Below are positions 1 to 64,000 of a DNA stretch of 64,000 bases, piece by piece. The notes beneath the pieces are model-generated. The model did not search any database. It was not told the DNA's origin and saw only the letters and a program-made list of their open reading frames with translations. Position 1 is the first letter of the stretch; every line of letters starts with the position of its first letter. Origin of the DNA: Rhizobium halophilum (lineage in GTDB: Bacteria > Pseudomonadota > Alphaproteobacteria > Rhizobiales > Rhizobiaceae); NCBI RefSeq assembly GCF_021648825.1, contig NZ_JAKJHS010000003.1, positions 310,001 through 374,000 of the forward strand, read 5' to 3'. The position numbers were made by a program, and so were the translations under genes.

Positions 1-140
1 ACCGCCGCCAGAAGCTTGGCTGCGGTGGCGCGGACCTCAAGCCCGGCCTTGTCGTCGTGAGCGGGTCGGGCAGGGGCCTTCGGTCGTTTGGCGGATGCTG
101 TGTGCTTGAACGGCTTCTTGTTCTTTTTAACTTGGTTCAA
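1..140 (-). CDS. rsmB: RsmB-like 16S rRNA cytosine methyltransferase, N-terminal fragment
   Basis: Only the first 46 or so codons are in the window; the gene runs off the left edge on the minus strand. The visible peptide starts with a lysine-rich tail and then [15 protein letters not shown], which resembles the start of the NusB-like RNA-binding domain of RsmB/Sun enzymes that methylate C967 of 16S rRNA. The proposed start is a TTG at 140-138 that overlaps the htpX stop codon, implying translational coupling with htpX. HtpX followed by RsmB is a common rhizobial order. The identification rests on a short stretch and on gene order, so the name is likely but not proven. Confidence 0.6.
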
Positions 141-1096
141 GACCAGGGTCCCTTGCGCGGCTCGGATGGGCCGCGTCCCCAGCCGGTATTAGGAACGGAG
201 CGCGCGGTGCGCGTGGATTTAGCAGCACGGAAGCCCTGCGTCGACCCGCCGCCGATTTCGCCAGACATCTGCTGCAGGGCGGCGATGCGGTTTTCCGTGT
301 TTGGATGGGTCGAGAACAGATTATCCATCCGCTCGCCGGACAGCGGATTGATGATGAACATGTGCGCCGTCGCAGGATTGCGCTCCGCGTCATCGTTATG
401 AATCACCTGCGCGGCACCGGCGATCTTGCCGAGCGCGGAGGCAAGCCACATCGGATTGCCGCAGATTTCCGCGCCCCGCCGGTCGGCGGAGTATTCCCGG
501 GTCCGGCTGATCGCCATCTGCACAAGCATGGCAGCCAGCGGCGCAACGATCATCGCGACAAGCACGCCGACGAATCCGAGCGGATTGTTGTTGTCGCGAT
601 TGCCGCCGAAGAAGAAGGCGAAGTTTCCGAGCATGGAGATCGCACCCGCGAGCGTCGCCGTGATCGTCATCGTCAGCGTGTCGCGGTTCTGGATATGCGC
701 GAGCTCATGCGCCATCACCCCCGCCACCTCCTCCGGCGTCAGCCGCTGGAGAAGTCCCGTGGAGGCCGCGACGGCCGCGTTCTCCGGATTGCGGCCGGTG
801 GCGAAGGCGTTCGGTTGCGGGTTATCATAGACATAGACCTTCGGCATCGGCAGCCCGGCATTGGCGGAAAGCCGCCGCATCATCTGGTGGAGCTCCGGCG
901 CATTCGTTTCGTCCACCGGCTGCGCCCGGTAGGCCGACAGCACCATCTTGTCGGAATTCCAGTAGGAGAAGAGGTTCATGCCGGCAGCAAAGACGAGCGC
1001 AATCATCATGCCGGCGCGGCCCCCGATCAGAAATCCGACGCCCATGAACAGGGCCGTCATGAAAGCAAGAAGCATGGCGGTACGAACTGAGTTCAT
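137..1096 (-). CDS. htpX: HtpX, membrane zinc metalloprotease (M48B)
   Basis: A 319-residue integral membrane protease that degrades misfolded inner-membrane proteins. The catalytic zinc motif HELAH lies at residues 130-134, followed by the asparagine/aspartate-rich QNRDT typical of HtpX. Two hydrophobic segments occupy residues 7-42 at the N-terminus and another pair lies after the HEXXH helix, around residues 145-190. I chose the ATG at 1096, which starts [10 protein letters not shown], rather than the upstream ATG at 1159, because HtpX proteins begin directly with the first membrane segment. The tail beyond about residue 285 is a low-complexity basic extension. Its stop codon overlaps the start of the rsmB-like gene. 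Confidence 0.95.
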
Positions 1097-1189
1097 CGTC
1101 GGTCTCCAAATGGCTTTATTGCCGGAGTTGAACGCCCTATGATGTGGTCTATCGACCATTTCTTTTCAATATTCCGCACGGCGGAGTGA

Positions 1190-1411
1190 ATGATGCAGAA
1201 CCCCGACAACGACAACAGCCACATTGCAGAAGACGAGTCGGCAGCTAAGAAACCGCTTTCGCCGGCGGCCAAACGCGCTCTGGAGGAAGCGGAGCAGCGC
1301 CGGCAGGCCGAAAAGCAACAAGCGATGCCAGCAGAGATAGGAGGTCGCGGCGGCGCCGACCCGGCCCGCTTCGGCGACTGGGAGATCAACGGCCGCGCCA
1401 TCGACTTCTAG
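1190..1411 (+). CDS. DUF1674 / SDHAF4-like small protein
   Basis: A 73-residue protein with an acidic, alanine-rich N-terminal half and a conserved C-terminal signature GGADPARFGDWEINGRAIDF. That ending (GDWE followed by G-x-x-x-DF) is the hallmark of DUF1674, the family of the mitochondrial succinate dehydrogenase assembly factor 4. In mitochondria SDHAF4 binds the flavinylated SDHA subunit; the same role here is an inference. It is transcribed away from htpX, from a short 93-bp shared upstream region. The first two codons are both ATG (1190 and 1193), so the exact start could be either. Confidence 0.85.
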   Translation: MMQNPDNDNSHIAEDESAAKKPLSPAAKRALEEAEQRRQAEKQQAMPAEIGGRGGADPARFGDWEINGRAIDF

Positions 1412-1438
1412 AGGCTGAAAATCCTATTGACTCGTCGC

Positions 1439-1903
1439 ATGAAAAGGAATTTATTCCTCTTCATGCGAATCACGGTCATCCTCATTTCGGTATTTTTCGG
1501 CGCCGGCAATGCGCAAGCCGCCGCACGCGACGAAATCTCCGGTCCCGTAGAGGCCGAAATCCTTCGCGTCATTGACGGCGACACGGTGCTCGTGGAGGCG
1601 CGTCCCTGGCCGCAGCAAAAGGTCGAGGTCTATGTCCGCATTCGCGGCATCGACACGCCGGAGATGAAATCGTCCTGCCAAAGCGAACGCGATGCGGCGC
1701 AGGCGGCGCGTCAGGCGCTGGAGCTTCTCGCAGCGTCATCATCAACCGTGAAGCTCAGCCGAATTAGCGGTGACAAGTATTTTGGTCGCGTCGTGGCGGA
1801 TGTTACTTTGGCCGGAGGCGAGCAGCCGGCAGAGCATTTACTGCTCGCAGGACTTGCAGTGAGCTATGACGGAGGCCGGAAGGCCAAGCAGAACTGCAGA
1901 TAG
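1439..1903 (+). CDS. Secreted thermonuclease-like (SNase) protein
   Basis: A 154-residue protein with an N-terminal signal peptide (MKRNLFLFMRITVILISVFF, ending near AQA at about residue 27) followed by one staphylococcal-nuclease fold. Seen in the domain: VIDGDTVLV, RIRGIDTPEM (the TPE motif of the active site) and DKYFGRVVADV, whose arginine matches the second catalytic arginine of SNase. It is probably exported to the periplasm and cleaves nucleic acid or acts as an SNase-fold binding protein. I chose the ATG at 1439; a TTG at 1427 is in frame. The C-terminal KQNC is short and free of a second domain. Confidence 0.85.
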   Translation: MKRNLFLFMRITVILISVFFGAGNAQAAARDEISGPVEAEILRVIDGDTVLVEARPWPQQKVEVYVRIRGIDTPEMKSSCQSERDAAQAARQALELLAASSSTVKLSRISGDKYFGRVVADVTLAGGEQPAEHLLLAGLAVSYDGGRKAKQNCR

Positions 1904-1915
1904 CGTGAAGAGATC

Positions 1916-1943
1916 GGGGCCGCCTCCCGTCGGAAGCGGCCCC
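1916..1943. terminator. Hairpin between convergent nuclease gene and acs
   Basis: An 8-bp perfect inverted repeat (GGGGCCGC at 1916-1923 and GCGGCCCC at 1936-1943) lies between two genes that converge. There is no clear T-tract on either side, so termination may be weak or factor-assisted. Confidence 0.45.
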
Positions 1944-1952
1944 GGAACTCGA

Positions 1953-3905
1953 TCAACCAGCCTTGTTTTGCCGGTTTTCGATCAAGTCGTCGACGACGCC
2001 TGGATCGGCGAGCGTCGAGATGTCACCCAGCGCCCCAAAATCGTCTTCCGCGATCTTGCGCAGGATGCGCCGCATGATCTTGCCGGAGCGGGTCTTCGGC
2101 AGGCCCGGCGCGAACTGGATCTTGTCGGGCGTCGCGATCGGGCCAATTTCGGTTCGGACATGCTTGATCAGCTCCTGGCGAAGCGCATCGTCGCCCTCAT
2201 TGCCGGACATCAATGTCACATAGCAGTAGATGCCCTGTCCCTTGACGTTGTGCGGGTAACCAACAACCGCGGCCTCGGAGACCAGGTCGTGCGAGACGAG
2301 CGCCGATTCGACCTCCGCCGTACCGAGCCGGTGACCCGAAACGTTGAGAACATCGTCCACGCGACCGGTGATCCAGTAGTAGCCGTCTTCGTCGCGGCGG
2401 CACCCGTCGCCGGTGAAGTACTTGCCCTTGTAGGTGGAGAAATAGGTCTGAATGAAGCGCTCGTGGTCGCCATAGACCGTCCGCATCTGCCCGGGCCAGG
2501 AATCGGCAATGCAGAGGTTACCGTCAGCCGGCCCTTCAAGTACGTTTCCGTCGTTGTCGACCAGCTGCGGCTTGACGCCGAAGAACGGCACGGTTGCGGA
2601 GCCCGGCTTCAGGTCCGTCGCCCCCGGCAGCGGCGTGATCATGTGGCCACCCGTTTCCGTTTGCCACCAGGTGTCGATCACGGGGCAGCGGCTGTCGCCC
2701 ACGACCTTGTAGTACCACTCCCAGGCTTCCGGATTGATCGGCTCGCCGACAGTGCCGAGCAGCCTAAGGCTAGAGCGCGAGGAGCGCTTCACGTATTCGT
2801 CTCCAGCCCCCATCAACGAGCGGATCGCCGTCGGTGCGGTGTAGAAGATGTTGACCTTGTGCTTGTCGATCACCTCCCAGAATCGCCCCTGGTCGGGGAA
2901 GTTCGGCACCCCCTCGAACATCAGCGAGGTCGCACAGTTCGCCAGTGGACCGTAGACGATGTAGGAGTGACCGGTCACCCAGCCGACATCCGCGGTACAC
3001 CAGTAGACGTCCCCATCGTGATAGTCGAAGACATATTCATGGGTCATCGCTGCGTAGACGAGGTAGCCCCCGGTCGTGTGCAGCACACCCTTCGGTTTGC
3101 CCGTGGACCCCGAGGTGTAGAGAATGAACAGCGGGTCCTCCGCCTTCATCTTCACCGGTTCGCAATGGCCCTTAACGCTGGCGATCTCCTGGTGATACCA
3201 GAGGTCGCGGCCAGGCGCCCAATTCACCTTGCCGCCGGTCCGCCGGACGACGAGCACGTTGTTGACGGTCGCATACTGGCGCGCGGCGATATGGATCGCC
3301 TTGTCTGTGTTCTCTTTGAGCGGTACCGGCTTGCCGCCGCGCACGCCCTCGTCACAGGTGATCACGAAGCAGGACTGGCAGTCGACGATACGGCCGGCCA
3401 GCGCTTCCGGTGAGAACCCGCCGAACACGACGGAATGTACCGCGCCGATACGCGCGCAAGCCAGCATCGCATAGGCCGCTTCCGGGATCATCGGCATGTA
3501 GATCGTGACACGGTCGCCCTTCTTGACCCCGTGCTTCTTCAGGACATTCGCCAGCCGGCAGACCTGATCATAGAGCTGGTTGTAGGTGATCTTCTTGTCG
3601 ATGTAGGGATTGTCGCCTTCCCAGATCAGCGCGGTGCGCTCACCATGGGTCTTCAGGTGGCGGTCGATACAATTGTAGGAGACGTTGGTCAGTCCATCCT
3701 CGAACCACTTGATCGAGACCTTGCCCCTGAAGGAGGTGTTCTTGACCTTTGTGTATGGCTTGAACCAGTCGATCCGCTTGCCGTGCTTGCCCCAGAACTT
3801 GTCGGGATCTTCGATGCTCTCTTCGTACCACTTCTCGTATTTGTCCTTGTCGATCAGCGCCATGCTCTTGGTGGCACGTGACACAGGATAAACCTTCTCG
3901 GACAT
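1953..3905 (-). CDS. acs: Acetyl-CoA synthetase (AMP-forming)
   Basis: A 650-residue enzyme that converts acetate, ATP and CoA to acetyl-CoA in the cytoplasm. Length and motifs match AcsA throughout: [11 protein letters not shown] (ATP/AMP loop), [24 protein letters not shown] (hinge) and [11 protein letters not shown], whose lysine is the acetylation-controlled catalytic residue. The start is the ATG at 3905, preceded by GGGAGGAGACC, a strong ribosome binding site; an in-frame ATG at 3941 has no such site. It stands alone, divergent from the DUF1013 regulator across 219 bp. Confidence 0.97.
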
Positions 3906-4124
3906 GGTCTCCTCCCCACTACGTCGCGAAAACCGGACCATAGGATCCGGATCATGATCTCTTCATATCAGGTGAAACCGGACCATCAATTAGACAAATG
4001 GTTCATGCTGCGCGATATTTGCAATCCGACCAATTTCCGGTTATAGACGCGTCGAAATCCCGGAAATAGTGGTTAATACCCACGGCCCGCGACACCGGCG
4101 CGGACGGACAGAGGAACTATATCC

Positions 4125-4835
4125 ATGGCTCAACAATTGCTCATGCCGAAGGCGACGGCGGTGTGGCTGGTCGACAACACGGCACTCTCCTTCGACCAGA
4201 TCGCACAGTTCTGCAAGCTACACCCCCTGGAAGTGAAGGCGATCGCTGACGGCGAGGCCGCCCAAGGGATCAAAGGTCTTGACCCTATTGCCACGGGTCA
4301 GCTTTCGCGTGACGAGATCCAGCGCGGCGAAAAGGACGTGAATCATAAGCTGAAGCTGCAAGAGCCAAAAGTTCGCGTTCCGGAATCCAAGCGCCGCGGC
4401 CCCCGCTACACGCCGGTCTCCAAGCGCCAGGACCGTCCGAACGCAATCCTCTGGCTTGTCCGCAACCATCCGGAACTCAAGGACGCGCAGATCTCGCGAC
4501 TCGTCGGCACCACCAAGTCGACAATCGAGCAGATCCGCGACCGGACCCACTGGAACTCTGCGAACCTGACGCCGATGGACCCGGTAACGCTTGGCCTGTG
4601 CAGCCAGATCGATCTGGACCTGGAAGTCGAGAGGGCCTCCAAGGGCCGTCCGTTGCCGACCATGGAAGAAGCGGGGGCCACGCTTCAGTCTGCCACAGAG
4701 ACAGAGAACCTCGGCTTCGACTACCGTAGCGAGCGCGAGGAAGAAAAGGAGATGGATGCCGACGCCGTCTTCGCCAAGCTGAGCTCCTTGAAGTCCACGC
4801 CACGCGACGAGGACGATGAAGACAGCCGCTATTGA
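4125..4835 (+). CDS. DUF1013 (TrcR-type) cell-cycle transcriptional regulator
   Basis: A 236-residue alphaproteobacterial protein. The sequence shows MPKATAVWLVDNTALSFDQIAQFC at the N-terminus, a basic linker (KRRGPRYTPVSKRQDRPNAI) and a second helix-turn-helix-like part (LKDAQISRLVGTTKSTIEQI), then an acidic tail. This is the DUF1013 family, which I recall as named TrcR after work on a cell-cycle regulator in alphaproteobacteria; the name is from memory and the DNA-binding role is family knowledge. It is monocistronic, divergent from acs, and ends in a strong intrinsic terminator 27 bp after its stop. Confidence 0.85.
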   Translation: MAQQLLMPKATAVWLVDNTALSFDQIAQFCKLHPLEVKAIADGEAAQGIKGLDPIATGQLSRDEIQRGEKDVNHKLKLQEPKVRVPESKRRGPRYTPVSKRQDRPNAILWLVRNHPELKDAQISRLVGTTKSTIEQIRDRTHWNSANLTPMDPVTLGLCSQIDLDLEVERASKGRPLPTMEEAGATLQSATETENLGFDYRSEREEEKEMDADAVFAKLSSLKSTPRDEDDEDSRY

Positions 4836-4861
4836 GCGGCCGAGACATCTACAGATGCAGG

Positions 4862-4886
4862 CCCCGGCTAAAGGCCGGGGTTTTTC
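4862..4886 (+). terminator. Intrinsic terminator of the DUF1013 gene
   Basis: CCCCGGC and GCCGGGG form a seven-base-pair stem around a five-base loop, followed at once by TTTTTC. It also separates this gene from the convergent prpE, whose stop is only a few bases further on. Confidence 0.9.
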
Positions 4887-4889
4887 GTT

Positions 4890-6827
4890 TCAGGCACTTT
4901 CTTTGACGCCACCTGGCGCACAAGCGTTGCCGCGCCGTTGCAGGATCTCGAGGATCTCATCGAGGATAGCCGGATCATCGATCGTTGGCGGCATGGTCCA
5001 CGCCATTCCATCGGCGATCTTCTGCATGGTACCGCGCAGGATTTTGCCGGAGCGTGTCTTGGGTAGGCGCTTCACCACCATCACCATCCGAAAGGCCGCG
5101 ACAGGCCCTATCTCGCTGCGCACCAGATCCACCACTTCCCGCTCGATGGCCGCTTCATCGCGGGAAATGCGGTTCTTCAGCACCACGAATCCACACGGTA
5201 CCTGACCCTTCAAAGGATCGGCCACGCCGATGACCGCGCATTCGGCGACATCCGGATGCATGGCACAGACCTCTTCCATTGCACCGGTGGAGAGACGGTG
5301 GCCAGCGCAGTTGATGATGTCGTCGGTTCGCGCCATCACCGAGATATAGCCCTCCTCGTCCATCACGCCGGCATCTGCGGTCTTGTAGTAGCCTGGGAAC
5401 TCAGTGAGGCAAGCCTGCCGGAAGCGGTCGTCCGCATTCCAGAAGCTGACAAGGCATCCCGGCGGCAACGGCAGCTTCACCACGATGTTGCCGAGCATTC
5501 CCCGTGGCACCGGTTGGCCCTCGTCGTCGAGGACATCCACCGCATAGCCTGGCATCGGATGCGTCGGCGAGCCGGCCTTGAAAGGCAGGAGGCCGAGACC
5601 AAGCGGATTGGCAACCATAGGCCAGCCCGTTTCCGTTTGCCACCAGTGATCAATAACGGGCACCTGTAGTACCCGCTCGGCCCACTTCAGTGTTTCGGGA
5701 TCGGCCCTCTCTCCCGCTAGAAACAAAGCCTGTAGCCCCGAAAGATCCTGGTTGCGAACCAGATCACCCTCCGGATCGTCGCGCCGGATCGCACGGAACG
5801 CCGTCGGCGCCGTGAACAGCACCTTCACGTTGTAGTCGGAGATCACCCGCCAGAAAGTGCCTGCGTCCGGTGTGCCAACTGGCTTGCCCTCGAAGAGGAT
5901 CGTCGCATTGCCGGCGAGAAGGGGCGCATAGACGATATAGGAATGGCCGACCACCCAGCCGATATCGGAGGCAGCCCAGAACACATCCCCTGGCTTCACA
6001 CCATAAACGTTTTGCATCGTCCAATGGAGCGCCACCATATGTCCCCCGTTGTCGCGCACCACCCCTTTCGGCTGCCCCGTAGTTCCCGACGTATAGAGGA
6101 TGTAGAGCGGATCGGTCGCAGCGACGGACGCGCATTCCACCACGGTCCCGTTGATCTTCTCGGCCTCCACGGCTTGGCGGAAATCCACGTCGCCATGTTC
6201 GTAACGCAGTGGCGCATGCAGTTCGTCCCGCTGCAGGATCAGGCAAACGTCCGGTTTCGTCTTCGCCATATCGATGGCGTGGTCGAGCAGGGGCTTGTAA
6301 GGCACGACTTTGCCCGGCTCCAGGCCACAACTGGCACTGATCACCACTTTGGCGCAGCAGTCATCGATGCGGGTTGCAAGTTCATGGGCTGCGAAGCCGC
6401 CGAAGACGACGGAGTGGACGGCACCGAGTCGTGCGCAAGCGAGCATGGAAAACACGGCCTCTGGAACCATCGGCATGTAGATGATTACCCGGTCGCCCTT
6501 GCCGACGCCGTGGTTGCGCAGAACCGCCGCAATCGCCTGCACTTCAGCCAGCGCCTCGTCATAGGTGAAGCGAGCTTTCGCACCATTCATCGCGCTGTCG
6601 AAAATCAATGCCAACTGGCCTCCGCGACCTTGTTTCACGTGGCGGTCGAGGCAGTTGAAGCATGTGTTTGTCTCGCCTCCGACAAACCAGCGCCCATAGA
6701 CGCCTTGATCACCGTCGAAGACTTTGTCGATCGTCTTGAACCATGTAAGACCGTCGGCGGCATTCCGCCAGAACGCCTCGGGATCGTCCTGCCATTCGGC
6801 ATAGACCTCAAAGTATTTGCTCGGCAT
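4890..6827 (-). CDS. prpE: Propionyl-CoA synthetase-like acyl-CoA synthetase
   Basis: A 645-residue AMP-forming acyl-CoA synthetase related to Acs. It carries YTSGTTGQPKG, HWWQTETGWPMV, ARTDDIINCAGHRLSTG and [11 protein letters not shown]. The ASCGLEPGKVVPYKPLLD segment and the YFEVYAEWQDDPEAFW start are typical of PrpE/ACSS3 rather than Acs, so propionate is the likeliest substrate; other short acids are possible. I chose the ATG at 6827, which has GGGAGGAGCAG just upstream, over the ATG at 6857. With acs at 1.9 kb it gives two short-acid activating enzymes in 5 kb. No methylcitrate-cycle genes are next to it. Confidence 0.88.
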   Translation of the reverse strand: MPSKYFEVYAEWQDDPEAFWRNAADGLTWFKTIDKVFDGDQGVYGRWFVGGETNTCFNCLDRHVKQGRGGQLALIFDSAMNGAKARFTYDEALAEVQAIAAVLRNHGVGKGDRVIIYMPMVPEAVFSMLACARLGAVHSVVFGGFAAHELATRIDDCCAKVVISASCGLEPGKVVPYKPLLDHAIDMAKTKPDVCLILQRDELHAPLRYEHGDVDFRQAVEAEKINGTVVECASVAATDPLYILYTSGTTGQPKGVVRDNGGHMVALHWTMQNVYGVKPGDVFWAASDIGWVVGHSYIVYAPLLAGNATILFEGKPVGTPDAGTFWRVISDYNVKVLFTAPTAFRAIRRDDPEGDLVRNQDLSGLQALFLAGERADPETLKWAERVLQVPVIDHWWQTETGWPMVANPLGLGLLPFKAGSPTHPMPGYAVDVLDDEGQPVPRGMLGNIVVKLPLPPGCLVSFWNADDRFRQACLTEFPGYYKTADAGVMDEEGYISVMARTDDIINCAGHRLSTGAMEEVCAMHPDVAECAVIGVADPLKGQVPCGFVVLKNRISRDEAAIEREVVDLVRSEIGPVAAFRMVMVVKRLPKTRSGKILRGTMQKIADGMAWTMPPTIDDPAILDEILEILQRRGNACAPGGVKESA

Positions 6828-6917
6828 CTGCTCCTCCCAAAGTCCCAGCGCAGCCATGAGACAGTCTTAGGATGAGGCAGTTTGGCCTGGAAAGCCAGAC
6901 TTAAGGGCTAGGCGGAG

Positions 6918-7577
6918 CTAGCGTTTGCCAAAGATGGCGGAGCCGACACGGACACTGGTGGCGCCGAACTCAATGGCTGTCTCGAAATCGCCGGACATAC
7001 CCATGGAGAGCTTGTCCAACCCGCATTCCATGGCGAGCTTCGCCAACAGGGCGAAATGCGGCCCCGGATTCTCTTCTGCCGGCGGAATGCACATCAGTCC
7101 CTCGATGGAGAGACCGAGTTCGTCGCGGCACATACTGACGAAGTCACAGGTCTCCTTCGGCGCAATCCCCGCCTTCTGCGGCTCAAGGCCCGTATTCACC
7201 TGGACATAAAGTCGTGGCGTCCGGCCCTGTTTTCTCATCTCGTCCGCCAGGACGCGGGCGATCTTCTCCCTGTCGACTGTCTCGATTACATCGAAAAGAG
7301 CCACTGCATCCGCTGCCTTGTTCGACTGCAGAGGCCCGATCAGGTGCAGTTCGACGGCGGGAAATTCATCCTTCAACACCGGCCATTTGTTCTGGCTCTC
7401 CTGCACCCTGTTCTCGCCGAATACCCGTTGGCCCGCCTGGATAACCGGCCGGATGGTGTCTGCATCGAAGGTCTTAGACACCGTGACTAGGGTCACCGAA
7501 CCGGCTGATCGACCCCCTCTCCGTTCCGCTGCCGCCACGCGTCCGCGAACCTCCGCCAATCTTTGCTCGACAGTCAT
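6918..7577 (-). CDS. YggS / PLPBP family pyridoxal-phosphate-binding protein
   Basis: A 219-residue single-domain PLP-binding protein of the YggS/PROSC family, which keeps free PLP and amino-acid pools in balance and has no known catalytic reaction. The PLP lysine sits in VTVSKTFDADT near residue 35; the family signature GLMCIPPAEEN and LSMGMSGDFETAIEFGAT close the barrel. It is divergent from leuS across 165 bp, a common arrangement in rhizobia. Confidence 0.95.
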   Translation of the reverse strand: MTVEQRLAEVRGRVAAAERRGGRSAGSVTLVTVSKTFDADTIRPVIQAGQRVFGENRVQESQNKWPVLKDEFPAVELHLIGPLQSNKAADAVALFDVIETVDREKIARVLADEMRKQGRTPRLYVQVNTGLEPQKAGIAPKETCDFVSMCRDELGLSIEGLMCIPPAEENPGPHFALLAKLAMECGLDKLSMGMSGDFETAIEFGATSVRVGSAIFGKR

Positions 7578-7742
7578 GACATCCTTCCTTCGAAATCAGG
7601 TGATGGCTTACCCGTCCGGACGCGACGTGCCAAGTCGGCTTCCGCCGCAAGCGATTCTCCTTGGCCCTGTAAAACTTGACGCTTGAAGCCATTCATGGTG
7701 AAGGTCTGCGCAATCTTTTCAAGCATTCCCGGATAAATCGAA

Positions 7743-10373
7743 ATGGCGAGTGAACGTTACAATCCGCGTGAGGTCGAGCCACGCTGGCAGCAGAAGTGGG
7801 CGGAGGCCAAAGCCTTCGAAACGGACAACTCGGATCCACGTGAGAAGTACTACGTCCTCGAGATGTTCCCGTATCCATCCGGCCGGATCCACATGGGCCA
7901 CGTTCGCAACTATGCCATGGGCGACGTGGTGGCACGCTACAAACGGGCACGGGGTTATAACGTTCTCCATCCGATGGGGTGGGACGCCTTCGGCATGCCA
8001 GCGGAAAATGCCGCGCGCGACAACAAGGTTCATCCCAAGGAGTGGACCTACCAGAACATTGCTTCGATGAAGGCGCAGCTGAAGGCCATGGGTTTGTCCC
8101 TCGACTGGTCGCGCGAGTTCGCCACCTGCGATGTGGATTACTACCACCGCCAGCAGCACCTCTTCCTCGACATGATGGAAAAGGGCCTCGTTTACCGCAA
8201 GCAGTCCAAGGTGAATTGGGACCCGGTGGATCAGACGGTGCTCGCCAACGAGCAGGTCATCGATGGCCGCGGCTGGCGCTCCGGCGCCCTGGTGGAACAG
8301 CGAGACCTGGTGCAGTGGTTCTTCAAGATCACCGACTTCAGCCAGGACCTGCTCGACTCTCTGAATACGCTCGACCAGTGGCCGGAAAAGGTCCGGCTCA
8401 TGCAGAAGAACTGGATCGGACGCTCCGAAGGCATGACGATCCGCTGGGAGATCGTGGCCGAGACTGCGCCGACAGGCCAGAGCGAGGTGACGGTCTATAC
8501 GACGCGCCCCGACACGCTCTTCGGCGCCTCCTTCCTGGCCATCGCGGCGGACCATCCGCTGGCAAAGGAAGCCGCCGCGAAGAACCCGGAAGTCGATGCA
8601 TTCTGCGAAGAGTGCCGCCACCAGGGTACCTCGCTGGCTGCCTTGGAAACGGCCGAGAAGAAGGGCATGGACACCGGAATCCGCGTTCGGCACCCTCTTG
8701 ATCCGGACTGGGAACTGCCGGTGTATGTGGCCAACTTCGTGCTGATGGATTACGGCACCGGCGCAATCTTCGGCTGCCCTTCCGGGGATCAGCGCGATCT
8801 TGATTTCGCCCGCAAATACGATCTTCCGGTGGTCCCAGTGGTGATGCCGGCCGACGCCGATGCACAGAGTTTCGTGATCGGAGACACCGCCTATGACGGT
8901 GACGGCGTGATGATCAATTCCCGCTTCCTGGACGGCAAGTCCACCGAAGAAGCGTTTTCGCTCGTGGCCGACCGTCTTTCCGGCACGCTGCTCGGAAACA
9001 TGCCGCAGGGCGAGCGGAAGGTGAACTTCCGTCTGCGCGACTGGGGCATCTCGCGCCAGCGCTACTGGGGATGCCCCATCCCTGTGATCCATTGCGAGGT
9101 CTGTGGCGTGGTGCCGGTTCCGAAAAAGGACCTGCCCGTCAAGCTGCCGGACGACGTGACCTTCGACCAGCCGGGCAACCCGCTGGATCGGCACGCGAGC
9201 TGGCGCCACGTGAACTGCCCACAGTGCGGCGGGCAGGCTCGGCGTGAAACCGACACCATGGATACATTCGTGGACTCCAGCTGGTATTTCACCCGGTTCA
9301 CGGCACCTTGGGCGGAAGATCCCACGGATCCGAAGGCCGCCAATCATTGGCTGCCGGTCGATCAGTATATCGGCGGCATCGAGCACGCGATCCTGCACCT
9401 CCTCTACTCGCGCTTCTTCACCCGCGCCATGAAGGAGACCGGTCATGTCGACGTGAAGGAGCCCTTCAAGGGCCTCTTCACGCAGGGCATGGTCGTCCAC
9501 GAGACCTATCGCCGCGGCAGCGGCGCCAGTGGCGAATGGGTGTCACCAGCCGACATCCGAATAGAGGAGATCGAGGGAAAGCGTCGAGCGACCCTGCTCA
9601 GATCCGGCGAGGAGATAGCCATCGGATCGATCGAGAAGATGTCGAAGTCGAAGAAGAACGTGGTCGATCCGGATGACATCATCGCCTCCTATGGAGCTGA
9701 TACGGCTCGCTTCTTCGTCCTCTCCGACTCCCCACCGGACCGTGATGTCATCTGGTCTGAGGCTGGCGTCGAGGGAGCGCACCGCTTTACGCAGCGCCTG
9801 TGGCGCTTGATTTCGGAGGCAGCCGACAAGCTGGCCGCGGTGCAGCCGACTCCGGCTAAGGAAGGTGAGGCGCTTGTCATCTCCCAGATCGCGCACAAGA
9901 CGCTAAAGGCCGTGCAGGATGACTATGACCGTCTTGCTTTCAACAAAGCGGTGGCGCGCATCTACGAACTGGTCAATGCGCTGGCAGGGCCGCTTACCCG
10001 CGTTTCCGCAGGAGAAGGTGACACCGCTTTCCTCGCAGCCGTGCGTAATGCTGCAGAGATCGCCGTCCAGGTCGTTGCTCCGATGACTCCGCACCTTTCG
10101 GAGGAGTGCTGGACTGCGCTCGGCAATGAAGACCTTCTGGCCGAAACACGATGGCCGGCTTACGACCCAGCCCTTGTCGTGGAAAACGACGTGACGCTGC
10201 CGGTGCAGATCAACGGCAAGAAGCGCGCAGAATTGACAATCGCTCGCGACGCGTCGCAAAGTGATGTCGAAGCTGCGGTCCTCGGTCTGGACGCGGTCCG
10301 CGGCGTTCTGGACGGTCGGGCGCCAAAGAAGATAATCGTCGTCCCACAAAGGATCGTGAACATTGTCGTCTGA
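7743..10373 (+). CDS. leuS: Leucyl-tRNA synthetase
   Basis: An 876-residue class I synthetase that charges tRNA-Leu. The HIGH motif appears as HMGH in [20 protein letters not shown] and the KMSKS motif is intact in [15 protein letters not shown]. Between them lies the CP1 editing domain (around residues 225-425) and a leucine-specific zinc-region remnant, [15 protein letters not shown]. The length is normal for bacterial LeuRS. It heads a leuS-lptE-holA operon: lptE starts before leuS ends. Confidence 0.98.
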
Positions 10374-10914
10374 TGCCTCTCCCCGTTCGTCGCTGCTTCC
10401 GAGGCTGATGTTGGTCGTCGGCGCGGTAGCCTTCCTGAGCGCCTGTCAGGCTCGCCCCTTGTACTCGCAAACCTCCGGCACCGGCGCCAAGCTGGCCGAA
10501 ATAACGTTCGCCAAGGCAGATGATCGGGTCGAGCAAACCGTTCGCAACCACCTTATCTTCCTGACCTCAGGTGGCGAGGGAGACTCATTGCTACCGCAGT
10601 ATCAGGTCGGCTTCGAGGTAGTATCCTCTTACAACGACATCTTGGATGACGAGGACGCGGAGGGTCTCAAGCCAGGGCGGGTTATCCTTAGAGGGAGCTA
10701 TACCTTGGTGCGCATCAGTGATGGCTTACTTTTGAAGACCGGCAATCGCCATGTGACCTCACTGCTCGACGTCTCACAGCAAGAGTTTGCAGAATTGCGG
10801 GCAGTACGGGATGCCGAGGATAGGGCTGCAAGGGAGCTTGCAGAGATTATTCGCGCCGATCTCGCGATTGCACTTGCCCGAGAGCCGCAGCCTCAGGTGA
10901 CATGGCAGAAATAA
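10363..10914 (+). CDS. lptE: LptE-like LPS-assembly lipoprotein
   Basis: A 183-residue predicted lipoprotein. A hydrophobic signal segment ([14 protein letters not shown]) ends in the lipobox LSAC, placing the lipidated cysteine near residue 29. The rest has the beta-rich character and position (directly after leuS, before holA) of LptE, the outer-membrane partner of LptD in lipopolysaccharide export. The sequence family is divergent, so the name rests partly on gene order. The start I give is a TTG at 10363 that overlaps the leuS stop by eleven bases; an in-frame ATG at 10408 would shorten the signal peptide. Confidence 0.85.
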
Positions 10915-11948
10915 AATCCAACGATTCCGACAGTTTCGTCGCTCGCGCCAGCGAAACGTATCGCATCTTCGTCATCTACGGCCCGGATCGAGGGTTAGTA
11001 TCTGAACGCGCCGCAATCCTCGCACGGAAATCGGGTGTGGCGCAGGATGATCCGTTCTCCATGTTAAAGCTGGATGTTGGGGACCTCCAGGACGGAGGGC
11101 GCCTGCTGGATGAGGTGAACTCCCTTGGGCTTTTTGGTGGCGAGAAGCTGGTTTGGCTGAGAGGGGCTGGTAACGAAAAGCCACTTCTGGATGCAATGGC
11201 CGTGCTTGCGGCCGGGCCGCCGCCTCCGAACCGCCTGATCGTGGAAGCTGGCGACCTGAAGAAGGGAAGTGGGCTGAGGAAGATCGCGGAGCCGGCCAAG
11301 GCCATCGGGGTGATTCCTTGTTATTCCGATGATGCCCGTGCTCTTAATGCCCTGATCGATGCCGAACTTGCCCAGGACGGATTGACTATAACGCCCGCCG
11401 CTCGCCGACAGCTCATGGACTTGATCGGTGGGGACCGAGTGGCATCCCGGAACGAGATTCGCAAACTGTCTCTCTACTGCCGCGGCTCCGGAATCGTTGA
11501 GGAGGAAGATGTTGCAGCGATCATTGGCGATGCCAGCAGCGTTTCGACAGACGACGCTGTAGACGCGGTCTTGACAGGAGACCTGCCGGCGCTGCGTCAC
11601 GCTCTGCAGAAGGTGGTGGCGTCGAAGTCCCCCATCTTCCTCGTCCTGCAGGCGTGTCTCAAACAACTGCAGATGATTGATTCGATGCGTGCGGAAATGC
11701 ATGAGAAGAACCTGCAGACAGGGCAGGTGATGATGACCCTCGGCCGCCACATCCACTTCAGGCGCAAGCCGGTCGTCGAAAATGCGTTGAGAACCTGGTC
11801 TCCCGAAGCGCTTCTGCGGGAGACTGAGAGGCTGCAGTCGGCAATCCTTCAAACCCGCCGAAGGCAGAATCTCGAAAACAGCATCGCATTTCAAAGCTTG
11901 ATGGCGGTCGCGCTCCAATCGGCGCGAACAGGCCGGCGCACAGGTTAA
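10902..11948 (+). CDS. holA: DNA polymerase III delta subunit
   Basis: A 348-residue clamp-loader delta subunit, which opens the beta clamp during replication. Recognisable are YRIFVIYGPDRGLVSERA near the N-terminus, the central LIVEAGDLKKGSGLRK and the C-terminal helical collar ending in LENSIAFQSLMAVAL. It overlaps lptE by 13 bases, so the two are translationally linked. Its last bases overlap the end of the convergent parB. Confidence 0.95.
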   Translation: MAEIKSNDSDSFVARASETYRIFVIYGPDRGLVSERAAILARKSGVAQDDPFSMLKLDVGDLQDGGRLLDEVNSLGLFGGEKLVWLRGAGNEKPLLDAMAVLAAGPPPPNRLIVEAGDLKKGSGLRKIAEPAKAIGVIPCYSDDARALNALIDAELAQDGLTITPAARRQLMDLIGGDRVASRNEIRKLSLYCRGSGIVEEEDVAAIIGDASSVSTDDAVDAVLTGDLPALRHALQKVVASKSPIFLVLQACLKQLQMIDSMRAEMHEKNLQTGQVMMTLGRHIHFRRKPVVENALRTWSPEALLRETERLQSAILQTRRRQNLENSIAFQSLMAVALQSARTGRRTG

Positions 11949-12823
11949 CGTCGCTCCAGAAGACGACAGACATCCTCAAGCTGTTCGAGGCTACGGTACG
12001 ATATCCGCATCTGACCAGCACCCCCCTTGTGACTAATCTTTACGTCCAGACCCAGCGCGTCTGAAAGCGACCGCTCCAAGGCAAGGGTATCGGAGTCCTT
12101 CTGGTCGGGCTTGTCCACAACGGAAGACTGTGCTTGTTGCTTCACTTCATTCTGTGCAAGTCTTTCCGCATCACGGACCGACATCCCCTTCGAGATAATC
12201 GTGCGCGCCAGAGCAACAGGATCCGTGGTGGTGATCAACGCACGGGCATGGCCGGCAGAAAGTTCTCCCTTCGCCAGCATATCTCGAACGGGATCTGGCA
12301 GCTTAAGGAGCCGCAGACTGTTGGCGACGTGACTACGGCTCTTGCCGATAATCCCACCAAGATCATTTTGCGTATATCCATACTCCGCGATCAGCTGGTC
12401 ATACCCCAAGGCCTCTTCTAGCGGATTGAGATCTGCCCGCTGAACGTTCTCCACGATGGCGATTTCAAGCGCCGTACGGTCGTCCACATCCCGTACGATC
12501 ACTGGTATTTCATGGAGACCGGCTAATTGTGCTGCACGCCACCTCCGCTCCCCTGCGATAATCTCGAAGCCATCAGCGACAGTACGAACCACGACAGGTT
12601 GAACAATGCCGTGTTGACGTATGGAACTGGCTAGATCCTGCAGATCGCTTTCATCAAATTGCCGCCGAGGGTTACGCGGGTTGCGGCCAATGTGCTCTAT
12701 CGGCACCATGCGGTCGGAGTTCATCGGCTTCGGTGGGTCACTGACCTGGATTGGCTGGTCCATTTCACCGATGAGGGCCGCCAGGCCGCGTCCTAGCCGC
12801 CGCTTTGAAAGGTCTTCGGTCAT
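11945..12823 (-). CDS. parB: Chromosome partitioning protein ParB
   Basis: A 292-residue CTPase and DNA-binding protein that loads on parS sites and spreads as a clamp. Domains in order: short N-terminal GRGLAALIG, the CTP-binding segment with NPRNPRRQF and GERRWRAAQLAGL (residues about 50-110), a helix-turn-helix region (YTQNDLGGIIGKSRSHVANSL, about 150-170) and a C-terminal dimerisation domain. It is the second gene of parAB, 20 bp after parA. Five parS-like sites between 14.2 and 34.8 kb are its expected targets. Confidence 0.98.
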   Translation of the reverse strand: MTEDLSKRRLGRGLAALIGEMDQPIQVSDPPKPMNSDRMVPIEHIGRNPRNPRRQFDESDLQDLASSIRQHGIVQPVVVRTVADGFEIIAGERRWRAAQLAGLHEIPVIVRDVDDRTALEIAIVENVQRADLNPLEEALGYDQLIAEYGYTQNDLGGIIGKSRSHVANSLRLLKLPDPVRDMLAKGELSAGHARALITTTDPVALARTIISKGMSVRDAERLAQNEVKQQAQSSVVDKPDQKDSDTLALERSLSDALGLDVKISHKGGAGQMRISYRSLEQLEDVCRLLERR

Positions 12824-12843
12824 CTTAGTACATCACCCGTTGG

Positions 12844-13632
12844 TCAGGCCGCCTTGCGCCGACGTTCTCGTTGAATTACCTCCGAAGCCAATTGCAGATA
12901 AGCTTGACTACCAGCGCACTTCAGGTCGTAGAGTATGGCAGGCTTACCATAAGAGGGGGCCTCGGACACACGTACATTCCGGGGGATCAAGGTCTGATAG
13001 ACCTTCTCGCCAAGGTAGGTCCGCACGTCATTCACAACCTGCTGAGCGAGATTATTGCGTGCATCGAACATGGTCAGCACGATCCCCTGGATATCCAAGC
13101 TCGGATTGACCGTCCGCCGCACCTGCTCGACTGTTTCCAGAAGCTGACTCAATCCCTCCAGAGCAAAGAACTCGCATTGAAGCGGTACGAGAACAGACTG
13201 TGCAGCCGCCATTGCGTTCATTGTCAATAGGTTGAAGGAGGGAGGGCAGTCTAGAATGATATAGGTGAACGGAAGAACGTCTTCCGTCAACGCTCGCTTC
13301 AATCGAAAAACGCGGTCTGGTTGTTGAGCAATCTCCATTTCCACGCCGAGCAGATCCATTGTGGACGGAACAATCGACAGATTGGGTACGGCAGTGGGCA
13401 GAAGCGCCTGTTGGACCGTATTGCTCGCCACTAAAAGATCATAGGAAGACAAAGCTCGGTCGCGGCGGTCGATGCCCAAGCCAGTGCTTGCGTTACCCTG
13501 TGGGTCAAGATCGACAATCAGCACCTGTTCCCCAATAGCCGCGAGGGCGGTTGCTAGATTGATGGCAGTCGTTGTTTTTCCGACGCCACCTTTCTGGTTC
13601 GCGATGGTGATTATACGACTTCTGTTGATCAT
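12844..13632 (-). CDS. parA: Chromosome partitioning ATPase ParA
   Basis: A 262-residue deviant Walker-type ATPase that pulls ParB-parS complexes. The P-loop is ANQKGGVGKTTTAINLA at about residues 11-27, and DLDPQGNASTGLG and LDCPPS are the other nucleotide motifs. The start at 13632 (MINRSRIITIANQKGG) fits the family length. It lies 19 bp after rsmG in the usual rsmG-parA-parB order. Confidence 0.98.
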   Translation of the reverse strand: MINRSRIITIANQKGGVGKTTTAINLATALAAIGEQVLIVDLDPQGNASTGLGIDRRDRALSSYDLLVASNTVQQALLPTAVPNLSIVPSTMDLLGVEMEIAQQPDRVFRLKRALTEDVLPFTYIILDCPPSFNLLTMNAMAAAQSVLVPLQCEFFALEGLSQLLETVEQVRRTVNPSLDIQGIVLTMFDARNNLAQQVVNDVRTYLGEKVYQTLIPRNVRVSEAPSYGKPAILYDLKCAGSQAYLQLASEVIQRERRRKAA

Positions 13633-13651
13633 GCCGCACCTAATAAGGCTG

Positions 13652-14266
13652 TCATCCTAGGGCCTGCAGATGGCTCACTTCGAGGATTTTCGAATCCATC
13701 TCGACAGCACTTCGATGTTCTATCAGATCGAACTGCCATTCACCACGGGCTTTCTCCAGCTCCTTTTGATAATCCCGGCCTTTATGAAAGAACGCCGTCG
13801 TTCTCCCACTCGCCATCCAAGGGTAAGAGTAGCGAAACAACAGATCGACACTGGCTAGGGCGCGTGCTGAGACAAAGTCACACCTCTCGATATGCTTCGG
13901 CGCCTCTTCGATGCGAATGGCATGCACGCTTCCCTTCGCCATGGTTTCCATCAGCGCCACGCGGAGGAATGCCGCTTTCTTCTGATTGCTTTCGATAAGG
14001 TGAACCCAACCCCCTTCCACCTCGTTCATAAGGATGGCAGTTATGATCCCAGGAAACCCTCCACCTGAGCCTAAGTCAATCCAGGTTGCTGGGTGAGGTC
14101 GCAGCTGAAAAACTTGCGCGCTATCCGCAATATGGCGATCCCAAAGTTCGGCGACGGTCGAAGGTGCCACCAAATTGATACGCCTACACCACCGAAGGAA
14201 GAGCTCCGAAAAGTGCTCTAAACGCTCGTGCGTTTCACGTGAAACACGTTTTCCGTTCAGATGCAT
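13652..14266 (-). CDS. rsmG: 16S rRNA (guanine-527-N7) methyltransferase RsmG
   Basis: A 204-residue SAM-dependent methyltransferase (formerly GidB). The SAM motif is [13 protein letters not shown], preceded by HIADSAQVF. The start ATG overlaps the mnmG stop by one base. Residues 7-12 (RVSRET) are encoded by a ParB site, so the N-terminal peptide is partly shaped by a DNA signal. Confidence 0.97.
14231..14246. promoter_or_regulatory. parS site 1 (inside rsmG)
   Basis: CGTTTCACGTGAAACA matches the ParB consensus TGTTTCACGTGAAACA at 15 of 16 positions and has the perfectly symmetric core GTTTCACGTGAAAC. It lies in codons 7-12 of rsmG, about 1.4 kb upstream of parB. It is the only one of the five sites without a GATTC motif. 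Confidence 0.92.
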
Positions 14267-16140
14267 CAGGAGACTCTCTTGGCGCGAGATAGAGATTGCT
14301 TGCGGATTGTAGCTAGGAGAAGTGCAGAGGCTGCGGGCGTCATTCCCTCAATTCTCGCCGCGTGGGCAAGTGATACCGGTCTCTGCGCAACCAGTTTCTG
14401 CTTCAGTTCAGAGGAAAGACCCGCTAGCTGCTCATAATCGAAGTCAGCAGGGATTCTCAGGCTTTCATCGCGCCGAAGCGAGAGGACATCACTCTCCTGC
14501 CGTTCAAGATAAACGGCGTACCCCGCTTCAATCTCCAGCGCTTCTGCAACTCGCGACGGGATATCACCCAGTTCGGCCCAGATTGCTCTCAGAGCGGAGA
14601 GATCGATGGATTCGTATGACAGAAGTTCAAAAGCGCTGCGTCGTTTGCCATCGTAATTGACCTTCAGTCCTCTCTGGGCGGCCTCTGTCGGCGTCAGTGA
14701 TAGCTGCCGCAAAAGCGTTCGGTATTCAGTAAGGGAAGTCTCATAAGCAGAGAATGCCCGTGCTCGCTCGGATCCTACAATACCAGACGCGATGCCTTCC
14801 GGTGTAAGCCTTACGTCAGCATTGTCTGCCCGTAACGAAAGCCGGTACTCTGCACGTGACGTGAACATCCGGTAAGGTTCTGTGACGCCGCGCGAGGTCA
14901 GATCGTCGATCATCACTCCGATATAGGAACTTGTTCGGCTGAAGGTTTTAGGTGCCCCACCCCCTGCGCATAGGCCCGCGTTGAGCCCCGCCGCAAGACC
15001 TTGAGCAGCCGCTTCCTCGTATCCGGTGGTGCCGTTGATCTGCCCGGCCAGATAGAGCCCTCTGATGCTCCTAAGTTCTAGAGAATCCGTCAGTTCGCGG
15101 GGATCTACATGGTCATATTCTATTGCGTAGCCCGGCTGCAGTATCTCGACTTTCTCCAAGCCTGGGATCGTGCGAATGAACATCTCCTGCACCGCAGCGG
15201 GGAGGGAGGTCGAGATGCCGTTTGGATAAACGGTAGGGTCATCCAGCCCCTCCGGTTCGAGGAAAACCTGGTGCCCGTCTCTCTCGCCAAAGCGCATGAT
15301 CTTATCCTCGATCGAGGGGCAGTAGCGAGGACCCACCCCCTCAATCTGACCGGAGTACATGGCAGATAAGCCTATGTTCCGCCTAATAACGTCATGTGTT
15401 GCACCGGTGGTCCGCGTCACTCCGCATGCGATTTGCGGCGTATTGATCTTGTCGGTCAGGAATGAAAACGGGACGGGTACCTCATCTGCCTCCTGATATG
15501 TTACCGATGACCAGTCTACCGTATGTCCATTTAGACGTGCCGGTGTTCCTGTCTTCAGTCGCCCGAGCGTAACCTGGTGCCGTGCCAGCGTCTCCGAAAG
15601 CCCGGTTGAAGCTTCCTCGCCAACACGACCACCCGATATCCTTTCGGTACCGATATGAATTACGCCTCGCAGGAAGGTTCCGGTTGTCAGTACGACAGCG
15701 GCTGCGCGAAGATGACGACCGTCCGCCAGAACAACGCCCTGAATCCTCCCATTGTTGATTAGAAGATCGTGCGCGTTACCCTCGACCACAGTGAGATCGT
15801 CTTGTGCCAGGATGGCTTCTTGCATTGCCAGCCGGTACAGTTTCCGGTCGGCTTGGGTCCTCGGTCCTCGTACAGCAGGTCCTTTACTGCGGTTCAACAT
15901 GCGAAACTGGATACCGGCAGCATCGGCGACTCTTCCCATCAGGCCGTCCAGAGCGTCCACTTCCCGTACCAGATGGCCCTTCCCCAAGCCGCCGATGGCG
16001 GGGTTGCAGGACATAACCCCGATGGTATCGAACTTATGGGTCAAGAGAGCGGTCTTGGCGCTCATCCGTGCAGCGGCACTCGCCGCCTCGCAGCCAGCAT
16101 GCCCTCCACCGATGACGATAACGTCGTAAGCCTCTGTCAT
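14266..16140 (-). CDS. mnmG: tRNA uridine-5-carboxymethylaminomethyl synthase MnmG
   Basis: A 624-residue FAD-dependent enzyme (GidA) that, with MnmE, modifies the wobble uridine of several tRNAs. The dinucleotide-binding motif [21 protein letters not shown] starts at residue 6. The family block [20 protein letters not shown] and the conserved [11 protein letters not shown] are intact. It sits between mnmE (34 bp upstream, gap holding a parS) and rsmG (one-base overlap). Confidence 0.98.
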
Positions 16141-16160
16141 GATGACACTCCATGTTCACG

Positions 16161-16176
16161 TGTTTCACGTGAATCA
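16161..16176. promoter_or_regulatory. parS site 2 (mnmE/mnmG junction)
   Basis: TGTTTCACGTGAATCA differs from the consensus at one position. On the minus strand its core reads GATTCACGTGAAAC, so it contains a GATTC site. It overlaps the mnmE stop codon. The bases just before it (ATGTTCACGTG at 16153-16162) look like a second, damaged half of the same motif. Confidence 0.92.
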
Positions 16177-17481
16177 CTTACCTATGCAGAACTGGGAAAA
16201 AATAACGTCGAGCAGATCTTCGACATCGACCGCGCCGGTTATGCGGCCAAGTGAATTTGCTGCTACTCTCAAGTACTCAGCGCGCAACTCAAGTACGTTC
16301 GCCTTTAGCGCCTCTTCGATGAAATTGGAAGCCTGTTGGAGAAGATCCAACTGCCGCTTCCGCGTTGGTACCGCACTCCCTGCCCAAACCGCCTTCACGC
16401 GCTCAAGGATCAAACGCCGCAGATCCGAAATACCTAAATTAGAATTAACCGAGATACAAAGATCGAACTCGGTTGAGGCGCCTCGCAAATCGGACTTGCT
16501 ACCGACCCGGACGATCTCTCTTCCTTCAGCCGAGAAGGGTTGGTCTGTGGAAGATCCAATCTCCTGCAAAAACAGGACAAGATCTGCCTGCTCTATCAAC
16601 TTACGAGCTCGGCGAATGCCCTCTTGCTCAACCACGTCCATGCTCTCTCGAAGCCCGGCCGTATCGTAAAGCTTCACTAAGAAGCCTTCGAGATCGAGAT
16701 CCACACTGATTACATCACGCGTGGTGCCTGCCACCTCGGTAACAATGGCAACATCACGATCAGCAAGGGCGTTGAGCAAGCTGGATTTGCCAGCATTCGG
16801 CGGCCCTACGATCGCGACCTTGTAGCCGTCGCGAATGATCTCCCCGGCACCTGCCGCTGAGACGTGTTCTTTAAGAGCCCTGTGAAGCGTGACAATTTCA
16901 TCCACTATTTGTTCCGCGACGGAGCCCGGCACGTCGTCTTCGTCGGCAAAGTCCAGTTCAGCCTCAATCATTGCCCGCGCATGGGTGAGACGTCTTGCCC
17001 AGGCATTATAAATCTCGGACTGCCCACCAAAACTTTGCTCCACCGCAAGACGTCGTTGCATCTCCGTCTCGGCAGAAATCAGTTCCGCTAATCCTTCCAC
17101 CTCGACCAGGTCTAAACGCCCATGTTCAAATGACCGTCTAGAAAACTCCCCAGCCTCAGCCATGCGGAGCCCGTCCATGCTCTCCAGTTCGCCCAGCAAA
17201 GCACTTACGACAGCCCGGCTGCCGTGGGAGTGCAATTCGACGATATCCTCTCCAGTGAAGGAGTGTGGAGCTCGGAACAGAAGCACCAGAACTTCATCAA
17301 GCAGGAAGCCCGACTGACTAAAGACACGACGTAGACTTGCCACACGCGGCGCCGGCAAGGCCTTCAAGGTCAGTTTTTGTAATGCCTCACATGCTTTGGG
17401 CCCGCTGAGCCGTATCACTGCGACGCCAGCGGGTGGAGAGCCACTAGAAAGGGCGAAGATCGTATCTACTGGCGATCCCAT
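16174..17481 (-). CDS. mnmE: tRNA modification GTPase MnmE
   Basis: A 435-residue GTPase, partner of MnmG in tRNA wobble modification. It shows an N-terminal folate-binding domain (DTIFALSSGSPPAGVAVIRLSG), a G domain with AIVGPPNAGKSSLLNAL (P-loop), EVAGTTRD (switch) and DTAGLRES, and the absolutely conserved C-terminal FCIGK. I chose the ATG at 17481 (MGSPVDTIF); upstream in-frame codons add a peptide unlike the family. Its stop overlaps a parS site. Confidence 0.97.
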   Translation of the reverse strand: MGSPVDTIFALSSGSPPAGVAVIRLSGPKACEALQKLTLKALPAPRVASLRRVFSQSGFLLDEVLVLLFRAPHSFTGEDIVELHSHGSRAVVSALLGELESMDGLRMAEAGEFSRRSFEHGRLDLVEVEGLAELISAETEMQRRLAVEQSFGGQSEIYNAWARRLTHARAMIEAELDFADEDDVPGSVAEQIVDEIVTLHRALKEHVSAAGAGEIIRDGYKVAIVGPPNAGKSSLLNALADRDVAIVTEVAGTTRDVISVDLDLEGFLVKLYDTAGLRESMDVVEQEGIRRARKLIEQADLVLFLQEIGSSTDQPFSAEGREIVRVGSKSDLRGASTEFDLCISVNSNLGISDLRRLILERVKAVWAGSAVPTRKRQLDLLQQASNFIEEALKANVLELRAEYLRVAANSLGRITGAVDVEDLLDVIFSQFCIGK

Positions 17482-17506
17482 CGCGATACCATGAGCTGGG
17501 AGGAAC

Positions 17507-17533
17507 CAAAACGCCCGACACAAGGCCGGGCGT
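17507..17533 (-). terminator. Intrinsic terminator of rho
   Basis: On the minus strand ACGCCCG and CGGGCGT form a seven-base-pair stem followed by TTTTGG. It lies 33 bp after the rho stop and before mnmE. Confidence 0.75.
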
Positions 17534-17565
17534 CGAGATATGGGCTAGCTTCGGCTAAAGCAAGC

Positions 17566-18831
17566 CTAGGTATTCATAGAGTCGAAGAAGTCGCTGTTGC
17601 TCTTCGTCTGCTTCAACTTGTCGATGAGAAACTCGATAGCATCCGTGGTACCCATTGGCGCCAGAATCCGGCGAAGAACAAAGATCTTCTGCAGATCCTG
17701 GCGTGGAACCAGCAGATCTTCCTTTCGGGTGCCGGACTTGAGGATGTCCATGGACGGGAAGATGCGCTTGTCGGCCACCTTACGGTCGAGGACGATTTCG
17801 GAGTTGCCGGTTCCTTTGAACTCTTCGAAAATAACCTCATCCATGCGGCTACCGGTATCGATGAGAGCGGTCGCTATGATCGTCAGCGACCCACCTTCCT
17901 CGATGTTGCGTGCAGCACCGAAGAAGCGCTTTGGACGCTGCAAGGCGTTGGCGTCGACGCCACCGGTGAGAACCTTGCCGGATGAAGGAACGACGGTGTT
18001 GTAGGCGCGGCCAAGGCGAGTGATGGAATCGAGAAGGATCACCACGTCGCGCCCGTGTTCTACCAGACGCTTCGCCTTCTCTATCACCATCTCCGCGACC
18101 TGGACGTGACGCACTGCGGGCTCGTCGAAAGTCGACGACACCACTTCGCCGCGAACCGAGCGCTGCATGTCGGTTACTTCTTCCGGCCGCTCGTCAATAA
18201 GGAGAACGATAAGGTAACATTCCGGATGGTTCGCCGTAATGGAATGGGCGATATTCTGAAGCAGAACCGTCTTGCCGGTCCGTGGCGGCGCGACGATCAA
18301 CCCGCGCTGGCCTTTTCCCAGCGGTGCGATGAGGTCGATAACGCGCGCAGAGAGGTCTTTTGAGGTTGGAACTTCGAGTTCCATCTTGAAACGCTCATCG
18401 GGATAGAGCGGTGTCAGGTTGTCGAAGTGAACCTTGTGTCGGATCTTTTCCGGGTCGTCGAAATTGATCGTGTTGACCTTCAAGAGCGCGAAATAGCGTT
18501 CCCCTTCTTTGGGACCCCGGATCGGGCCCTCGACCGTATCGCCGGTCTTCAGCGAGAAGCGGCGAATCTGCGACGGCGAGATGTAGATGTCATCCGGCCC
18601 CGGGAGATAGTTCGCGTTGGCCGACCGGAGGAAGCCGAACCCGTCCTGAAGGACTTCCACAACGCCTTCGCCGATGATTTCCACATCCTGGCTGGCCAAA
18701 ACCTTGAGGATCGCAAACATCAGCTCCTGCTTACGCATGGTGCTCGCGTTTTCGACCTCGAGTGATTCGGCAAAGGTCAGCAGATCCGTCGGGGATTTGC
18801 CTTTGAGTTCTTGAAGCTTCATTTCAGCCAT
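17566..18831 (-). CDS. rho: Transcription termination factor Rho
   Basis: A 421-residue hexameric RNA helicase. Domains: N-terminal [18 protein letters not shown], the cold-shock RNA-binding fold with GFGFLRS (about residues 60-120), and the ATPase with [12 protein letters not shown] (P-loop) and the Q/R-loop area around [12 protein letters not shown] chose the ATG at 18831; the longer frame to 18963 lacks family similarity. The 130 bp or so between that ATG and hemJ could be an untranslated leader, which in many bacteria serves rho autoregulation; nothing in it proves that here. Confidence 0.98.
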
Positions 18832-19015
18832 GAAGGGGACCACGTTGAGCGTAGAAGGGGAAAAAGGCGTGCCGGTGGAATTCTCGACCACGGAGGACCT
18901 CCGGGGAGTATGAGTGATTACACGCATGCCACGAGATGAGATGGCGCGAAAATAGCGAGTCAACGCAAAGGCCGCAAGGGGTTCTGCACAAATCTTCGCC
19001 GAATTATCGGCGGCC

Positions 19016-19561
19016 TCAGAACGGCTTGACGATCACCAGGATGACGATGGCGATCATCAACAACGTAGGCGCCTCATTCATCATCCGCCAATAGCGTGCT
19101 GACTTGCGCGGTCCCTCCGCCGCAAAGCTCCGGACCGCTCGGCTGAAATGCACATGAACGACCGTCAGGACCACCACCAGAGTGATCTTGGCGTGTAGCC
19201 AGCCGCCCTGGAAGCCAAAGACATCCCAGGCGAGATACAGGCCTAGAACCCAGGTGATCATCATCGCGGGGTTCATGATGACCTTCAACAGCCGCTGCTC
19301 CATCACCTTGAAGGTTTCAGACTGCTCTGATCCTGGCGCGGCGTCGCTGTGGTAGATGAACAGCCGCGGCATATAGAGCAGTCCGGCCATCCAGGAGATG
19401 ACCGCTATGACGTGCAGTGCCGTCATCCACCGCGCAAAATCGGCCGGCTGAGCGAAGTAAAGGCCGAGAAGGATCGCGACGAAAACGGCGAGCGCCACAT
19501 AGGCCCGCTTGCCGGCGCGTCGTCCGGCCCTTTCTGACGTCTGACGTTCAGTCTCCACCAT
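19016..19561 (-). CDS. hemJ: HemJ-type protoporphyrinogen oxidase
   Basis: A 181-residue membrane protein of the UPF0093/HemJ family that oxidises protoporphyrinogen IX in heme synthesis. It has four to five hydrophobic segments, with conserved histidine in [24 protein letters not shown] and in [20 protein letters not shown]. The ATG shares one base with the hemE stop, so the two heme genes are coupled. The hemE-hemJ-rho order is the usual one in rhizobia. Confidence 0.95.
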
Positions 19562-20592
19562 CAGGTGATACCTCGCACGAGGCGCACCAGATCCGCCACG
19601 TGCTCAGGATCAGCCTCCGGGGTGATCCCATGACCCAGATTGAAGATCAGCGGACCGCTCCCCAGCACCTGCAGGATCCTATCCACGCCCTCTTCCATCG
19701 CACGTCCGCCAGCCACAACCCGCATCGGGTCGAGGTTACCCTGAACCGGACCATCCTTCTGCAACTCGGCCGCAAACGAGAGAGGAACAGTCCAATCAAG
19801 GCCTATAGCGTTGGCATCTGTCCCCTGCCGGTAGGTCTTCAGGTTCATTCCTGCGCCCTTGGCGAACGCGATGATTCGCGCGCCCGGTCGGGCACCCCTC
19901 ACTTTGCGAACCATCCGTGCCACCGGCCCGACGGCATACCGCTGAAATTCGGCTTCCCCGAGAACGCCTGCCCAGGAGTCGAAAATCTGGACGGCATCGG
20001 CACCAGCATCCAGCTGCGCGATCAGGTATTCCGCCGAAATGTCTGCGAGGATGTCCAAAAGCCGTTCAAACGCGATTGGGTTTCGATAGGAGAACAGCCG
20101 CGCAGGCGCCTGGTCAGACGTGCCATGACCCGCGATCATGTAGGTCGCCACTGTCCAGGGCGCTCCACAAAAGCCCAGCAAAGTTGTGTCTTTCGGCAGT
20201 TCCTGCCGCAGGCGTCGAACTGTCTCGATGACGGGGGAAAGATGATCCAGCACGCCATCGGGACGAAGGGTGGCCACCTCTGAAACATCCAGCGGATCCA
20301 TTTGCGGTCCTTCGCCCTGTACGAAGCGTACATTGCGTTTAAGGGCATCGGGAATGACGAGGATATCGGAGAAAAGAATTGCAGCATCGAATTTGTAGCG
20401 ACGAATGGGCTGCAGCGTCACTTCCACCGCATGCTCAGGAGAATAACACAAGTCAAGGAAGCTGCCGGCTCGCGAACGTGTCTCGCGGTACTCCGGAAGG
20501 TAACGTCCTGCCTGCCTCATCAGCCAGATTGGTGGAGGGGACAGGGTTTGCCCTTCAAGCACCGCTACGATCTTCCGGAATGGGCCGGTCAA
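19561..20592 (-). CDS. hemE: Uroporphyrinogen decarboxylase
   Basis: A 343-residue enzyme that turns uroporphyrinogen III into coproporphyrinogen III. The N-terminal signature [17 protein letters not shown] and the [13 protein letters not shown] block are intact, as is FDSWAGVLG. It is the first gene to the left of oriC and is transcribed away from it, ahead of hemJ. Confidence 0.98.
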
Positions 20593-20808
20593 GGTTTTCC
20601 TCCTAAATAGGAATCTATTTCAAAAGGCTTTCTATTTCTTAGAGTCGGTGAGTATCAAGGATTAAACAGTCTCCACAGAAGCCGCTACGATCCGGTACCT
20701 CGGTCAGCTTCGTGTACTGCGGAAGTCCGCTACAGACGTGTAATTGTGGAAGGATGATATTAGTCAACTAAAACAACGATATGTTGGTATTGTGTGGGGC
20801 GGCTTGTG

Positions 20809-20817
20809 TGTGGATAA
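20809..20817 (-). promoter_or_regulatory. DnaA box (perfect)
   Basis: Reads TTATCCACA on the minus strand, the strict DnaA consensus, inside the hemE-PPSR gap. Confidence 0.9.
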
Positions 20818-20855
20818 TGCGGGGATAAGTTTCTAAGGTTTCGATCGAAACAACG

Positions 20856-20864
20856 TTATCCACA
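20856..20864 (+). promoter_or_regulatory. DnaA box (perfect)
   Basis: Reads TTATCCACA on the plus strand, opposite in orientation to the perfect box 47 bp to its left. Confidence 0.9.
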
Positions 20865-20898
20865 ACCAACGCAAAGACGGCTCCCCGGTGGAAGGATT

Positions 20899-20907
20899 TG
20901 TGGACAA
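20899..20907 (-). promoter_or_regulatory. DnaA box (one mismatch)
   Basis: Reads TTGTCCACA on the minus strand, one change from the consensus and a variant that still binds DnaA in other species. Confidence 0.75.
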
Positions 20908-20966
20908 CCTGCCGGTTTTCCCATCGTGATAGATCGCAGCCCGCATCTGCCCTGAGTTCTCCCAAG

Positions 20967-20975
20967 TTATCAACA
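20967..20975 (+). promoter_or_regulatory. DnaA box (one mismatch)
   Basis: Reads TTATCAACA on the plus strand, one change from the consensus, only 17 bp before the PPSR start codon. Confidence 0.65.
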
Positions 20976-20991
20976 AAGGATAAAGAAGAGC

Positions 20992-21813
20992 GTGGAGAAC
21001 CGGAAAAACTTCTTTCACCTGCACATGATTTCTGACTCCACTGGCGAGACTCTCATTTCGGCGGGACGTGCCGTATCGGCCCAATTCCGCAGTGCAATGC
21101 CGGTCGAGCACGTGTATCCGCTGATCCGCAACCGCCGGCAGTTGCTAGCGGTGCTCGAGGCCATAGACCACCAGCCTGGAATCGTTCTCTACACGATCGT
21201 AGATCAAGAGCTCGCCGCGCTTGTAGATGTCCGATGCCGGGAAATCGGCACCCCGAGCGTCAACGTTCTTGAACCGGTGCTGACGACTTTCCAAAGCTAT
21301 TTGGGCTTCCCCTCTCGCCGACGTGTGGGCGCGCAGCACGATCTTGATGCCACCTACTTTGCTCGGATGGATGCACTCAACTTCACCATGGACCATGACG
21401 ATGGACAGTTGCCCGAGGATTATGATCGAGCCGATGTGGTACTGGTCGGTATCAGTCGTACCTCGAAGACACCGACCAGCATCTATCTTGCCAACCGTGG
21501 CGTCAAAACAGCAAATCTGCCGATCGTGCTGGGAAATGGCCTTCCTCCTAGTTTGCTCGAAGCGACACGCCCCCTGATCGTAGGTCTTGTTGCCACCACA
21601 GAACGGATCTCACAGGTGCGGGAGAACCGTGACCTAGGCGGTGCCCATGGCTTCGACCAGAACTATTATACGGATCGCGCGAGCATCCAGGAGGAACTGA
21701 AATATGCTCGCAGCCTGTGTGCTAGGCACGGGTGGCCCGTCATCGACGTCACACGTCGATCGATCGAGGAGACTGCAGCCGCCATCGTTGCGCTCCGTGA
21801 GAAGCTGCGTTAA
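20992..21813 (+). CDS. PPDK/PEPS regulatory kinase-phosphorylase (PPSR, DUF299)
   Basis: A 273-residue bifunctional serine/threonine kinase and phosphorylase that switches pyruvate phosphate dikinase or PEP synthase on and off. The family P-loop [18 protein letters not shown] is at about residues 147-164, and [13 protein letters not shown] marks the N-terminus. The start is a GTG at 20992; an ATG at 21028 would drop the conserved FFHLH. This is the gene that flanks oriC opposite hemE in many alphaproteobacteria and heads the PPSR-maf-aroE-coaE-dnaQ run. Confidence 0.95.
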
Positions 21814-21829
21814 TCCGCATTGACCCTCT

Positions 21830-22441
21830 ATGGAGACATTGGTCTTGAAGCCTTTGCTCGTGCTAGCATCGTCCAGTCCTTTCCGCCGCATGCTGATGGA
21901 TAATGCCGGACTAACCTTCGAAACGCGGGCGGCGTCCATTGACGAGCGTGCGATTGAAGCGGCGCTGGCAGATGATGCGACCCCTGATAATGTTGCCATG
22001 GAACTGGCGCGAGCGAAGGCGCTGGATGTCAGTCGCGATCTGCAGGGAGCGCTGGTGCTGGGGTCTGATCAAACGATGTCTCTCGGAGAGCGCGTTTATC
22101 ACAAGCCCAAGGATCTGGATGAGGCTAAACGGCACCTCCTTTCCTTGTCCGAAAATACGCACCGCCTGAACAGCGCGATTGCTCTTGCTCAAGACGATCG
22201 GATTATCTGGGAGCATGTCTCACACGCGGAGCTGACGGTGAGACCGCTCTCCGAGAGTTTCGTTGAGCGATATATCCAGCGCTGTGGCGACAAGCTGTTA
22301 GGGAGTGTGGGCGCCTATCAACTGGAAGGCGAGGGGATCCAGCTCTTTTCGGAAATCCGCGGCGACTACTTCACGATACTGGGCCTTCCGCTTTTGCCGC
22401 TCCTTGGAAAGCTTAGGGAGCTCGGGGCGATTGATGGCTGA
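21830..22441 (+). CDS. maf: Maf-family nucleotide pyrophosphatase
   Basis: A 203-residue housecleaning enzyme that hydrolyses non-canonical or modified nucleoside triphosphates. It begins with the family signature [18 protein letters not shown] and has LVLGSDQTM and the acidic [23 protein letters not shown]. It starts 16 bp after PPSR and its stop overlaps the aroE start region and a parS site. Confidence 0.93.
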
Positions 22442-23294
22442 TTCACGTGAAACAAATATGGTAAAAGCCTTCGTAACAGGTTGGCCCGTCAAGCACTCAC
22501 GCTCGCCCTTGATCCATGGACACTGGCTGAAGCAGTTTGGTATCGCCGGTGAGTACCGGCGCGAGCCGGTGACCGTTGACGGATTCCCTGCCTTCGTAGC
22601 CAGCCTAAAATCAGGTTCGTCCTCCTATGTAGGCGGCAATGTCACCATTCCGCACAAGGAATTGGCCTTCCACCTCGCGGATGAACCGGATGCGATCGCG
22701 AGCGATCTCGGCGCTGCCAACACGTTGTGGCTGCAGAAGGGTCGCCTGCATGCGACCAACACCGACGTTTATGGGTTCGCCGCCAATCTGGATGAGCAGC
22801 ATGCAGGCTGGGACACAGCAGACCGCGCGGTTGTTCTTGGAGCGGGCGGCGCCAGCCGCGCTGTTATCCGCGCCCTGCGCGACCGCGGCATTCATGAAAT
22901 CAACGTCGTCAACCGGACACCGGCCCGCGCCCAGGAGCTCGCCGATCGTTTCGGGCGGGCCGTTCATGCTCATCCGATAGAAGCTCTTGCGGAAGTCGTG
23001 TCGGGAGCGGGTCTCTTCGTTAATACGACATCTCTGGGTATGGACGGAGGCGAGGTGCCGGAAATCGATTTCTCACGGATGAACTCCGCGGCGCTGGTGA
23101 CCGACATCGTGTATGTCCCACTGAAGACGCCGATTCTTGCGCAGGCGGAGAACCAGGGATTGGCGATTGTGGATGGCCTCGGAATGCTCCTGCACCAGGC
23201 GGTTCCGGGATTTGAAAAATGGTTTGGCAGACGCCCGCTTGTGGATGAGGAACTGAGGAACCTCGTCATTGCCGACATGGATGCGGAGCAATGA
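22434..23294 (+). CDS. aroE: Shikimate dehydrogenase
   Basis: A 286-residue NADP-dependent enzyme of chorismate synthesis. Motifs: [12 protein letters not shown] (shikimate site), NVTIPHKE with the catalytic lysine, NTDVYGF, and [16 protein letters not shown] (nucleotide site). I start it at the ATG at 22434, which gives [13 protein letters not shown] and overlaps the maf stop; an ATG at 22458 is possible. As in rsmG, the peptide SRET here is encoded by a parS sequence. Confidence 0.96.
22439..22454. promoter_or_regulatory. parS site 3 (maf/aroE junction)
   Basis: TGATTCACGTGAAACA differs from the ParB consensus at one position and contains GATTC. It spans the maf stop codon and the first codons of aroE, 1.5 kb to the right of oriC. 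Confidence 0.92.
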
Positions 23295-23899
23295 TCGTTG
23301 TCGGGCTCACCGGCTCGATCGGCATGGGCAAGTCGACCACTGCCAAGATGTTCGCGGAAGCGGGTATTGCGGTCAACGATGCAGATGCTGTCGTGCACGA
23401 CCTTTATCAGTCAGATGCCGTAGCTCCGATCGGCAGCGCCTTTCCCGGCAGCGTGATCCAAGGGAAAGTGGACCGACAGGAACTTGCGCGACAGCTGGCC
23501 GTCGATCCCGGTCGCTTCGAGGAGCTGGAAGCCATCGTTCATCCTTTAGTGCGGTCCCGGGATCTCGCGTTTCTGAACGCGCGGCAAGCGGCCGGTGACG
23601 AAATCGTTCTTCTCGATATCCCATTGCTTTTTGAAGCGGGCGGCGAGTCCCGTGTTGATGTGATTGTCGTCGCGACTTGCGATCCACAGATACAGCGCGC
23701 TCGGGTGCTTGCGCGTCCCGGCATGACCGTGGAAAAGTTCGAGTTGATTCTGTCCCGCCAGATCCCTGATCATGTGAAACGCAAGAAAGCCGATTTTTTA
23801 ATCGATACGGGGCAGGGGCTTGAGGCGGCACGGAACCGCGTCCACCAGATCATCGCTGCGCTGCGCGCCGGCAAGAGAAGTGAGAGAACGGATGCGTGA
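23291..23899 (+). CDS. coaE: Dephospho-CoA kinase
   Basis: A 202-residue kinase for the last step of coenzyme A synthesis. The P-loop is [17 protein letters not shown] and the [10 protein letters not shown] motif follows; the [11 protein letters not shown] lid block is also present. ATG overlaps the aroE TGA by three bases, and its own stop lies within the first codons of dnaQ. Confidence 0.96.
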
Positions 23900-24620
23900 A
23901 ATCATCTTTGATACGGAAACCACCGGTCTTGAGTCGAAGCTGGACCGTGTGATTGAAATCGGCGGGATCGAGCTGATCAACAACTTTCCGACCGGACGCA
24001 GCCTTCATCTCTACATCTGCCCAGGGGACCGAAAGGTGCATCCGGATGCACTCTCGGTCCATGGCATCACCGACGAGTTCTTAAGAGACAAGCCATCCTT
24101 TGCCGACGTGGCGGAGCAGATCGTCGAGTTCTTTGATGGCGCGAAATGGATCGCCCACAATGCAAGCTTCGATATTGGTTTCATCAATGCCGAGTTCGAG
24201 CGGGTCGGTTTGCCACCGGTGCCGGCAGAGCATGTGGTGGACACGCTTGCCCTGGCGCGCCGCAAGCATCCGATGGGACCAAATTCCCTTGATGCCCTTT
24301 GCCGCCGTTACGGCATAGACAACGCGCACCGCACCAAGCATGGCGCCTTACTGGACTCGGAGCTGCTTGCGGAAGTTTATATTGAGATGACGGGGGGCCG
24401 GCAGGCCGCGCTTGGCCTCGTCGAAATCGAAACCTCCACAACAGTCATCGAGCTTGATGAGCATGTGGTTGGCTTGTCGCGCCGACCGCGTTCCCTGCCT
24501 AGCCGACTGAGTGAAATCGAGCGGCAGGCGCACGCAGCGTTGGTGGCGCGATTGGGGGAAAAAGCGGTCTGGAACCGTTATCAACAAAAAAGCCCGGACG
24601 TTCGCATCCGGGCTTCCTAA
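23892..24620 (+). CDS. dnaQ: DNA polymerase III epsilon subunit (proofreading exonuclease)
   Basis: A 242-residue 3'-5' exonuclease. Exo I is IIFDTETTGLES, Exo II is WIAHNASFDIGFINAEF, and Exo III epsilon is AHRTKHGALLDSELLAEVYIEM. I chose the ATG at 23892, which overlaps coaE by eight bases. Beyond residue 175 is the short tail that in other species binds the alpha subunit. Its final codons contain the terminator of the convergent secB. Confidence 0.96.
   Translation: MREIIFDTETTGLESKLDRVIEIGGIELINNFPTGRSLHLYICPGDRKVHPDALSVHGITDEFLRDKPSFADVAEQIVEFFDGAKWIAHNASFDIGFINAEFERVGLPPVPAEHVVDTLALARRKHPMGPNSLDALCRRYGIDNAHRTKHGALLDSELLAEVYIEMTGGRQAALGLVEIETSTTVIELDEHVVGLSRRPRSLPSRLSEIERQAHAALVARLGEKAVWNRYQQKSPDVRIRAS
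24583..24614 (-). terminator. Terminator of secB, embedded in the dnaQ 3' end
   Basis: AGCCCGGA and TCCGGGCT form a perfect eight-base-pair stem at 24591-24614. The run of A to its left (24585-24590) reads as a T-tract for leftward transcripts, so it serves secB. The plus side lacks a T-tract. Confidence 0.8.
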
Positions 24621-24640
24621 TCTCGATCGCTGGTGGCCTA

Positions 24641-25120
24641 TCAGCTATTCAGCGTCTGAACCTGCGCCTTCGCCTTTTCCTGCGCCATGCGCTGCGTGAA
24701 CATCTGAGCAAAATCGATTGGATCGATCATCAGCGGCGGGAAGCCACCATTGCGAGTTACGTCGGCAACGATCTGGCGGGCGAACGGGAAAAGTAGCCGA
24801 GGGCATTCGATAAACAGAACCGGCAGCATATGCTCCTGAGGGAAACCCGTGATGCGGAAGACGCCGCCATAGACGAGTTCCGCGGCGAATACGATCTTTT
24901 CGCCTTCCTTGGCTTCAACATTAAGCGAGAGCACGACGTCAAAATCCGTCTCGGAAAGCGGATTAGCATTCACGTTAACATTGATGTTGATGGCGGGAGC
25001 CTTGTCGCGGGCCTGCAGCGAACGGGGTGCGCCCGGGTTTTCGAAGGAAAGATCCTTCGTGTACTGCGCAAGGATGTTGAGCGATGGGCTCGTTGCACCT
25101 TGTGTGTTCTCGTCGGCCAT
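24641..25120 (-). CDS. secB: SecB export chaperone
   Basis: A 159-residue homotetrameric chaperone that keeps precursors unfolded for SecA. It has the family start [18 protein letters not shown], the YGGVFRI strand and the [26 protein letters not shown] block. It is monocistronic and ends at a terminator inside the convergent dnaQ. Length is normal. Confidence 0.97.
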
Positions 25121-25203
25121 GCGGTGTCCTCGAAAGAGAGTTTGTTAGGTCGGCGTCTAACATTTCACCTTTGACCTTACAACCCTCGGCGCCAGCATGA
25201 CGT

Positions 25204-25713
25204 CTAGTCGTCCTTCAGGCGCTGATCGTTCCACGGCGAGGAAGGATTGGGTTCCCGCTGAAAGTCCTCGTTCTCGAGCTCGACCACCGGCCCTTTACGA
25301 GCGTTTGGATCAAATCCGGCCTCGTAGGCATAGCTGCGGCTATAGGTCGTAGAGTTGACGACGATGCGACGGCCGACCGCGGACCAGAGCAGGCGGCGAA
25401 CGGCAGGAACAAAGAGGGTAAGGCCGACAGTGTCCGTAATGAAGCCTGGAATGAGAAGCAGGAACGCGGCGACGACGATCATCGCACCATGGACAATCGT
25501 ATCGCCTGGTACACGACCTTCCCGTCCCTCGGATGAAAGCTCTCGTAGCATCTGGAACCCCTGCGCCCTCAGGAGAAGAATTCCGACCAGGCTGGTCAAG
25601 ATGACGAGGCCAAGCGTGCTCCAGATGCCGATCGCCCTGCCGACGAGGACAAAGCCGGCGATCTCGGCCAATGGCATGAGAAGGATAAGAATGAAGATCC
25701 AGCGGGCGCGCAT
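25204..25713 (-). CDS. fxsA: FxsA-family membrane protein
   Basis: A 169-residue protein with three to four hydrophobic segments in its first 120 residues: FILILLMPLAEIAGFVLV, LGLVILTSLVGILLL and AAFLLLIPGFITDTVGLTL. That pattern and the LIPGFITD motif define FxsA, whose E. coli member relieves phage T7 exclusion when over-expressed. The last 45 residues are polar and likely cytoplasmic. It is divergent from the Tim44-like gene and lies next to secB, as in other rhizobia. Confidence 0.9.
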   Translation of the reverse strand: MRARWIFILILLMPLAEIAGFVLVGRAIGIWSTLGLVILTSLVGILLLRAQGFQMLRELSSEGREGRVPGDTIVHGAMIVVAAFLLLIPGFITDTVGLTLFVPAVRRLLWSAVGRRIVVNSTTYSRSYAYEAGFDPNARKGPVVELENEDFQREPNPSSPWNDQRLKDD

Positions 25714-25821
25714 GATGGGTACCTGTGGCGGAAGGTCTCTCGCCTTCGCTATTTGAATGATGTCACGTTGCGGACTATATGAGAATGTACATCAACAAAT
25801 TAAACGGCATTGCGGGCAAAG

Positions 25822-26517
25822 ATGGGATCCAACGACTTCATTACTCTGTTCTTTCTCGTCGCGGCGGTCCTGATCTTCCTGCAATTGCGCAGTGTCTTGG
25901 GCCGTCGGACTGGAAACGAGAAGCAGCCCTTCGACCCCTATAGCGCTCGTGAAGCCGCCAAGGCTCCTGTCTCGGATGATGGGAAGGTGGTGACCCTGCC
26001 GCGCCGGGAGATGACGGATGAGGAGAGGTTTTCCGAAATCGACGGTGTGGCAAAGCCTGGCAGCCAGCTTAATGACGCTTTGCGCCAATTGCTCAAGCTT
26101 GACCCGACCTTTAAGCCAAAGGAATTCCTGAACGGGGCCCGGATGGCCTACGAGATGATCGTCATGGCCTTTGCTGATGGCGATCGAAAGACCCTGAAGA
26201 ACCTTCTTTCCAAGGAAGTTTATGAAGGTTTCGATGCTGCCATCTCAGAGCGCGAAGCGCGGGGCGAGGTCGTGAAGTCGACCTTCGTGGGTATCGACAA
26301 GGCGGACATCACCCACGCCAACGTGAACGGCACCGAAGAACAGGTGACCGTGCGGATTGTCAGCCAGTTGATCTCTGCCACCTTCGACAAGGAAGGCAGC
26401 TTGGTGGAGGGTGACCAGGAGAATGTAGCCGATGTCACCGACATCTGGACCTTTGCTCGCGATGCACGGTCACGGGATCCGAACTGGAAGCTTATAGCTA
26501 CAGAATCTGAGCAATGA
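25822..26517 (+). CDS. Tim44-like domain protein
   Basis: A 231-residue protein with one N-terminal membrane anchor (FITLFFLVAAVLIFLQL, residues 5-21) and a C-terminal Tim44/MRPL45-like domain (FLNGARMAYEMIVMAFADGD through VTDIWTFARDARSRDPNWKLIA). In mitochondria Tim44 tethers the import motor; the bacterial role is not settled. I use the ATG at 25822; a TTG at 25810 is in frame. Its TGA overlaps the mltA ATG by four bases, so the two are made together. Confidence 0.85.
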   Translation: MGSNDFITLFFLVAAVLIFLQLRSVLGRRTGNEKQPFDPYSAREAAKAPVSDDGKVVTLPRREMTDEERFSEIDGVAKPGSQLNDALRQLLKLDPTFKPKEFLNGARMAYEMIVMAFADGDRKTLKNLLSKEVYEGFDAAISEREARGEVVKSTFVGIDKADITHANVNGTEEQVTVRIVSQLISATFDKEGSLVEGDQENVADVTDIWTFARDARSRDPNWKLIATESEQ

Positions 26518-27635
26518 CGGGGGATCGGTCGGGATTCTCGCTCAGCCAGGTGGATTTCCAGCATCTACCAGGTTGGGCAAGTGATGATCCCTCCGATCTC
26601 GTTGCGGGCATGCGCACCTGCCTGCGACACGTCCGCACCGCCAAACCTTACCGTTCTGGAGCCTTGGGCTTAGCCACTGACGATATCCTCGCGGTTTACG
26701 AGTCGGTCGAGAGCCGGAACTTTGTCGACGCCCAGGAAGCCAGGCAGTTCTTCGAGGCGCATTTTCTGCCGTTTCAGATCTGCAAGAATGATGGAAGTCG
26801 GGGTTTCGTCACAGGCTTCTATGAGCCAGAGGTCGACGTCGACGCTCGCAAGTCAGAGGCGTTTCCTTACCCATTCTATCGCCGTCCAAAAGATCTCGTC
26901 GATCTTGACGAGGCGAACAGGCCGTCCACGATGGAGCCGTCTTACGCATTTGGCCGCCTCCGCGACGGCGAGATCGGGCCCTATCCGGACAGAAGGGAAA
27001 TTGATCACGGCTACCTTGAGGGGCGCGGACTTGAGATCGCCTGGGCACGATCAAAAGTTGATGTCTTCTTCGCGCATGTCCAGGGTGCCGCGCGTCTGCG
27101 TTATCCGGATGGGTCTCTGAAGCGCATCACCTATGCCGCCAAGGCTGGCCATCCGTTTTCCGCCGTTGGCAAGTTGCTCATCGATCGTGGAGAGATCGAT
27201 CCCGCGACCGTATCGATGCAATCGATTCGCACTTGGCTAGCGGAGAATCCGGCTAAGGTTGACGAGGTGCTGTGGCACAACCGGTCCTACATCTTCTTTC
27301 GCGAGGCGGAGGTGGCGGAGATGGAGCTTGGACCAATAGCCGCAGCCAAGGTCCCGCTGCTGGCGGGACGCTCCCTGGCCGTGGATCGGCTGATCCACAC
27401 CTTCGGCTTCCCTTTCTTTGTTCATGCGCCGACTTTGACGCATCTGGACGACGGGCGTCCGTTTGCACGCACTCTTCTTGCGCTCGACACCGGCAGCGCC
27501 ATCGTCGGTCCGGCGCGGGGCGACATCTTCACCGGCTCCGGAGCGCGCGCCGGAGATCAGGCGGGCACCATCCGGCATGATGCAGATTTCTACATTCTGA
27601 TCCCCAAAGCCGTTTCTGCGAGGTTCGGCAGATGA
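26514..27635 (+). CDS. mltA: MltA-type lytic murein transglycosylase
   Basis: A 373-residue enzyme that cleaves peptidoglycan with formation of 1,6-anhydro ends. The MltA domain (about residues 85-270) contains GFVTGFYEPEVD and AHVQGAARLRYPDG; the following 3D domain ends in LDTGSAIVGPARGDIFTGSGA and HDADFYILIP, with aspartates matching the catalytic one. I see no obvious signal peptide or lipobox at the N-terminus, so export would need a different start or route. It overlaps its neighbours on both sides by four bases. Confidence 0.92.
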   Translation: MTGDRSGFSLSQVDFQHLPGWASDDPSDLVAGMRTCLRHVRTAKPYRSGALGLATDDILAVYESVESRNFVDAQEARQFFEAHFLPFQICKNDGSRGFVTGFYEPEVDVDARKSEAFPYPFYRRPKDLVDLDEANRPSTMEPSYAFGRLRDGEIGPYPDRREIDHGYLEGRGLEIAWARSKVDVFFAHVQGAARLRYPDGSLKRITYAAKAGHPFSAVGKLLIDRGEIDPATVSMQSIRTWLAENPAKVDEVLWHNRSYIFFREAEVAEMELGPIAAAKVPLLAGRSLAVDRLIHTFGFPFFVHAPTLTHLDDGRPFARTLLALDTGSAIVGPARGDIFTGSGARAGDQAGTIRHDADFYILIPKAVSARFGR

Positions 27636-28198
27636 CGGGCGGGCGTAAACTGAGCTCGGAGGAGCGCATCCTCTGGGGAAAGGTTGCAAAGTCCACCCGG
27701 GCACTCCCGGGGCGGGCGGAGGAAGCGCGTGAGCTGGAAGAGGAGATTGCCGCGATGATGGCGGCGGAAGATGCCGCACTGCAGACGCCGGCATCGTCCG
27801 AGAGAAAAGGCGCATTGGAAGCGCCGGCGCAGGAGAAGCCTCGACGTCCGGCGGGCAGCCACCAGCCTTTGGAGAAGCCCGTCCACCGCAAGCTTGCGAA
27901 AGGCCGGCTGGCAATCGAGGCGCGGCTGGACCTGCACGGCCTGTTTCAGGCGGAGGCGCACGATCTTCTTCTCGATTTTCTCTTTCGTGCCCACGACCGA
28001 GGCCTCCGACACGTTCTGGTCATTACCGGGAAGGGCAGCTCGATGGGCAGTGAAGGGGCGCTTCGCCGCGCCGTGCCGCTCTGGTTCTCCAAGCCCGAGT
28101 TCCGCTTCCTGATCTCTTCCTATGAGTGGGCGGCCCGCCATCACGGCGGCGAGGGCGCTCTCTATGTTCGGCTCAGCCGGCCCCGGAGGCACGGATGA
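27632..28198 (+). CDS. Smr-domain protein
   Basis: A 188-residue protein. The first 95 residues are charged and low in complexity (AREL EEEIAAMM; PAQEKPRRPAGS); the rest is a Smr domain with LDLHGLFQAEA and HVLVITGKGSS...GALRRAVPLW. Smr domains bind or nick nucleic acid and in stand-alone form include ribosome-collision endonucleases. Four-base overlaps with mltA upstream and the XRE gene downstream place it in a coupled operon. Confidence 0.88.
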   Translation: MTGGRKLSSEERILWGKVAKSTRALPGRAEEARELEEEIAAMMAAEDAALQTPASSERKGALEAPAQEKPRRPAGSHQPLEKPVHRKLAKGRLAIEARLDLHGLFQAEAHDLLLDFLFRAHDRGLRHVLVITGKGSSMGSEGALRRAVPLWFSKPEFRFLISSYEWAARHHGGEGALYVRLSRPRRHG

Positions 28199-28560
28199 CG
28201 CCGTTCGGTCAGGCGCTTCGCGAGCTGCGCGATCGCAAAGGCGTGACGCAGCGTGATCTCGCCCATGCAATCGGTGTCTCACCCGCCTATCTTTCTGCCC
28301 TCGAGCATGGCAAGCGGGGAAAGCCAAGCTTCGACCTGCTGCAGCGGATTGCAGGCTATTTCAACATCATCTGGGACGAGGCGGATGAGCTTTTCATGAC
28401 CGCAGAGGCCTCGCATCCACGTGTGGTCCTCGACACGTCGGGCTTGCCCGCAGCCTATACCGCGCTGGCCAACCGGATGGCGCGCCAGATTCGCTCTTTG
28501 TCGCCCGATATGGTACAAACAATAGATGAACTGCTCGATAAAGCGCGTCATCAAGCCTGA
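28195..28560 (+). CDS. XRE-family helix-turn-helix regulator
   Basis: A 121-residue protein with an N-terminal Cro/CI-type DNA-binding domain (FGQALRELRDRKGVTQRDLAHAIGVSPAYLSALEHGKRG, residues 4-42) and a helical C-terminal half of unknown partner. Its start overlaps the smr stop by four bases and it is the last gene of the Tim44-mltA-smr-xre group, 145 bp before gyrB. The regulated gene is not evident. Confidence 0.87.
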   Translation: MTPFGQALRELRDRKGVTQRDLAHAIGVSPAYLSALEHGKRGKPSFDLLQRIAGYFNIIWDEADELFMTAEASHPRVVLDTSGLPAAYTALANRMARQIRSLSPDMVQTIDELLDKARHQA

Positions 28561-28603
28561 GTGGCGGAAAACCCCCTGTTTTCGGGCACCGCAACGAGGC
28601 TAG

Positions 28604-31141
<2,538 letters not shown>

Positions 31142-31146
31142 CCGAC

Positions 31147-31162
31147 GGTTTCACGCGAATCT
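31147..31162. promoter_or_regulatory. Degenerate parS-like sequence after gyrB
   Basis: GGTTTCACGCGAATCT matches the 16-base consensus at 12 positions. Read on the minus strand its core is GATTCGCGTGAAAC, only one base from the core shared by four better sites here. It lies 10 bp left of a good site and faces the other way. It may be a decayed duplicate. Confidence 0.35.
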
Positions 31163-31172
31163 CCGCTAACGA

Positions 31173-31188
31173 TGATTCACGTGAAACG
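31173..31188. promoter_or_regulatory. parS site 4 (downstream of gyrB)
   Basis: TGATTCACGTGAAACG, two mismatches from consensus and core GATTCACGTGAAAC. It sits in the 47-bp gap between the gyrB stop and the end of the convergent nitroreductase gene. Confidence 0.85.
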
Positions 31189-31788
31189 TTATTCTTCGCC
31201 GGAGAACCAGCCCTCGAATGCCACGCCGCCGAGCGGCTTGCGCTGGCTCTGGACCTCGCGCGCCCGAAGATCTTCCGGGAGCGTCTCTTTCGGTGCCATC
31301 CTGCCGATTGCGCACGCCGCCTCCACACGAAACCCCTCCGGTATCTGCAGCACCTCCACAGCCTTCTCCCGATCCATCCCCTCCATCCCGTGCGCATGAT
31401 AGCCAAGCTTCATCGCTTGGGCTGCGATGGAGAACCAGGCGGAGCCGGTATCGAAGGAATGGGTGTAGGCCGGCCTCTTCTCTCCCTCCTTGGAAAGCCT
31501 GTAGGTCCGCGAAACGAAGATGATCAAGGCCGCAGCGTTGCTCGCCCACCTCTGGTTTCCCGGAGAGAGGATATCGAGCAGAACCGGCCAGCTTTCGGTG
31601 CCGCGCAAGGCATAGATGAATCGCCACGGCTGGTTGTTGCCGGAGGAGGGGGCCCAGTGTCCCGCGTCCAGGATGGTCAGCAGCGTCTCCTTATGCATCG
31701 CTTCGCCGGTGAAAGCGCGCGGCGACCATCTGTCGAGAAAAAAGGCATCGATCGGATGCTCGGAATGACGGTTGTTGCTGTCGGTCAT
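31189..31788 (-). CDS. Nitroreductase-family flavoprotein
   Basis: A 199-residue FMN-dependent oxidoreductase. Family motifs: DRWSPRAFTGEAM, LDAGHWAPSSGNNQPWRFI (FMN contacts) and GSAWFSIAAQAMKLGYHAHGM. The start at 31788 is preceded by AGCAGGAACC; the longer frame to 32016 has no homologous look. The substrate is not predictable from sequence. It is convergent with gyrB. Confidence 0.9.
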   Translation of the reverse strand: MTDSNNRHSEHPIDAFFLDRWSPRAFTGEAMHKETLLTILDAGHWAPSSGNNQPWRFIYALRGTESWPVLLDILSPGNQRWASNAAALIIFVSRTYRLSKEGEKRPAYTHSFDTGSAWFSIAAQAMKLGYHAHGMEGMDREKAVEVLQIPEGFRVEAACAIGRMAPKETLPEDLRAREVQSQRKPLGGVAFEGWFSGEE

Positions 31789-31929
31789 TAGGTTCCTGCT
31801 CCACGAATTGAAGGTCCGGCGTAAGATAGGATGCACGGGCGAACGTCGCCATGCCCGCTGTACCGAAGGGGATGACAAGGCACCTGCTATCCGGCATAAG
31901 GCGGTTGTCAGACAAGTGGAGGCATAGTC

Positions 31930-32772
31930 GTGAAACTCATGCGTGTTGGCCAGCCGGGCCAGGAAAAGCCGGCAATTCTCGATGCGGACGGTAAGGTGAG
32001 GGACCTTTCCCAGCATGTCGCGGACATCGGCGGTGCGGCCATCTCGCCGGAAGGCCTAGCTAAGATCGCGGCTCTTGATCCGAAGAGCCTGCCTGAAATT
32101 TCCGTGGACCGTATCGGCGCCTGCGTCGCAGGCACGGGCAAGTTCATCTGCATCGGCCTCAACTTCTCCGACCACGCCGCCGAAACCGGCGCGACCGTGC
32201 CGCCAGAGCCCGTGATCTTCATGAAAGCGACGTCCGCCATCTGCGGGCCCAACGACGATGTCATCATCCCGCGCGGTTCCGAGAAGACCGACTGGGAGGT
32301 CGAACTCGGCGTGGTGATTGGCAAGACCGCCAAGTACGTCTCCGAAGCCGAAGCGATGGATTACGTCGCTGGCTACTGCGTGTCCCACGACGTCTCCGAG
32401 CGCGGCTTCCAGACGGAACGCGCCGGTCAGTGGACCAAGGGCAAATCCTGCGACACCTTTGGTCCGATCGGCCCCTGGCTCGTGACCAAGGATGAAGTCG
32501 CGGACCCGCAGAACCTCGGCATGTGGCTGAAGGTCAACGGAGAAACCATGCAGGACGGTTCGTCCAAGACCATGGTCTATGGCGTTGCCTTCGTCGTCTC
32601 CTATCTCAGCCAGTTCATGTCGCTGCAGCCGGGCGACGTCATCTCCACCGGCACCCCGCCGGGCGTCGGCATGGGCATGAAGCCGCCGCGTTATCTCAAG
32701 GCGGGCGACGTGGTCGAACTCGGCATCGAGGGCCTGGGAGAGCAGCGCCAGACCTTCGTGGCAGACCGTTAA
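31930..32772 (+). CDS. Fumarylacetoacetate hydrolase (FAH) family protein
   Basis: A 280-residue metal-dependent hydrolase or decarboxylase. The metal site is built by EVELGVVIG, with CIGLNFSDHA upstream and DVISTGTPPGVGMGMKPPRYL as the family C-terminal block. It resembles the ureidoglycolate lyase / 2,4-diketo-3-deoxyfuconate hydrolase subgroup, but the substrate cannot be fixed. The start is a GTG at 31930; an ATG at 31939 would remove three residues. It lies 201 bp before phaZ on the same strand. Confidence 0.9.
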   Translation: MKLMRVGQPGQEKPAILDADGKVRDLSQHVADIGGAAISPEGLAKIAALDPKSLPEISVDRIGACVAGTGKFICIGLNFSDHAAETGATVPPEPVIFMKATSAICGPNDDVIIPRGSEKTDWEVELGVVIGKTAKYVSEAEAMDYVAGYCVSHDVSERGFQTERAGQWTKGKSCDTFGPIGPWLVTKDEVADPQNLGMWLKVNGETMQDGSSKTMVYGVAFVVSYLSQFMSLQPGDVISTGTPPGVGMGMKPPRYLKAGDVVELGIEGLGEQRQTFVADR

Positions 32773-32973
32773 CCAGCCGACGAGGACGGAACCTTAATCC
32801 GTCTCATGCGATTCTGGATGCCAGGCCTGCGCCTGGCATCTCTCTTTCTGGATCGGTCCCGCTTGATGTTGCACTGCATTCCAAACATGGTAGCCTCTCC
32901 CCTTGCTCCTGAACCCTCACAATCCGGCTCCTTGACCGGAGTTGCGTCGGGTCTGAAGAAAGGCGGCACCTCC

Positions 32974-34260
32974 ATGATCTATCAGCTTTACGAGATGAAC
33001 CACGCAGCGATTGCTCCCTTTCGAGCTGCGTCGGACGCGATGAAGCTCGTTCATACCAACCCACTCAACCCGTGGTCCTATACGCCAATGGCTCGTACCA
33101 TAGCTGCGAGTCTCGAACTTTTCGAAAGGATGACACGTCGGTACGCAAAGCCTGAGTTCGGGCTTTCCACCACGACCGTCGACGGTCAGGTCGTGAAGGT
33201 AACCGAAGATGTCGTCTGGTCGAAGCCCTTCTGCGACCTGATCCACTTCCGCCGGCAACTCCCGGCGGGGCGGGTGCCAGACCAAAAGTTGCTTCTGGTC
33301 GCGCCAATGTCCGGCCACTATGCGACGTTGCTGCGTGGAACGGTCGAGACACTCCTGCCGAACGCGGAGATCTACATCACCGACTGGATCGATGCCCGCA
33401 TGGTCCCCGTGACCGAAGGACGCTTCGACCTTGATGACTATATCGATTACCTGATCGAGATGATCCACCACATCGGCCCGAATACCCATGTGGTGGGTGT
33501 GTGTCAGCCTTCAGTGCCGGTGCTCGCTGCCGTCGCACTAATGGAAGCTTCCGAAGATCCGCTGACGCCTGCCTCCATGGTGCTGATGGGCGGACCGATC
33601 GACACGCGCGAAAATCCGACGGCGGTCAACAACCTGGCGCAGGAAAAGCCACTGGACTGGTTTCGCGACAACGTTATCATGAATGTGCCATGGCCGCATC
33701 CTGGCGTGATGCGTCCCGTTTATCCTGGCTTCCTACAGCTCTCCGGCTTCATGTCGATGAACCTCGACCGCCACATCACGGCGCACAAGGAGTTCTTCGA
33801 GCACCTCGTCAAGAATGACGGCGACTCGGCCGAGCGCCACCGCGACTTCTATGATGAATACCTCGCGGTGATGGATCTGACGGAGGAATTCTATCTCCAG
33901 ACCGTGGACACCGTCTTCATCAAGCACGCGCTGCCGAAGGGTGAGATGATGCATCGTGGCATCCCTGTCGACACCAAGAAGATCCGCAAGACCGCGCTTC
34001 TCACTGTCGAAGGCGAAAATGACGATATTTCCGGTCTCGGCCAGACCCGTGCCGCCCACACGATCTCGCCCAGCATCCCCGATGACAAGCGCATGCACTA
34101 CATGCAGCCCGATGTCGGCCATTACGGCGTCTTCAACGGTTCTCGCTTCCGCAAGGAGATTGCTCCCCGGATACTGGCCTTCGCCACCAAGCATGGCGGT
34201 TCGGCAGGCGAGGGCAGGGGGCCGGTCAAGCGGGTGATCAAGGGCGGCAAGGGCACCTGA
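32974..34260 (+). CDS. phaZ: Intracellular polyhydroxyalkanoate depolymerase
   Basis: A 428-residue enzyme that releases hydroxybutyrate from PHB granules. The nucleophile region is VVGVCQPSVPVLAAV, where cysteine replaces the usual lipase serine, as known for intracellular PhaZ. The N-terminus MIYQLYEMNHAAIAPFR and LVAPMSGHYATLLRGTVE are typical, and the conserved VEGENDDISGLGQ and MQPDVGHYGVFNG provide the acid and histidine. I chose the ATG at 32974; the frame opens earlier but without similarity. PHB storage is common in rhizobia. Confidence 0.95.
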   Translation: MIYQLYEMNHAAIAPFRAASDAMKLVHTNPLNPWSYTPMARTIAASLELFERMTRRYAKPEFGLSTTTVDGQVVKVTEDVVWSKPFCDLIHFRRQLPAGRVPDQKLLLVAPMSGHYATLLRGTVETLLPNAEIYITDWIDARMVPVTEGRFDLDDYIDYLIEMIHHIGPNTHVVGVCQPSVPVLAAVALMEASEDPLTPASMVLMGGPIDTRENPTAVNNLAQEKPLDWFRDNVIMNVPWPHPGVMRPVYPGFLQLSGFMSMNLDRHITAHKEFFEHLVKNDGDSAERHRDFYDEYLAVMDLTEEFYLQTVDTVFIKHALPKGEMMHRGIPVDTKKIRKTALLTVEGENDDISGLGQTRAAHTISPSIPDDKRMHYMQPDVGHYGVFNGSRFRKEIAPRILAFATKHGGSAGEGRGPVKRVIKGGKGT

Positions 34261-34397
34261 AGATTAGATTTCCCTAAACCTATTCAGGTGCTTCCCCGAA
34301 ATCGCCGACGCGCTTCTTGAACCGAAACTTCAGTCATCCCAAATCGATTTATGACGGGCTGGCATCTGGCTGCCCGGAATAACGAAGGGTGTCACCG

Positions 34398-34820
34398 ATG
34401 AACCAGTCTGCAATGATTCGTCCGGATTGGACTCCGGCCACCATCGCCCTGATGGTGCTCGGTTTCGTGGTCTTCTGGCCGCTCGGCCTTGCCATGCTTG
34501 CCTATATCCTTTTTGGAGAAAGGCTGCAGGGCTTCAAGCGCGATGCAAACCGCAAGGCTGACGGTATGTTTGCCGGATGCCGCAGGGCGAAGTCGCGTTA
34601 CAGCACGCATTTCTCGACCGGCAACGTCGCTTTTGACGACTGGCGCAAGGCGGAACTTGACCGGATCGAGGAAGAGCGCCGCAAGCTCGATGAAATGCGC
34701 GAAGAGTTCGACAGCTACGTGCGCGAACTGCGCCGTGCCAAGGACCAGGAAGAGTTTGATCGCTTCATGCGCGAACGCAAGAATGGGTCCGCAGGTCAGG
34801 GCGGCGTCGTCGACCTCTGA
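34398..34820 (+). CDS. DUF2852 membrane protein
   Basis: A 140-residue protein with one hydrophobic hairpin (IALMVLGFVVFWPLGLAMLAYILFG, about residues 14-38) followed by a charged, probably coiled-coil region (DRIEEERRKLDEMREEFDSYVREL). It matches the DUF2852 pattern of Rhizobiales; no function is known to me. A GTG at 34389 is in frame, but AAGGGTGTCACCG fits better before the ATG at 34398. A parS site begins directly after its stop, then an intrinsic terminator. Confidence 0.85.
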   Translation: MNQSAMIRPDWTPATIALMVLGFVVFWPLGLAMLAYILFGERLQGFKRDANRKADGMFAGCRRAKSRYSTHFSTGNVAFDDWRKAELDRIEEERRKLDEMREEFDSYVRELRRAKDQEEFDRFMRERKNGSAGQGGVVDL

Positions 34821-34836
34821 GGATTCACGTGAAACA
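34821..34836. promoter_or_regulatory. parS site 5 (downstream of the DUF2852 gene)
   Basis: GGATTCACGTGAAACA, two mismatches from consensus, core GATTCACGTGAAAC. It starts at the base after the DUF2852 stop codon and is the most distant site from parB, 14 kb right of oriC. Confidence 0.85.
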
Positions 34837-34842
34837 TCTTAG

Positions 34843-34868
34843 ACCGGCGCTTGTGGGCGCCGGTTTTC
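34843..34868 (+). terminator. Intrinsic terminator of the DUF2852 gene
   Basis: ACCGGCGC and GCGCCGGT form an eight-base-pair stem with a six-base loop, followed by TTTTCC. Confidence 0.85.
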
Positions 34869-34907
34869 CTGTCTCTGCTTTCCGGCGAATCGGCTAGAGA
34901 AGACCCG

Positions 34908-35672
34908 ATGTTCGCGCTTCTGAAGAAACCGGTCCGTTCGCGCCGCAAGCCGCAGGCTCCGGAAAAGCGTACGCTTGAGGTCGGCAACCGCTCATTGCCG
35001 TTGACGATCCGCGAGCACCCGCGCTCTACCCGCATCACACTCCGCATCGAGCCGGGCGCCAAGGGGCTCAGCCTCACGGTTCCGCTCGGCCTCAGAAAAT
35101 CGGAGGTCGATGACTTCCTGGATCGCCACCAGGGCTGGCTGCTGACGAAACTTGCGCGCTTCCCGCAGGGGGCGACTTCCCTTGGCCCCGGATCTTCGAT
35201 CATGTTTCGCGGTGTCCCACACGTGGTGGAACACACCGGCAGCCTGCGTGGCGTCACCGAAGTGCTGATGAAGGAGGGCAGGGCGGTTTTGTGCGTAAGC
35301 GGATTACCTGAACATGCCGGACGCCGCATAGCCGCCTTCCTCAAGAAAGAGGCCCGCCAAAATCTCGAGGTAGCAGTTCGGCTTCATGCCAAGGGTGTGC
35401 GCAAACCTGTGAAGTCAATAACCATGAAGGATACCCGCAGTCGCTGGGGTTCCTGTTCCTGGGAGGGAAACCTGAGTTTCTCCTGGCGTATTGTGATGGC
35501 GCCGCCCTTCGTCCTCGATTATCTCGCCGCCCATGAGGTGGCGCATCTCGATCAGATGAACCACGGCCCAGAGTTTTGGTCCCTCTGCCGCCGGCTCTGT
35601 CCGCGCACCGATGAGGCCAAGGCCTGGCTGAAGCGTCACGGTTCGCAACTGCACGCCGTCGACTTCGACTGA
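34908..35672 (+). CDS. YgjP-like M48 metallopeptidase (DUF45)
   Basis: A 254-residue predicted zinc peptidase. The metal motif is LAAHEVAHLDQMNHGPEFW, giving HEVAH plus the downstream MNHGPEFW that supplies the third ligand; TRSRWGSCS precedes it as in all YgjP/DUF45 proteins. I chose the ATG at 34908 (MFALLKKP) over the frame start at 34851, which overlaps the terminator. The substrate is unknown. It is followed after 58 bp by trpF on the same strand. Confidence 0.88.
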   Translation: MFALLKKPVRSRRKPQAPEKRTLEVGNRSLPLTIREHPRSTRITLRIEPGAKGLSLTVPLGLRKSEVDDFLDRHQGWLLTKLARFPQGATSLGPGSSIMFRGVPHVVEHTGSLRGVTEVLMKEGRAVLCVSGLPEHAGRRIAAFLKKEARQNLEVAVRLHAKGVRKPVKSITMKDTRSRWGSCSWEGNLSFSWRIVMAPPFVLDYLAAHEVAHLDQMNHGPEFWSLCRRLCPRTDEAKAWLKRHGSQLHAVDFD

Positions 35673-35730
35673 ACGCCTAAAGGGCGCTTTTATCTCGACT
35701 CCGCCATGATTTCGTGCGAACTCGCAGAGC

Positions 35731-36387
35731 ATGAGACCGGACATCAAGATTTGCGGATTGAAGACCCCGGAAGCAGTGGAGCGAGCGCTCGCCCGCGGTG
35801 CCACCCACATCGGCTTCATCTTCTTCCCCAAGAGCCCGCGCAATGTGCCCCCGGAAGTGGCGGCAGACTTGGCACATCCGGTGCGAGGCAAGCTGAAGAT
35901 CGTCGCGGTTACGGTCGATGCGGACGACGAGGAACTGGACGACATCGTCCATCTGCTGAAACCGGACATCATCCAGATGCACGGCCATGAGACGCCCGAG
36001 CACATCCTCCAGGTCAAGGCGCTCTACGGCCTGCCGGTCATGAAGGCCTTCTCGGTTCGTGAGGCTGCAGACCTTGATCGTGTCGACCCCTATATCGGTG
36101 TCGCTGATCGCTTCCTGTTCGACGCAAAGGCGCCGGCCGGTTCGGAACTGCCCGGCGGCAACGGGGTTTCCTTCGATTGGCAGATCATGGCCGCGCTTGA
36201 CGCCGATATTGACTACATGCTTTCCGGAGGCCTGAACAAAGACAATGTCGGTCTCGCGCTCGCCTCCACCCGCGCTCGTGGTGTAGACGTGTCATCGGGA
36301 GTGGAAAGCGCGCCGGGGATCAAGGATCCCGCCATGATCGACGCCTTCTTTGACGCCATTGCAGAGGCCGGCACCGTCTGCGCCTGA
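35731..36387 (+). CDS. trpF: Phosphoribosylanthranilate isomerase
   Basis: A 218-residue TIM-barrel enzyme of tryptophan synthesis. It starts with IKICGLKTPEAVERAL, whose cysteine is the general base, and has IGFIFFPKSPR, VQ-type phosphate loops and VSSGVESAPGIKD at the end. It begins a trpF-trpB-trpA-accD-folC run; trpB starts 10 bp later. Confidence 0.97.
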   Translation: MRPDIKICGLKTPEAVERALARGATHIGFIFFPKSPRNVPPEVAADLAHPVRGKLKIVAVTVDADDEELDDIVHLLKPDIIQMHGHETPEHILQVKALYGLPVMKAFSVREAADLDRVDPYIGVADRFLFDAKAPAGSELPGGNGVSFDWQIMAALDADIDYMLSGGLNKDNVGLALASTRARGVDVSSGVESAPGIKDPAMIDAFFDAIAEAGTVCA

Positions 36388-36397
36388 GGAGTGAAGA

Positions 36398-37618
36398 GTG
36401 AACCAGACGCCGAAACCGAATTCCTTCCGCTCCGGACCCGATGAGGATGGCCGCTTTGGCATCTTCGGGGGCCGGTTCGTCGCCGAAACCCTGATGCCGC
36501 TGATCCTCGATCTCCAGGCGGAATGGGAAAAGGCGAAGACGGATCCAGAATTTCAGGCGGAGCTCCAGCATCTCAACACCCATTACACCGGCCGCCCCAG
36601 CCCGCTTTATTTCGCCGAGCGCCTGACGGCCGAACTCGGTGGCGCCAAGATCTACTTCAAGCGCGACGAGCTCAACCACACCGGCTCGCACAAGATCAAC
36701 AACTGCCTTGGCCAGATCCTACTTGCCAAGCGCATGGGCAAGTCGCGCATCATCGCCGAAACCGGTGCTGGCCAGCATGGCGTGGCGTCGGCCACCGTCG
36801 CCGCCCGCTTCGGCCTTCCCTGCGTCGTCTATATGGGCGCGACCGACGTCGAGCGTCAGGCACCCAATGTCTTCCGCATGAAGCTTCTCGGCGCCGAGGT
36901 CCGCCCGGTCATCTCCGGTCACGGCACCCTGAAGGATGCCATGAACGAGGCGTTGCGTGACTGGGTCACCAATGTCGACGACACCTATTACCTGATCGGC
37001 ACGGCTGCCGGCCCGCATCCTTATCCGGAGCTGGTCCGCGAGTTCCAATCGGTGATCGGCAAGGAAACCCGCGAGCAGATGATGGCGGCCGAGGGTCGCC
37101 TGCCGGACATGCTGGTCGCCGCCGTCGGCGGTGGATCTAACGCCATCGGCCTCTTCCACCCCTTCCTCGATGACGAGTCGGTTCGGATCGTCGGCGTCGA
37201 AGCGGGCGGCAAGGGCCTCGATGGCGAAGAACACTGTGCCTCGCTGACCGCCGGCTCGCCGGGCGTTCTGCATGGCAACCGCACCTATCTGCTGCAGGAC
37301 GGGGACGGTCAGATCAAGGAAGGCCATTCGATCTCAGCGGGTCTCGATTACCCAGGCATCGGCCCGGAGCATTCGTGGCTGAAGGATATCGGTCGCGTCG
37401 AATACGTGCCGATCATGGACGATGAGGCGCTCGCCGCCTTCCAGATGCTGACCCGCACGGAAGGCATCATCCCGGCGCTCGAGCCGAGCCACGCCCTCGC
37501 CGAAGTCATCAAGCGCGCGCCGAAGATGGACAAGGACCAGATCATCGTGATGAACCTCTGTGGCCGCGGCGACAAGGATATCTTCACCGTCGGCAAGATT
37601 CTCGGAATGGGCCTCTGA
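36398..37618 (+). CDS. trpB: Tryptophan synthase beta chain
   Basis: A 406-residue PLP enzyme that joins indole and serine. The PLP lysine is in [14 protein letters not shown], and the glycine loop is [16 protein letters not shown]. The start is a GTG at 36398 with GAGGAGTGAAGA upstream. The stop lies one base before the trpA ATG. Confidence 0.98.
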
Positions 37619-37619
37619 C

Positions 37620-38459
37620 ATGACCGCACGCATGGACAACAAATTCGCGGCGCTGAAGGCGGAAGGCCGCCCGGCCCTGGTGACCTACTTCATGGGCGGT
37701 GACCCGGACTACGACACGTCGCTGGCGATCATGAAGGCGCTGCCGGAAGCGGGCGCCGATGTCATCGAACTCGGCGCGCCTTTTTCCGACCCCATGGCTG
37801 ACGGCCCGGCAATCCAGCTCGCCGGTCAGCGGGCGCTGAAGAACGGCCATTCGTTGAAGAAGACGCTCGACATGGCGCGCGACTTCCGCAAGTCGGACGA
37901 TACGACGCCCATCGTCATCATGGGCTACTACAACCCGATCTACATCTACGGTGTAGATCGCTTCCTTGATGATGCGCTGGAAGCGGGCATCGACGGGCTG
38001 ATCGTCGTTGACCTGCCGGCTGAGATGGACGACGAGCTCTGCATCCCGGCGCGCCGGAAGGACATCAATTTCATCCGGCTAACGACGCCGACGACGGACG
38101 AGAAGCGTCTGCCCAAGGTGCTGACGAACACCTCGGGCTTCGTCTACTACGTATCGATGACCGGCATCACCGGTTCGGCGCTTCCGGACCCCTCGAAGAT
38201 TGCCGGTGCGGTCGAGCGCATCAAGAAGTCAACCGACCTGCCTGTCTGCGTCGGCTTCGGCGTCAAGACTGCCGAGCACGCACGTCTGATCGGTGCCTCT
38301 GCCGATGGCGTCGTCGTAGGCACGGCCATTGTCAACCAAGTCGCCACATCGCTGGACAAGGAAGGCCGCGCAACCGCCGATACAGTCCAGTCGGTTGCCA
38401 CCTTCGTGCGGGGCCTTGCAACCGGCGTGCGCTCCGCCCGCCTTGTTGCCGCCGAATAG
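37620..38459 (+). CDS. trpA: Tryptophan synthase alpha chain
   Basis: A 279-residue TIM barrel that cleaves indole-glycerol phosphate. Catalytic glutamate and aspartate lie in [19 protein letters not shown] and LIVVDLPAE. The start at 37620 is only two bases after the trpB coding end, so the subunits are co-produced. Confidence 0.98.
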
Positions 38460-38498
38460 TTACCCCACATTGGGCGAAGTTTATCAGGAGTACGCCAC

Positions 38499-39407
38499 GT
38501 GAACTGGATCACCAACTACGTTCGGCCGCGGATCAATTCCATGCTCGGCCGCCGTGAGGTCCCGGAGAACCTCTGGATCAAGTGCCCCGAAACGGGCGAG
38601 ATGGTCTTCCACAAGGACCTGGAAGAAAACAAGTGGGTCATTCCCACCTCCGGCTATCACATGAAGATGCCGGCCAAGGCCCGCCTTGCGGACCTCTTCG
38701 ATGGCGGCGTCTTCGAGTCGCTACCGCAGCCCAAGGTTGCCCAGGATCCGTTGAAGTTCCGCGATTCCAAGAAGTACATCGATCGCCTGAAGGACAGCCG
38801 CCTGAAGACCGATCAGGAGGACACCATCCTCGCCGGTCTCGGCAAGGTTCGCGGCGTCAAGCTCGTCGCGGTCGTCCACGAGTTCAACTTCATCGGCGGC
38901 TCGCTCGGCATGGCGGCCGGAGAGGCCATTGTTAAGGCCTGCGAGCGGGCCCTTGCGGAAAAGTGCCCGCTGGTGATCTTCCCGGCCTCGGGCGGCGCTC
39001 GCATGCAGGAAGGCATCCTGTCGCTGATGCAGCTGCCGCGCACCACGGTCGCGGTTGACATGCTGAAGGAGGCCGGCCTTCCTTACATCGTCGTGCTGAC
39101 CAACCCGACGACCGGCGGCGTCACGGCCTCTTACGCCATGCTGGGTGACGTGCATATTGCCGAACCCGGCGCCGAAATCGGCTTTGCGGGAAAGCGTGTT
39201 ATCGAACAGACGCTGCGCGAAAAGCTTCCCCAGGGCTTCCAGACCGCCGAATATCTTCTCGAACACGGCATGGTCGACATGGTGGTCAAGCGCCACGACC
39301 TGGCCGACACGCTGGCGACGCTTCTGAACATCCTGATGAAGGCGCCGGCCGCCAACGACGACTCGGCCGAAGTTCTGGCGCTCGCCCCTGCGGCAGCAAC
39401 GGCCTGA
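38499..39407 (+). CDS. accD: Acetyl-CoA carboxylase carboxyltransferase beta subunit
   Basis: A 302-residue subunit that transfers CO2 from biotin to acetyl-CoA. The crotonase-like core is complete ([79 protein letters not shown]). The N-terminal zinc ribbon is not: the usual four cysteines are reduced to one ([12 protein letters not shown]), and the second pair is replaced in [12 protein letters not shown]. The start is a GTG at 38499 with AGGAG upstream. It lies after trpA, as usual in alphaproteobacteria. Confidence 0.96.
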
Positions 39408-39433
39408 GCCTTCAGAGACGCTGGACCGGCGGG

Positions 39434-40786
39434 ATGAGCGCAACCAACATGCCCGCCGTCAGCGCGGCCGAACAAGAGATCGAAATGCTGATGGCCCTTC
39501 ATCCGAAGGGCTTTGATCTGTCGCTGGACCGGATTCGGCGGCTATTGGAAGTGCTGGGTAATCCGCACCAGAAGCTGCCGCCGGTCATTCACATCGCCGG
39601 AACCAACGGCAAGGGCTCGGCGACCGCCTTCTGCCGCGCCCTGCTGGAAGCAGCGGACCTTGCCGTCCATGTCCACACCTCGCCGCATTTGGTCAACTGG
39701 CACGAGCGCTACCGCATCGGGGTCAAAGGCGGGCGGTCGAAGATCGTGGAAGATGAACTCTTCGCCGACGCACTCCGCCGCGTGGCTGCTGCCAATGCAG
39801 GACAGACAATCACGGTCTTTGAGATCCTGACAGCCGTCACCTTCGTCCTCTTCTCCGAGCAGCCGGCCGATGCGGTCGTGCTGGAGGTGGGGCTCGGCGG
39901 ACGCTTCGACGCCACCAATGTCATCGACACGCCTGCCGTCTCCGTCATCATGCCGATCTCGCTCGACCACCAGCCTTATCTCGGCGACCGGGTCGAACTC
40001 ATAGCAGCGGAGAAGGCGGGCATCATGAAGCGAGGCCTGCCGGTTGTCATCGGGCGGCAGGAGTATGAAGCAGCGCTCGAAGTCCTGGCGGAGACGGCGG
40101 AACGTCTCTCCTGTCCCTCGTCCGTCTACGGCCAGGACTATTCCGGCCACGAGGAATTCGGTCGGCTGATCTATCAGGACGAGTTCGGTCTTGCGGACCT
40201 GCCTCTGCCGCGGCTTCCGGGGCGGCACCAGATCGCCAATGCTTCGGCTGCAATCCGGGCTGTGAAAGCGGCAGGCTTCACTCTCACGGATGCCATGATC
40301 GAGAGGGCCATGGCGACGGTGGAATGGCCTGGCCGTCTGCAGCGGCTCTCTGAAGGGCTTCTGTTTCAAGCTGCACCGGCAGGCGCCGAGATCTGGGTCG
40401 ACGGTGGCCACAATCCGGGTGCTGGCGAAGTGATCGCCGAAGCCATGGCTGCCTTCGAGGAGCGCCATGCCCGCCCGCTCTATCTGATCACCGGCATGAT
40501 CAACACGAAGGACCCTGTCGGCTACTTCCGGGCCTTCACCGATATTGCTGAGCACGTCTTCACCGTCCCGATCCGCGGCAGCGATGTCGGCCTCGATCCT
40601 GTCGCGCTGGCGCACTCGGCCTTCGACGCCGGGCTCATCGCCGAGCCCGCAGGTTCGGTGGAGGAGGCGCTAGCCGAGATCGGGAGCCGTCAGATGCCCG
40701 ATGCAGTACCGCCAAGGATCCTGATCGGCGGCTCCCTTTATCTTGTCGGCAATGTTCTGGCGGACAACGGCACCCCGCCGACATGA
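39434..40786 (+). CDS. folC: Folylpolyglutamate / dihydrofolate synthase
   Basis: A 450-residue bifunctional Mur-ligase-like enzyme that adds glutamates to folates. P-loop HIAGTNGKGSATAFCRAL, then VLEVGLGGRFDATNVI and WVDGGHNPGAGEVIAEAM. It is the last gene of the trpF-folC run, and its stop is immediately followed by a bidirectional terminator. Confidence 0.96.
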   Translation: MSATNMPAVSAAEQEIEMLMALHPKGFDLSLDRIRRLLEVLGNPHQKLPPVIHIAGTNGKGSATAFCRALLEAADLAVHVHTSPHLVNWHERYRIGVKGGRSKIVEDELFADALRRVAAANAGQTITVFEILTAVTFVLFSEQPADAVVLEVGLGGRFDATNVIDTPAVSVIMPISLDHQPYLGDRVELIAAEKAGIMKRGLPVVIGRQEYEAALEVLAETAERLSCPSSVYGQDYSGHEEFGRLIYQDEFGLADLPLPRLPGRHQIANASAAIRAVKAAGFTLTDAMIERAMATVEWPGRLQRLSEGLLFQAAPAGAEIWVDGGHNPGAGEVIAEAMAAFEERHARPLYLITGMINTKDPVGYFRAFTDIAEHVFTVPIRGSDVGLDPVALAHSAFDAGLIAEPAGSVEEALAEIGSRQMPDAVPPRILIGGSLYLVGNVLADNGTPPT

Positions 40787-40816
40787 AAAAAGCCCGGCAC
40801 TTAAGGCCGGGCTTTT
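40785..40816. terminator. Bidirectional terminator between folC and trxA
   Basis: AGCCCGGC and GCCGGGCT form an eight-base-pair stem at 40791-40813, with a run of A before and TTTT after it. It can stop transcripts of both convergent genes. Confidence 0.92.
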
Positions 40817-40841
40817 CTCGATCGTTTGTGCGAAGCGGAGA

Positions 40842-41162
40842 TCAGGCGGCGCTGGAGATCCAGGCGGAAAGTGCTGTCTTCGGGGCCGCGCCGACCTTGA
40901 TGTCGGCCACTTCGCCGCCCTTGAACATGGCGAGCGTCGGGATCGAGCGCACGCCGAATTGAGCCGCGAGTTCCGGGTTCTCGTCGATGTTGAGCTTGAC
41001 CACCTTCACCTTGCCGTCGAGCTCGTTGGAGATTTCTTCAAGGCTCGGGCCGATCATCTTGCACGGGCCGCACCATTCGGCCCAGAAATCAACGACGACG
41101 GGCTGGGAAGATTCCAGGACTTCAGCTTTGAAGTTGCTGTTGTCGACTTTCACGGTAGCCAT
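40842..41162 (-). CDS. trxA: Thioredoxin
   Basis: A 106-residue canonical thioredoxin with the redox motif WCGPCK (cysteines 31 and 34) and cis-proline segment [13 protein letters not shown] chose the ATG at 41162, preceded by AAGGAGAGCCCCG. It lies 72 bp after addA on the same strand. Confidence 0.98.
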
Positions 41163-41234
41163 CGGGGCTCTCCTTGCATGAATTCCGTTGTGCACAATGT
41201 GAGGCTGCGCCAACCTCATTTCAATACCGCTATC

Positions 41235-44200
41235 TCACTTTGACCGGAGCTCCGCAAGCGAGCGGTCGAGGCTCTCACCCGAGAGAGCAATGACATGACC
41301 GGTTTCCGTATAGGCAAGCAGGCAACGGAAGGCGTGACGCGGATAGAGCGGGCGCAGGATTTCGCGATAAAGCGCCAGCTGCGCCCGATAGGCAAGCGGG
41401 ACCTCACCTTCAGTGGCCGGAACGGTACGATTGGTCTTGTAATCGACGATGGTCACCTCTGTCTCATCCACTGCCATGCGGTCGATGCGGCCCGAAATCG
41501 CAAAGTCCTGTTCGCCGAGGGCAAGTGTCCCCATGATGGAAACTTCGGCACTGCTATGTCCGGAAAACACCGGCTGGAGTTCCGGTTGGCCGAGTATCGC
41601 CATGACACAAGCCACCAGCGAATCTCGCTCCGCCGGCGGCCAGAAACGCGCCGCCCGTTCCGCATAACGCTTTGCCGCCACGGCCCGCTCCTGCGCCGGA
41701 AAGTCGGGCAGGACCTGCAGCATGCGGTGGACGAGGCGGCCCTTCTGAAGTGCAAGATTGCTCGTCGCGGCATCGCCAAACAAAGAAGAGCCGGTCACCA
41801 GATCGTCTGCATCGTCATCAATGACCGTGCCTGCGCCGGAGGGGCTCAAGGGACGCGGGAGCGAGACCTGCGGCGGCAGTTGCCGGGACAGCGCCGAGGG
41901 GAGGGGAGGTGCCTGATCCCGCCGTTCTTCGACTGCTTCTTGCGGTTTTGCCGTCTTGACTGCCGCCGGAAGCCGCCAGCGAAAGCCGCCCCATTCGCCG
42001 TCGGGGCCGGTAAATCGGGCGGCGCTGCAGTGGTCGGGGTGGCTGCAGAGCGCGCTGGCGATCATGCTGTTCCAGGTGTCAGGGTTTTCTCTCACACCGC
42101 GGTAGCCGCAGACGATCAGCCGGTCGGCAGCGCGGGTCATGCCGACATAGAGGAGCCGGCGATACTCCTCTTCGGTCGCATCCTTCAGCCGCGCATCGTC
42201 GAGCGCCGTCAGCGAATTGGAGAGCGTCTTGGATGGCACCCAGGCGGGGATCTCCACCTCGTCTTGCGGCAATAGACGCAGCTTCGGCACGTGCGAGGAA
42301 ATAAAAGCCTTTGAGCCGCTGTCGACGAGGAAGACAATTGGTGCTTCAAGACCCTTTGAGGCGTGGACCGTCATGATCCGTACCTCGTTGCGGCCGCTGT
42401 CCTGCTCGCGCTTGATCTCCGGAGATTCGATTTCGAGCGTCGAAACGAAGGACTGAAGTCCAGGCAGCCCCTTGCCCTCGTGGTCCAATGCAAAGGTCAG
42501 GAACTCGTCGAGGATGTCGCTCGCCTCGGTCCCCAACCGCCCGAGAAACTTGCGCCGTCCGCCACGCTGACCGAGGACGCGGGCATAAAGATCGTGGGGG
42601 CTCATCTGCCGCGACATGGACAGGAGCTGCCGCAGCCGGTCGGCAACCGGCGCAAACCGCAGGGGCTGCTCCTCCGCCAGCACATTGAGCTGCTGCCAGA
42701 CGCTCCTGCCCTCCGGTCGCAGCGCCGCCACTTCGAAGACGTCCTCTTCAGAGAGGTTGAAGAGCGGGCTCTTGAGCAGGGCTGAAAGCGAGAGATCGTC
42801 CTGCGGCAGCACCAGGAACCGCCCCAGCGCCAGAAGATCCTGCACGGCGATATGGCTCGTGAGCCTCAGCCGGTCGGCACCGGCTACGGGAATGTTGCCG
42901 CCCCGTTTCAATGCCCGCGTCAGTGCATTGACGAAGGCGTCCCGCTTACGCACCAGGACCAGCACGTCGCCGGCCTGGATGGCGCGCTCGAAGCCTTTCT
43001 CGATGATCGTCTGCCGACCGATCATGTCCTCGATCGCATGCGCGATGCGACCTGCGAGAATGGCCGAGGGCGCCTTGTCCGGCGTCGCATCGAACGGCGC
43101 GGTCCAGTCCTCCCCAGTGTCCGCCACCTCCGGCACCACGACATCCCAGAGATCGACGGTACCGGGATGGCCGATCCGGTTAGAGCGGTGGATGATCGGT
43201 TCATCGCCGGAGGTAAGGCCACGCGCGTTGTCCTGCAGCGAAAACACCTGGTCGACCGCTGCCAGCACATCGGCCGTGGAGCGGAAGGAGAGCGGCAAGC
43301 GCACGGAATTGAAGCGCTGGTCGCTGGCGCGAACATCCCGCTCCGTCCGGATACGCTCCTGAGCGAAGCGTTCGGGCTTCGCGCCCTGGAAGGAGTAGAT
43401 GGACTGTTTCTCGTCGCCTACGGCAAACAGCGTCCGGCGGATGTCGCGGGCGCTGCGGCCGGAGTAGAAATCTTCCGCCAGCGACTTGATCACCGTCCAC
43501 TGCACCGGGCTCGTGTCCTGCGCCTCGTCGACGAGGATGTGGTCGATGCCCTGGTCGAGCTTGTAATGCACCCAGGCGCCGACGCCGTCGCGGGTCAGAA
43601 GGTCTGCCGTCTTGGCGATCAGGTCCTCGAAGTCGAGCAGGCTGCGCTGCTTCTTGAGGTCCTCGTAGTCGTCGTTGAGCCGCTCGGCGAGCGTCAGCGC
43701 CGCCCTCGTCGCATTCAGCATGCGCATCACTCGAAGCTGGTCGCGGCATTCGAGGACATGGGCGCGAGCGCGGTCGACCGCCTCCGCCAGCGCGGGTCCC
43801 GCATCGAGCATCTTTTTCGCCACCAGCGAACTGTCAGCCTTCGGCTTGCCGTCCTTGGTCAAAAAGATCCCGTCCAGCGTCTGGGCGAGGACGAAGGGGT
43901 CGCTCTCCTTCTGGCAGAGGCGCAGAGCATAGGCGACATCCAAGACCTTGGAGCCGCCCTTCTCGTCCGCCAGCTGCAGGTAAGAGGCGAGAGTCCCACC
44001 GGAAAGGCCCGGCAACGGCCAGTAGCTTGCCGCGATGGTGGCTTCCGTCGCATCGTCCGGCAGCCCCCAAGCTTGTCGCAAGACCTGATCCACGCCGCCG
44101 CGTGTGCCGGCATAGGCAAGAAATTGACGAATAGCGGTGCGGCGGGCGATGATGTCGCTCAGCAGGTTTTCCAGCCCGAACTCGTCGCCGAGATCCAGCA

Positions 44201-44777
44201 CATGGGCGAAGGCATCCGCCAGCGCCGGATCGTCTTCCGCCGACGTAGCAGTCAGCAGCGAACGCCGCGCTTCGGCAAGCAAAGCGGAGGCGGCGCGATC
44301 GTCGAGCACGGAGAAATGCCCGGCGACGTTCGCCTCCAGCGGAAACTGATGCAGCAGCGCTTCGCAAAAGGCGTGGATCGTCTGGATCTTCAGCCCCCCG
44401 GGCGTTTCCAGCGCCTTGGCGAAAAGCCGCCGCGCTTCGGCAAGCTTCAGCGAATCCGGCTCAGCACCTTCGATGGCGGTAATCTTCCGCACCAGATCCT
44501 CGTCGCCCAGCACCGCCCATTCGGCCAGGCGCTGGAAGACGCGGTTCGACATTTCCGAGGCCGCCGCCTTGGTATAGGTGAGGCAGAGGATGGAGGAGGG
44601 ACGGCAGCCGGACAGCAGCAGCCGGATCACCCGCTGGGTCAGCACATGGGTTTTGCCCGAGCCGGCATTGGCAGAAACCCAGGCGGAGCTTGCTGGATCC
44701 GACGCCAGCGACTGCTGCATCGTCGTCCAGTCGAGCCAGTGGTTCGGGTCGTCGCCCTGCGGCAGCATCTCATTCAT
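41235..44777 (-). CDS. addA: Double-strand break repair helicase-nuclease AddA
   Basis: A 1180-residue UvrD-family helicase with a C-terminal RecB-type nuclease. Helicase motifs: SANAGSGKTHVLTQRVIRLL (I), LCLTYTKAAASEM, HILVDEAQDTSPVQW (II), LPLSFRSTADVL, VRIMTVHASKGLEAPIV and YVGMTRAADRLIV. The nuclease ends in ISGRIDRMAVDETEVTIVDYKTNR. With AddB it processes DNA ends for RecA. I start it at 44777 (MNEMLPQGD), overlapping addB by eight bases. Confidence 0.96.
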   Translation of the reverse strand: MNEMLPQGDDPNHWLDWTTMQQSLASDPASSAWVSANAGSGKTHVLTQRVIRLLLSGCRPSSILCLTYTKAAASEMSNRVFQRLAEWAVLGDEDLVRKITAIEGAEPDSLKLAEARRLFAKALETPGGLKIQTIHAFCEALLHQFPLEANVAGHFSVLDDRAASALLAEARRSLLTATSAEDDPALADAFAHVLDLGDEFGLENLLSDIIARRTAIRQFLAYAGTRGGVDQVLRQAWGLPDDATEATIAASYWPLPGLSGGTLASYLQLADEKGGSKVLDVAYALRLCQKESDPFVLAQTLDGIFLTKDGKPKADSSLVAKKMLDAGPALAEAVDRARAHVLECRDQLRVMRMLNATRAALTLAERLNDDYEDLKKQRSLLDFEDLIAKTADLLTRDGVGAWVHYKLDQGIDHILVDEAQDTSPVQWTVIKSLAEDFYSGRSARDIRRTLFAVGDEKQSIYSFQGAKPERFAQERIRTERDVRASDQRFNSVRLPLSFRSTADVLAAVDQVFSLQDNARGLTSGDEPIIHRSNRIGHPGTVDLWDVVVPEVADTGEDWTAPFDATPDKAPSAILAGRIAHAIEDMIGRQTIIEKGFERAIQAGDVLVLVRKRDAFVNALTRALKRGGNIPVAGADRLRLTSHIAVQDLLALGRFLVLPQDDLSLSALLKSPLFNLSEEDVFEVAALRPEGRSVWQQLNVLAEEQPLRFAPVADRLRQLLSMSRQMSPHDLYARVLGQRGGRRKFLGRLGTEASDILDEFLTFALDHEGKGLPGLQSFVSTLEIESPEIKREQDSGRNEVRIMTVHASKGLEAPIVFLVDSGSKAFISSHVPKLRLLPQDEVEIPAWVPSKTLSNSLTALDDARLKDATEEEYRRLLYVGMTRAADRLIVCGYRGVRENPDTWNSMIASALCSHPDHCSAARFTGPDGEWGGFRWRLPAAVKTAKPQEAVEERRDQAPPLPSALSRQLPPQVSLPRPLSPSGAGTVIDDDADDLVTGSSLFGDAATSNLALQKGRLVHRMLQVLPDFPAQERAVAAKRYAERAARFWPPAERDSLVACVMAILGQPELQPVFSGHSSAEVSIMGTLALGEQDFAISGRIDRMAVDETEVTIVDYKTNRTVPATEGEVPLAYRAQLALYREILRPLYPRHAFRCLLAYTETGHVIALSGESLDRSLAELRSK

Positions 44778-47700
44778 CGGCGTCGCCCTCCTCGGCATCC
44801 GCCGTCGCCCATTCGGCGACACGGGCAAGGTGGTCGTAGTCGCCGCCATAATCGCCCTGCATGAAGGGCACAAGGCGCGAGGCAAAGCCGGTCTCGCCGC
44901 TGCGCAGAACAGCGACAAACTTCGTCAGCTGCCCAATAGCCTCTTCGGCGAGATCAAGCGCCGACTTGCCGTTCTTGGCCGCTTCGTTGTTGACGCACTC
45001 TGCCTTGAAACGATCACCCGGCTTCAGCCGGACGTAAAGAAGCTCGTCCACGTCCTGGGCGCCGATGGATTTGAAGGCGCCGGCACGCAGGGCCGCAGCC
45101 TCCAGAGCAAGCTGCGGGTCAAGGAGCGAGCGGGCTTGCGAGGGCGTCGGGCTCGATCCGGTCTTGTAATCGATGATCGTGGAAAGCCCGGAGCCCTTGA
45201 TGTCGATCCTGTCGGCGATCCCCGTCAGCCGGATGCCTGCCTCGGGAACCTCCCAGCCGGCGCCGGCTTCGGTGACGGTTGTCTTGATGTCGGCTGCGCG
45301 ATTGGCCTCCCAGCGCAGGAAGGCGCGGCCGACCTCAACGAAGCGCGGGCGCCAGACCTGGTCGATGTGCGGCGGCAGGCGCTCGGCGTCGAAGAGTTCG
45401 TCGATGATCCGGTGCATTGCCTCCTGCGATGCCGGCGTCCCCGGCAGATGGCCTTCCCGGGTATAGCGGTCGATGATGGCATGGTAGAGCGTGCCGCGCT
45501 CGGCCGCACCTGGATCGGTATTGAACGGCGCAATCGGGTCGAGCTTCAGGATACGGCGGGCATAGATCGAATAGGGGTCTCGTCGCAGCCGCCCGACCTC
45601 GCTGAAGGAATATTTCGTTGGCTGCAGATCCGCCGGCGGCTTGGGGGCAGGGCGCCTGGCGGGTGCCTGGTTTTCGCCGGCATCGATTGCGCTTGCCCAG
45701 TGGCGATACTGCTCGCCGCGGGACTTCAGCTGCTGCGCCAGATCCTCTCCACCAAGCGCCAGCAGGCGCTGCAGCCAGCGAGAGGCTACCGTCGGCGTCG
45801 ATCCCTGCCGCAGCGAGCGCGACAGGATGAGCCGCCGCGTGCCGCTCGCCATGACAAAGTCATGCGCCAGCTGTCCGATGCGCCGCTCCGGCGGTTCAAG
45901 ACCCATATCCGTCTTCATCGTGCGTGACAGGAACGGATTGTTGACCGTCTGTCCCGGCCAGGATCCCTCGTTCAGGCCTCCGAGGATCATCGTGTCGACG
46001 TTCTGCAGCCGTGCTTCGAGGGTCCCGAAGATGAAGACCCGCGGATGACTGAGCGAGCGCGGCTTGACCGCTTCGCCCGTGGCAAGCGCCTGGACGATGT
46101 CGATCCATTGCGGCCCGTCCGCCTCCATCTGCCCATCGGTCTCGATCACCTCGCCGAGGAGCGAGGACAGGCGCTCGCCCGCTTCCCCGGACCAGAGGGA
46201 GGAGAGGTCGCCGCGTTCGTCGGCGCAGATCGCTTCAAGCGCGCGCCCCGTGCGGGTGGCCCAGTCGGACAAAGGGAGCCTCGCAGTCAGGCCCCGCCCG
46301 TCAGCCCGGCGGGCAAGGAAGGCACCGGCAAGCGGTTCGACGGCACGCGCGAGGCGTTGGATGAGATCCAGCGCGTGATCGTATGCCTCCTCCGGCAGCG
46401 AAAGCCGCCATCGCGGCGGGTGCCGGTCCGTGCGCTGCGCCTCCCTTTGCTCTTCCAGCAGAGGCTCCAGCGCGGAGATTTCCATATCCCCGCGACCGCC
46501 ACGCAAGGCGAGAAGCTCAAGGGCTTCCGCAGCGCCGCGCAGAGCCTCGCGATCCATGCCGAGCCGCATCAGCGGGTGCTTAAGCAGCGACGTGACCGCC
46601 ACCGGATCGCCGGGTCGCAGCGTCGCTTCCAAGAGAAGCTGGATCAGCGTGCCCTGCGGTGTCGCCGAAAGCGGTGTTCCGGCTGTGTCGTCCGCAGTGA
46701 TGTCGAAGCGGGCGAGCTCCGCCGTCACACGGCGTGCGAGAGCTCGGTCCGGCGTGATCAGGGCCGCCTGAGAGTCCCTTCCGTCTTGTCCGGGTGTCTC
46801 CAGCGCCAGACGGAGGGCGATGGCGATCGCCACCGCCTCCTCGCGCTCGTTCGCGGCCTCAATCAAGGCAACGTCCGCAAACGCGGCTCCGACAGCCTCC
46901 TTGTCCGAATTGTCCCGCCAGATGCTCCACTGATCGGTCGCCGCGGAGGGTGCGAGCGCCTGCGACAGCGTCCGGTTCCGCAAGAGGAGGTCAGCGGTGG
47001 GCGGATCCAGAACCTCGACTTCCTCGCGAGCGATCTCGAGCTTCCGCAACAAGCGTGACAGGCCGAACTGCGGATGGCTGCGGCTCGACGGCTCAATGCG
47101 GCCGTCCGGCGCCTCGTGGCTGATCATCGCCCACTGGTCGTCCGGCATGTCGCGGTCTAGGCCTGGCAGGACCACCGCGCCTTCCGGAAGATCGGAAATG
47201 GCCGCGATGAGGTCGGCAGCGGCGGGGACCGAGCCGGTGGAGCCGGCGACGATCACGGGCCCCTTGTGCGGGCGCTCCAGGATCCGCCGTGCTTCGCCGC
47301 GCAAGAGCGCCGCCTGATGCCGCGCAGGTGATGACCGGCGAAGCTCTTCAAGGCGTACCGGCCAGAAGGCGCTGGCGATGGACAGAAATTCTGCTGTCAG
47401 CTGCCACCAGAGCGCATGCTCGGCTGTCTGCAGCTTCTTCAGATCCGCCCAGTCACGCTCCTCCGTCTCGACTGAATCGATGAGTTCGGCAAGCGAGCGG
47501 GCAAGCCAGATCGCATCGGCCGGGCTAGCAGGGGCGATCAGCGGCGAGTCGGAGTGGATGTCGACCACGACCTGCGGCAGGCGGTTGCGCCAGGCAAGGA
47601 TCAACTGGCCGAGCTCCAGCAGCCGCGCCACGCCGCCGATCGGCATGGTGAGATCCATCTCCTCCGGCGTCGTCAGGTCGAAATAGCCGCTGTCGTCATC

Positions 47701-47961
47701 GGCTTCACCCAGCGGCCGGATCACCGGCAGGATGGCCGAGCGCCCGCCGAGCAGGTAGACGAACTCGGACCGGAGCACGCGGGCAGAGCGTCGCGTCGGC
47801 ACATAGATCGTGACGTTGGCGAGCGAGAGCGGGTCGTCCGGATGGTGCCGGAAGCCGTCGTTCAGGCGCCCGTCACAGAGTGCTGCGGCGACCGTTCCGA
47901 GAAATGGCGTCCCCGGCGGGATGGTGAAGATCCGCTTCTGCCGGCGGGCGTCCATCGTCAT
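44770..47961 (-). CDS. addB: Double-strand break repair protein AddB
   Basis: A 1063-residue partner of AddA. It has an inactivated helicase-like N-terminal part (VTIYVPTRRSARVLRSEFV), the region SSPARHQAALLRGE, and a C-terminal nuclease with RLTGIADRIDIKGSGLSTIIDYKTGSSP. I start it at the ATG at 47961, which overlaps the stop of the MurU-like gene by four bases; a second ATG lies at 47955. Confidence 0.94.
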   Translation of the reverse strand: MTMDARRQKRIFTIPPGTPFLGTVAAALCDGRLNDGFRHHPDDPLSLANVTIYVPTRRSARVLRSEFVYLLGGRSAILPVIRPLGEADDDSGYFDLTTPEEMDLTMPIGGVARLLELGQLILAWRNRLPQVVVDIHSDSPLIAPASPADAIWLARSLAELIDSVETEERDWADLKKLQTAEHALWWQLTAEFLSIASAFWPVRLEELRRSSPARHQAALLRGEARRILERPHKGPVIVAGSTGSVPAAADLIAAISDLPEGAVVLPGLDRDMPDDQWAMISHEAPDGRIEPSSRSHPQFGLSRLLRKLEIAREEVEVLDPPTADLLLRNRTLSQALAPSAATDQWSIWRDNSDKEAVGAAFADVALIEAANEREEAVAIAIALRLALETPGQDGRDSQAALITPDRALARRVTAELARFDITADDTAGTPLSATPQGTLIQLLLEATLRPGDPVAVTSLLKHPLMRLGMDREALRGAAEALELLALRGGRGDMEISALEPLLEEQREAQRTDRHPPRWRLSLPEEAYDHALDLIQRLARAVEPLAGAFLARRADGRGLTARLPLSDWATRTGRALEAICADERGDLSSLWSGEAGERLSSLLGEVIETDGQMEADGPQWIDIVQALATGEAVKPRSLSHPRVFIFGTLEARLQNVDTMILGGLNEGSWPGQTVNNPFLSRTMKTDMGLEPPERRIGQLAHDFVMASGTRRLILSRSLRQGSTPTVASRWLQRLLALGGEDLAQQLKSRGEQYRHWASAIDAGENQAPARRPAPKPPADLQPTKYSFSEVGRLRRDPYSIYARRILKLDPIAPFNTDPGAAERGTLYHAIIDRYTREGHLPGTPASQEAMHRIIDELFDAERLPPHIDQVWRPRFVEVGRAFLRWEANRAADIKTTVTEAGAGWEVPEAGIRLTGIADRIDIKGSGLSTIIDYKTGSSPTPSQARSLLDPQLALEAAALRAGAFKSIGAQDVDELLYVRLKPGDRFKAECVNNEAAKNGKSALDLAEEAIGQLTKFVAVLRSGETGFASRLVPFMQGDYGGDYDHLARVAEWATADAEEGDADE

Positions 47962-48686
47962 GCCTCGGCTTGGAGGCGTGACAGCACCTCTTCGGCCTCG
48001 ACCAGCGCTTCCGGCGTGCCCACTGTCAGCCAGTGCCCCTGGAGGACCAGCCCGAAAAGCCGTCCGCGCTCGATCGCCCTGTCGAAATAGAGATTGAGAT
48101 TGAAGGCATCGTCCGGCGCATCGTCGAGCAGGGAGGAGTGCATGGCGATAGCACCGGCATAGACGAGCGGCTGCTCTCCGTCGCTGTAGCGCGATAGCCG
48201 GCCGCTGTCGTCCAGCTGGAAGTCCTTCTTGCCGTTGTGGCCGGTCGTTTGCTCCAGCGGCACGCACAGCAGCGCCATGTCCATGCTCGCCGGGTCAAAG
48301 AACTCTGCAAGCCGCTGCAGGTTGGTCAATTCGCCGCGTTTCTCGCCCACCCAGAAGAGGTCGGCATTCATCACGAAGAGAGGACCTCGGTCGAGCAATT
48401 TGATGCCCTTGGCGAGACCGCCGCCGGAATTCATCAACCGGTCCCGCTCGTCGGAAATCACCACATCGAGACGACGGTACCTTGAGAGATGCGCCTCCAT
48501 CTGCTCGGCGAAATGATGGACGTTGACGCCCGCCTTCTCCACGCCGGCATCGGCCAGGGCGTCGAGAGCATAGTCGATCATCGGCTTGCCGGCGACGCGC
48601 ACCAGGGGCTTCGGGATGCTGTCGGTGACCGGTCGCAGTCGGGTGCCGAGACCCGCTGCCAGGACCATGGCCTGAGTGATCTTCAT
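47958..48686 (-). CDS. murU: MurU-like sugar-phosphate nucleotidyltransferase
   Basis: A 242-residue NTP-transferase. The nucleotide site is MVLAAGLGTRLRPVTDSIPK, then LMNSGGGLAKG and FVMNADLFW. In Pseudomonas MurU turns MurNAc-1-phosphate to UDP-MurNAc in the MurNAc salvage path. The neighbour upstream encodes a kinase of the AmgK family, which supplies that substrate, so the same role is likely. It is 10 bp after the fusion gene and overlaps addB. Confidence 0.9.
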   Translation of the reverse strand: MKITQAMVLAAGLGTRLRPVTDSIPKPLVRVAGKPMIDYALDALADAGVEKAGVNVHHFAEQMEAHLSRYRRLDVVISDERDRLMNSGGGLAKGIKLLDRGPLFVMNADLFWVGEKRGELTNLQRLAEFFDPASMDMALLCVPLEQTTGHNGKKDFQLDDSGRLSRYSDGEQPLVYAGAIAMHSSLLDDAPDDAFNLNLYFDRAIERGRLFGLVLQGHWLTVGTPEALVEAEEVLSRLQAEA

Positions 48687-48696
48687 GCCCTGCTTT

Positions 48697-50220
48697 CTAA
48701 AGCAGAGGCGCTGATTCGGGTAGTTCTATTCCCGCCTCCAGGCACCAGGTTCGAAGCGGCGCCAGCGCCTCGTGCCGAAGTGCCTGCGCCAGATAGGAAA
48801 GCGTGCGTGGCATGTGCTTCATGTAGCCGGGCTTGCCGTCGCGCCGCATCAGCCGCACCCAGAGACCGGCAAGCTTGCAGTTGCGCTGCGCCGACATGAT
48901 GGCAAAGGCCTTGAGGAAGCGAGCTTCATCGAACGGGCCCAGGGCGCGACGGAGGGTGACGTAGTCCGCCATCATCTGCCCGGCGAGGCGGGGGGGAATG
49001 TCCACACGCGCATCCTGGACGAGAGAGGCGAGGTCATAGGCAGTCGGGCCGATCATTGCGTCCTGGAAGTCGATGAGACCAATCCGACGTATGCCAGATT
49101 CGTGAGGGCGCCAAATGATATTAGGAGAATGAAGGTCGCGCAGGAGGAGGCTTCTTTCAGCATCTGCGAGCTCGGCAATCAGCCCGTCCCATATATGGAG
49201 ATAGGACTGCCGCTCCTCCTCGCCCGGCTCGCTTCCCCGCTTCCACGGCAGATGCCAGTCGAGCAGCAGCTGCGCCTCCATCTTCATCGCGGTCGGGTCG
49301 AAGTCGGGGATGTGGTGGACATGCCCGTCATCCAGCGGGAGATCCTGTCGAATTGGGTGGCTGTGCAGGTATCCGAGGCAGACGACCGCTTCCCGATAGC
49401 GCTCGCCGATTGGGTGTCCCTCCTCGTCCAGCACGCCTTCGCTGCCGAGGTTCTCGAGCAGGAGGATGCCTTCCTCGTAATCGACCTGTAGGACATCCGG
49501 TGCGGCCAGATTGATCTCCCTCAGGTAGCGAGAGATCGCCACGAAGGGATAGGCGTCTTCCGCAAGATGCGCCACCTTCGGATAAGGCTTTCCGTCCAGC
49601 ACGGCCGGCCCCTCGGGTTGGCGCGGCCAATCCATCAGGATGAGCTCGTTTTCCTCCTGCGTCTTCACCGTCTCATAAGCGCGGATTGAGGCATCGCCGG
49701 TCAGATAGCGGCGTCGCACGCCGACATACCCCCAGTCATCCAGCTTATGGCGGATCGCCAGTGAGCGCCGGATTCGCTTGAGGACGGCGCCGGGGCCGGT
49801 GATTCGCGACCGCCGCCCATCCTGCTGGTGCTCCAGCCTGAGCGTCAGCCGATCCGCCGGCAGAAGCTCCTCGGCCATCTCCGGCCATTCCAACAGACAG
49901 ATGCCTGAGGCCAGTGCCTCATCGAGCCCGAGTTCATCGATCTCGGAAGGATCCCCAAGACGATAAAGGTCGAAGTGGGACACCGGGACGCGCAGATCGT
50001 AGCTCTGTACCAGAGTGAACGTTGGGGACGGGACTTCAAGATCGTCATCATCCGCAACTGCACGGAGCAGCGCCCTCGCCAGGGTTGACTTGCCCGCCCC
50101 GAGATCGCCTGACAGAGCAAGGCAATCGCCCGTCCTTAGAGCGAGCGCGAGATCCTCGCCAAACTGACGCGTGGACGCTTCATCCGGCAGATCGATGACG
50201 ATCGGTGCCGCTTCGCTCAT
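48697..50220 (-). CDS. TsaE - AmgK fusion: t6A ATPase and amino-sugar kinase
   Basis: A 507-residue two-part protein. Residues 1-155 are TsaE, with the P-loop ALSGDLGAGKSTLARALL and SPTFTLVQSYD, HFDLYRL and LLEWPE, the ATPase of tRNA threonylcarbamoyladenosine synthesis. Residues 170-507 are an aminoglycoside-phosphotransferase fold with LLLRDLHSPNIIW (catalytic loop) and IGLIDFQDAMIGPTAYDL (metal loop), matching AmgK, the MurNAc/GlcNAc anomeric kinase. The fusion is in one frame without a break. The start overlaps the divL stop by three bases, and murU follows. Confidence 0.93.
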   Translation of the reverse strand: MSEAAPIVIDLPDEASTRQFGEDLALALRTGDCLALSGDLGAGKSTLARALLRAVADDDDLEVPSPTFTLVQSYDLRVPVSHFDLYRLGDPSEIDELGLDEALASGICLLEWPEMAEELLPADRLTLRLEHQQDGRRSRITGPGAVLKRIRRSLAIRHKLDDWGYVGVRRRYLTGDASIRAYETVKTQEENELILMDWPRQPEGPAVLDGKPYPKVAHLAEDAYPFVAISRYLREINLAAPDVLQVDYEEGILLLENLGSEGVLDEEGHPIGERYREAVVCLGYLHSHPIRQDLPLDDGHVHHIPDFDPTAMKMEAQLLLDWHLPWKRGSEPGEEERQSYLHIWDGLIAELADAERSLLLRDLHSPNIIWRPHESGIRRIGLIDFQDAMIGPTAYDLASLVQDARVDIPPRLAGQMMADYVTLRRALGPFDEARFLKAFAIMSAQRNCKLAGLWVRLMRRDGKPGYMKHMPRTLSYLAQALRHEALAPLRTWCLEAGIELPESAPLL

Positions 50221-52661
50221 TCGGCCGCAGCGATCGTACGCATATTGGCGCCGCTCGGGATTCGGCAGGTGACGGTCGTTCCGCCGGTTCGGCTGTCGAT
50301 TGTGACTTCGCCCTTGTGCAAATGCACGAAGCTTTCGACGATCGACAGGCCGAGGCCCGCCCCGCTCCGTTTTCCGCCCCGCGGTGTGGAAGAGAAGCGG
50401 TTGAATACCGTGCTCAGCATGTCCTCCGGGATTCCGGGCCCGCTATCGGAAACGGCGAAGAACACATTCGCGACATCGCGGCGGCAGGCCAACGTGATCG
50501 TGCTGCCGTCGGGTGCGAAGTTGATGGCATTGGTTAGGAGCTTTAGCAGGATCTGTTTCAGCCGCTGTGGGTCCGCAACGATGTCGCCCAGACCCTTGGG
50601 TGCGGTGATCTCTAGCGTCATCTGGTTGTCGTGCAGCCGGTCGGAGATCTGCATGGCAACGTCGTCGAGCAGATCGTCGATGCTGATCTCCTCATAGTTC
50701 AGCTGCATGATGCCCGCATCCACGGTCGCCAGGTCGAGGATGTCGTTGACGATCGTTAGCAGCAGTGAAGAAGAGGTCGAGATATGCTCGATATACTCTG
50801 CCTGCCGCTCGTTCAGCGGTCCGATGCCAGGTGTCTTCAGAAGGTCGGTGAATCCGATGATGTTGGTGAGCGGCGAACGGAGCTCGTAGGAGACGTGCTG
50901 GACAAAATCGTTCTTGATTTCGTCAGCTCGCCGCAGGGCCTCGTTCTTTTCCATCAGCGCCCGTTCTGCACGCGCACTCGCTGTCATGTCGACAAACGTC
51001 AGCATAGTCTGTGCGTTCGGCAGCGGCGTTACAGCATAGTCGAGAATCAGTCCGGAATAAAGTTCGAGCGTTCCCTGTAGTGAGGGCCGTTCGTCGTCAA
51101 AATTGGTGATCATATGGCCGAAGCGGCGCCAACCGTCGGGTTTGTCGTAGGACGGCGAACACGCCTCTTCTATGGTACGAATGTGAGCCCCCGCCTTTGC
51201 CTGTTCGGCGGTCACTCCCCAAAGAGCTCGGAAGGCGGGATTGGAGAGACGCATTCGTCCATCGGGTCCGAAGACGGCGACTCCTTCCGACAGGTGGTCA
51301 ATCGTCTCCCCCTGCACCATGAGGAGCGTGTTGTAGCGGGTCTCGAGATCAACCTGCTCGGTCAGATTCTCGAACACCCAGGTTGCACCGCCTTGGGGAT
51401 GCGAGGTGGCAATCACGCGCAGGGTCTGCCCGTTCGGCAAATGCCAGAGGTCTGTCTTCGTATCCAGCGATTGATAGATGGAGAGCGCGGTCTCCTTCCA
51501 ACTGCGCCAATTGAGCTGCTCCGGAAGCTTGTTTTCGCCGCGCAGACGATCGAGTAACTCGTTGTTGTCCGGCCGCGAATCCAAGAAGGAAATTCCGAGT
51601 CCCCAGAGGTTCACGAAGGCATGGTTGTAGAACTGCAGTCGCCGGTCGCGGTCGAAGATCGCCACCGGCGTGGCGAGATGATCAAGCGTTTCGGCATGGC
51701 TGCGCAGGGTCCGTTTCAATTCCTCTCGGACCGCCTCCGCTTCCGAAACGTCAACGGCCATGCCTGCAGAACCGTTCGCCGCGACTACGTCGACGATGTC
51801 ATAGATCGTTCGGTTGCCGTGGACGACCGTCGATACCCGCTCATGAAAGGGGGAAGCGGGAGTAACGCTTGCCCGAATTTTCTCTCTCGCGATCGTGCCC
51901 AGGAATTCCCGCTCTTCTTCGACAGCCTGAGTGGGTGCGGCCGCATCCACAGCTTCGCTGTAGGCGTGATTGACCCACGTGAGACGCCCGCGGCTATCGC
52001 GTCTCCAGACAGGCTGCTCGATCGCATCAAGGAGCGAATGGAACAGCGTGATTGAGCCCTGGAGACGCTCGCGTTCGATCTTCAGCTCTGCCAGTTCTGC
52101 CCTCAGATTGTCCAACGCGATGAAGCGGACGAAGGCCTTGCCGCCGGAAACACGGCCCTGCACCTCAAGGATCTCATCCCGGTGCGTCTCGACCACCATG
52201 TCGAAACTCGTGGCGCGATCGCGCAAGGCTTCTATGGCCCGCTCCAGCTCACCTGCCGATGCTTGCCGCATCCACCGACCAAATGCGAGAAACTCGCGGT
52301 CCTCTTGAGGTGCACCTGTCTCCACCGGCAGTCGACCGAGGAACTCCGCCTTTGACGTGACACCGTCCCAGATGACGATACGACGGTTCTTATCCGCGAT
52401 TAACGCTTCGTATGTGGAGATCTGTTGTTGCGCATCCGAAAGCGCATTGCGCATTTCTTGGGTCTCAGCCTCCATGTTGCCACGCTGCCGCACGAGCCAA
52501 AGCACCGACAACAACGCAGCCCCCAGCGCGCCGACAACCAGAGAGGAGATCACCACTTCGGTAGAGGTAAAAAGCCGGAGCGCGGGCTTGGCCTGTTGCG
52601 CAAGGGAACCTGTGGTACAGCCAAAAAGCGCAGTGCCGGCAAGGAGCGCACGGAGGGACAT
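50217..52661 (-). CDS. divL: DivL-like PAS-domain tyrosine (pseudo)kinase
   Basis: About 814 residues. An N-terminal signal-anchor region is followed by a membrane segment (VVISSLVVGALGAALLSVLWLV), a coiled coil, at least three PAS domains (about residues 210-560), then a histidine-kinase core. At the phosphoacceptor site the sequence is FVQHVSYELRSPLTNI: tyrosine 592 replaces histidine, the mark of DivL. The ATPase part is intact (NAINFAPDGSTI, DSGPGIPEDM, GAGLGLSIVE). DivL controls CckA and thus CtrA in alphaproteobacteria. The start is uncertain: ATG 52661 fits a signal peptide, with 52781 or GTG 52829 as alternatives. Confidence 0.88.
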   Translation of the reverse strand: MSLRALLAGTALFGCTTGSLAQQAKPALRLFTSTEVVISSLVVGALGAALLSVLWLVRQRGNMEAETQEMRNALSDAQQQISTYEALIADKNRRIVIWDGVTSKAEFLGRLPVETGAPQEDREFLAFGRWMRQASAGELERAIEALRDRATSFDMVVETHRDEILEVQGRVSGGKAFVRFIALDNLRAELAELKIERERLQGSITLFHSLLDAIEQPVWRRDSRGRLTWVNHAYSEAVDAAAPTQAVEEEREFLGTIAREKIRASVTPASPFHERVSTVVHGNRTIYDIVDVVAANGSAGMAVDVSEAEAVREELKRTLRSHAETLDHLATPVAIFDRDRRLQFYNHAFVNLWGLGISFLDSRPDNNELLDRLRGENKLPEQLNWRSWKETALSIYQSLDTKTDLWHLPNGQTLRVIATSHPQGGATWVFENLTEQVDLETRYNTLLMVQGETIDHLSEGVAVFGPDGRMRLSNPAFRALWGVTAEQAKAGAHIRTIEEACSPSYDKPDGWRRFGHMITNFDDERPSLQGTLELYSGLILDYAVTPLPNAQTMLTFVDMTASARAERALMEKNEALRRADEIKNDFVQHVSYELRSPLTNIIGFTDLLKTPGIGPLNERQAEYIEHISTSSSLLLTIVNDILDLATVDAGIMQLNYEEISIDDLLDDVAMQISDRLHDNQMTLEITAPKGLGDIVADPQRLKQILLKLLTNAINFAPDGSTITLACRRDVANVFFAVSDSGPGIPEDMLSTVFNRFSSTPRGGKRSGAGLGLSIVESFVHLHKGEVTIDSRTGGTTVTCRIPSGANMRTIAAAE

Positions 52662-52972
52662 CTTTGAACGCAACCTGTGCGCCCAACGGAGAGGCGTGCT
52701 CAAGGGCGCGAACCCAACACTGCCGGCCGCCGGGCAACAGGAGCTCGCCTCCTGAGGGAGGTTATGTTTGTTCACCGACATCTCCGGTCTGTCTCCGTCC
52801 TTTGCCGCATCATCGACAAGACATCCCACATCGCCCTTGCCCGAAGCAGGAGCGAATCGACATTCGATACATTACTTTCTTCGGGATTTGTCGGGAAGGC
52901 TGCGGCAAAAAAAGAGGCCGCAGCCAAGTCAAGGCTGCAGCCTACAATATCTTGGGGATATAATGACTAGAT
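52662..52972. other. Intergenic region between ahcY and divL
   Basis: 311 bp without a convincing separate gene. It holds the ahcY terminator (52908-52943) and must carry the divL promoter. Part of it may belong to a longer divL N-terminus. I see no palindromic operator or CtrA motif. Confidence 0.5.
52908..52943 (-). terminator. Intrinsic terminator of ahcY
   Basis: AGGCCGCAGCC and GGCTGCAGCCT pair over 11 positions with one mismatch around a seven-base loop. On the minus strand it is followed by a run of seven T. Confidence 0.85.
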
Positions 52973-54373
52973 CTAGTAGCGGTAATGCTCGGCCTTGAAC
53001 GGACCCTGCGGCGACACGCCGATATAGGATGCCTGCTCCGTCGAAAGTTCAGTGAGCTTCACGCCGAGCTTTCCGAGATGGAGGCGGGCCACCTTCTCGT
53101 CGAGGTGCTTGGGCAGGATGTAGACGTCATTCTTGTAGTCGCCCTGTTTTGTGAACAGCTCGATCTGGGCAAGCACTTGGTTGGTGAAGGAAGCCGACAT
53201 CACGAAGGACGGGTGGCCCGTGGCATTGCCGAGGTTCAGCAAGCGGCCTTCCGAAAGCAGGATTATGCGGTTGCCCTTCGGGAACTCGATCATGTCCACC
53301 TGCGGCTTGATGTTGGTCCACTTCAGGTTTCGCAGAGAGGCAACCTGAATCTCGTTATCGAAGTGGCCGATGTTACCGACGATCGCCATGTCCTTCATCT
53401 CGCGCATATGCTCGATGCGGATGACGTCCTTGTTGCCGGTGGTGGTGATGAAGATGTCGGCGCTATCCACCACATCTTCCAGCACGACAACCTCAAAACC
53501 GTCCATGGCGGCCTGCAGGGCGCAGATGGGGTCGACTTCGGTGACTTTGACGCGCGCGCCGGCACCGCGAAGCGAAGCGGCCGAGCCCTTGCCCACGTCT
53601 CCATAGCCGCAGACGACGGCAACCTTGCCGGCCATCATCACGTCGGTACCACGGCGGATCCCGTCAACGAGCGATTCCTTGCAGCCATACTTGTTGTCGA
53701 ACTTCGATTTGGTGACGGAGTCGTTGACGTTGATGGCCGGGAAGGGCAGCAGACCCTTCTTGCTGAGTTCGTAGAGGCGGTGAACGCCGGTGGTGGTTTC
53801 CTCGGTCACGCCCTTGATCGCATCGCGCTGCTTCGTAAACCAGCCGGGCGAGGCCTCCAGGCGCTTCTTGATCTGCGCGAACAGGATCTCTTCTTCTTCG
53901 GAACCCGGGTTCGAAAGCACATCCTCACGGGCCTCGGCGCGGGCGCCGAGCAGGATATACATCGTGGCGTCGCCGCCATCATCGAGAATCATGTTGGAGA
54001 CGCCGCCGTCGGCCCACTGAAAGATCTTGTCCGTGTACTCCCAGTATTCCGTCAGCGACTCGCCCTTCACCGCGAATACCGGAATGCCGGCGTCAGCGAT
54101 GGCGGCAGCGGCGTGGTCCTGGGTGGAGAAGATATTGCAGGACGCCCAGCGAACGTCAGCACCAAGAGCCTTCAGCGTCTCGATCAGCACGCCCGTCTGG
54201 ATCGTCATGTGCAGTGAGCCGGAGATACGCGCGCCTTTCAGCGGCTGCGTCTGGCCGAACTCCTCGCGGCAAGCCATCAGGCCGGGCATCTCGGTTTCGG
54301 CGATGTCGAGTTCCTTGCGACCATAGGCGGCAAGCCCGATGTCGGCGACAATGTAGTCTTTTTCCGTGCTCAT
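52973..54373 (-). CDS. ahcY: S-adenosylhomocysteine hydrolase
   Basis: A 466-residue NAD-dependent enzyme that splits SAH to homocysteine and adenosine, keeping methylation reactions going. Visible: [45 protein letters not shown] (contains the catalytic lysine region), and [15 protein letters not shown] (NAD site), ending in [10 protein letters not shown] chose the ATG at 54373. A clear inverted repeat about 100 bp upstream suggests a repressor of methionine-cycle genes. Confidence 0.98.
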
Positions 54374-54470
54374 AAAGCGCTCCAGCTTAAGGGTGCGGGT
54401 GCCATAGGAAGCACCGCATATCGCAAAATCGAGAGCCGGTTTAGCAGGCTTGGTCAGCAGACGCAACGCG

Positions 54471-54498
54471 ACATAAAGAAGTCTTTATATCTTTATGT
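54471..54498. promoter_or_regulatory. Palindromic operator upstream of ahcY
   Basis: ATAAAGAAGTCTTTAT (54473-54488) is a perfect inverted repeat of seven bases with a two-base spacer. A second TCTTTAT follows at 54490-54496, so a wider pair ACATAAAGA / TCTTTATGT also exists. It lies 98 bp before the ahcY start and 9 bp after the ptsH stop. The form resembles ArsR-type operators such as those described for the SAH-responsive regulator SahR; that assignment is an inference. Confidence 0.6.
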
Positions 54499-54506
54499 GT
54501 TTTACG

Positions 54507-54782
54507 TTAGGCTTCTTCGCCGAACTTCTCTGCAACGAGCCGCTCCAGGGCATCGAGCGCTTCCACCGCTTGGGAACCGGAAGCGCTTACTTCGACGCTG
54601 CAGCCTGGACTCGCGGCCAGCATCATCAGTCCCATGATTGACATGCCGCCGACGGTCATGCCGTCTCGGCTGACGGTCACTTGAGCGTCGTATTGACCCA
54701 CGGTCTGGACAAACTTGGCGGAGGCTCGGGCATGGAGGCCTCGCTTGTTGATGATGAGCAGCTCACGGGTGAGGGAGGACAT
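54507..54782 (-). CDS. ptsH: HPr phosphocarrier protein
   Basis: A 91-residue phosphocarrier. The phospho-histidine is His17 in INKRGLHARASAKF, and the regulatory serine (Ser48) lies in GGMSIMGLM, the site that HprK would phosphorylate. It ends the chvI-chvG-hprK-EIIA-ptsH series, 15 bp after EIIA. No sugar-specific membrane component is nearby, so a regulatory PTS role is likely. Confidence 0.96.
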   Translation of the reverse strand: MSSLTRELLIINKRGLHARASAKFVQTVGQYDAQVTVSRDGMTVGGMSIMGLMMLAASPGCSVEVSASGSQAVEALDALERLVAEKFGEEA

Positions 54783-54797
54783 GAAGGGCTTTCGGCT

Positions 54798-55199
54798 TCA
54801 CTTGCCGCTGAGGACGCGACTGGCGACGTTGATGTATTTTCGGCCGGCTTCAGAGGCCTCGGCCAGTGCACGGCTCATATCGTTGTCACCTCGCACTCCC
54901 GCCAGCTTGATCAGCATTGGCAGGTTTACACCTGCGATGACCTCCACGCGCCCGCTATCCATCACCGAGATGGCAAGGTTTGAGGGCGTTCCACCGAACA
55001 TGTCCGTGAGGATGATGACACCACTGCCGTCGTCCGCAAGCTTCACCGCATCCAGGATATCCTGCCGCCGCTGATCCATGTCGTCTTCGGGGCCAATGGA
55101 GACCGTTTCGATATATTTCTGCGGTCCAACGACATGCTCAACAGCGTGCCGAAATTCCTCAGCCAGCTTGCCATGAGTGACAAGCACTATTCCGATCAT
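54798..55199 (-). CDS. PTS EIIA domain protein, mannose type
   Basis: A 133-residue single EIIA(Man) domain. The phospho-histidine is His9 in GIVLVTHGKLAEEF, and ILTDMFGGTPSNLAI is the family fingerprint. No EIIB or EIIC domain accompanies it, so it probably acts as a phosphorylation-state sensor with HPr. I chose the ATG at 55199 with CAGGGGG upstream. Confidence 0.94.
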   Translation of the reverse strand: MIGIVLVTHGKLAEEFRHAVEHVVGPQKYIETVSIGPEDDMDQRRQDILDAVKLADDGSGVIILTDMFGGTPSNLAISVMDSGRVEVIAGVNLPMLIKLAGVRGDNDMSRALAEASEAGRKYINVASRVLSGK

Positions 55200-55319
55200 G
55201 AATTCCCCCTGCAACGGAAACTCGCGGCCCATATCGCAATGCACAAAGGCCGTCCAGCGGTGGGAAGCCATCTTCGCCATGTAGACCTGAAGTTCAAGTT
55301 AAAAATCCGAAACTTCTGG

Positions 55320-55778
55320 TCACAACGTCGTCGGTATGCCGAGATCGGGACGAAGCGCCGCGATTGCAGCCAAGGGCTCGCGATGGTCGTTCATCAGCCG
55401 GATCTGCGGCAGCGTGCCGATACCGTCGAGGTCATAGATCTCATTAGCTGGCGGCTGGCGATCCGCAGTGCGCGGGTCGACGATCAGGACGGCAAGACGG
55501 AGCACGGCTTCTGAAACGCTCGGCACGCGGGCAATCCCGCTGCCCCTGATCTCCAGCAATCCAGCAATGGAAGCTGGACGCGCCGCGATAACCTCCTCGC
55601 CGCGGCGGGAGATGAAGACCTGGTCATCGGCAACGAGTGACGCGGCCCAGCCGGAGCGTCTCGCCGCTGCAAGACATGAGAACGCCAGAGCGGACTTGCC
55701 GATGCCGGAAGGACCAACGAAGAGCAGGCCGGCTTTGTCGACAGCGATGGCCGTCGCGTGTATGTTGTGGGGCGCCAT
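55320..55778 (-). CDS. hprK: Short HPr kinase/phosphorylase
   Basis: A 152-residue protein comprising only the catalytic domain of HprK; Firmicute enzymes are about twice as long. The P-loop is LLFVGPSGIGKSALAF (lysine 28), followed by LVADDQVFI and GLLEIRGSGI. Alphaproteobacterial HprK is known to lack the N-terminal domain. Its ATG overlaps the chvG stop by one base, tying HPr phosphorylation to the ChvGI sensor. Confidence 0.93.
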   Translation of the reverse strand: MAPHNIHATAIAVDKAGLLFVGPSGIGKSALAFSCLAAARRSGWAASLVADDQVFISRRGEEVIAARPASIAGLLEIRGSGIARVPSVSEAVLRLAVLIVDPRTADRQPPANEIYDLDGIGTLPQIRLMNDHREPLAAIAALRPDLGIPTTL

Positions 55779-57571
55779 CAGGCCGGCTCACCGGCTGGAA
55801 GCGCAAGCGTGAAGCGTGCTCCAAGCAGCCGTCCCGATTTCGCATCCACAATATTCTCCGCCCTCAGCGTGCCACCATGGGCCTCGGCGATCTGCCGGCT
55901 TATGGAGAGCCCCAGGCCGGAGTTCTGGCCAAAGCTCTCGCCCTCCGGACGGTCCGTATAGAAGCGCTCGAAAATTCGGTCGATGTCCTCGGCCTGTATT
56001 CCGGGGCCGTTGTCGTCCACCTGCACGGCCACGCGGCCGCGCGAGCGGAAGAGCCGGAGGACGATCCGTCCGCCTTCCTCGGGGACAAAGGATCGCGCGT
56101 TTTCGATGAGGTTGCTGATGATCTGCCCGAGCCGCAAATCGTGCCCATAGACGGTGAAGGGGACCTTGTTACCGGGTTTGCTGTCGACGACGAGATCAAT
56201 GTCCACGACCTTGCGGCCCTGGCGGATCTGGCGCGAGATCTCCACCATATTGTGCAGCAGGACCTGCATATCGACGGGTGTGGAATCGCTGCGCGCCAGT
56301 TCCGCATCGAGGCGGGAGGCATCCGAGATATCGCTGATCAGACGGTCGAGGCGGCGCACGTCGTGGAAGATGATCTCAGTCAGCCGCTGCTTGGATTCCT
56401 CCGATTTTGCCAACGGCAGCGTCTCCACCGCACTGCGCAGCGAGGTCAGCGGGTTCTTCAACTCGTGGCTGACATCGGCGGCAAAGCTCTCGATCGCATC
56501 GATCCGATCGTAGAGGGCGGTCGTCATCTCGCGAAGTGCGATCGAAAGATTGCCGATCTCGTCCTGACGATAGGCAAAATCCGGGATTTCCTCACGCTGC
56601 TTGGCGCCGCGCCGCACGCGGATGGCGGCCGCCGAGAGCCGCCGGAGCGGGTTGGCGATTGTCGAGGAAAGCAGGAGCGACAGAAGAATGTTGACGAGCG
56701 TTGCCACGCCAAAGACGCGCATGATTGCCAGACGTTCCGCATGGACGATCTTGTCGATGTCACCGGCCTGCGTGGAGAGCAGAAGAACGCCTAGCACCGC
56801 CCGGAAACGCTGCACGGGAACGGCCACTGAGACGATCAGCTCGCCTCTCTCGTTGATGCGCACGACGGCACCGCGCACGCCGGTGAGCGCATTCATGACC
56901 TCCGGGTAAATGGAGCCGTCGCCGCCCGGCGCTTCCTTGTAGACCGGAAGATTGCGCTGCTGCAGCATGCGGTTGAACAGGCCTACAATCCAGTCGCCCC
57001 AGCTGGTCGTCTCCTGTTCGACCGGCGGCAGGTCGTAGCGCAGGACCTGACCACGTGAATAAAGATGCCGGGAGTCGAGCAGAAGGTTGGCGTCGGCGTC
57101 GAACAGGCGTGCACGGGTACGGGTCGGAGAAATCAGCCGCCGCAGAACCGGGGCGACACGATCGGGATCGATCGGGAAATCGAGATCCTCGTCATTCGGC
57201 ACCGGCGTGATGCTCTGGCCGGCCTGCAACTCCAGCAGCTTTTCCGGATCAATCGTGATCGAGTTGGTGTCGACCGAGGCGGAGGCCGAGATTGCGCCGG
57301 CGATGATTTCGCCCTGTGTCAGCAGGCTCTCGACCCGCGCGTCGATCAGGCCTTCTCGGAACTGGTTGAGATAAAGGATGCCGCCGACGAGGACGACGGT
57401 CGCCGCGATGTTGAAGAACAGGATGCGGCGGGTAAGGCTGGAGAACACCGCGTGACCGAAGATCCGACGGATCAGTGTGAACGGGTGCGACCAGAGCCGT
57501 GCGGAAGAGGCATTCTCCTCGGCATCGGCCCTGTTCGCCATGTCCTCTTCAAGCAGTCGATCTGCCACCAA
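55778..57571 (-). CDS. chvG: ChvG (ExoS) sensor histidine kinase
   Basis: A 597-residue membrane kinase. Two membrane segments (about residues 48-68 and 270-290) frame a periplasmic sensor domain; a HAMP region, the H-box ADVSHELKNPLTSLRSAVETL and ATPase motifs (NLIENARSF, DDNGPGIQAEDI, GLGLSISRQIAEA) follow. In Agrobacterium and Sinorhizobium it senses acid and envelope conditions and is held back by ExoR. The start is a GTG at 57571 with AAAGGA upstream; an ATG at 57541 is in frame. Confidence 0.95.
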   Translation of the reverse strand: MVADRLLEEDMANRADAEENASSARLWSHPFTLIRRIFGHAVFSSLTRRILFFNIAATVVLVGGILYLNQFREGLIDARVESLLTQGEIIAGAISASASVDTNSITIDPEKLLELQAGQSITPVPNDEDLDFPIDPDRVAPVLRRLISPTRTRARLFDADANLLLDSRHLYSRGQVLRYDLPPVEQETTSWGDWIVGLFNRMLQQRNLPVYKEAPGGDGSIYPEVMNALTGVRGAVVRINERGELIVSVAVPVQRFRAVLGVLLLSTQAGDIDKIVHAERLAIMRVFGVATLVNILLSLLLSSTIANPLRRLSAAAIRVRRGAKQREEIPDFAYRQDEIGNLSIALREMTTALYDRIDAIESFAADVSHELKNPLTSLRSAVETLPLAKSEESKQRLTEIIFHDVRRLDRLISDISDASRLDAELARSDSTPVDMQVLLHNMVEISRQIRQGRKVVDIDLVVDSKPGNKVPFTVYGHDLRLGQIISNLIENARSFVPEEGGRIVLRLFRSRGRVAVQVDDNGPGIQAEDIDRIFERFYTDRPEGESFGQNSGLGLSISRQIAEAHGGTLRAENIVDAKSGRLLGARFTLALPAGEPA

Positions 57572-57630
57572 ACGTCCTTTCGCAGGACCGGCTCTGCGCC
57601 CTTTTGGAGGCGCGTCTTCATGCCGGGCGC

Positions 57631-58356
57631 TTATGCAGCTTCCCGGAAGCGATAGCCGACGCCGTAGAGCGTTTCGATCATATCGAAGTCGCCGTCAACC
57701 ATCTTGAACTTCTTGCGCAGGCGTTTGATGTGGCTGTCGATCGTACGGTCGTCCACATAGACCTGCTCGTCATAGGCGGCGTCCATTAGCGCGTCGCGGC
57801 TCTTTACCACACCTGGACGCTGGGCAAGAGAGTGAAGGATGAGAAACTCGGTGACTGTCAGCGTTACCGGCTCGCCCTTCCAGGTGCAGGTGTGCCGCTC
57901 CTGGTCCATGGCGAGCTGCCCACGCTCCAGCGTGCGTGCCTGCTGCGCGTCGGATCCCGCCTTGGCGGCGCCGCCGGCGCCGGCCGTTTCCCGCGCGCTG
58001 GCGCGGCGAAGGATAGCCTTCACGCGCTCCACCAGAAGGCGCTGCGAGAACGGCTTCGTGATGAAATCGTCGGCGCCCATCTTCAAGCCGAAGAGCTCGT
58101 CGATCTCTTCGTCCTTGGACGTCAGGAAGATGACCGGAATGTCCGACTTCTGCCGCAGCCGGCGCAGCAGCTCCATGCCATCCATGCGCGGCATCTTGAT
58201 ATCGAAGATCGCAAGCTGCGGCGGTCGCCCCAAAAGGCCATCGAGGGCGGACGCTCCATCGGTATAGGTCTCCACCTTGTAGCCTTCGGCCTCCAGCGCG
58301 ATCGACACCGATGTGAGGATGTTGCGATCGTCATCCACGAGCGCGATTGTCTGCAT
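57631..58356 (-). CDS. chvI: ChvI response regulator
   Basis: A 241-residue OmpR-type regulator. Receiver: ALVDDDRN and phospho-aspartate in [15 protein letters not shown], with [13 protein letters not shown]-binding wing helix: [18 protein letters not shown] and YGVGYRF. An alanine/glycine-rich linker joins them. I chose the ATG at 58356 ([10 protein letters not shown]), which has GGAGACGGAGAGC upstream, over the ATG at 58377. It heads the chvI-chvG-hprK-EIIA-ptsH operon. Confidence 0.96.
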
Positions 58357-58545
58357 GCTCTCCGTCTCCGTCACCATCTTGTGCGCATCTCCTGCTGTTC
58401 ACCCCAGCGAGGTATGGCAAACGCCGATGCGCGTTGTGAGTATAAAGCTGGAACAAATTGTGGCAGATATAGAGGTTACAGGACCAATTTCAAAGCTCCA
58501 GACTTCTCTAGAAAGGTGCGGTTCCAGAGAGATTAAAAAAGACCC

Positions 58546-58557
58546 TAAACCGATTTA
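58546..58557. promoter_or_regulatory. Candidate LacI-type operator upstream of pckA
   Basis: TAAACCGATTTA is a 12-base imperfect palindrome (five of six pairs) centred on CG, the form bound by LacI/GalR regulators. PckR, a LacI-family regulator of pckA, is known in Sinorhizobium; the match is an inference. Confidence 0.4.
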
Positions 58558-58574
58558 ATCAGAAATAGATTTTT

Positions 58575-58588
58575 TTAAATCGATTAAT
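58575..58588. promoter_or_regulatory. Second candidate LacI-type operator upstream of pckA
   Basis: TTAAATCGATTAAT contains the palindrome AATCGATT. Its centre is 30 bp, about three helical turns, from that of the first candidate operator. Confidence 0.4.
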
Positions 58589-58688
58589 TTATTGAAATCA
58601 TTATGCATTCGAGGCTTGCTGCTCTTGCTCTTTCCGAGACTCGGGTCTAGTTGGGCGACAGACTAACGCCAAGGGAAGGAAGGCGCGT

Positions 58689-60299
58689 ATGCAGGAGCTT
58701 GGACTTTACAATCCGTCCAACGGGATCTCGACCATCGGCTTCGCCGACGTCTCCCGCGCCAACTACAACTTCTCTGAAACGGAACTCTACGAAGAGGCAA
58801 TCCGCAATTGCGAAGCGGAAGTGACGGCTGACGGTGCTCTACGCGCCGTCACGGGGCAGCACACCGGCCGTTCGCCGAAGGACAAGTTTGTCGTCCGCGA
58901 CGAGATCACCGAGGGCGTCATCTGGTGGGACAACAACAAGCCGATGTCGCCGGAGCGCTTCGATGTCCTCCATAACGACATGTTGGCGCATGCGGCCGGC
59001 AAGACGCTTTACGTGCAGGACCTCATCGGCGGTGCCGATCCGGAGAATGCCCTGCCGACACGGGTGATCACCGAACTGGCCTGGCACGCCCTGTTCATCC
59101 GCAACCTGCTTATCCGCCCGAGCAAGGCATCGCTGGAGACCTTCAACCAGAAGCTCACCATCGTCAACCTGCCGAGCTTCCGGGCCGATCCCGCCCGACA
59201 CGGCTGCCGGACGGAAACGGTCATCGCCTGCGATCTGCAGCGTGGTATTGTTCTGATTGGCGGCACGTCCTATGCCGGCGAAAACAAGAAGTCTGTCTTC
59301 ACGGTCCTCAACTACCTGCTGCCGGCCAAGCACGTGATGCCGATGCACTGCTCCGCCAATGTCGGCCCGGCAGGTGACGCAGCCGTATTCTTCGGGCTGT
59401 CCGGCACCGGCAAGACCACGCTCTCGGCGGACCCAACACGCACCTTGATCGGCGACGACGAGCATGGCTGGGGCGAGAACGGCATCTTCAACTTCGAAGG
59501 TGGCTGCTATGCCAAAGCGATCCGTCTCTCGGCCGAAGCCGAACCGGAAATCTATGCCGCAACGCGCCGCTTTGGTACAGTTCTGGAGAACGTCGTTCTC
59601 GACGAGAACCGGGTACCCGATTTTGACGACGCCTCGCTGACAGAGAACACGCGCTCCGCCTATCCGCTGCACTTCATCCCCAACGCATCGGCAACCGGCA
59701 TCGCACCGCATCCGAAGACGATCATCATGCTGACGGCAGACGCTTTCGGTGTGATGCCGCCGATCGCGAAGCTGACGCCCGAACAGGCCATGTACCACTT
59801 CCTGTCGGGCTACACTGCCAAGGTTGCCGGCACGGAAAAGGGCGTAACGGAGCCGGAAGCGACGTTCTCCACCTGCTTCGGAGCCCCGTTCATGCCACGC
59901 CACCCGGCGGAGTACGGCAATCTGCTGCGCGACTTGATCGACCGCCACAACGTCGATTGCTGGCTCGTCAACACCGGCTGGACCGGCGGCGCCTATGGCG
60001 TCGGCAAGCGGATGCCGATCAAGGCAACCCGCGCGCTGCTGACGGCTGCGCTGACGGGCGATCTGAAGAATGCGGAGTTCCGGACGGATCCGAACTTCGG
60101 ATTCGCCGTGCCGGTCTCTGTCGAGGGCGTCGAGCAGTCGATCCTCGATCCTCGCTCCACCTGGTCCGATGGTGAAGCCTATGACGCGCAGGCGAAGAAG
60201 CTGGTCTCGATGTTCATTGCGAACTTCTCAAAGTTTGAGGATCATGTTGACAGCAAGGTTCGTGAGGCGGCGCCGGTCCTGCTGACGGCCGCTGAGTAA
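58689..60299 (+). CDS. pckA: Phosphoenolpyruvate carboxykinase (ATP)
   Basis: A 536-residue enzyme that makes PEP from oxaloacetate, the entry to gluconeogenesis during growth on organic acids. The ATP loop is [16 protein letters not shown] and the metal site is [36 protein letters not shown] opens the substrate site. It is divergent from chvI, with candidate operators between, and ends at a strong terminator. Confidence 0.98.
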
Positions 60300-60325
60300 T
60301 GTGATTGCTTAACTGAAACGTCCAG

Positions 60326-60356
60326 AACCGCCGGCCTCGTGCCGGCGGTTTTCTTC
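60326..60356 (+). terminator. Intrinsic terminator of pckA
   Basis: AACCGCCGGC and GCCGGCGGTT form a ten-base-pair stem with a five-base loop (60326-60350), followed by TTCTT. Confidence 0.88.
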
Positions 60357-60394
60357 GCTGACCGATTGTGGGATAGAGGCGGCGGAGACGATCA

Positions 60395-60829
60395 ATGGCC
60401 AGCAGTCCGCTTTACATCAACAGCCGCATCACGATCCAGGCTTGGGAGCTGACCGAGCAGTTCGTGCTGGCCGGCGGGCCAGGCGGCCAGAACGTCAACA
60501 AGGTTTCTACCGCCGTCCAGCTTTTCTTCGATCTCCAGAACTCGCCTTCGCTGCCGGAACGGATCAAGGCGAATGCCATACGCATAGCAGGACGGCGGAT
60601 GTCAAAGGACGGCGTCCTGATGATCGAGGCCAACCGTTTCCGCAGCCAGGATCGCAATCGCGAGGATGCCCGGGAGCGCCTGAAGGAGCTGATCCTGAAG
60701 GCCGCCGAGCCGCCACCGCCGCCGCGCAAGGCAACGAAACCCACCAAGGGTTCAATCGAGCGGCGGCTCAAGGCCAAGTCTGGACGCGCCCTGGTGAAGA
60801 AGATGCGCGGCAAGCCGACGGGAGAATGA
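60395..60829 (+). CDS. arfB: ArfB-like peptidyl-tRNA hydrolase (ribosome rescue)
   Basis: A 144-residue protein with a class-1 release factor catalytic domain. The GGQ motif sits in AGGPGGQNVNKVSTAV, and the C-terminal tail is basic (KSGRALVKKMRGKP), as needed to enter the empty mRNA channel of stalled ribosomes. This matches ArfB/YaeJ, without codon-recognition domains. The stop overlaps the alkB start by two bases. Confidence 0.94.
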   Translation: MASSPLYINSRITIQAWELTEQFVLAGGPGGQNVNKVSTAVQLFFDLQNSPSLPERIKANAIRIAGRRMSKDGVLMIEANRFRSQDRNREDARERLKELILKAAEPPPPPRKATKPTKGSIERRLKAKSGRALVKKMRGKPTGE

Positions 60830-61440
60830 ACGTGGCAGATCTGCCGGAAGGGCTGAAATATCTGCCGGGCTATCTGGACCGGCCGGCGCAGGAAAGCCTG
60901 GTCGAGCTCGTGCGCCAGGCGGTGGCGGTGGCGCCGCTCTACCTGCCCGTAATGCCAGTTACGGGAACGCCGATGTCGGTGAGGATGACCAACCTCGGCC
61001 CGCTCGGCTGGGTGACCGACAAGGAGCGCGGCTACCGCTATCAGGCGACGCATCCGGTGACGGGAAATCTCTGGCCGGCCATCCCGGAGGCGCTCCTGTC
61101 GCTGTGGGATGCAGTTGCGAACTATCCGGCACCGCCGCAGGCCTGCCTGGTGAACTTCTACGCCGACGATGCGAGGATGGGGCTGCATCAGGACAAGGAC
61201 GAGACGGATCTTGCCGCGCCGGTCGTCTCGATCTCGCTCGGCAATACCTGCCTCTTCCGCGTCGGCGGTCTGGAGCGGAGGGATCCCACGCGCTCGTTCA
61301 AGCTTACCAGCGGCGATGTGGTCGTCCTGGGCGGGGCAAGCCGGCTCTGCTTCCACGGCGTCGATCGGATCTATCCGAACACTTCAACGGTCCTGAAGAA
61401 CGGCGGCCGGATCAACCTCACGCTGCGGCGGGTCGACTGA
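60826..61440 (+). CDS. alkB: AlkB-type DNA/RNA demethylase
   Basis: A 204-residue iron and 2-oxoglutarate dioxygenase that removes methyl groups from 1-methyladenine and 3-methylcytosine. Iron ligands are in GLHQDKDE (H and D) and LCFHGVDRIYP (H), and the 2-oxoglutarate arginines are in GGRINLTLRR. The start is the ATG at 60826, sharing bases with the arfB stop. It converges with coaA, 10 bp apart. Confidence 0.95.
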   Translation: MNVADLPEGLKYLPGYLDRPAQESLVELVRQAVAVAPLYLPVMPVTGTPMSVRMTNLGPLGWVTDKERGYRYQATHPVTGNLWPAIPEALLSLWDAVANYPAPPQACLVNFYADDARMGLHQDKDETDLAAPVVSISLGNTCLFRVGGLERRDPTRSFKLTSGDVVVLGGASRLCFHGVDRIYPNTSTVLKNGGRINLTLRRVD

Positions 61441-61450
61441 GCGGCCGGCG

Positions 61451-62434
61451 TCAAAGCTTTCTAAGCGAAACCGTCTCAACGAGGTGATTGGAGCCTTTCC
61501 GCAGAATGAGGTCGGCCCGCGGGCGGGTCGGCAGAATGTTCTGCCGCAGGTTCTTCAGGTTGATGTTTTCCCACAGCCCTTCGGCGATGGCGCGCGCGGC
61601 GTCCTCGCCCACAGCGGCATAGCGATGAAAGAAGGAGTTCGGATCACGGAAGGCGGTCTGCCGCAGCTTCATGAAGCGTTCGACGTACCAGTTATGGATG
61701 AGCGATTCGTCCGCGTCGATATAGATCGAGAAGTCGAAGAAGTCCGAGACGATCGGCACGATCTTGCCATCCGCCGGCAGATCGCGCGACTGGAGTACAT
61801 TGATGCCTTCGAAGATCAGGATGTCCGGCCGGTCCACCACCGTGTACTCGTCCGGCAGCACATCGTAGGTGAGGTGGGAATAGCGCGGCGCCCGCACGTT
61901 GGGTTCGCCGGCCTTGATGGCGGACAGGAAGCGCAGCAGCGCTCCAATGTCGTAGCTCTCCGGAAAACCCTTGCGCTCCATGAGGTTTTCGCGCCGCAGG
62001 ACTGCATTCGGGTGGAGAAACCCATCGGTGGTAATGAGGTCCACCTTCGGGCTGGATGGCCAGCGGGCGAGAAGCTCCTTGAGGATGCGGGCCGTGGTCG
62101 ACTTGCCGACGGCAACGGAGCCGGCGATGCCGATCACGAACGGCGTCTTCGCCACATCTGACATGCTGAGGAAGCGGTTGCGCTGCTGGAACAGCAGCTG
62201 CGACGCCTCCACATGGGCCGACAGGAGCCGCGAGAGCGACAGATAGATCCGCCGCACCTCGCTGAGATCGATCGGATCGTCGAGGGAACGAAGCCGTGCG
62301 ACCTCGTCCGCTGTCAGCGTCATTGGGGTATCGGCGCGAAACCTGGCCCACTGGTCGGAGGTGAAGCGGTGATAGGGAGAGTAGTTAGCGGCAGACTGAT
62401 CTAGATCGTCGACCGCTTGCGTTGCCAAGGTCAT
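61451..62434 (-). CDS. coaA: Pantothenate kinase type I
   Basis: A 327-residue kinase for the first step of coenzyme A synthesis. P-loop [47 protein letters not shown] and [21 protein letters not shown] are typical. I chose the ATG at 62434, which overlaps the hisE stop by four bases. Position after the his genes is common in rhizobia. Confidence 0.97.
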
Positions 62435-62751
62435 GACTGCCGGCTTGCCTTTTCCTGCAGACCGGATTGCGCGGTCCGCCGCTGGAGTTCGTCCAGCACA
62501 TCCTTGAGCGGAATGCCGGCAATGTTCAATACGACCATCAGGTGATAAAGAAGGTCGGCGCTCTCCGCCACGAGATCCTTCCGATCCTCGGCGATGGCAG
62601 CAATTACCGTCTCCACCGCTTCCTCGCCGAGCTTCTTGGCGGCTTTGGTTTGACCGGCCGCCACGAGTTTTGCCGTCCATGACTCCTCAGGCGCTGCCTG
62701 CGCGCGTGTTGCCACGATGTGCTCGAGGTCGCTCAGGGAGAATTCGCTCAT
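62431..62751 (-). CDS. hisE: Phosphoribosyl-ATP pyrophosphatase
   Basis: A 106-residue MazG-like enzyme of histidine synthesis, converting PR-ATP to PR-AMP. The metal-binding motif [16 protein letters not shown] and [10 protein letters not shown] are intact. The frame is open upstream, but the ATG at 62751 ([16 protein letters not shown]) gives the family start, 17 bp after hisF. It overlaps coaA. Confidence 0.96.
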
Positions 62752-62768
62752 CTCGTTGCCTCCGGCGC

Positions 62769-63545
62769 TTAGTGGAGCCGCATGGGGATGCCGTGGTCGG
62801 CCATGTAGCGTTTGGCTTCCTGCACGGAATGGGTGCCGAAGTGGAAGATCGAGGCCGCAAGCACAGCCGTCGCATGCCCGTCGCGAATACCTGCCACCAT
62901 GTCGTCCAGCGTTCCCACGCCACCGGAGGCAACCACCGGCACGCGCACGGAGTCGGCTATCGACCGAGTGAGCGCAAGATCGTAGCCGCTCTTCGTGCCA
63001 TCGCGGTCCATGGAGGTTACGAGCAGTTCGCCGGCACCCTTCTCCACGACCTTTGCTGCAAATTCCAGCGCATCGATGCCCGTTGGCTGACGGCCGCCAT
63101 GGGTGAAGATCTCCCAGCGGGCGGCTTCGCCGGCGCCGGAAACCTTCTTGGCATCGATGGAGACGACGATGCACTGGTTGCCGAACTTGTCGGCGGCCTC
63201 GGCAACGAAATCGGGGTTCTTTACGGCAGCGGAGTTGATCGAGACCTTGTCGGCGCCCGCCAAAAGCAGCTTGCGAATGTCTGTAACTGCACGCACACCG
63301 CCCCCGACCGTCAGCGGCATGAAGCAATAATCTGCCGTCCGCGCGACAACGTCGAAGATCGTATCGCGGTTGTCGGAGGAGGCGGTGATGTCGAGGAAGC
63401 AGAGCTCGTCGGCACCAGCGGCGTCATAGGCCTTGGCGGCCTCCACCGGGTCTCCGGCGTCGATAAGGTCCACAAAGTTGACGCCCTTGACGACACGGCC
63501 GTCCTTGACGTCGAGGCAGGGGATGACGCGGGCCTTCAAGCTCAT
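62769..63545 (-). CDS. hisF: Imidazole glycerol phosphate synthase, cyclase subunit
   Basis: A 258-residue TIM barrel that closes the imidazole ring with ammonia from HisH. Motifs [33 protein letters not shown] and [12 protein letters not shown] are present, with aspartates at the two catalytic places. The ATG overlaps the hisA stop by two bases. Confidence 0.98.
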
Positions 63546-64000
63546 GCGGCCGCTCCTTTTTGCGTACGGATCAGCGCCAGCGCTTCGGCCGGATCGATAC
63601 GACCGTCATAGAGCGCTCTGCCCGAAATCGCACCTTCCAGTCTGGCCACATCAGGCTCCAGCATCCGCCGGACGTCGTCCATGGAAGCCAGGCCGCCGGA
63701 GGCGATGACGGGGATTGAGACGGCGTCCGCAAGTTCCAGCGTCGCATCCCAATTGATGCCAGCGAGAATCCCATCCCGGTCGATGTCGGTATAGATGATC
63801 GCCGAGACGCCAGCGCCCTCGAACTTCCTTGCCAGCTCGATCACACCAAGTTCCGAGGCTTCCGCCCAGCCTTCGACGGCAACCTTGCCGCCCTTGGCGT
63901 CGATGCCGACGGCGATCTTGCCGGGAAAGCGCTGGCAGGCTTCAATGACGAGTGCCGGATCGCGGACGGCGACTGTGCCCAGAATGACCCGGGCAAGGCC
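63542..64000 (-). CDS. hisA: HisA isomerase, C-terminal part (runs off the window)
   Basis: The last 152 codons of a TIM-barrel isomerase of histidine synthesis; the start lies past the right edge. Visible blocks are [46 protein letters not shown] with the catalytic aspartate, and [13 protein letters not shown]. It is followed by hisF in the order hisA-hisF-hisE-coaA. Confidence 0.95.

What the first reader, a model, noticed from the sequence alone, without database searches (positions are those of the whole stretch)
14231..34836. Four of five parS sites carry a GATTC (CcrM) motif and point outward from oriC
The sites at 16161, 22439, 31173 and 34821 share the asymmetric core GATTCACGTGAAAC. 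The single change from the symmetric ParB site creates GATTC, a member of GANTC, the motif methylated by CcrM in alphaproteobacteria. The one left of oriC reads this way on the minus strand and the three on the right read this way on the plus strand, so all four face the direction of fork movement. Even the decayed copy at 31147 keeps a GANTC. If methylation state changes ParB loading, passage of the fork would mark parS as hemimethylated. The orientation rule rests on four sites and could be chance.
Basis: partly seen in the sequence, partly recalled or inferred. Interest (0 to 1): 0.75.

Follow-up and report, generated by a model that had tools for sequence, protein, structure and literature searches.

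The report
Centromere sites with built-in CcrM motif
Near the replication origin of this rhizobium relative, most of the short DNA sites that anchor the chromosome-sorting protein ParB differ from the textbook site by one letter that creates a DNA-methylation motif, and many related genera keep that letter at unrelated places, so chromosome sorting may be tied to methylation state, which remains to be tested.

Summary
Confirmed and extended. The window (a Rhizobiaceae genome near Pseudorhizobium) has one palindromic parS and four GATTCACGTGAAAC sites; reported coordinates are one base low. In 78 origin regions (23 of 101 family genomes dropped for lack of the anchor gene), 151 of 165 one-mismatch sites are GATTC and 21 of 36 two-mismatch sites GACTC, also GANTC. 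All 135 palindromic sites flank mnmG; of 177 GANTC sites 80 lie in the mnmG|mnmE gap and 97 elsewhere. Stop codons and reading frames explain only part: 71 sites are intergenic/other, and in hemE the site imposes Asn at a variable residue. Further change falls mainly on the N of GANTC, but almost only in the mnmG|mnmE gap. The orientation rule fails: hemE, hemJ and rho|hemJ sites face inward. Most other CcrM-bearing alphaproteobacteria sampled lack the form, and published CcrM depletion in Agrobacterium left ori1 partitioning normal. One GANTC half in peripheral parS looks selected; that methylation tunes ParB loading is inferred, not shown.

The parts
14232..14245 (.). parS1, perfect palindrome GTTTCACGTGAAAC, inside the 5' end of rsmG
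   Evidence: rsmG 13652-14266 (-) is GidB/RsmG by Pfam; palindromic sites at the rsmG/mnmG and mnmG|mnmE positions make up all 135 palindromic sites in 78 regions
16162..16175 (-). parS2, GATTC half on minus strand; overlaps the TGA stop of mnmE
   Evidence: MnmE by NCBIfam
20593..20991 (.). oriC gap between hemE and the PPRP (PEP synthase regulator) gene
   Evidence: the 500-bp bin holding this gap has 5.97 DnaA boxes per kb against 0.20 mean and 8.83 GANTC per kb against 2.03, over 78 regions; own gap has two GANTC and three DnaA-box-like words, sequence; HemE and PPRP by NCBIfam
22440..22453 (+). parS3, GATTC half first; overlaps the TGA stop of maf
   Evidence: Maf by NCBIfam; same site in 19 of 78 regions
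31148..31161 (-). decayed inverted partner of parS4 (GTTTCACGCGAATC); GANTC kept
   Evidence: intact partner 25-43 bp before the gyrB site in L013, L015, L016, L018-L021 and L023
31174..31187 (+). parS4, GATTC half first, intergenic, downstream of gyrB
   Evidence: GyrB by NCBIfam
34822..34835 (+). parS5, GATTC half first, intergenic, just after a DUF2852 gene (ORF 34389-34820)
11945..12823 (-). parB, the presumed reader of the sites (ParB_N, HTH_ParB, ParB_C)
   Evidence: best match among solved structures is Caulobacter ParB 6t1f; residues R173 and G201 (Caulobacter numbering) kept
12844..13632 (-). parA
   Evidence: AAA_31/CbiA by Pfam

Best explanation
This is a two-class centromere. Palindromic core sites flank mnmG, and a set of peripheral parS sites each has one canonical half, which keeps ParB binding, and one half converted to GAYTC, a CcrM methylation target. 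Shown here: GANTC parS sites are present in 70 of 78 origin regions, make up 177 of 201 imperfect sites, fall in about 25 locus classes, never in both halves of a site, and the retained change is not explained by coding or stop codons alone. Inferred: CcrM methylates these sites late in the cell cycle, fork passage makes them hemimethylated, and the methyl group close to ParB's outer contact changes how well ParB nucleates there, so that ParB (and condensin) loading at peripheral sites follows the replication state while the mnmG core sites load constitutively. The direction of the effect (methylation helps or hinders ParB) cannot be told from sequence.
For: Spectrum: 151 of 165 one-mismatch and 26 of 36 two-mismatch sites in 78 regions contain GANTC in one half, 21 of the latter as GACTC. 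Change at the N: A2 sites with one further mismatch have it at position 3 in 21 of 28, against 1 of 14 single-mismatch non-A2 sites (Fisher 3.9e-5, not corrected for shared descent); GACTC appears in 15 genera with 12 parsimony changes. Position-4 changes to C, which break GANTC, number 2 in GA halves but 7 in T2 halves, against 21 and 1 for position-3 C (Fisher 1.0e-4). No palindromic site away from mnmG and no double-GA site was seen. At rho|hemJ (7 genera) and gyrB (16 rows, one genome twice) flanks are 42% and 36% identical while A2 is invariant; no palindromic site was found at these loci, so that is not by construction. In HemE all 9 genera with the site have Asn where the 66 without it vary (His 44, Arg 10, Lys 4, Asn 1, others); Lys would restore the palindrome. 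RAMA (CcrM-type) protein in 101 of 101 family genomes. In A. tumefaciens GANTCs near ori1 stay hemimethylated long enough to be detected (PMC11514494, passages).
Against: No methylation or ParB-binding data were available. 20 of the 21 GACTC sites lie in or next to the mnmG|mnmE gap; at maf, rho|hemJ, gyrB, hemE and hisH position 3 is always T in the rows, so the N test rests largely on one locus. 24 imperfect sites lack GANTC, 14 of them with one mismatch, among them G081 at maf (GTTCC form) and G013 at rho|hemJ (two mismatches). CcrM depletion or overexpression in A. tumefaciens left ori1 duplication and partitioning essentially unchanged (PMC11514494, passages), though whether that strain has these parS sites was not checked. 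Outside the family RAMA is in 166 of 240 genomes, yet only 7 of 240 have GATTC parS, so CcrM does not by itself bring the form. Position 3 is never A or G in GA halves (0 of 101 genomes), so it is GAYTC, not free GANTC; in T2 halves too only C was found (14 sites in 9 of 101 genomes), which suggests a ParB limit. All 101 family genomes have RAMA, so no natural loss could be tested. Of the family genomes dropped for lack of the anchor gene, at least three (G041, G056, G079 in the capped listing) have three or four palindromic sites and two of them GTTCC forms, so the rule is not family-wide. G081, G065, G034, G076 and G093 have no GAYTC parS in the origin region or the genome.
Confidence: 0.4

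Rival explanations
1. ParB-intrinsic: ParB of this clade reads GAYTC as a good but different half-site, and peripheral sites are kept deliberately asymmetric or weaker. GANTC is incidental and methylation does nothing.
For: The form is nearly confined to one family in the class sample although RAMA proteins are widespread. Position 3 is limited to T or C in both kinds of half. The passages of Jalal 2020 that I saw name a base contact of R173 at position 1 and, at position 2, only a backbone contact (of Noc), so tolerance there is plausible; the full contact map is a figure I did not see (PMC7383237, passages).
Against: At the four specificity columns (173, 179, 184, 201) ParB of the clade is R,T/S,K,G in 69 of 72 regions, and relatives in which only palindromic or GTTCC sites were seen (L032, L038, L041) show the same R,T,K,G. 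Weakening alone does not explain why one particular letter is chosen at about 25 locus classes, nor why position-3 change accompanies A2.
Confidence: 0.35
2. Shielding: ParB on these sites blocks CcrM, so the parS GANTCs stay unmethylated and serve as a mark or are simply occluded, as MucR and CtrA do elsewhere.
For: [quoted passage not shown]
Confidence: 0.12
3. Coding by-product: TGATTC supplies a TGA stop, or the reading frame forces the A, and ParB merely tolerates it.
For: 67 of 177 GANTC sites overlap a TGA stop of a long frame (mnmE 47, maf 19, one at about -16 kb). In hisH the site needs Ile where the palindrome would give Phe, and 23 genomes without the site have Ile 13 or Leu 10. Own sites at 16162 and 22440 are of the stop kind.
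Against: 71 sites are intergenic/other (a class made by tblastn with 26 own genes, so a few may be coding) and still GANTC, with no palindromic site away from mnmG. The bases before the 177 sites are T 115, C 33, G 18, A 11. In hemE and hemJ the residue is variable without the site, so the site dictates the residue.
Confidence: 0.08
4. Fork-direction mark: the GANTC half faces a fixed side relative to the replication fork.
For: All four own intact sites and 148 of 177 family sites face outward.
Against: Inward at loci on the left arm: hemE 9, rho|hemJ 7, hemJ 3, about -16 kb 4 and three singles; the gyrB locus is an inverted pair in several relatives. GANTC is itself palindromic, so fork passage makes it hemimethylated in either orientation.
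Confidence: 0.05

Closest known systems
Chromosomal ParABS with parS GTTTCACGTGAAAC (Bacillus consensus TGTTNCACGTGAAACA in PMC7022226 Table 1, passage seen)
   Same: Same 14-bp core, several sites near oriC, parAB beside rsmG/mnmG, canonical residues 173 and 201 in ParB
   Different: Peripheral sites carry one GAYTC half; the degeneracy in the Bacillus consensus is at position 4
CcrM/GANTC cell-cycle methylation of Alphaproteobacteria (Caulobacter, Agrobacterium, Sinorhizobium)
   Same: Motif and a CcrM-architecture protein are present; the oriC bin is GANTC-rich in the family
   Different: Roles named in the passages seen are promoters, GcrA and repABC/ori2; my searches did not turn up a description of GANTC inside chromosomal parS
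repABC replicon parS sites with nearby GANTC clusters (PMC9040568, PMC11514494, PMC6090056, passages)
   Same: Centromere sites and GANTC placed near each other and thought to link replicon maintenance to the cell cycle
   Different: There the GANTCs described lie near RepB parS of plasmids or chromids, not inside the ParB recognition half of the main chromosome
Dam/SeqA hemimethylation readout in Gammaproteobacteria (recalled)
   Same: Hemimethylated origin-region sites as a replication-state signal

Membership tests
Chromosomal parS (ParB nucleation site) | Match to GTTTCACGTGAAAC with at most one mismatch | tested here: met
   five sites; no others in the genome held
Chromosomal parS (ParB nucleation site) | Clustered near oriC beside parAB | tested here: met
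   sites within about 14 kb of the oriC gap; parA/parB at 11945-13632
Chromosomal parS (ParB nucleation site) | Cognate ParB with conserved recognition residues | tested here: met
   R173 and G201 present; ParB_N, HTH_ParB, ParB_C
Chromosomal parS (ParB nucleation site) | Bound by ParB in vivo or in vitro | not testable with these tools
   no ChIP or binding data for this genome
CcrM methylation target | Contains GANTC | tested here: met
   four sites plus the decayed copy
CcrM methylation target | Genome encodes CcrM (N6_N4_Mtase plus RAMA domain) | tested here: met
   376 aa protein, PF01555 and PF18755; the family control rang only in Caulobacter of 14 named genomes. Specificity for GANTC is inferred from the architecture
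CcrM methylation target | The adenine is methylated | not testable with these tools
   needs long-read methylation calls
Orientation-coded (fork-facing) element | Same orientation relative to oriC at all loci in relatives | tested here: not met
   26 of 113 left-arm and 3 of 64 right-arm GANTC sites face inward

The most novel reading that the evidence does not exclude
Methylation-gated centromere: in this clade each peripheral parS site pairs a ParB half with a CcrM half, so that replication (full to hemi) and late-S remethylation switch ParB nucleation at those sites, while palindromic sites at mnmG stay ungated. Chromosome segregation would then read replication state directly from the centromere DNA.
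Probability: 0.3. Interest if true: 0.87.

Novelty: new variant of a known kind. Interest (0 to 1): 0.7.

Why it matters
How segregation is timed to replication in Alphaproteobacteria is an open question (my own knowledge). A CcrM target built into the ParB recognition half at about 25 locus classes, and maintained there, makes a direct link between methylation state and centromere loading testable with one oligonucleotide experiment. Even if methylation proves irrelevant, a one-sided parS variant kept across dozens of genera is a clear puzzle for ParB specificity and for the roles of core and peripheral parS sites.

Tried and rejected
Stop-codon explanation: accounts for 67 of 177 sites, rejected as general. 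Reading-frame explanation: residue variability in genomes without the site shows the DNA dictates the protein in hemE and hemJ; plausible for hisH; mixed for mltA, where 3 of 5 carry Asp at the aligned column. ParB specificity switch: no clade-specific change at the four known specificity columns. oriC placed elsewhere (left-arm signs switch near rho): rejected, DnaA boxes and GANTC peak in the bin of the hemE/PPRP gap. GANTC beside the palindromic sites: the rsmG-side copy has 34 within 50 bp on either side of 72 sites against 15-25 in each further 50-bp bin, at most a slight excess; near the other copies the 97 in the nearest bin are, by inspection, largely the neighbouring GANTC parS sites. 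Position-2 spectrum outside the family: GATTC 10 sites in 7 of 240 genomes against GCTTC/GGTTC 12 sites in 10 of 240, so little preference there. GATTC and RAMA outside the family: 6 of 7 GATTC genomes carry RAMA against 166 of 240 overall, uninformative. Literature: searches, a text search for the 14-mers themselves, found no paper. Of the 9 papers I saw passages of 8 (not PMC10306973), none describing GANTC inside chromosomal parS; most other hits were seen as listings only. The library holds open-licence papers only.

Rows dropped before counts: 23 of 101 family genomes without a hit to the anchor gene were not fetched, so their parS sites are not in the 78-region counts; three fetched regions (G066, G077, G089) are short contigs without any site. 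The 78 regions are own, one congener (G047) and one each of 76 other genera. In the conservation rows, G1, A2, T4 and C5 of the mnmG|mnmE array and stop groups are fixed by how the sites were selected. One search makes 30 locus bins, some of which split one gap or locus (for example mnmE-stop and array, and two sister genera at mnmE|rho); by hand I count about 25. The 25-locus orientation count (18 outward) was grouped by hand and is not relied on.
Full report
Check of the observation. One search finds the perfect site at 14232 and the GATTC form at 16162 (minus), 22440, 31174 and 34822 (plus), with a two-mismatch copy at 31148 that keeps GAATC; all reported coordinates are one base low. One search shows these five to be the only sites with at most one mismatch in the 4.35 Mb, 41-contig genome. 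The nearest named relatives by the PPRP protein are Pseudorhizobium and Neorhizobium (82-83% identity), so the window is from Rhizobiaceae. The gene order parB-parA-rsmG-mnmG-mnmE-rho-hemJ-hemE-oriC-PPRP-maf-aroE...gyrB is supported.

Family comparison. Of 101 family genomes, 100 have a parS within one mismatch and 83 have GAYTCACGTGAAAC. For the 77 relatives with the anchor gene (23 without it were dropped) I fetched up to 40 kb around oriC. With the own region, 78 regions hold 135 palindromic sites, 165 with one mismatch and 36 with two; 151 of the 165 are GATTC and 21 of the 36 are GACTC. The reversed consensus gives 1 hit with one mismatch and 6 with two in the same DNA, so nearly all sites with at most one mismatch are real parS sites. 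All 135 palindromic sites lie at the rsmG/mnmG or mnmG|mnmE positions. Of the 177 GANTC sites 80 lie in the mnmG|mnmE gap and 97 elsewhere. The other 24 imperfect sites (14 with one mismatch) lack GANTC, among them G081 at maf and G013 at rho|hemJ. Named Rhizobiaceae loci L012-L025 and L039 all carry GANTC parS sites; L026 (Nitratireductor, a 12.7 kb contig) shows no parS at all. GANTC sites occur in 70 of 78 regions and fall into 30 bins, about 25 locus classes, with repeated gains and losses on a protein tree of 75 taxa. Limits: dropped family genomes such as G041, G056 and G079 show three or four palindromic sites and some GTTCC forms in the capped listing, so the rule belongs to a large part of the family, not all.

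Is the A selected, and as GANTC? Three tests. (a) Coding: 67 of 177 sites overlap a TGA stop (mnmE, maf, one other), 39 lie inside genes, 71 are intergenic/other. In hisH (identified) the site needs Ile where the palindrome would give Phe, and genomes without the site have Ile or Leu, so coding may matter there. In hemE all 9 genera with the site have Asn while the 66 without it have His 44, Arg 10, Lys 4, Thr 2, Asn 1 and five other residues once each: the site dictates the residue, and Lys, which would make the palindrome, is naturally tolerated. (b) Conservation: at rho|hemJ and gyrB, where no palindromic site was found, A2 is invariant while flanks are 42% and 36% identical. (c) Pattern of further change: A2 sites with one more mismatch have it at position 3 in 21 of 28 cases, against 1 of 14 for other single-mismatch sites; position-4 changes to C, which break GANTC, are 2 in GA halves and 7 in T2 halves. 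These tests are not corrected for shared descent; GACTC occurs in 15 genera with 12 parsimony changes, but 20 of the 21 sites lie in or next to the mnmG|mnmE gap, so this third test rests mostly on one locus. Against a free N: GARTC is absent in 101 genomes, and GTCTC without A2 occurs 14 times in 9 of 101 genomes, so ParB seems to demand a pyrimidine there.

Orientation. oriC is in the hemE/PPRP gap: that 500-bp bin has 5.97 DnaA boxes per kb against 0.20 and 8.83 GANTC per kb against 2.03, with the cumulative GC skew lowest just beyond it. Right-arm sites face outward in 61 of 64 cases, left-arm sites in 87 of 113. The inward left-arm ones are hemE 9, rho|hemJ 7, hemJ 3, about -16 kb 4, and three singles. 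At gyrB the site is an inverted pair in several genera, of which the decayed own copy is the remnant. The four-site rule of the window is therefore best read as a result of which loci this genome uses and of the reading frames there. GANTC is palindromic, so hemimethylation would not depend on orientation anyway.

CcrM and ParB. The genome encodes a 376 aa N6_N4_Mtase plus RAMA protein, the CcrM architecture; RAMA is found in 101 of 101 family genomes. In a class-wide sample 167 of 241 genomes have RAMA but only 8 of 241, own included, have GATTC parS, and outside the family GATTC (10 sites) is no commoner than GCTTC plus GGTTC (12 sites). Alsobacter (L031) and two unclassified MAGs (L046, L049) have GATTC sites in pairs, so the form also arises elsewhere. 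ParB keeps R173 and G201; columns 179 and 184 do not separate genomes with and without the form.

Literature. Seen: passages of PMC11514494, PMC9040568, PMC9239152, PMC7383237, PMC7022226, PMC6107284, PMC3973325, PMC3885167, PMC3708114, PMC6090056 and PMC4470285, and passages plus section 8 of PMC5172544. In A. tumefaciens, GANTCs near ori1 stay hemimethylated for a detectable time, but CcrM depletion or overexpression changed ori2 and not ori1 behaviour. [quoted passage not shown] My searches turned up no description of GANTC inside chromosomal parS; many hits were seen as listings only.

Verdict. The anatomy is solid: a two-class centromere with palindromic sites at mnmG and one-sided GAYTC sites there and elsewhere. 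That GANTC, rather than the letter A for ParB's own sake, is what selection keeps is the somewhat better-supported reading, but not proven. That methylation changes ParB nucleation is the most likely use of such a site and is inference. The direct tests are an oligonucleotide binding series and existing methylome tables.

Noticed in passing
window 31148-31187; L013, L015, L016, L018-L021, L023 near 20150-20475: At gyrB the parS is an inverted pair about 25-43 bp apart with the GANTC halves facing each other; in own, L017 and L039 the left copy has decayed but GANTC is retained.
   Followed up: partly
mnmG|mnmE gap, e.g. L024 3017-3133, L025 3003-3119, G073 and G090 regions: Tandem arrays of up to four parS copies, mostly about 26-56 bp apart: a palindromic copy nearest mnmG and one to three GANTC copies toward mnmE, with flanks at near-random identity.
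   Followed up: partly
hemE, 9 genera (for example the G051 region at -761): An antisense GANTC parS inside hemE forces a Phe-His-Val-Asn stretch at an otherwise variable part of the enzyme: a centromere writing protein sequence.
   Followed up: yes
about -16 kb locus in relatives (G047, G100, G071, G084 against G057, G054, G011, G075): At about the same distance from oriC some genera have GTTTCACGGGAAAC or GCTTCACGTGAAAC and others GATTCACGTGAAAC; whether these are the same locus was not checked.
   Followed up: no
class sample genomes G318, G178, G301 and family genome G088: Very many parS-like sites within one mismatch (138, 37, 19 and 20 forward) while the reversed control gives 0; unexplained.
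   Followed up: no
L031 18374 and 18416; L046 1504 and 1660; L049 2196 and 2261: GATTC parS pairs in Alsobacter and in two unclassified alphaproteobacterial MAGs, perhaps independent gains outside Rhizobiaceae.
   Followed up: no
G081 region, maf locus at +1472: A genus without any GAYTC parS has GTTCCACGTGAAAC at the maf position where 19 others have GATTCACGTGAAAC; a natural contrast for ParB binding tests.
   Followed up: no
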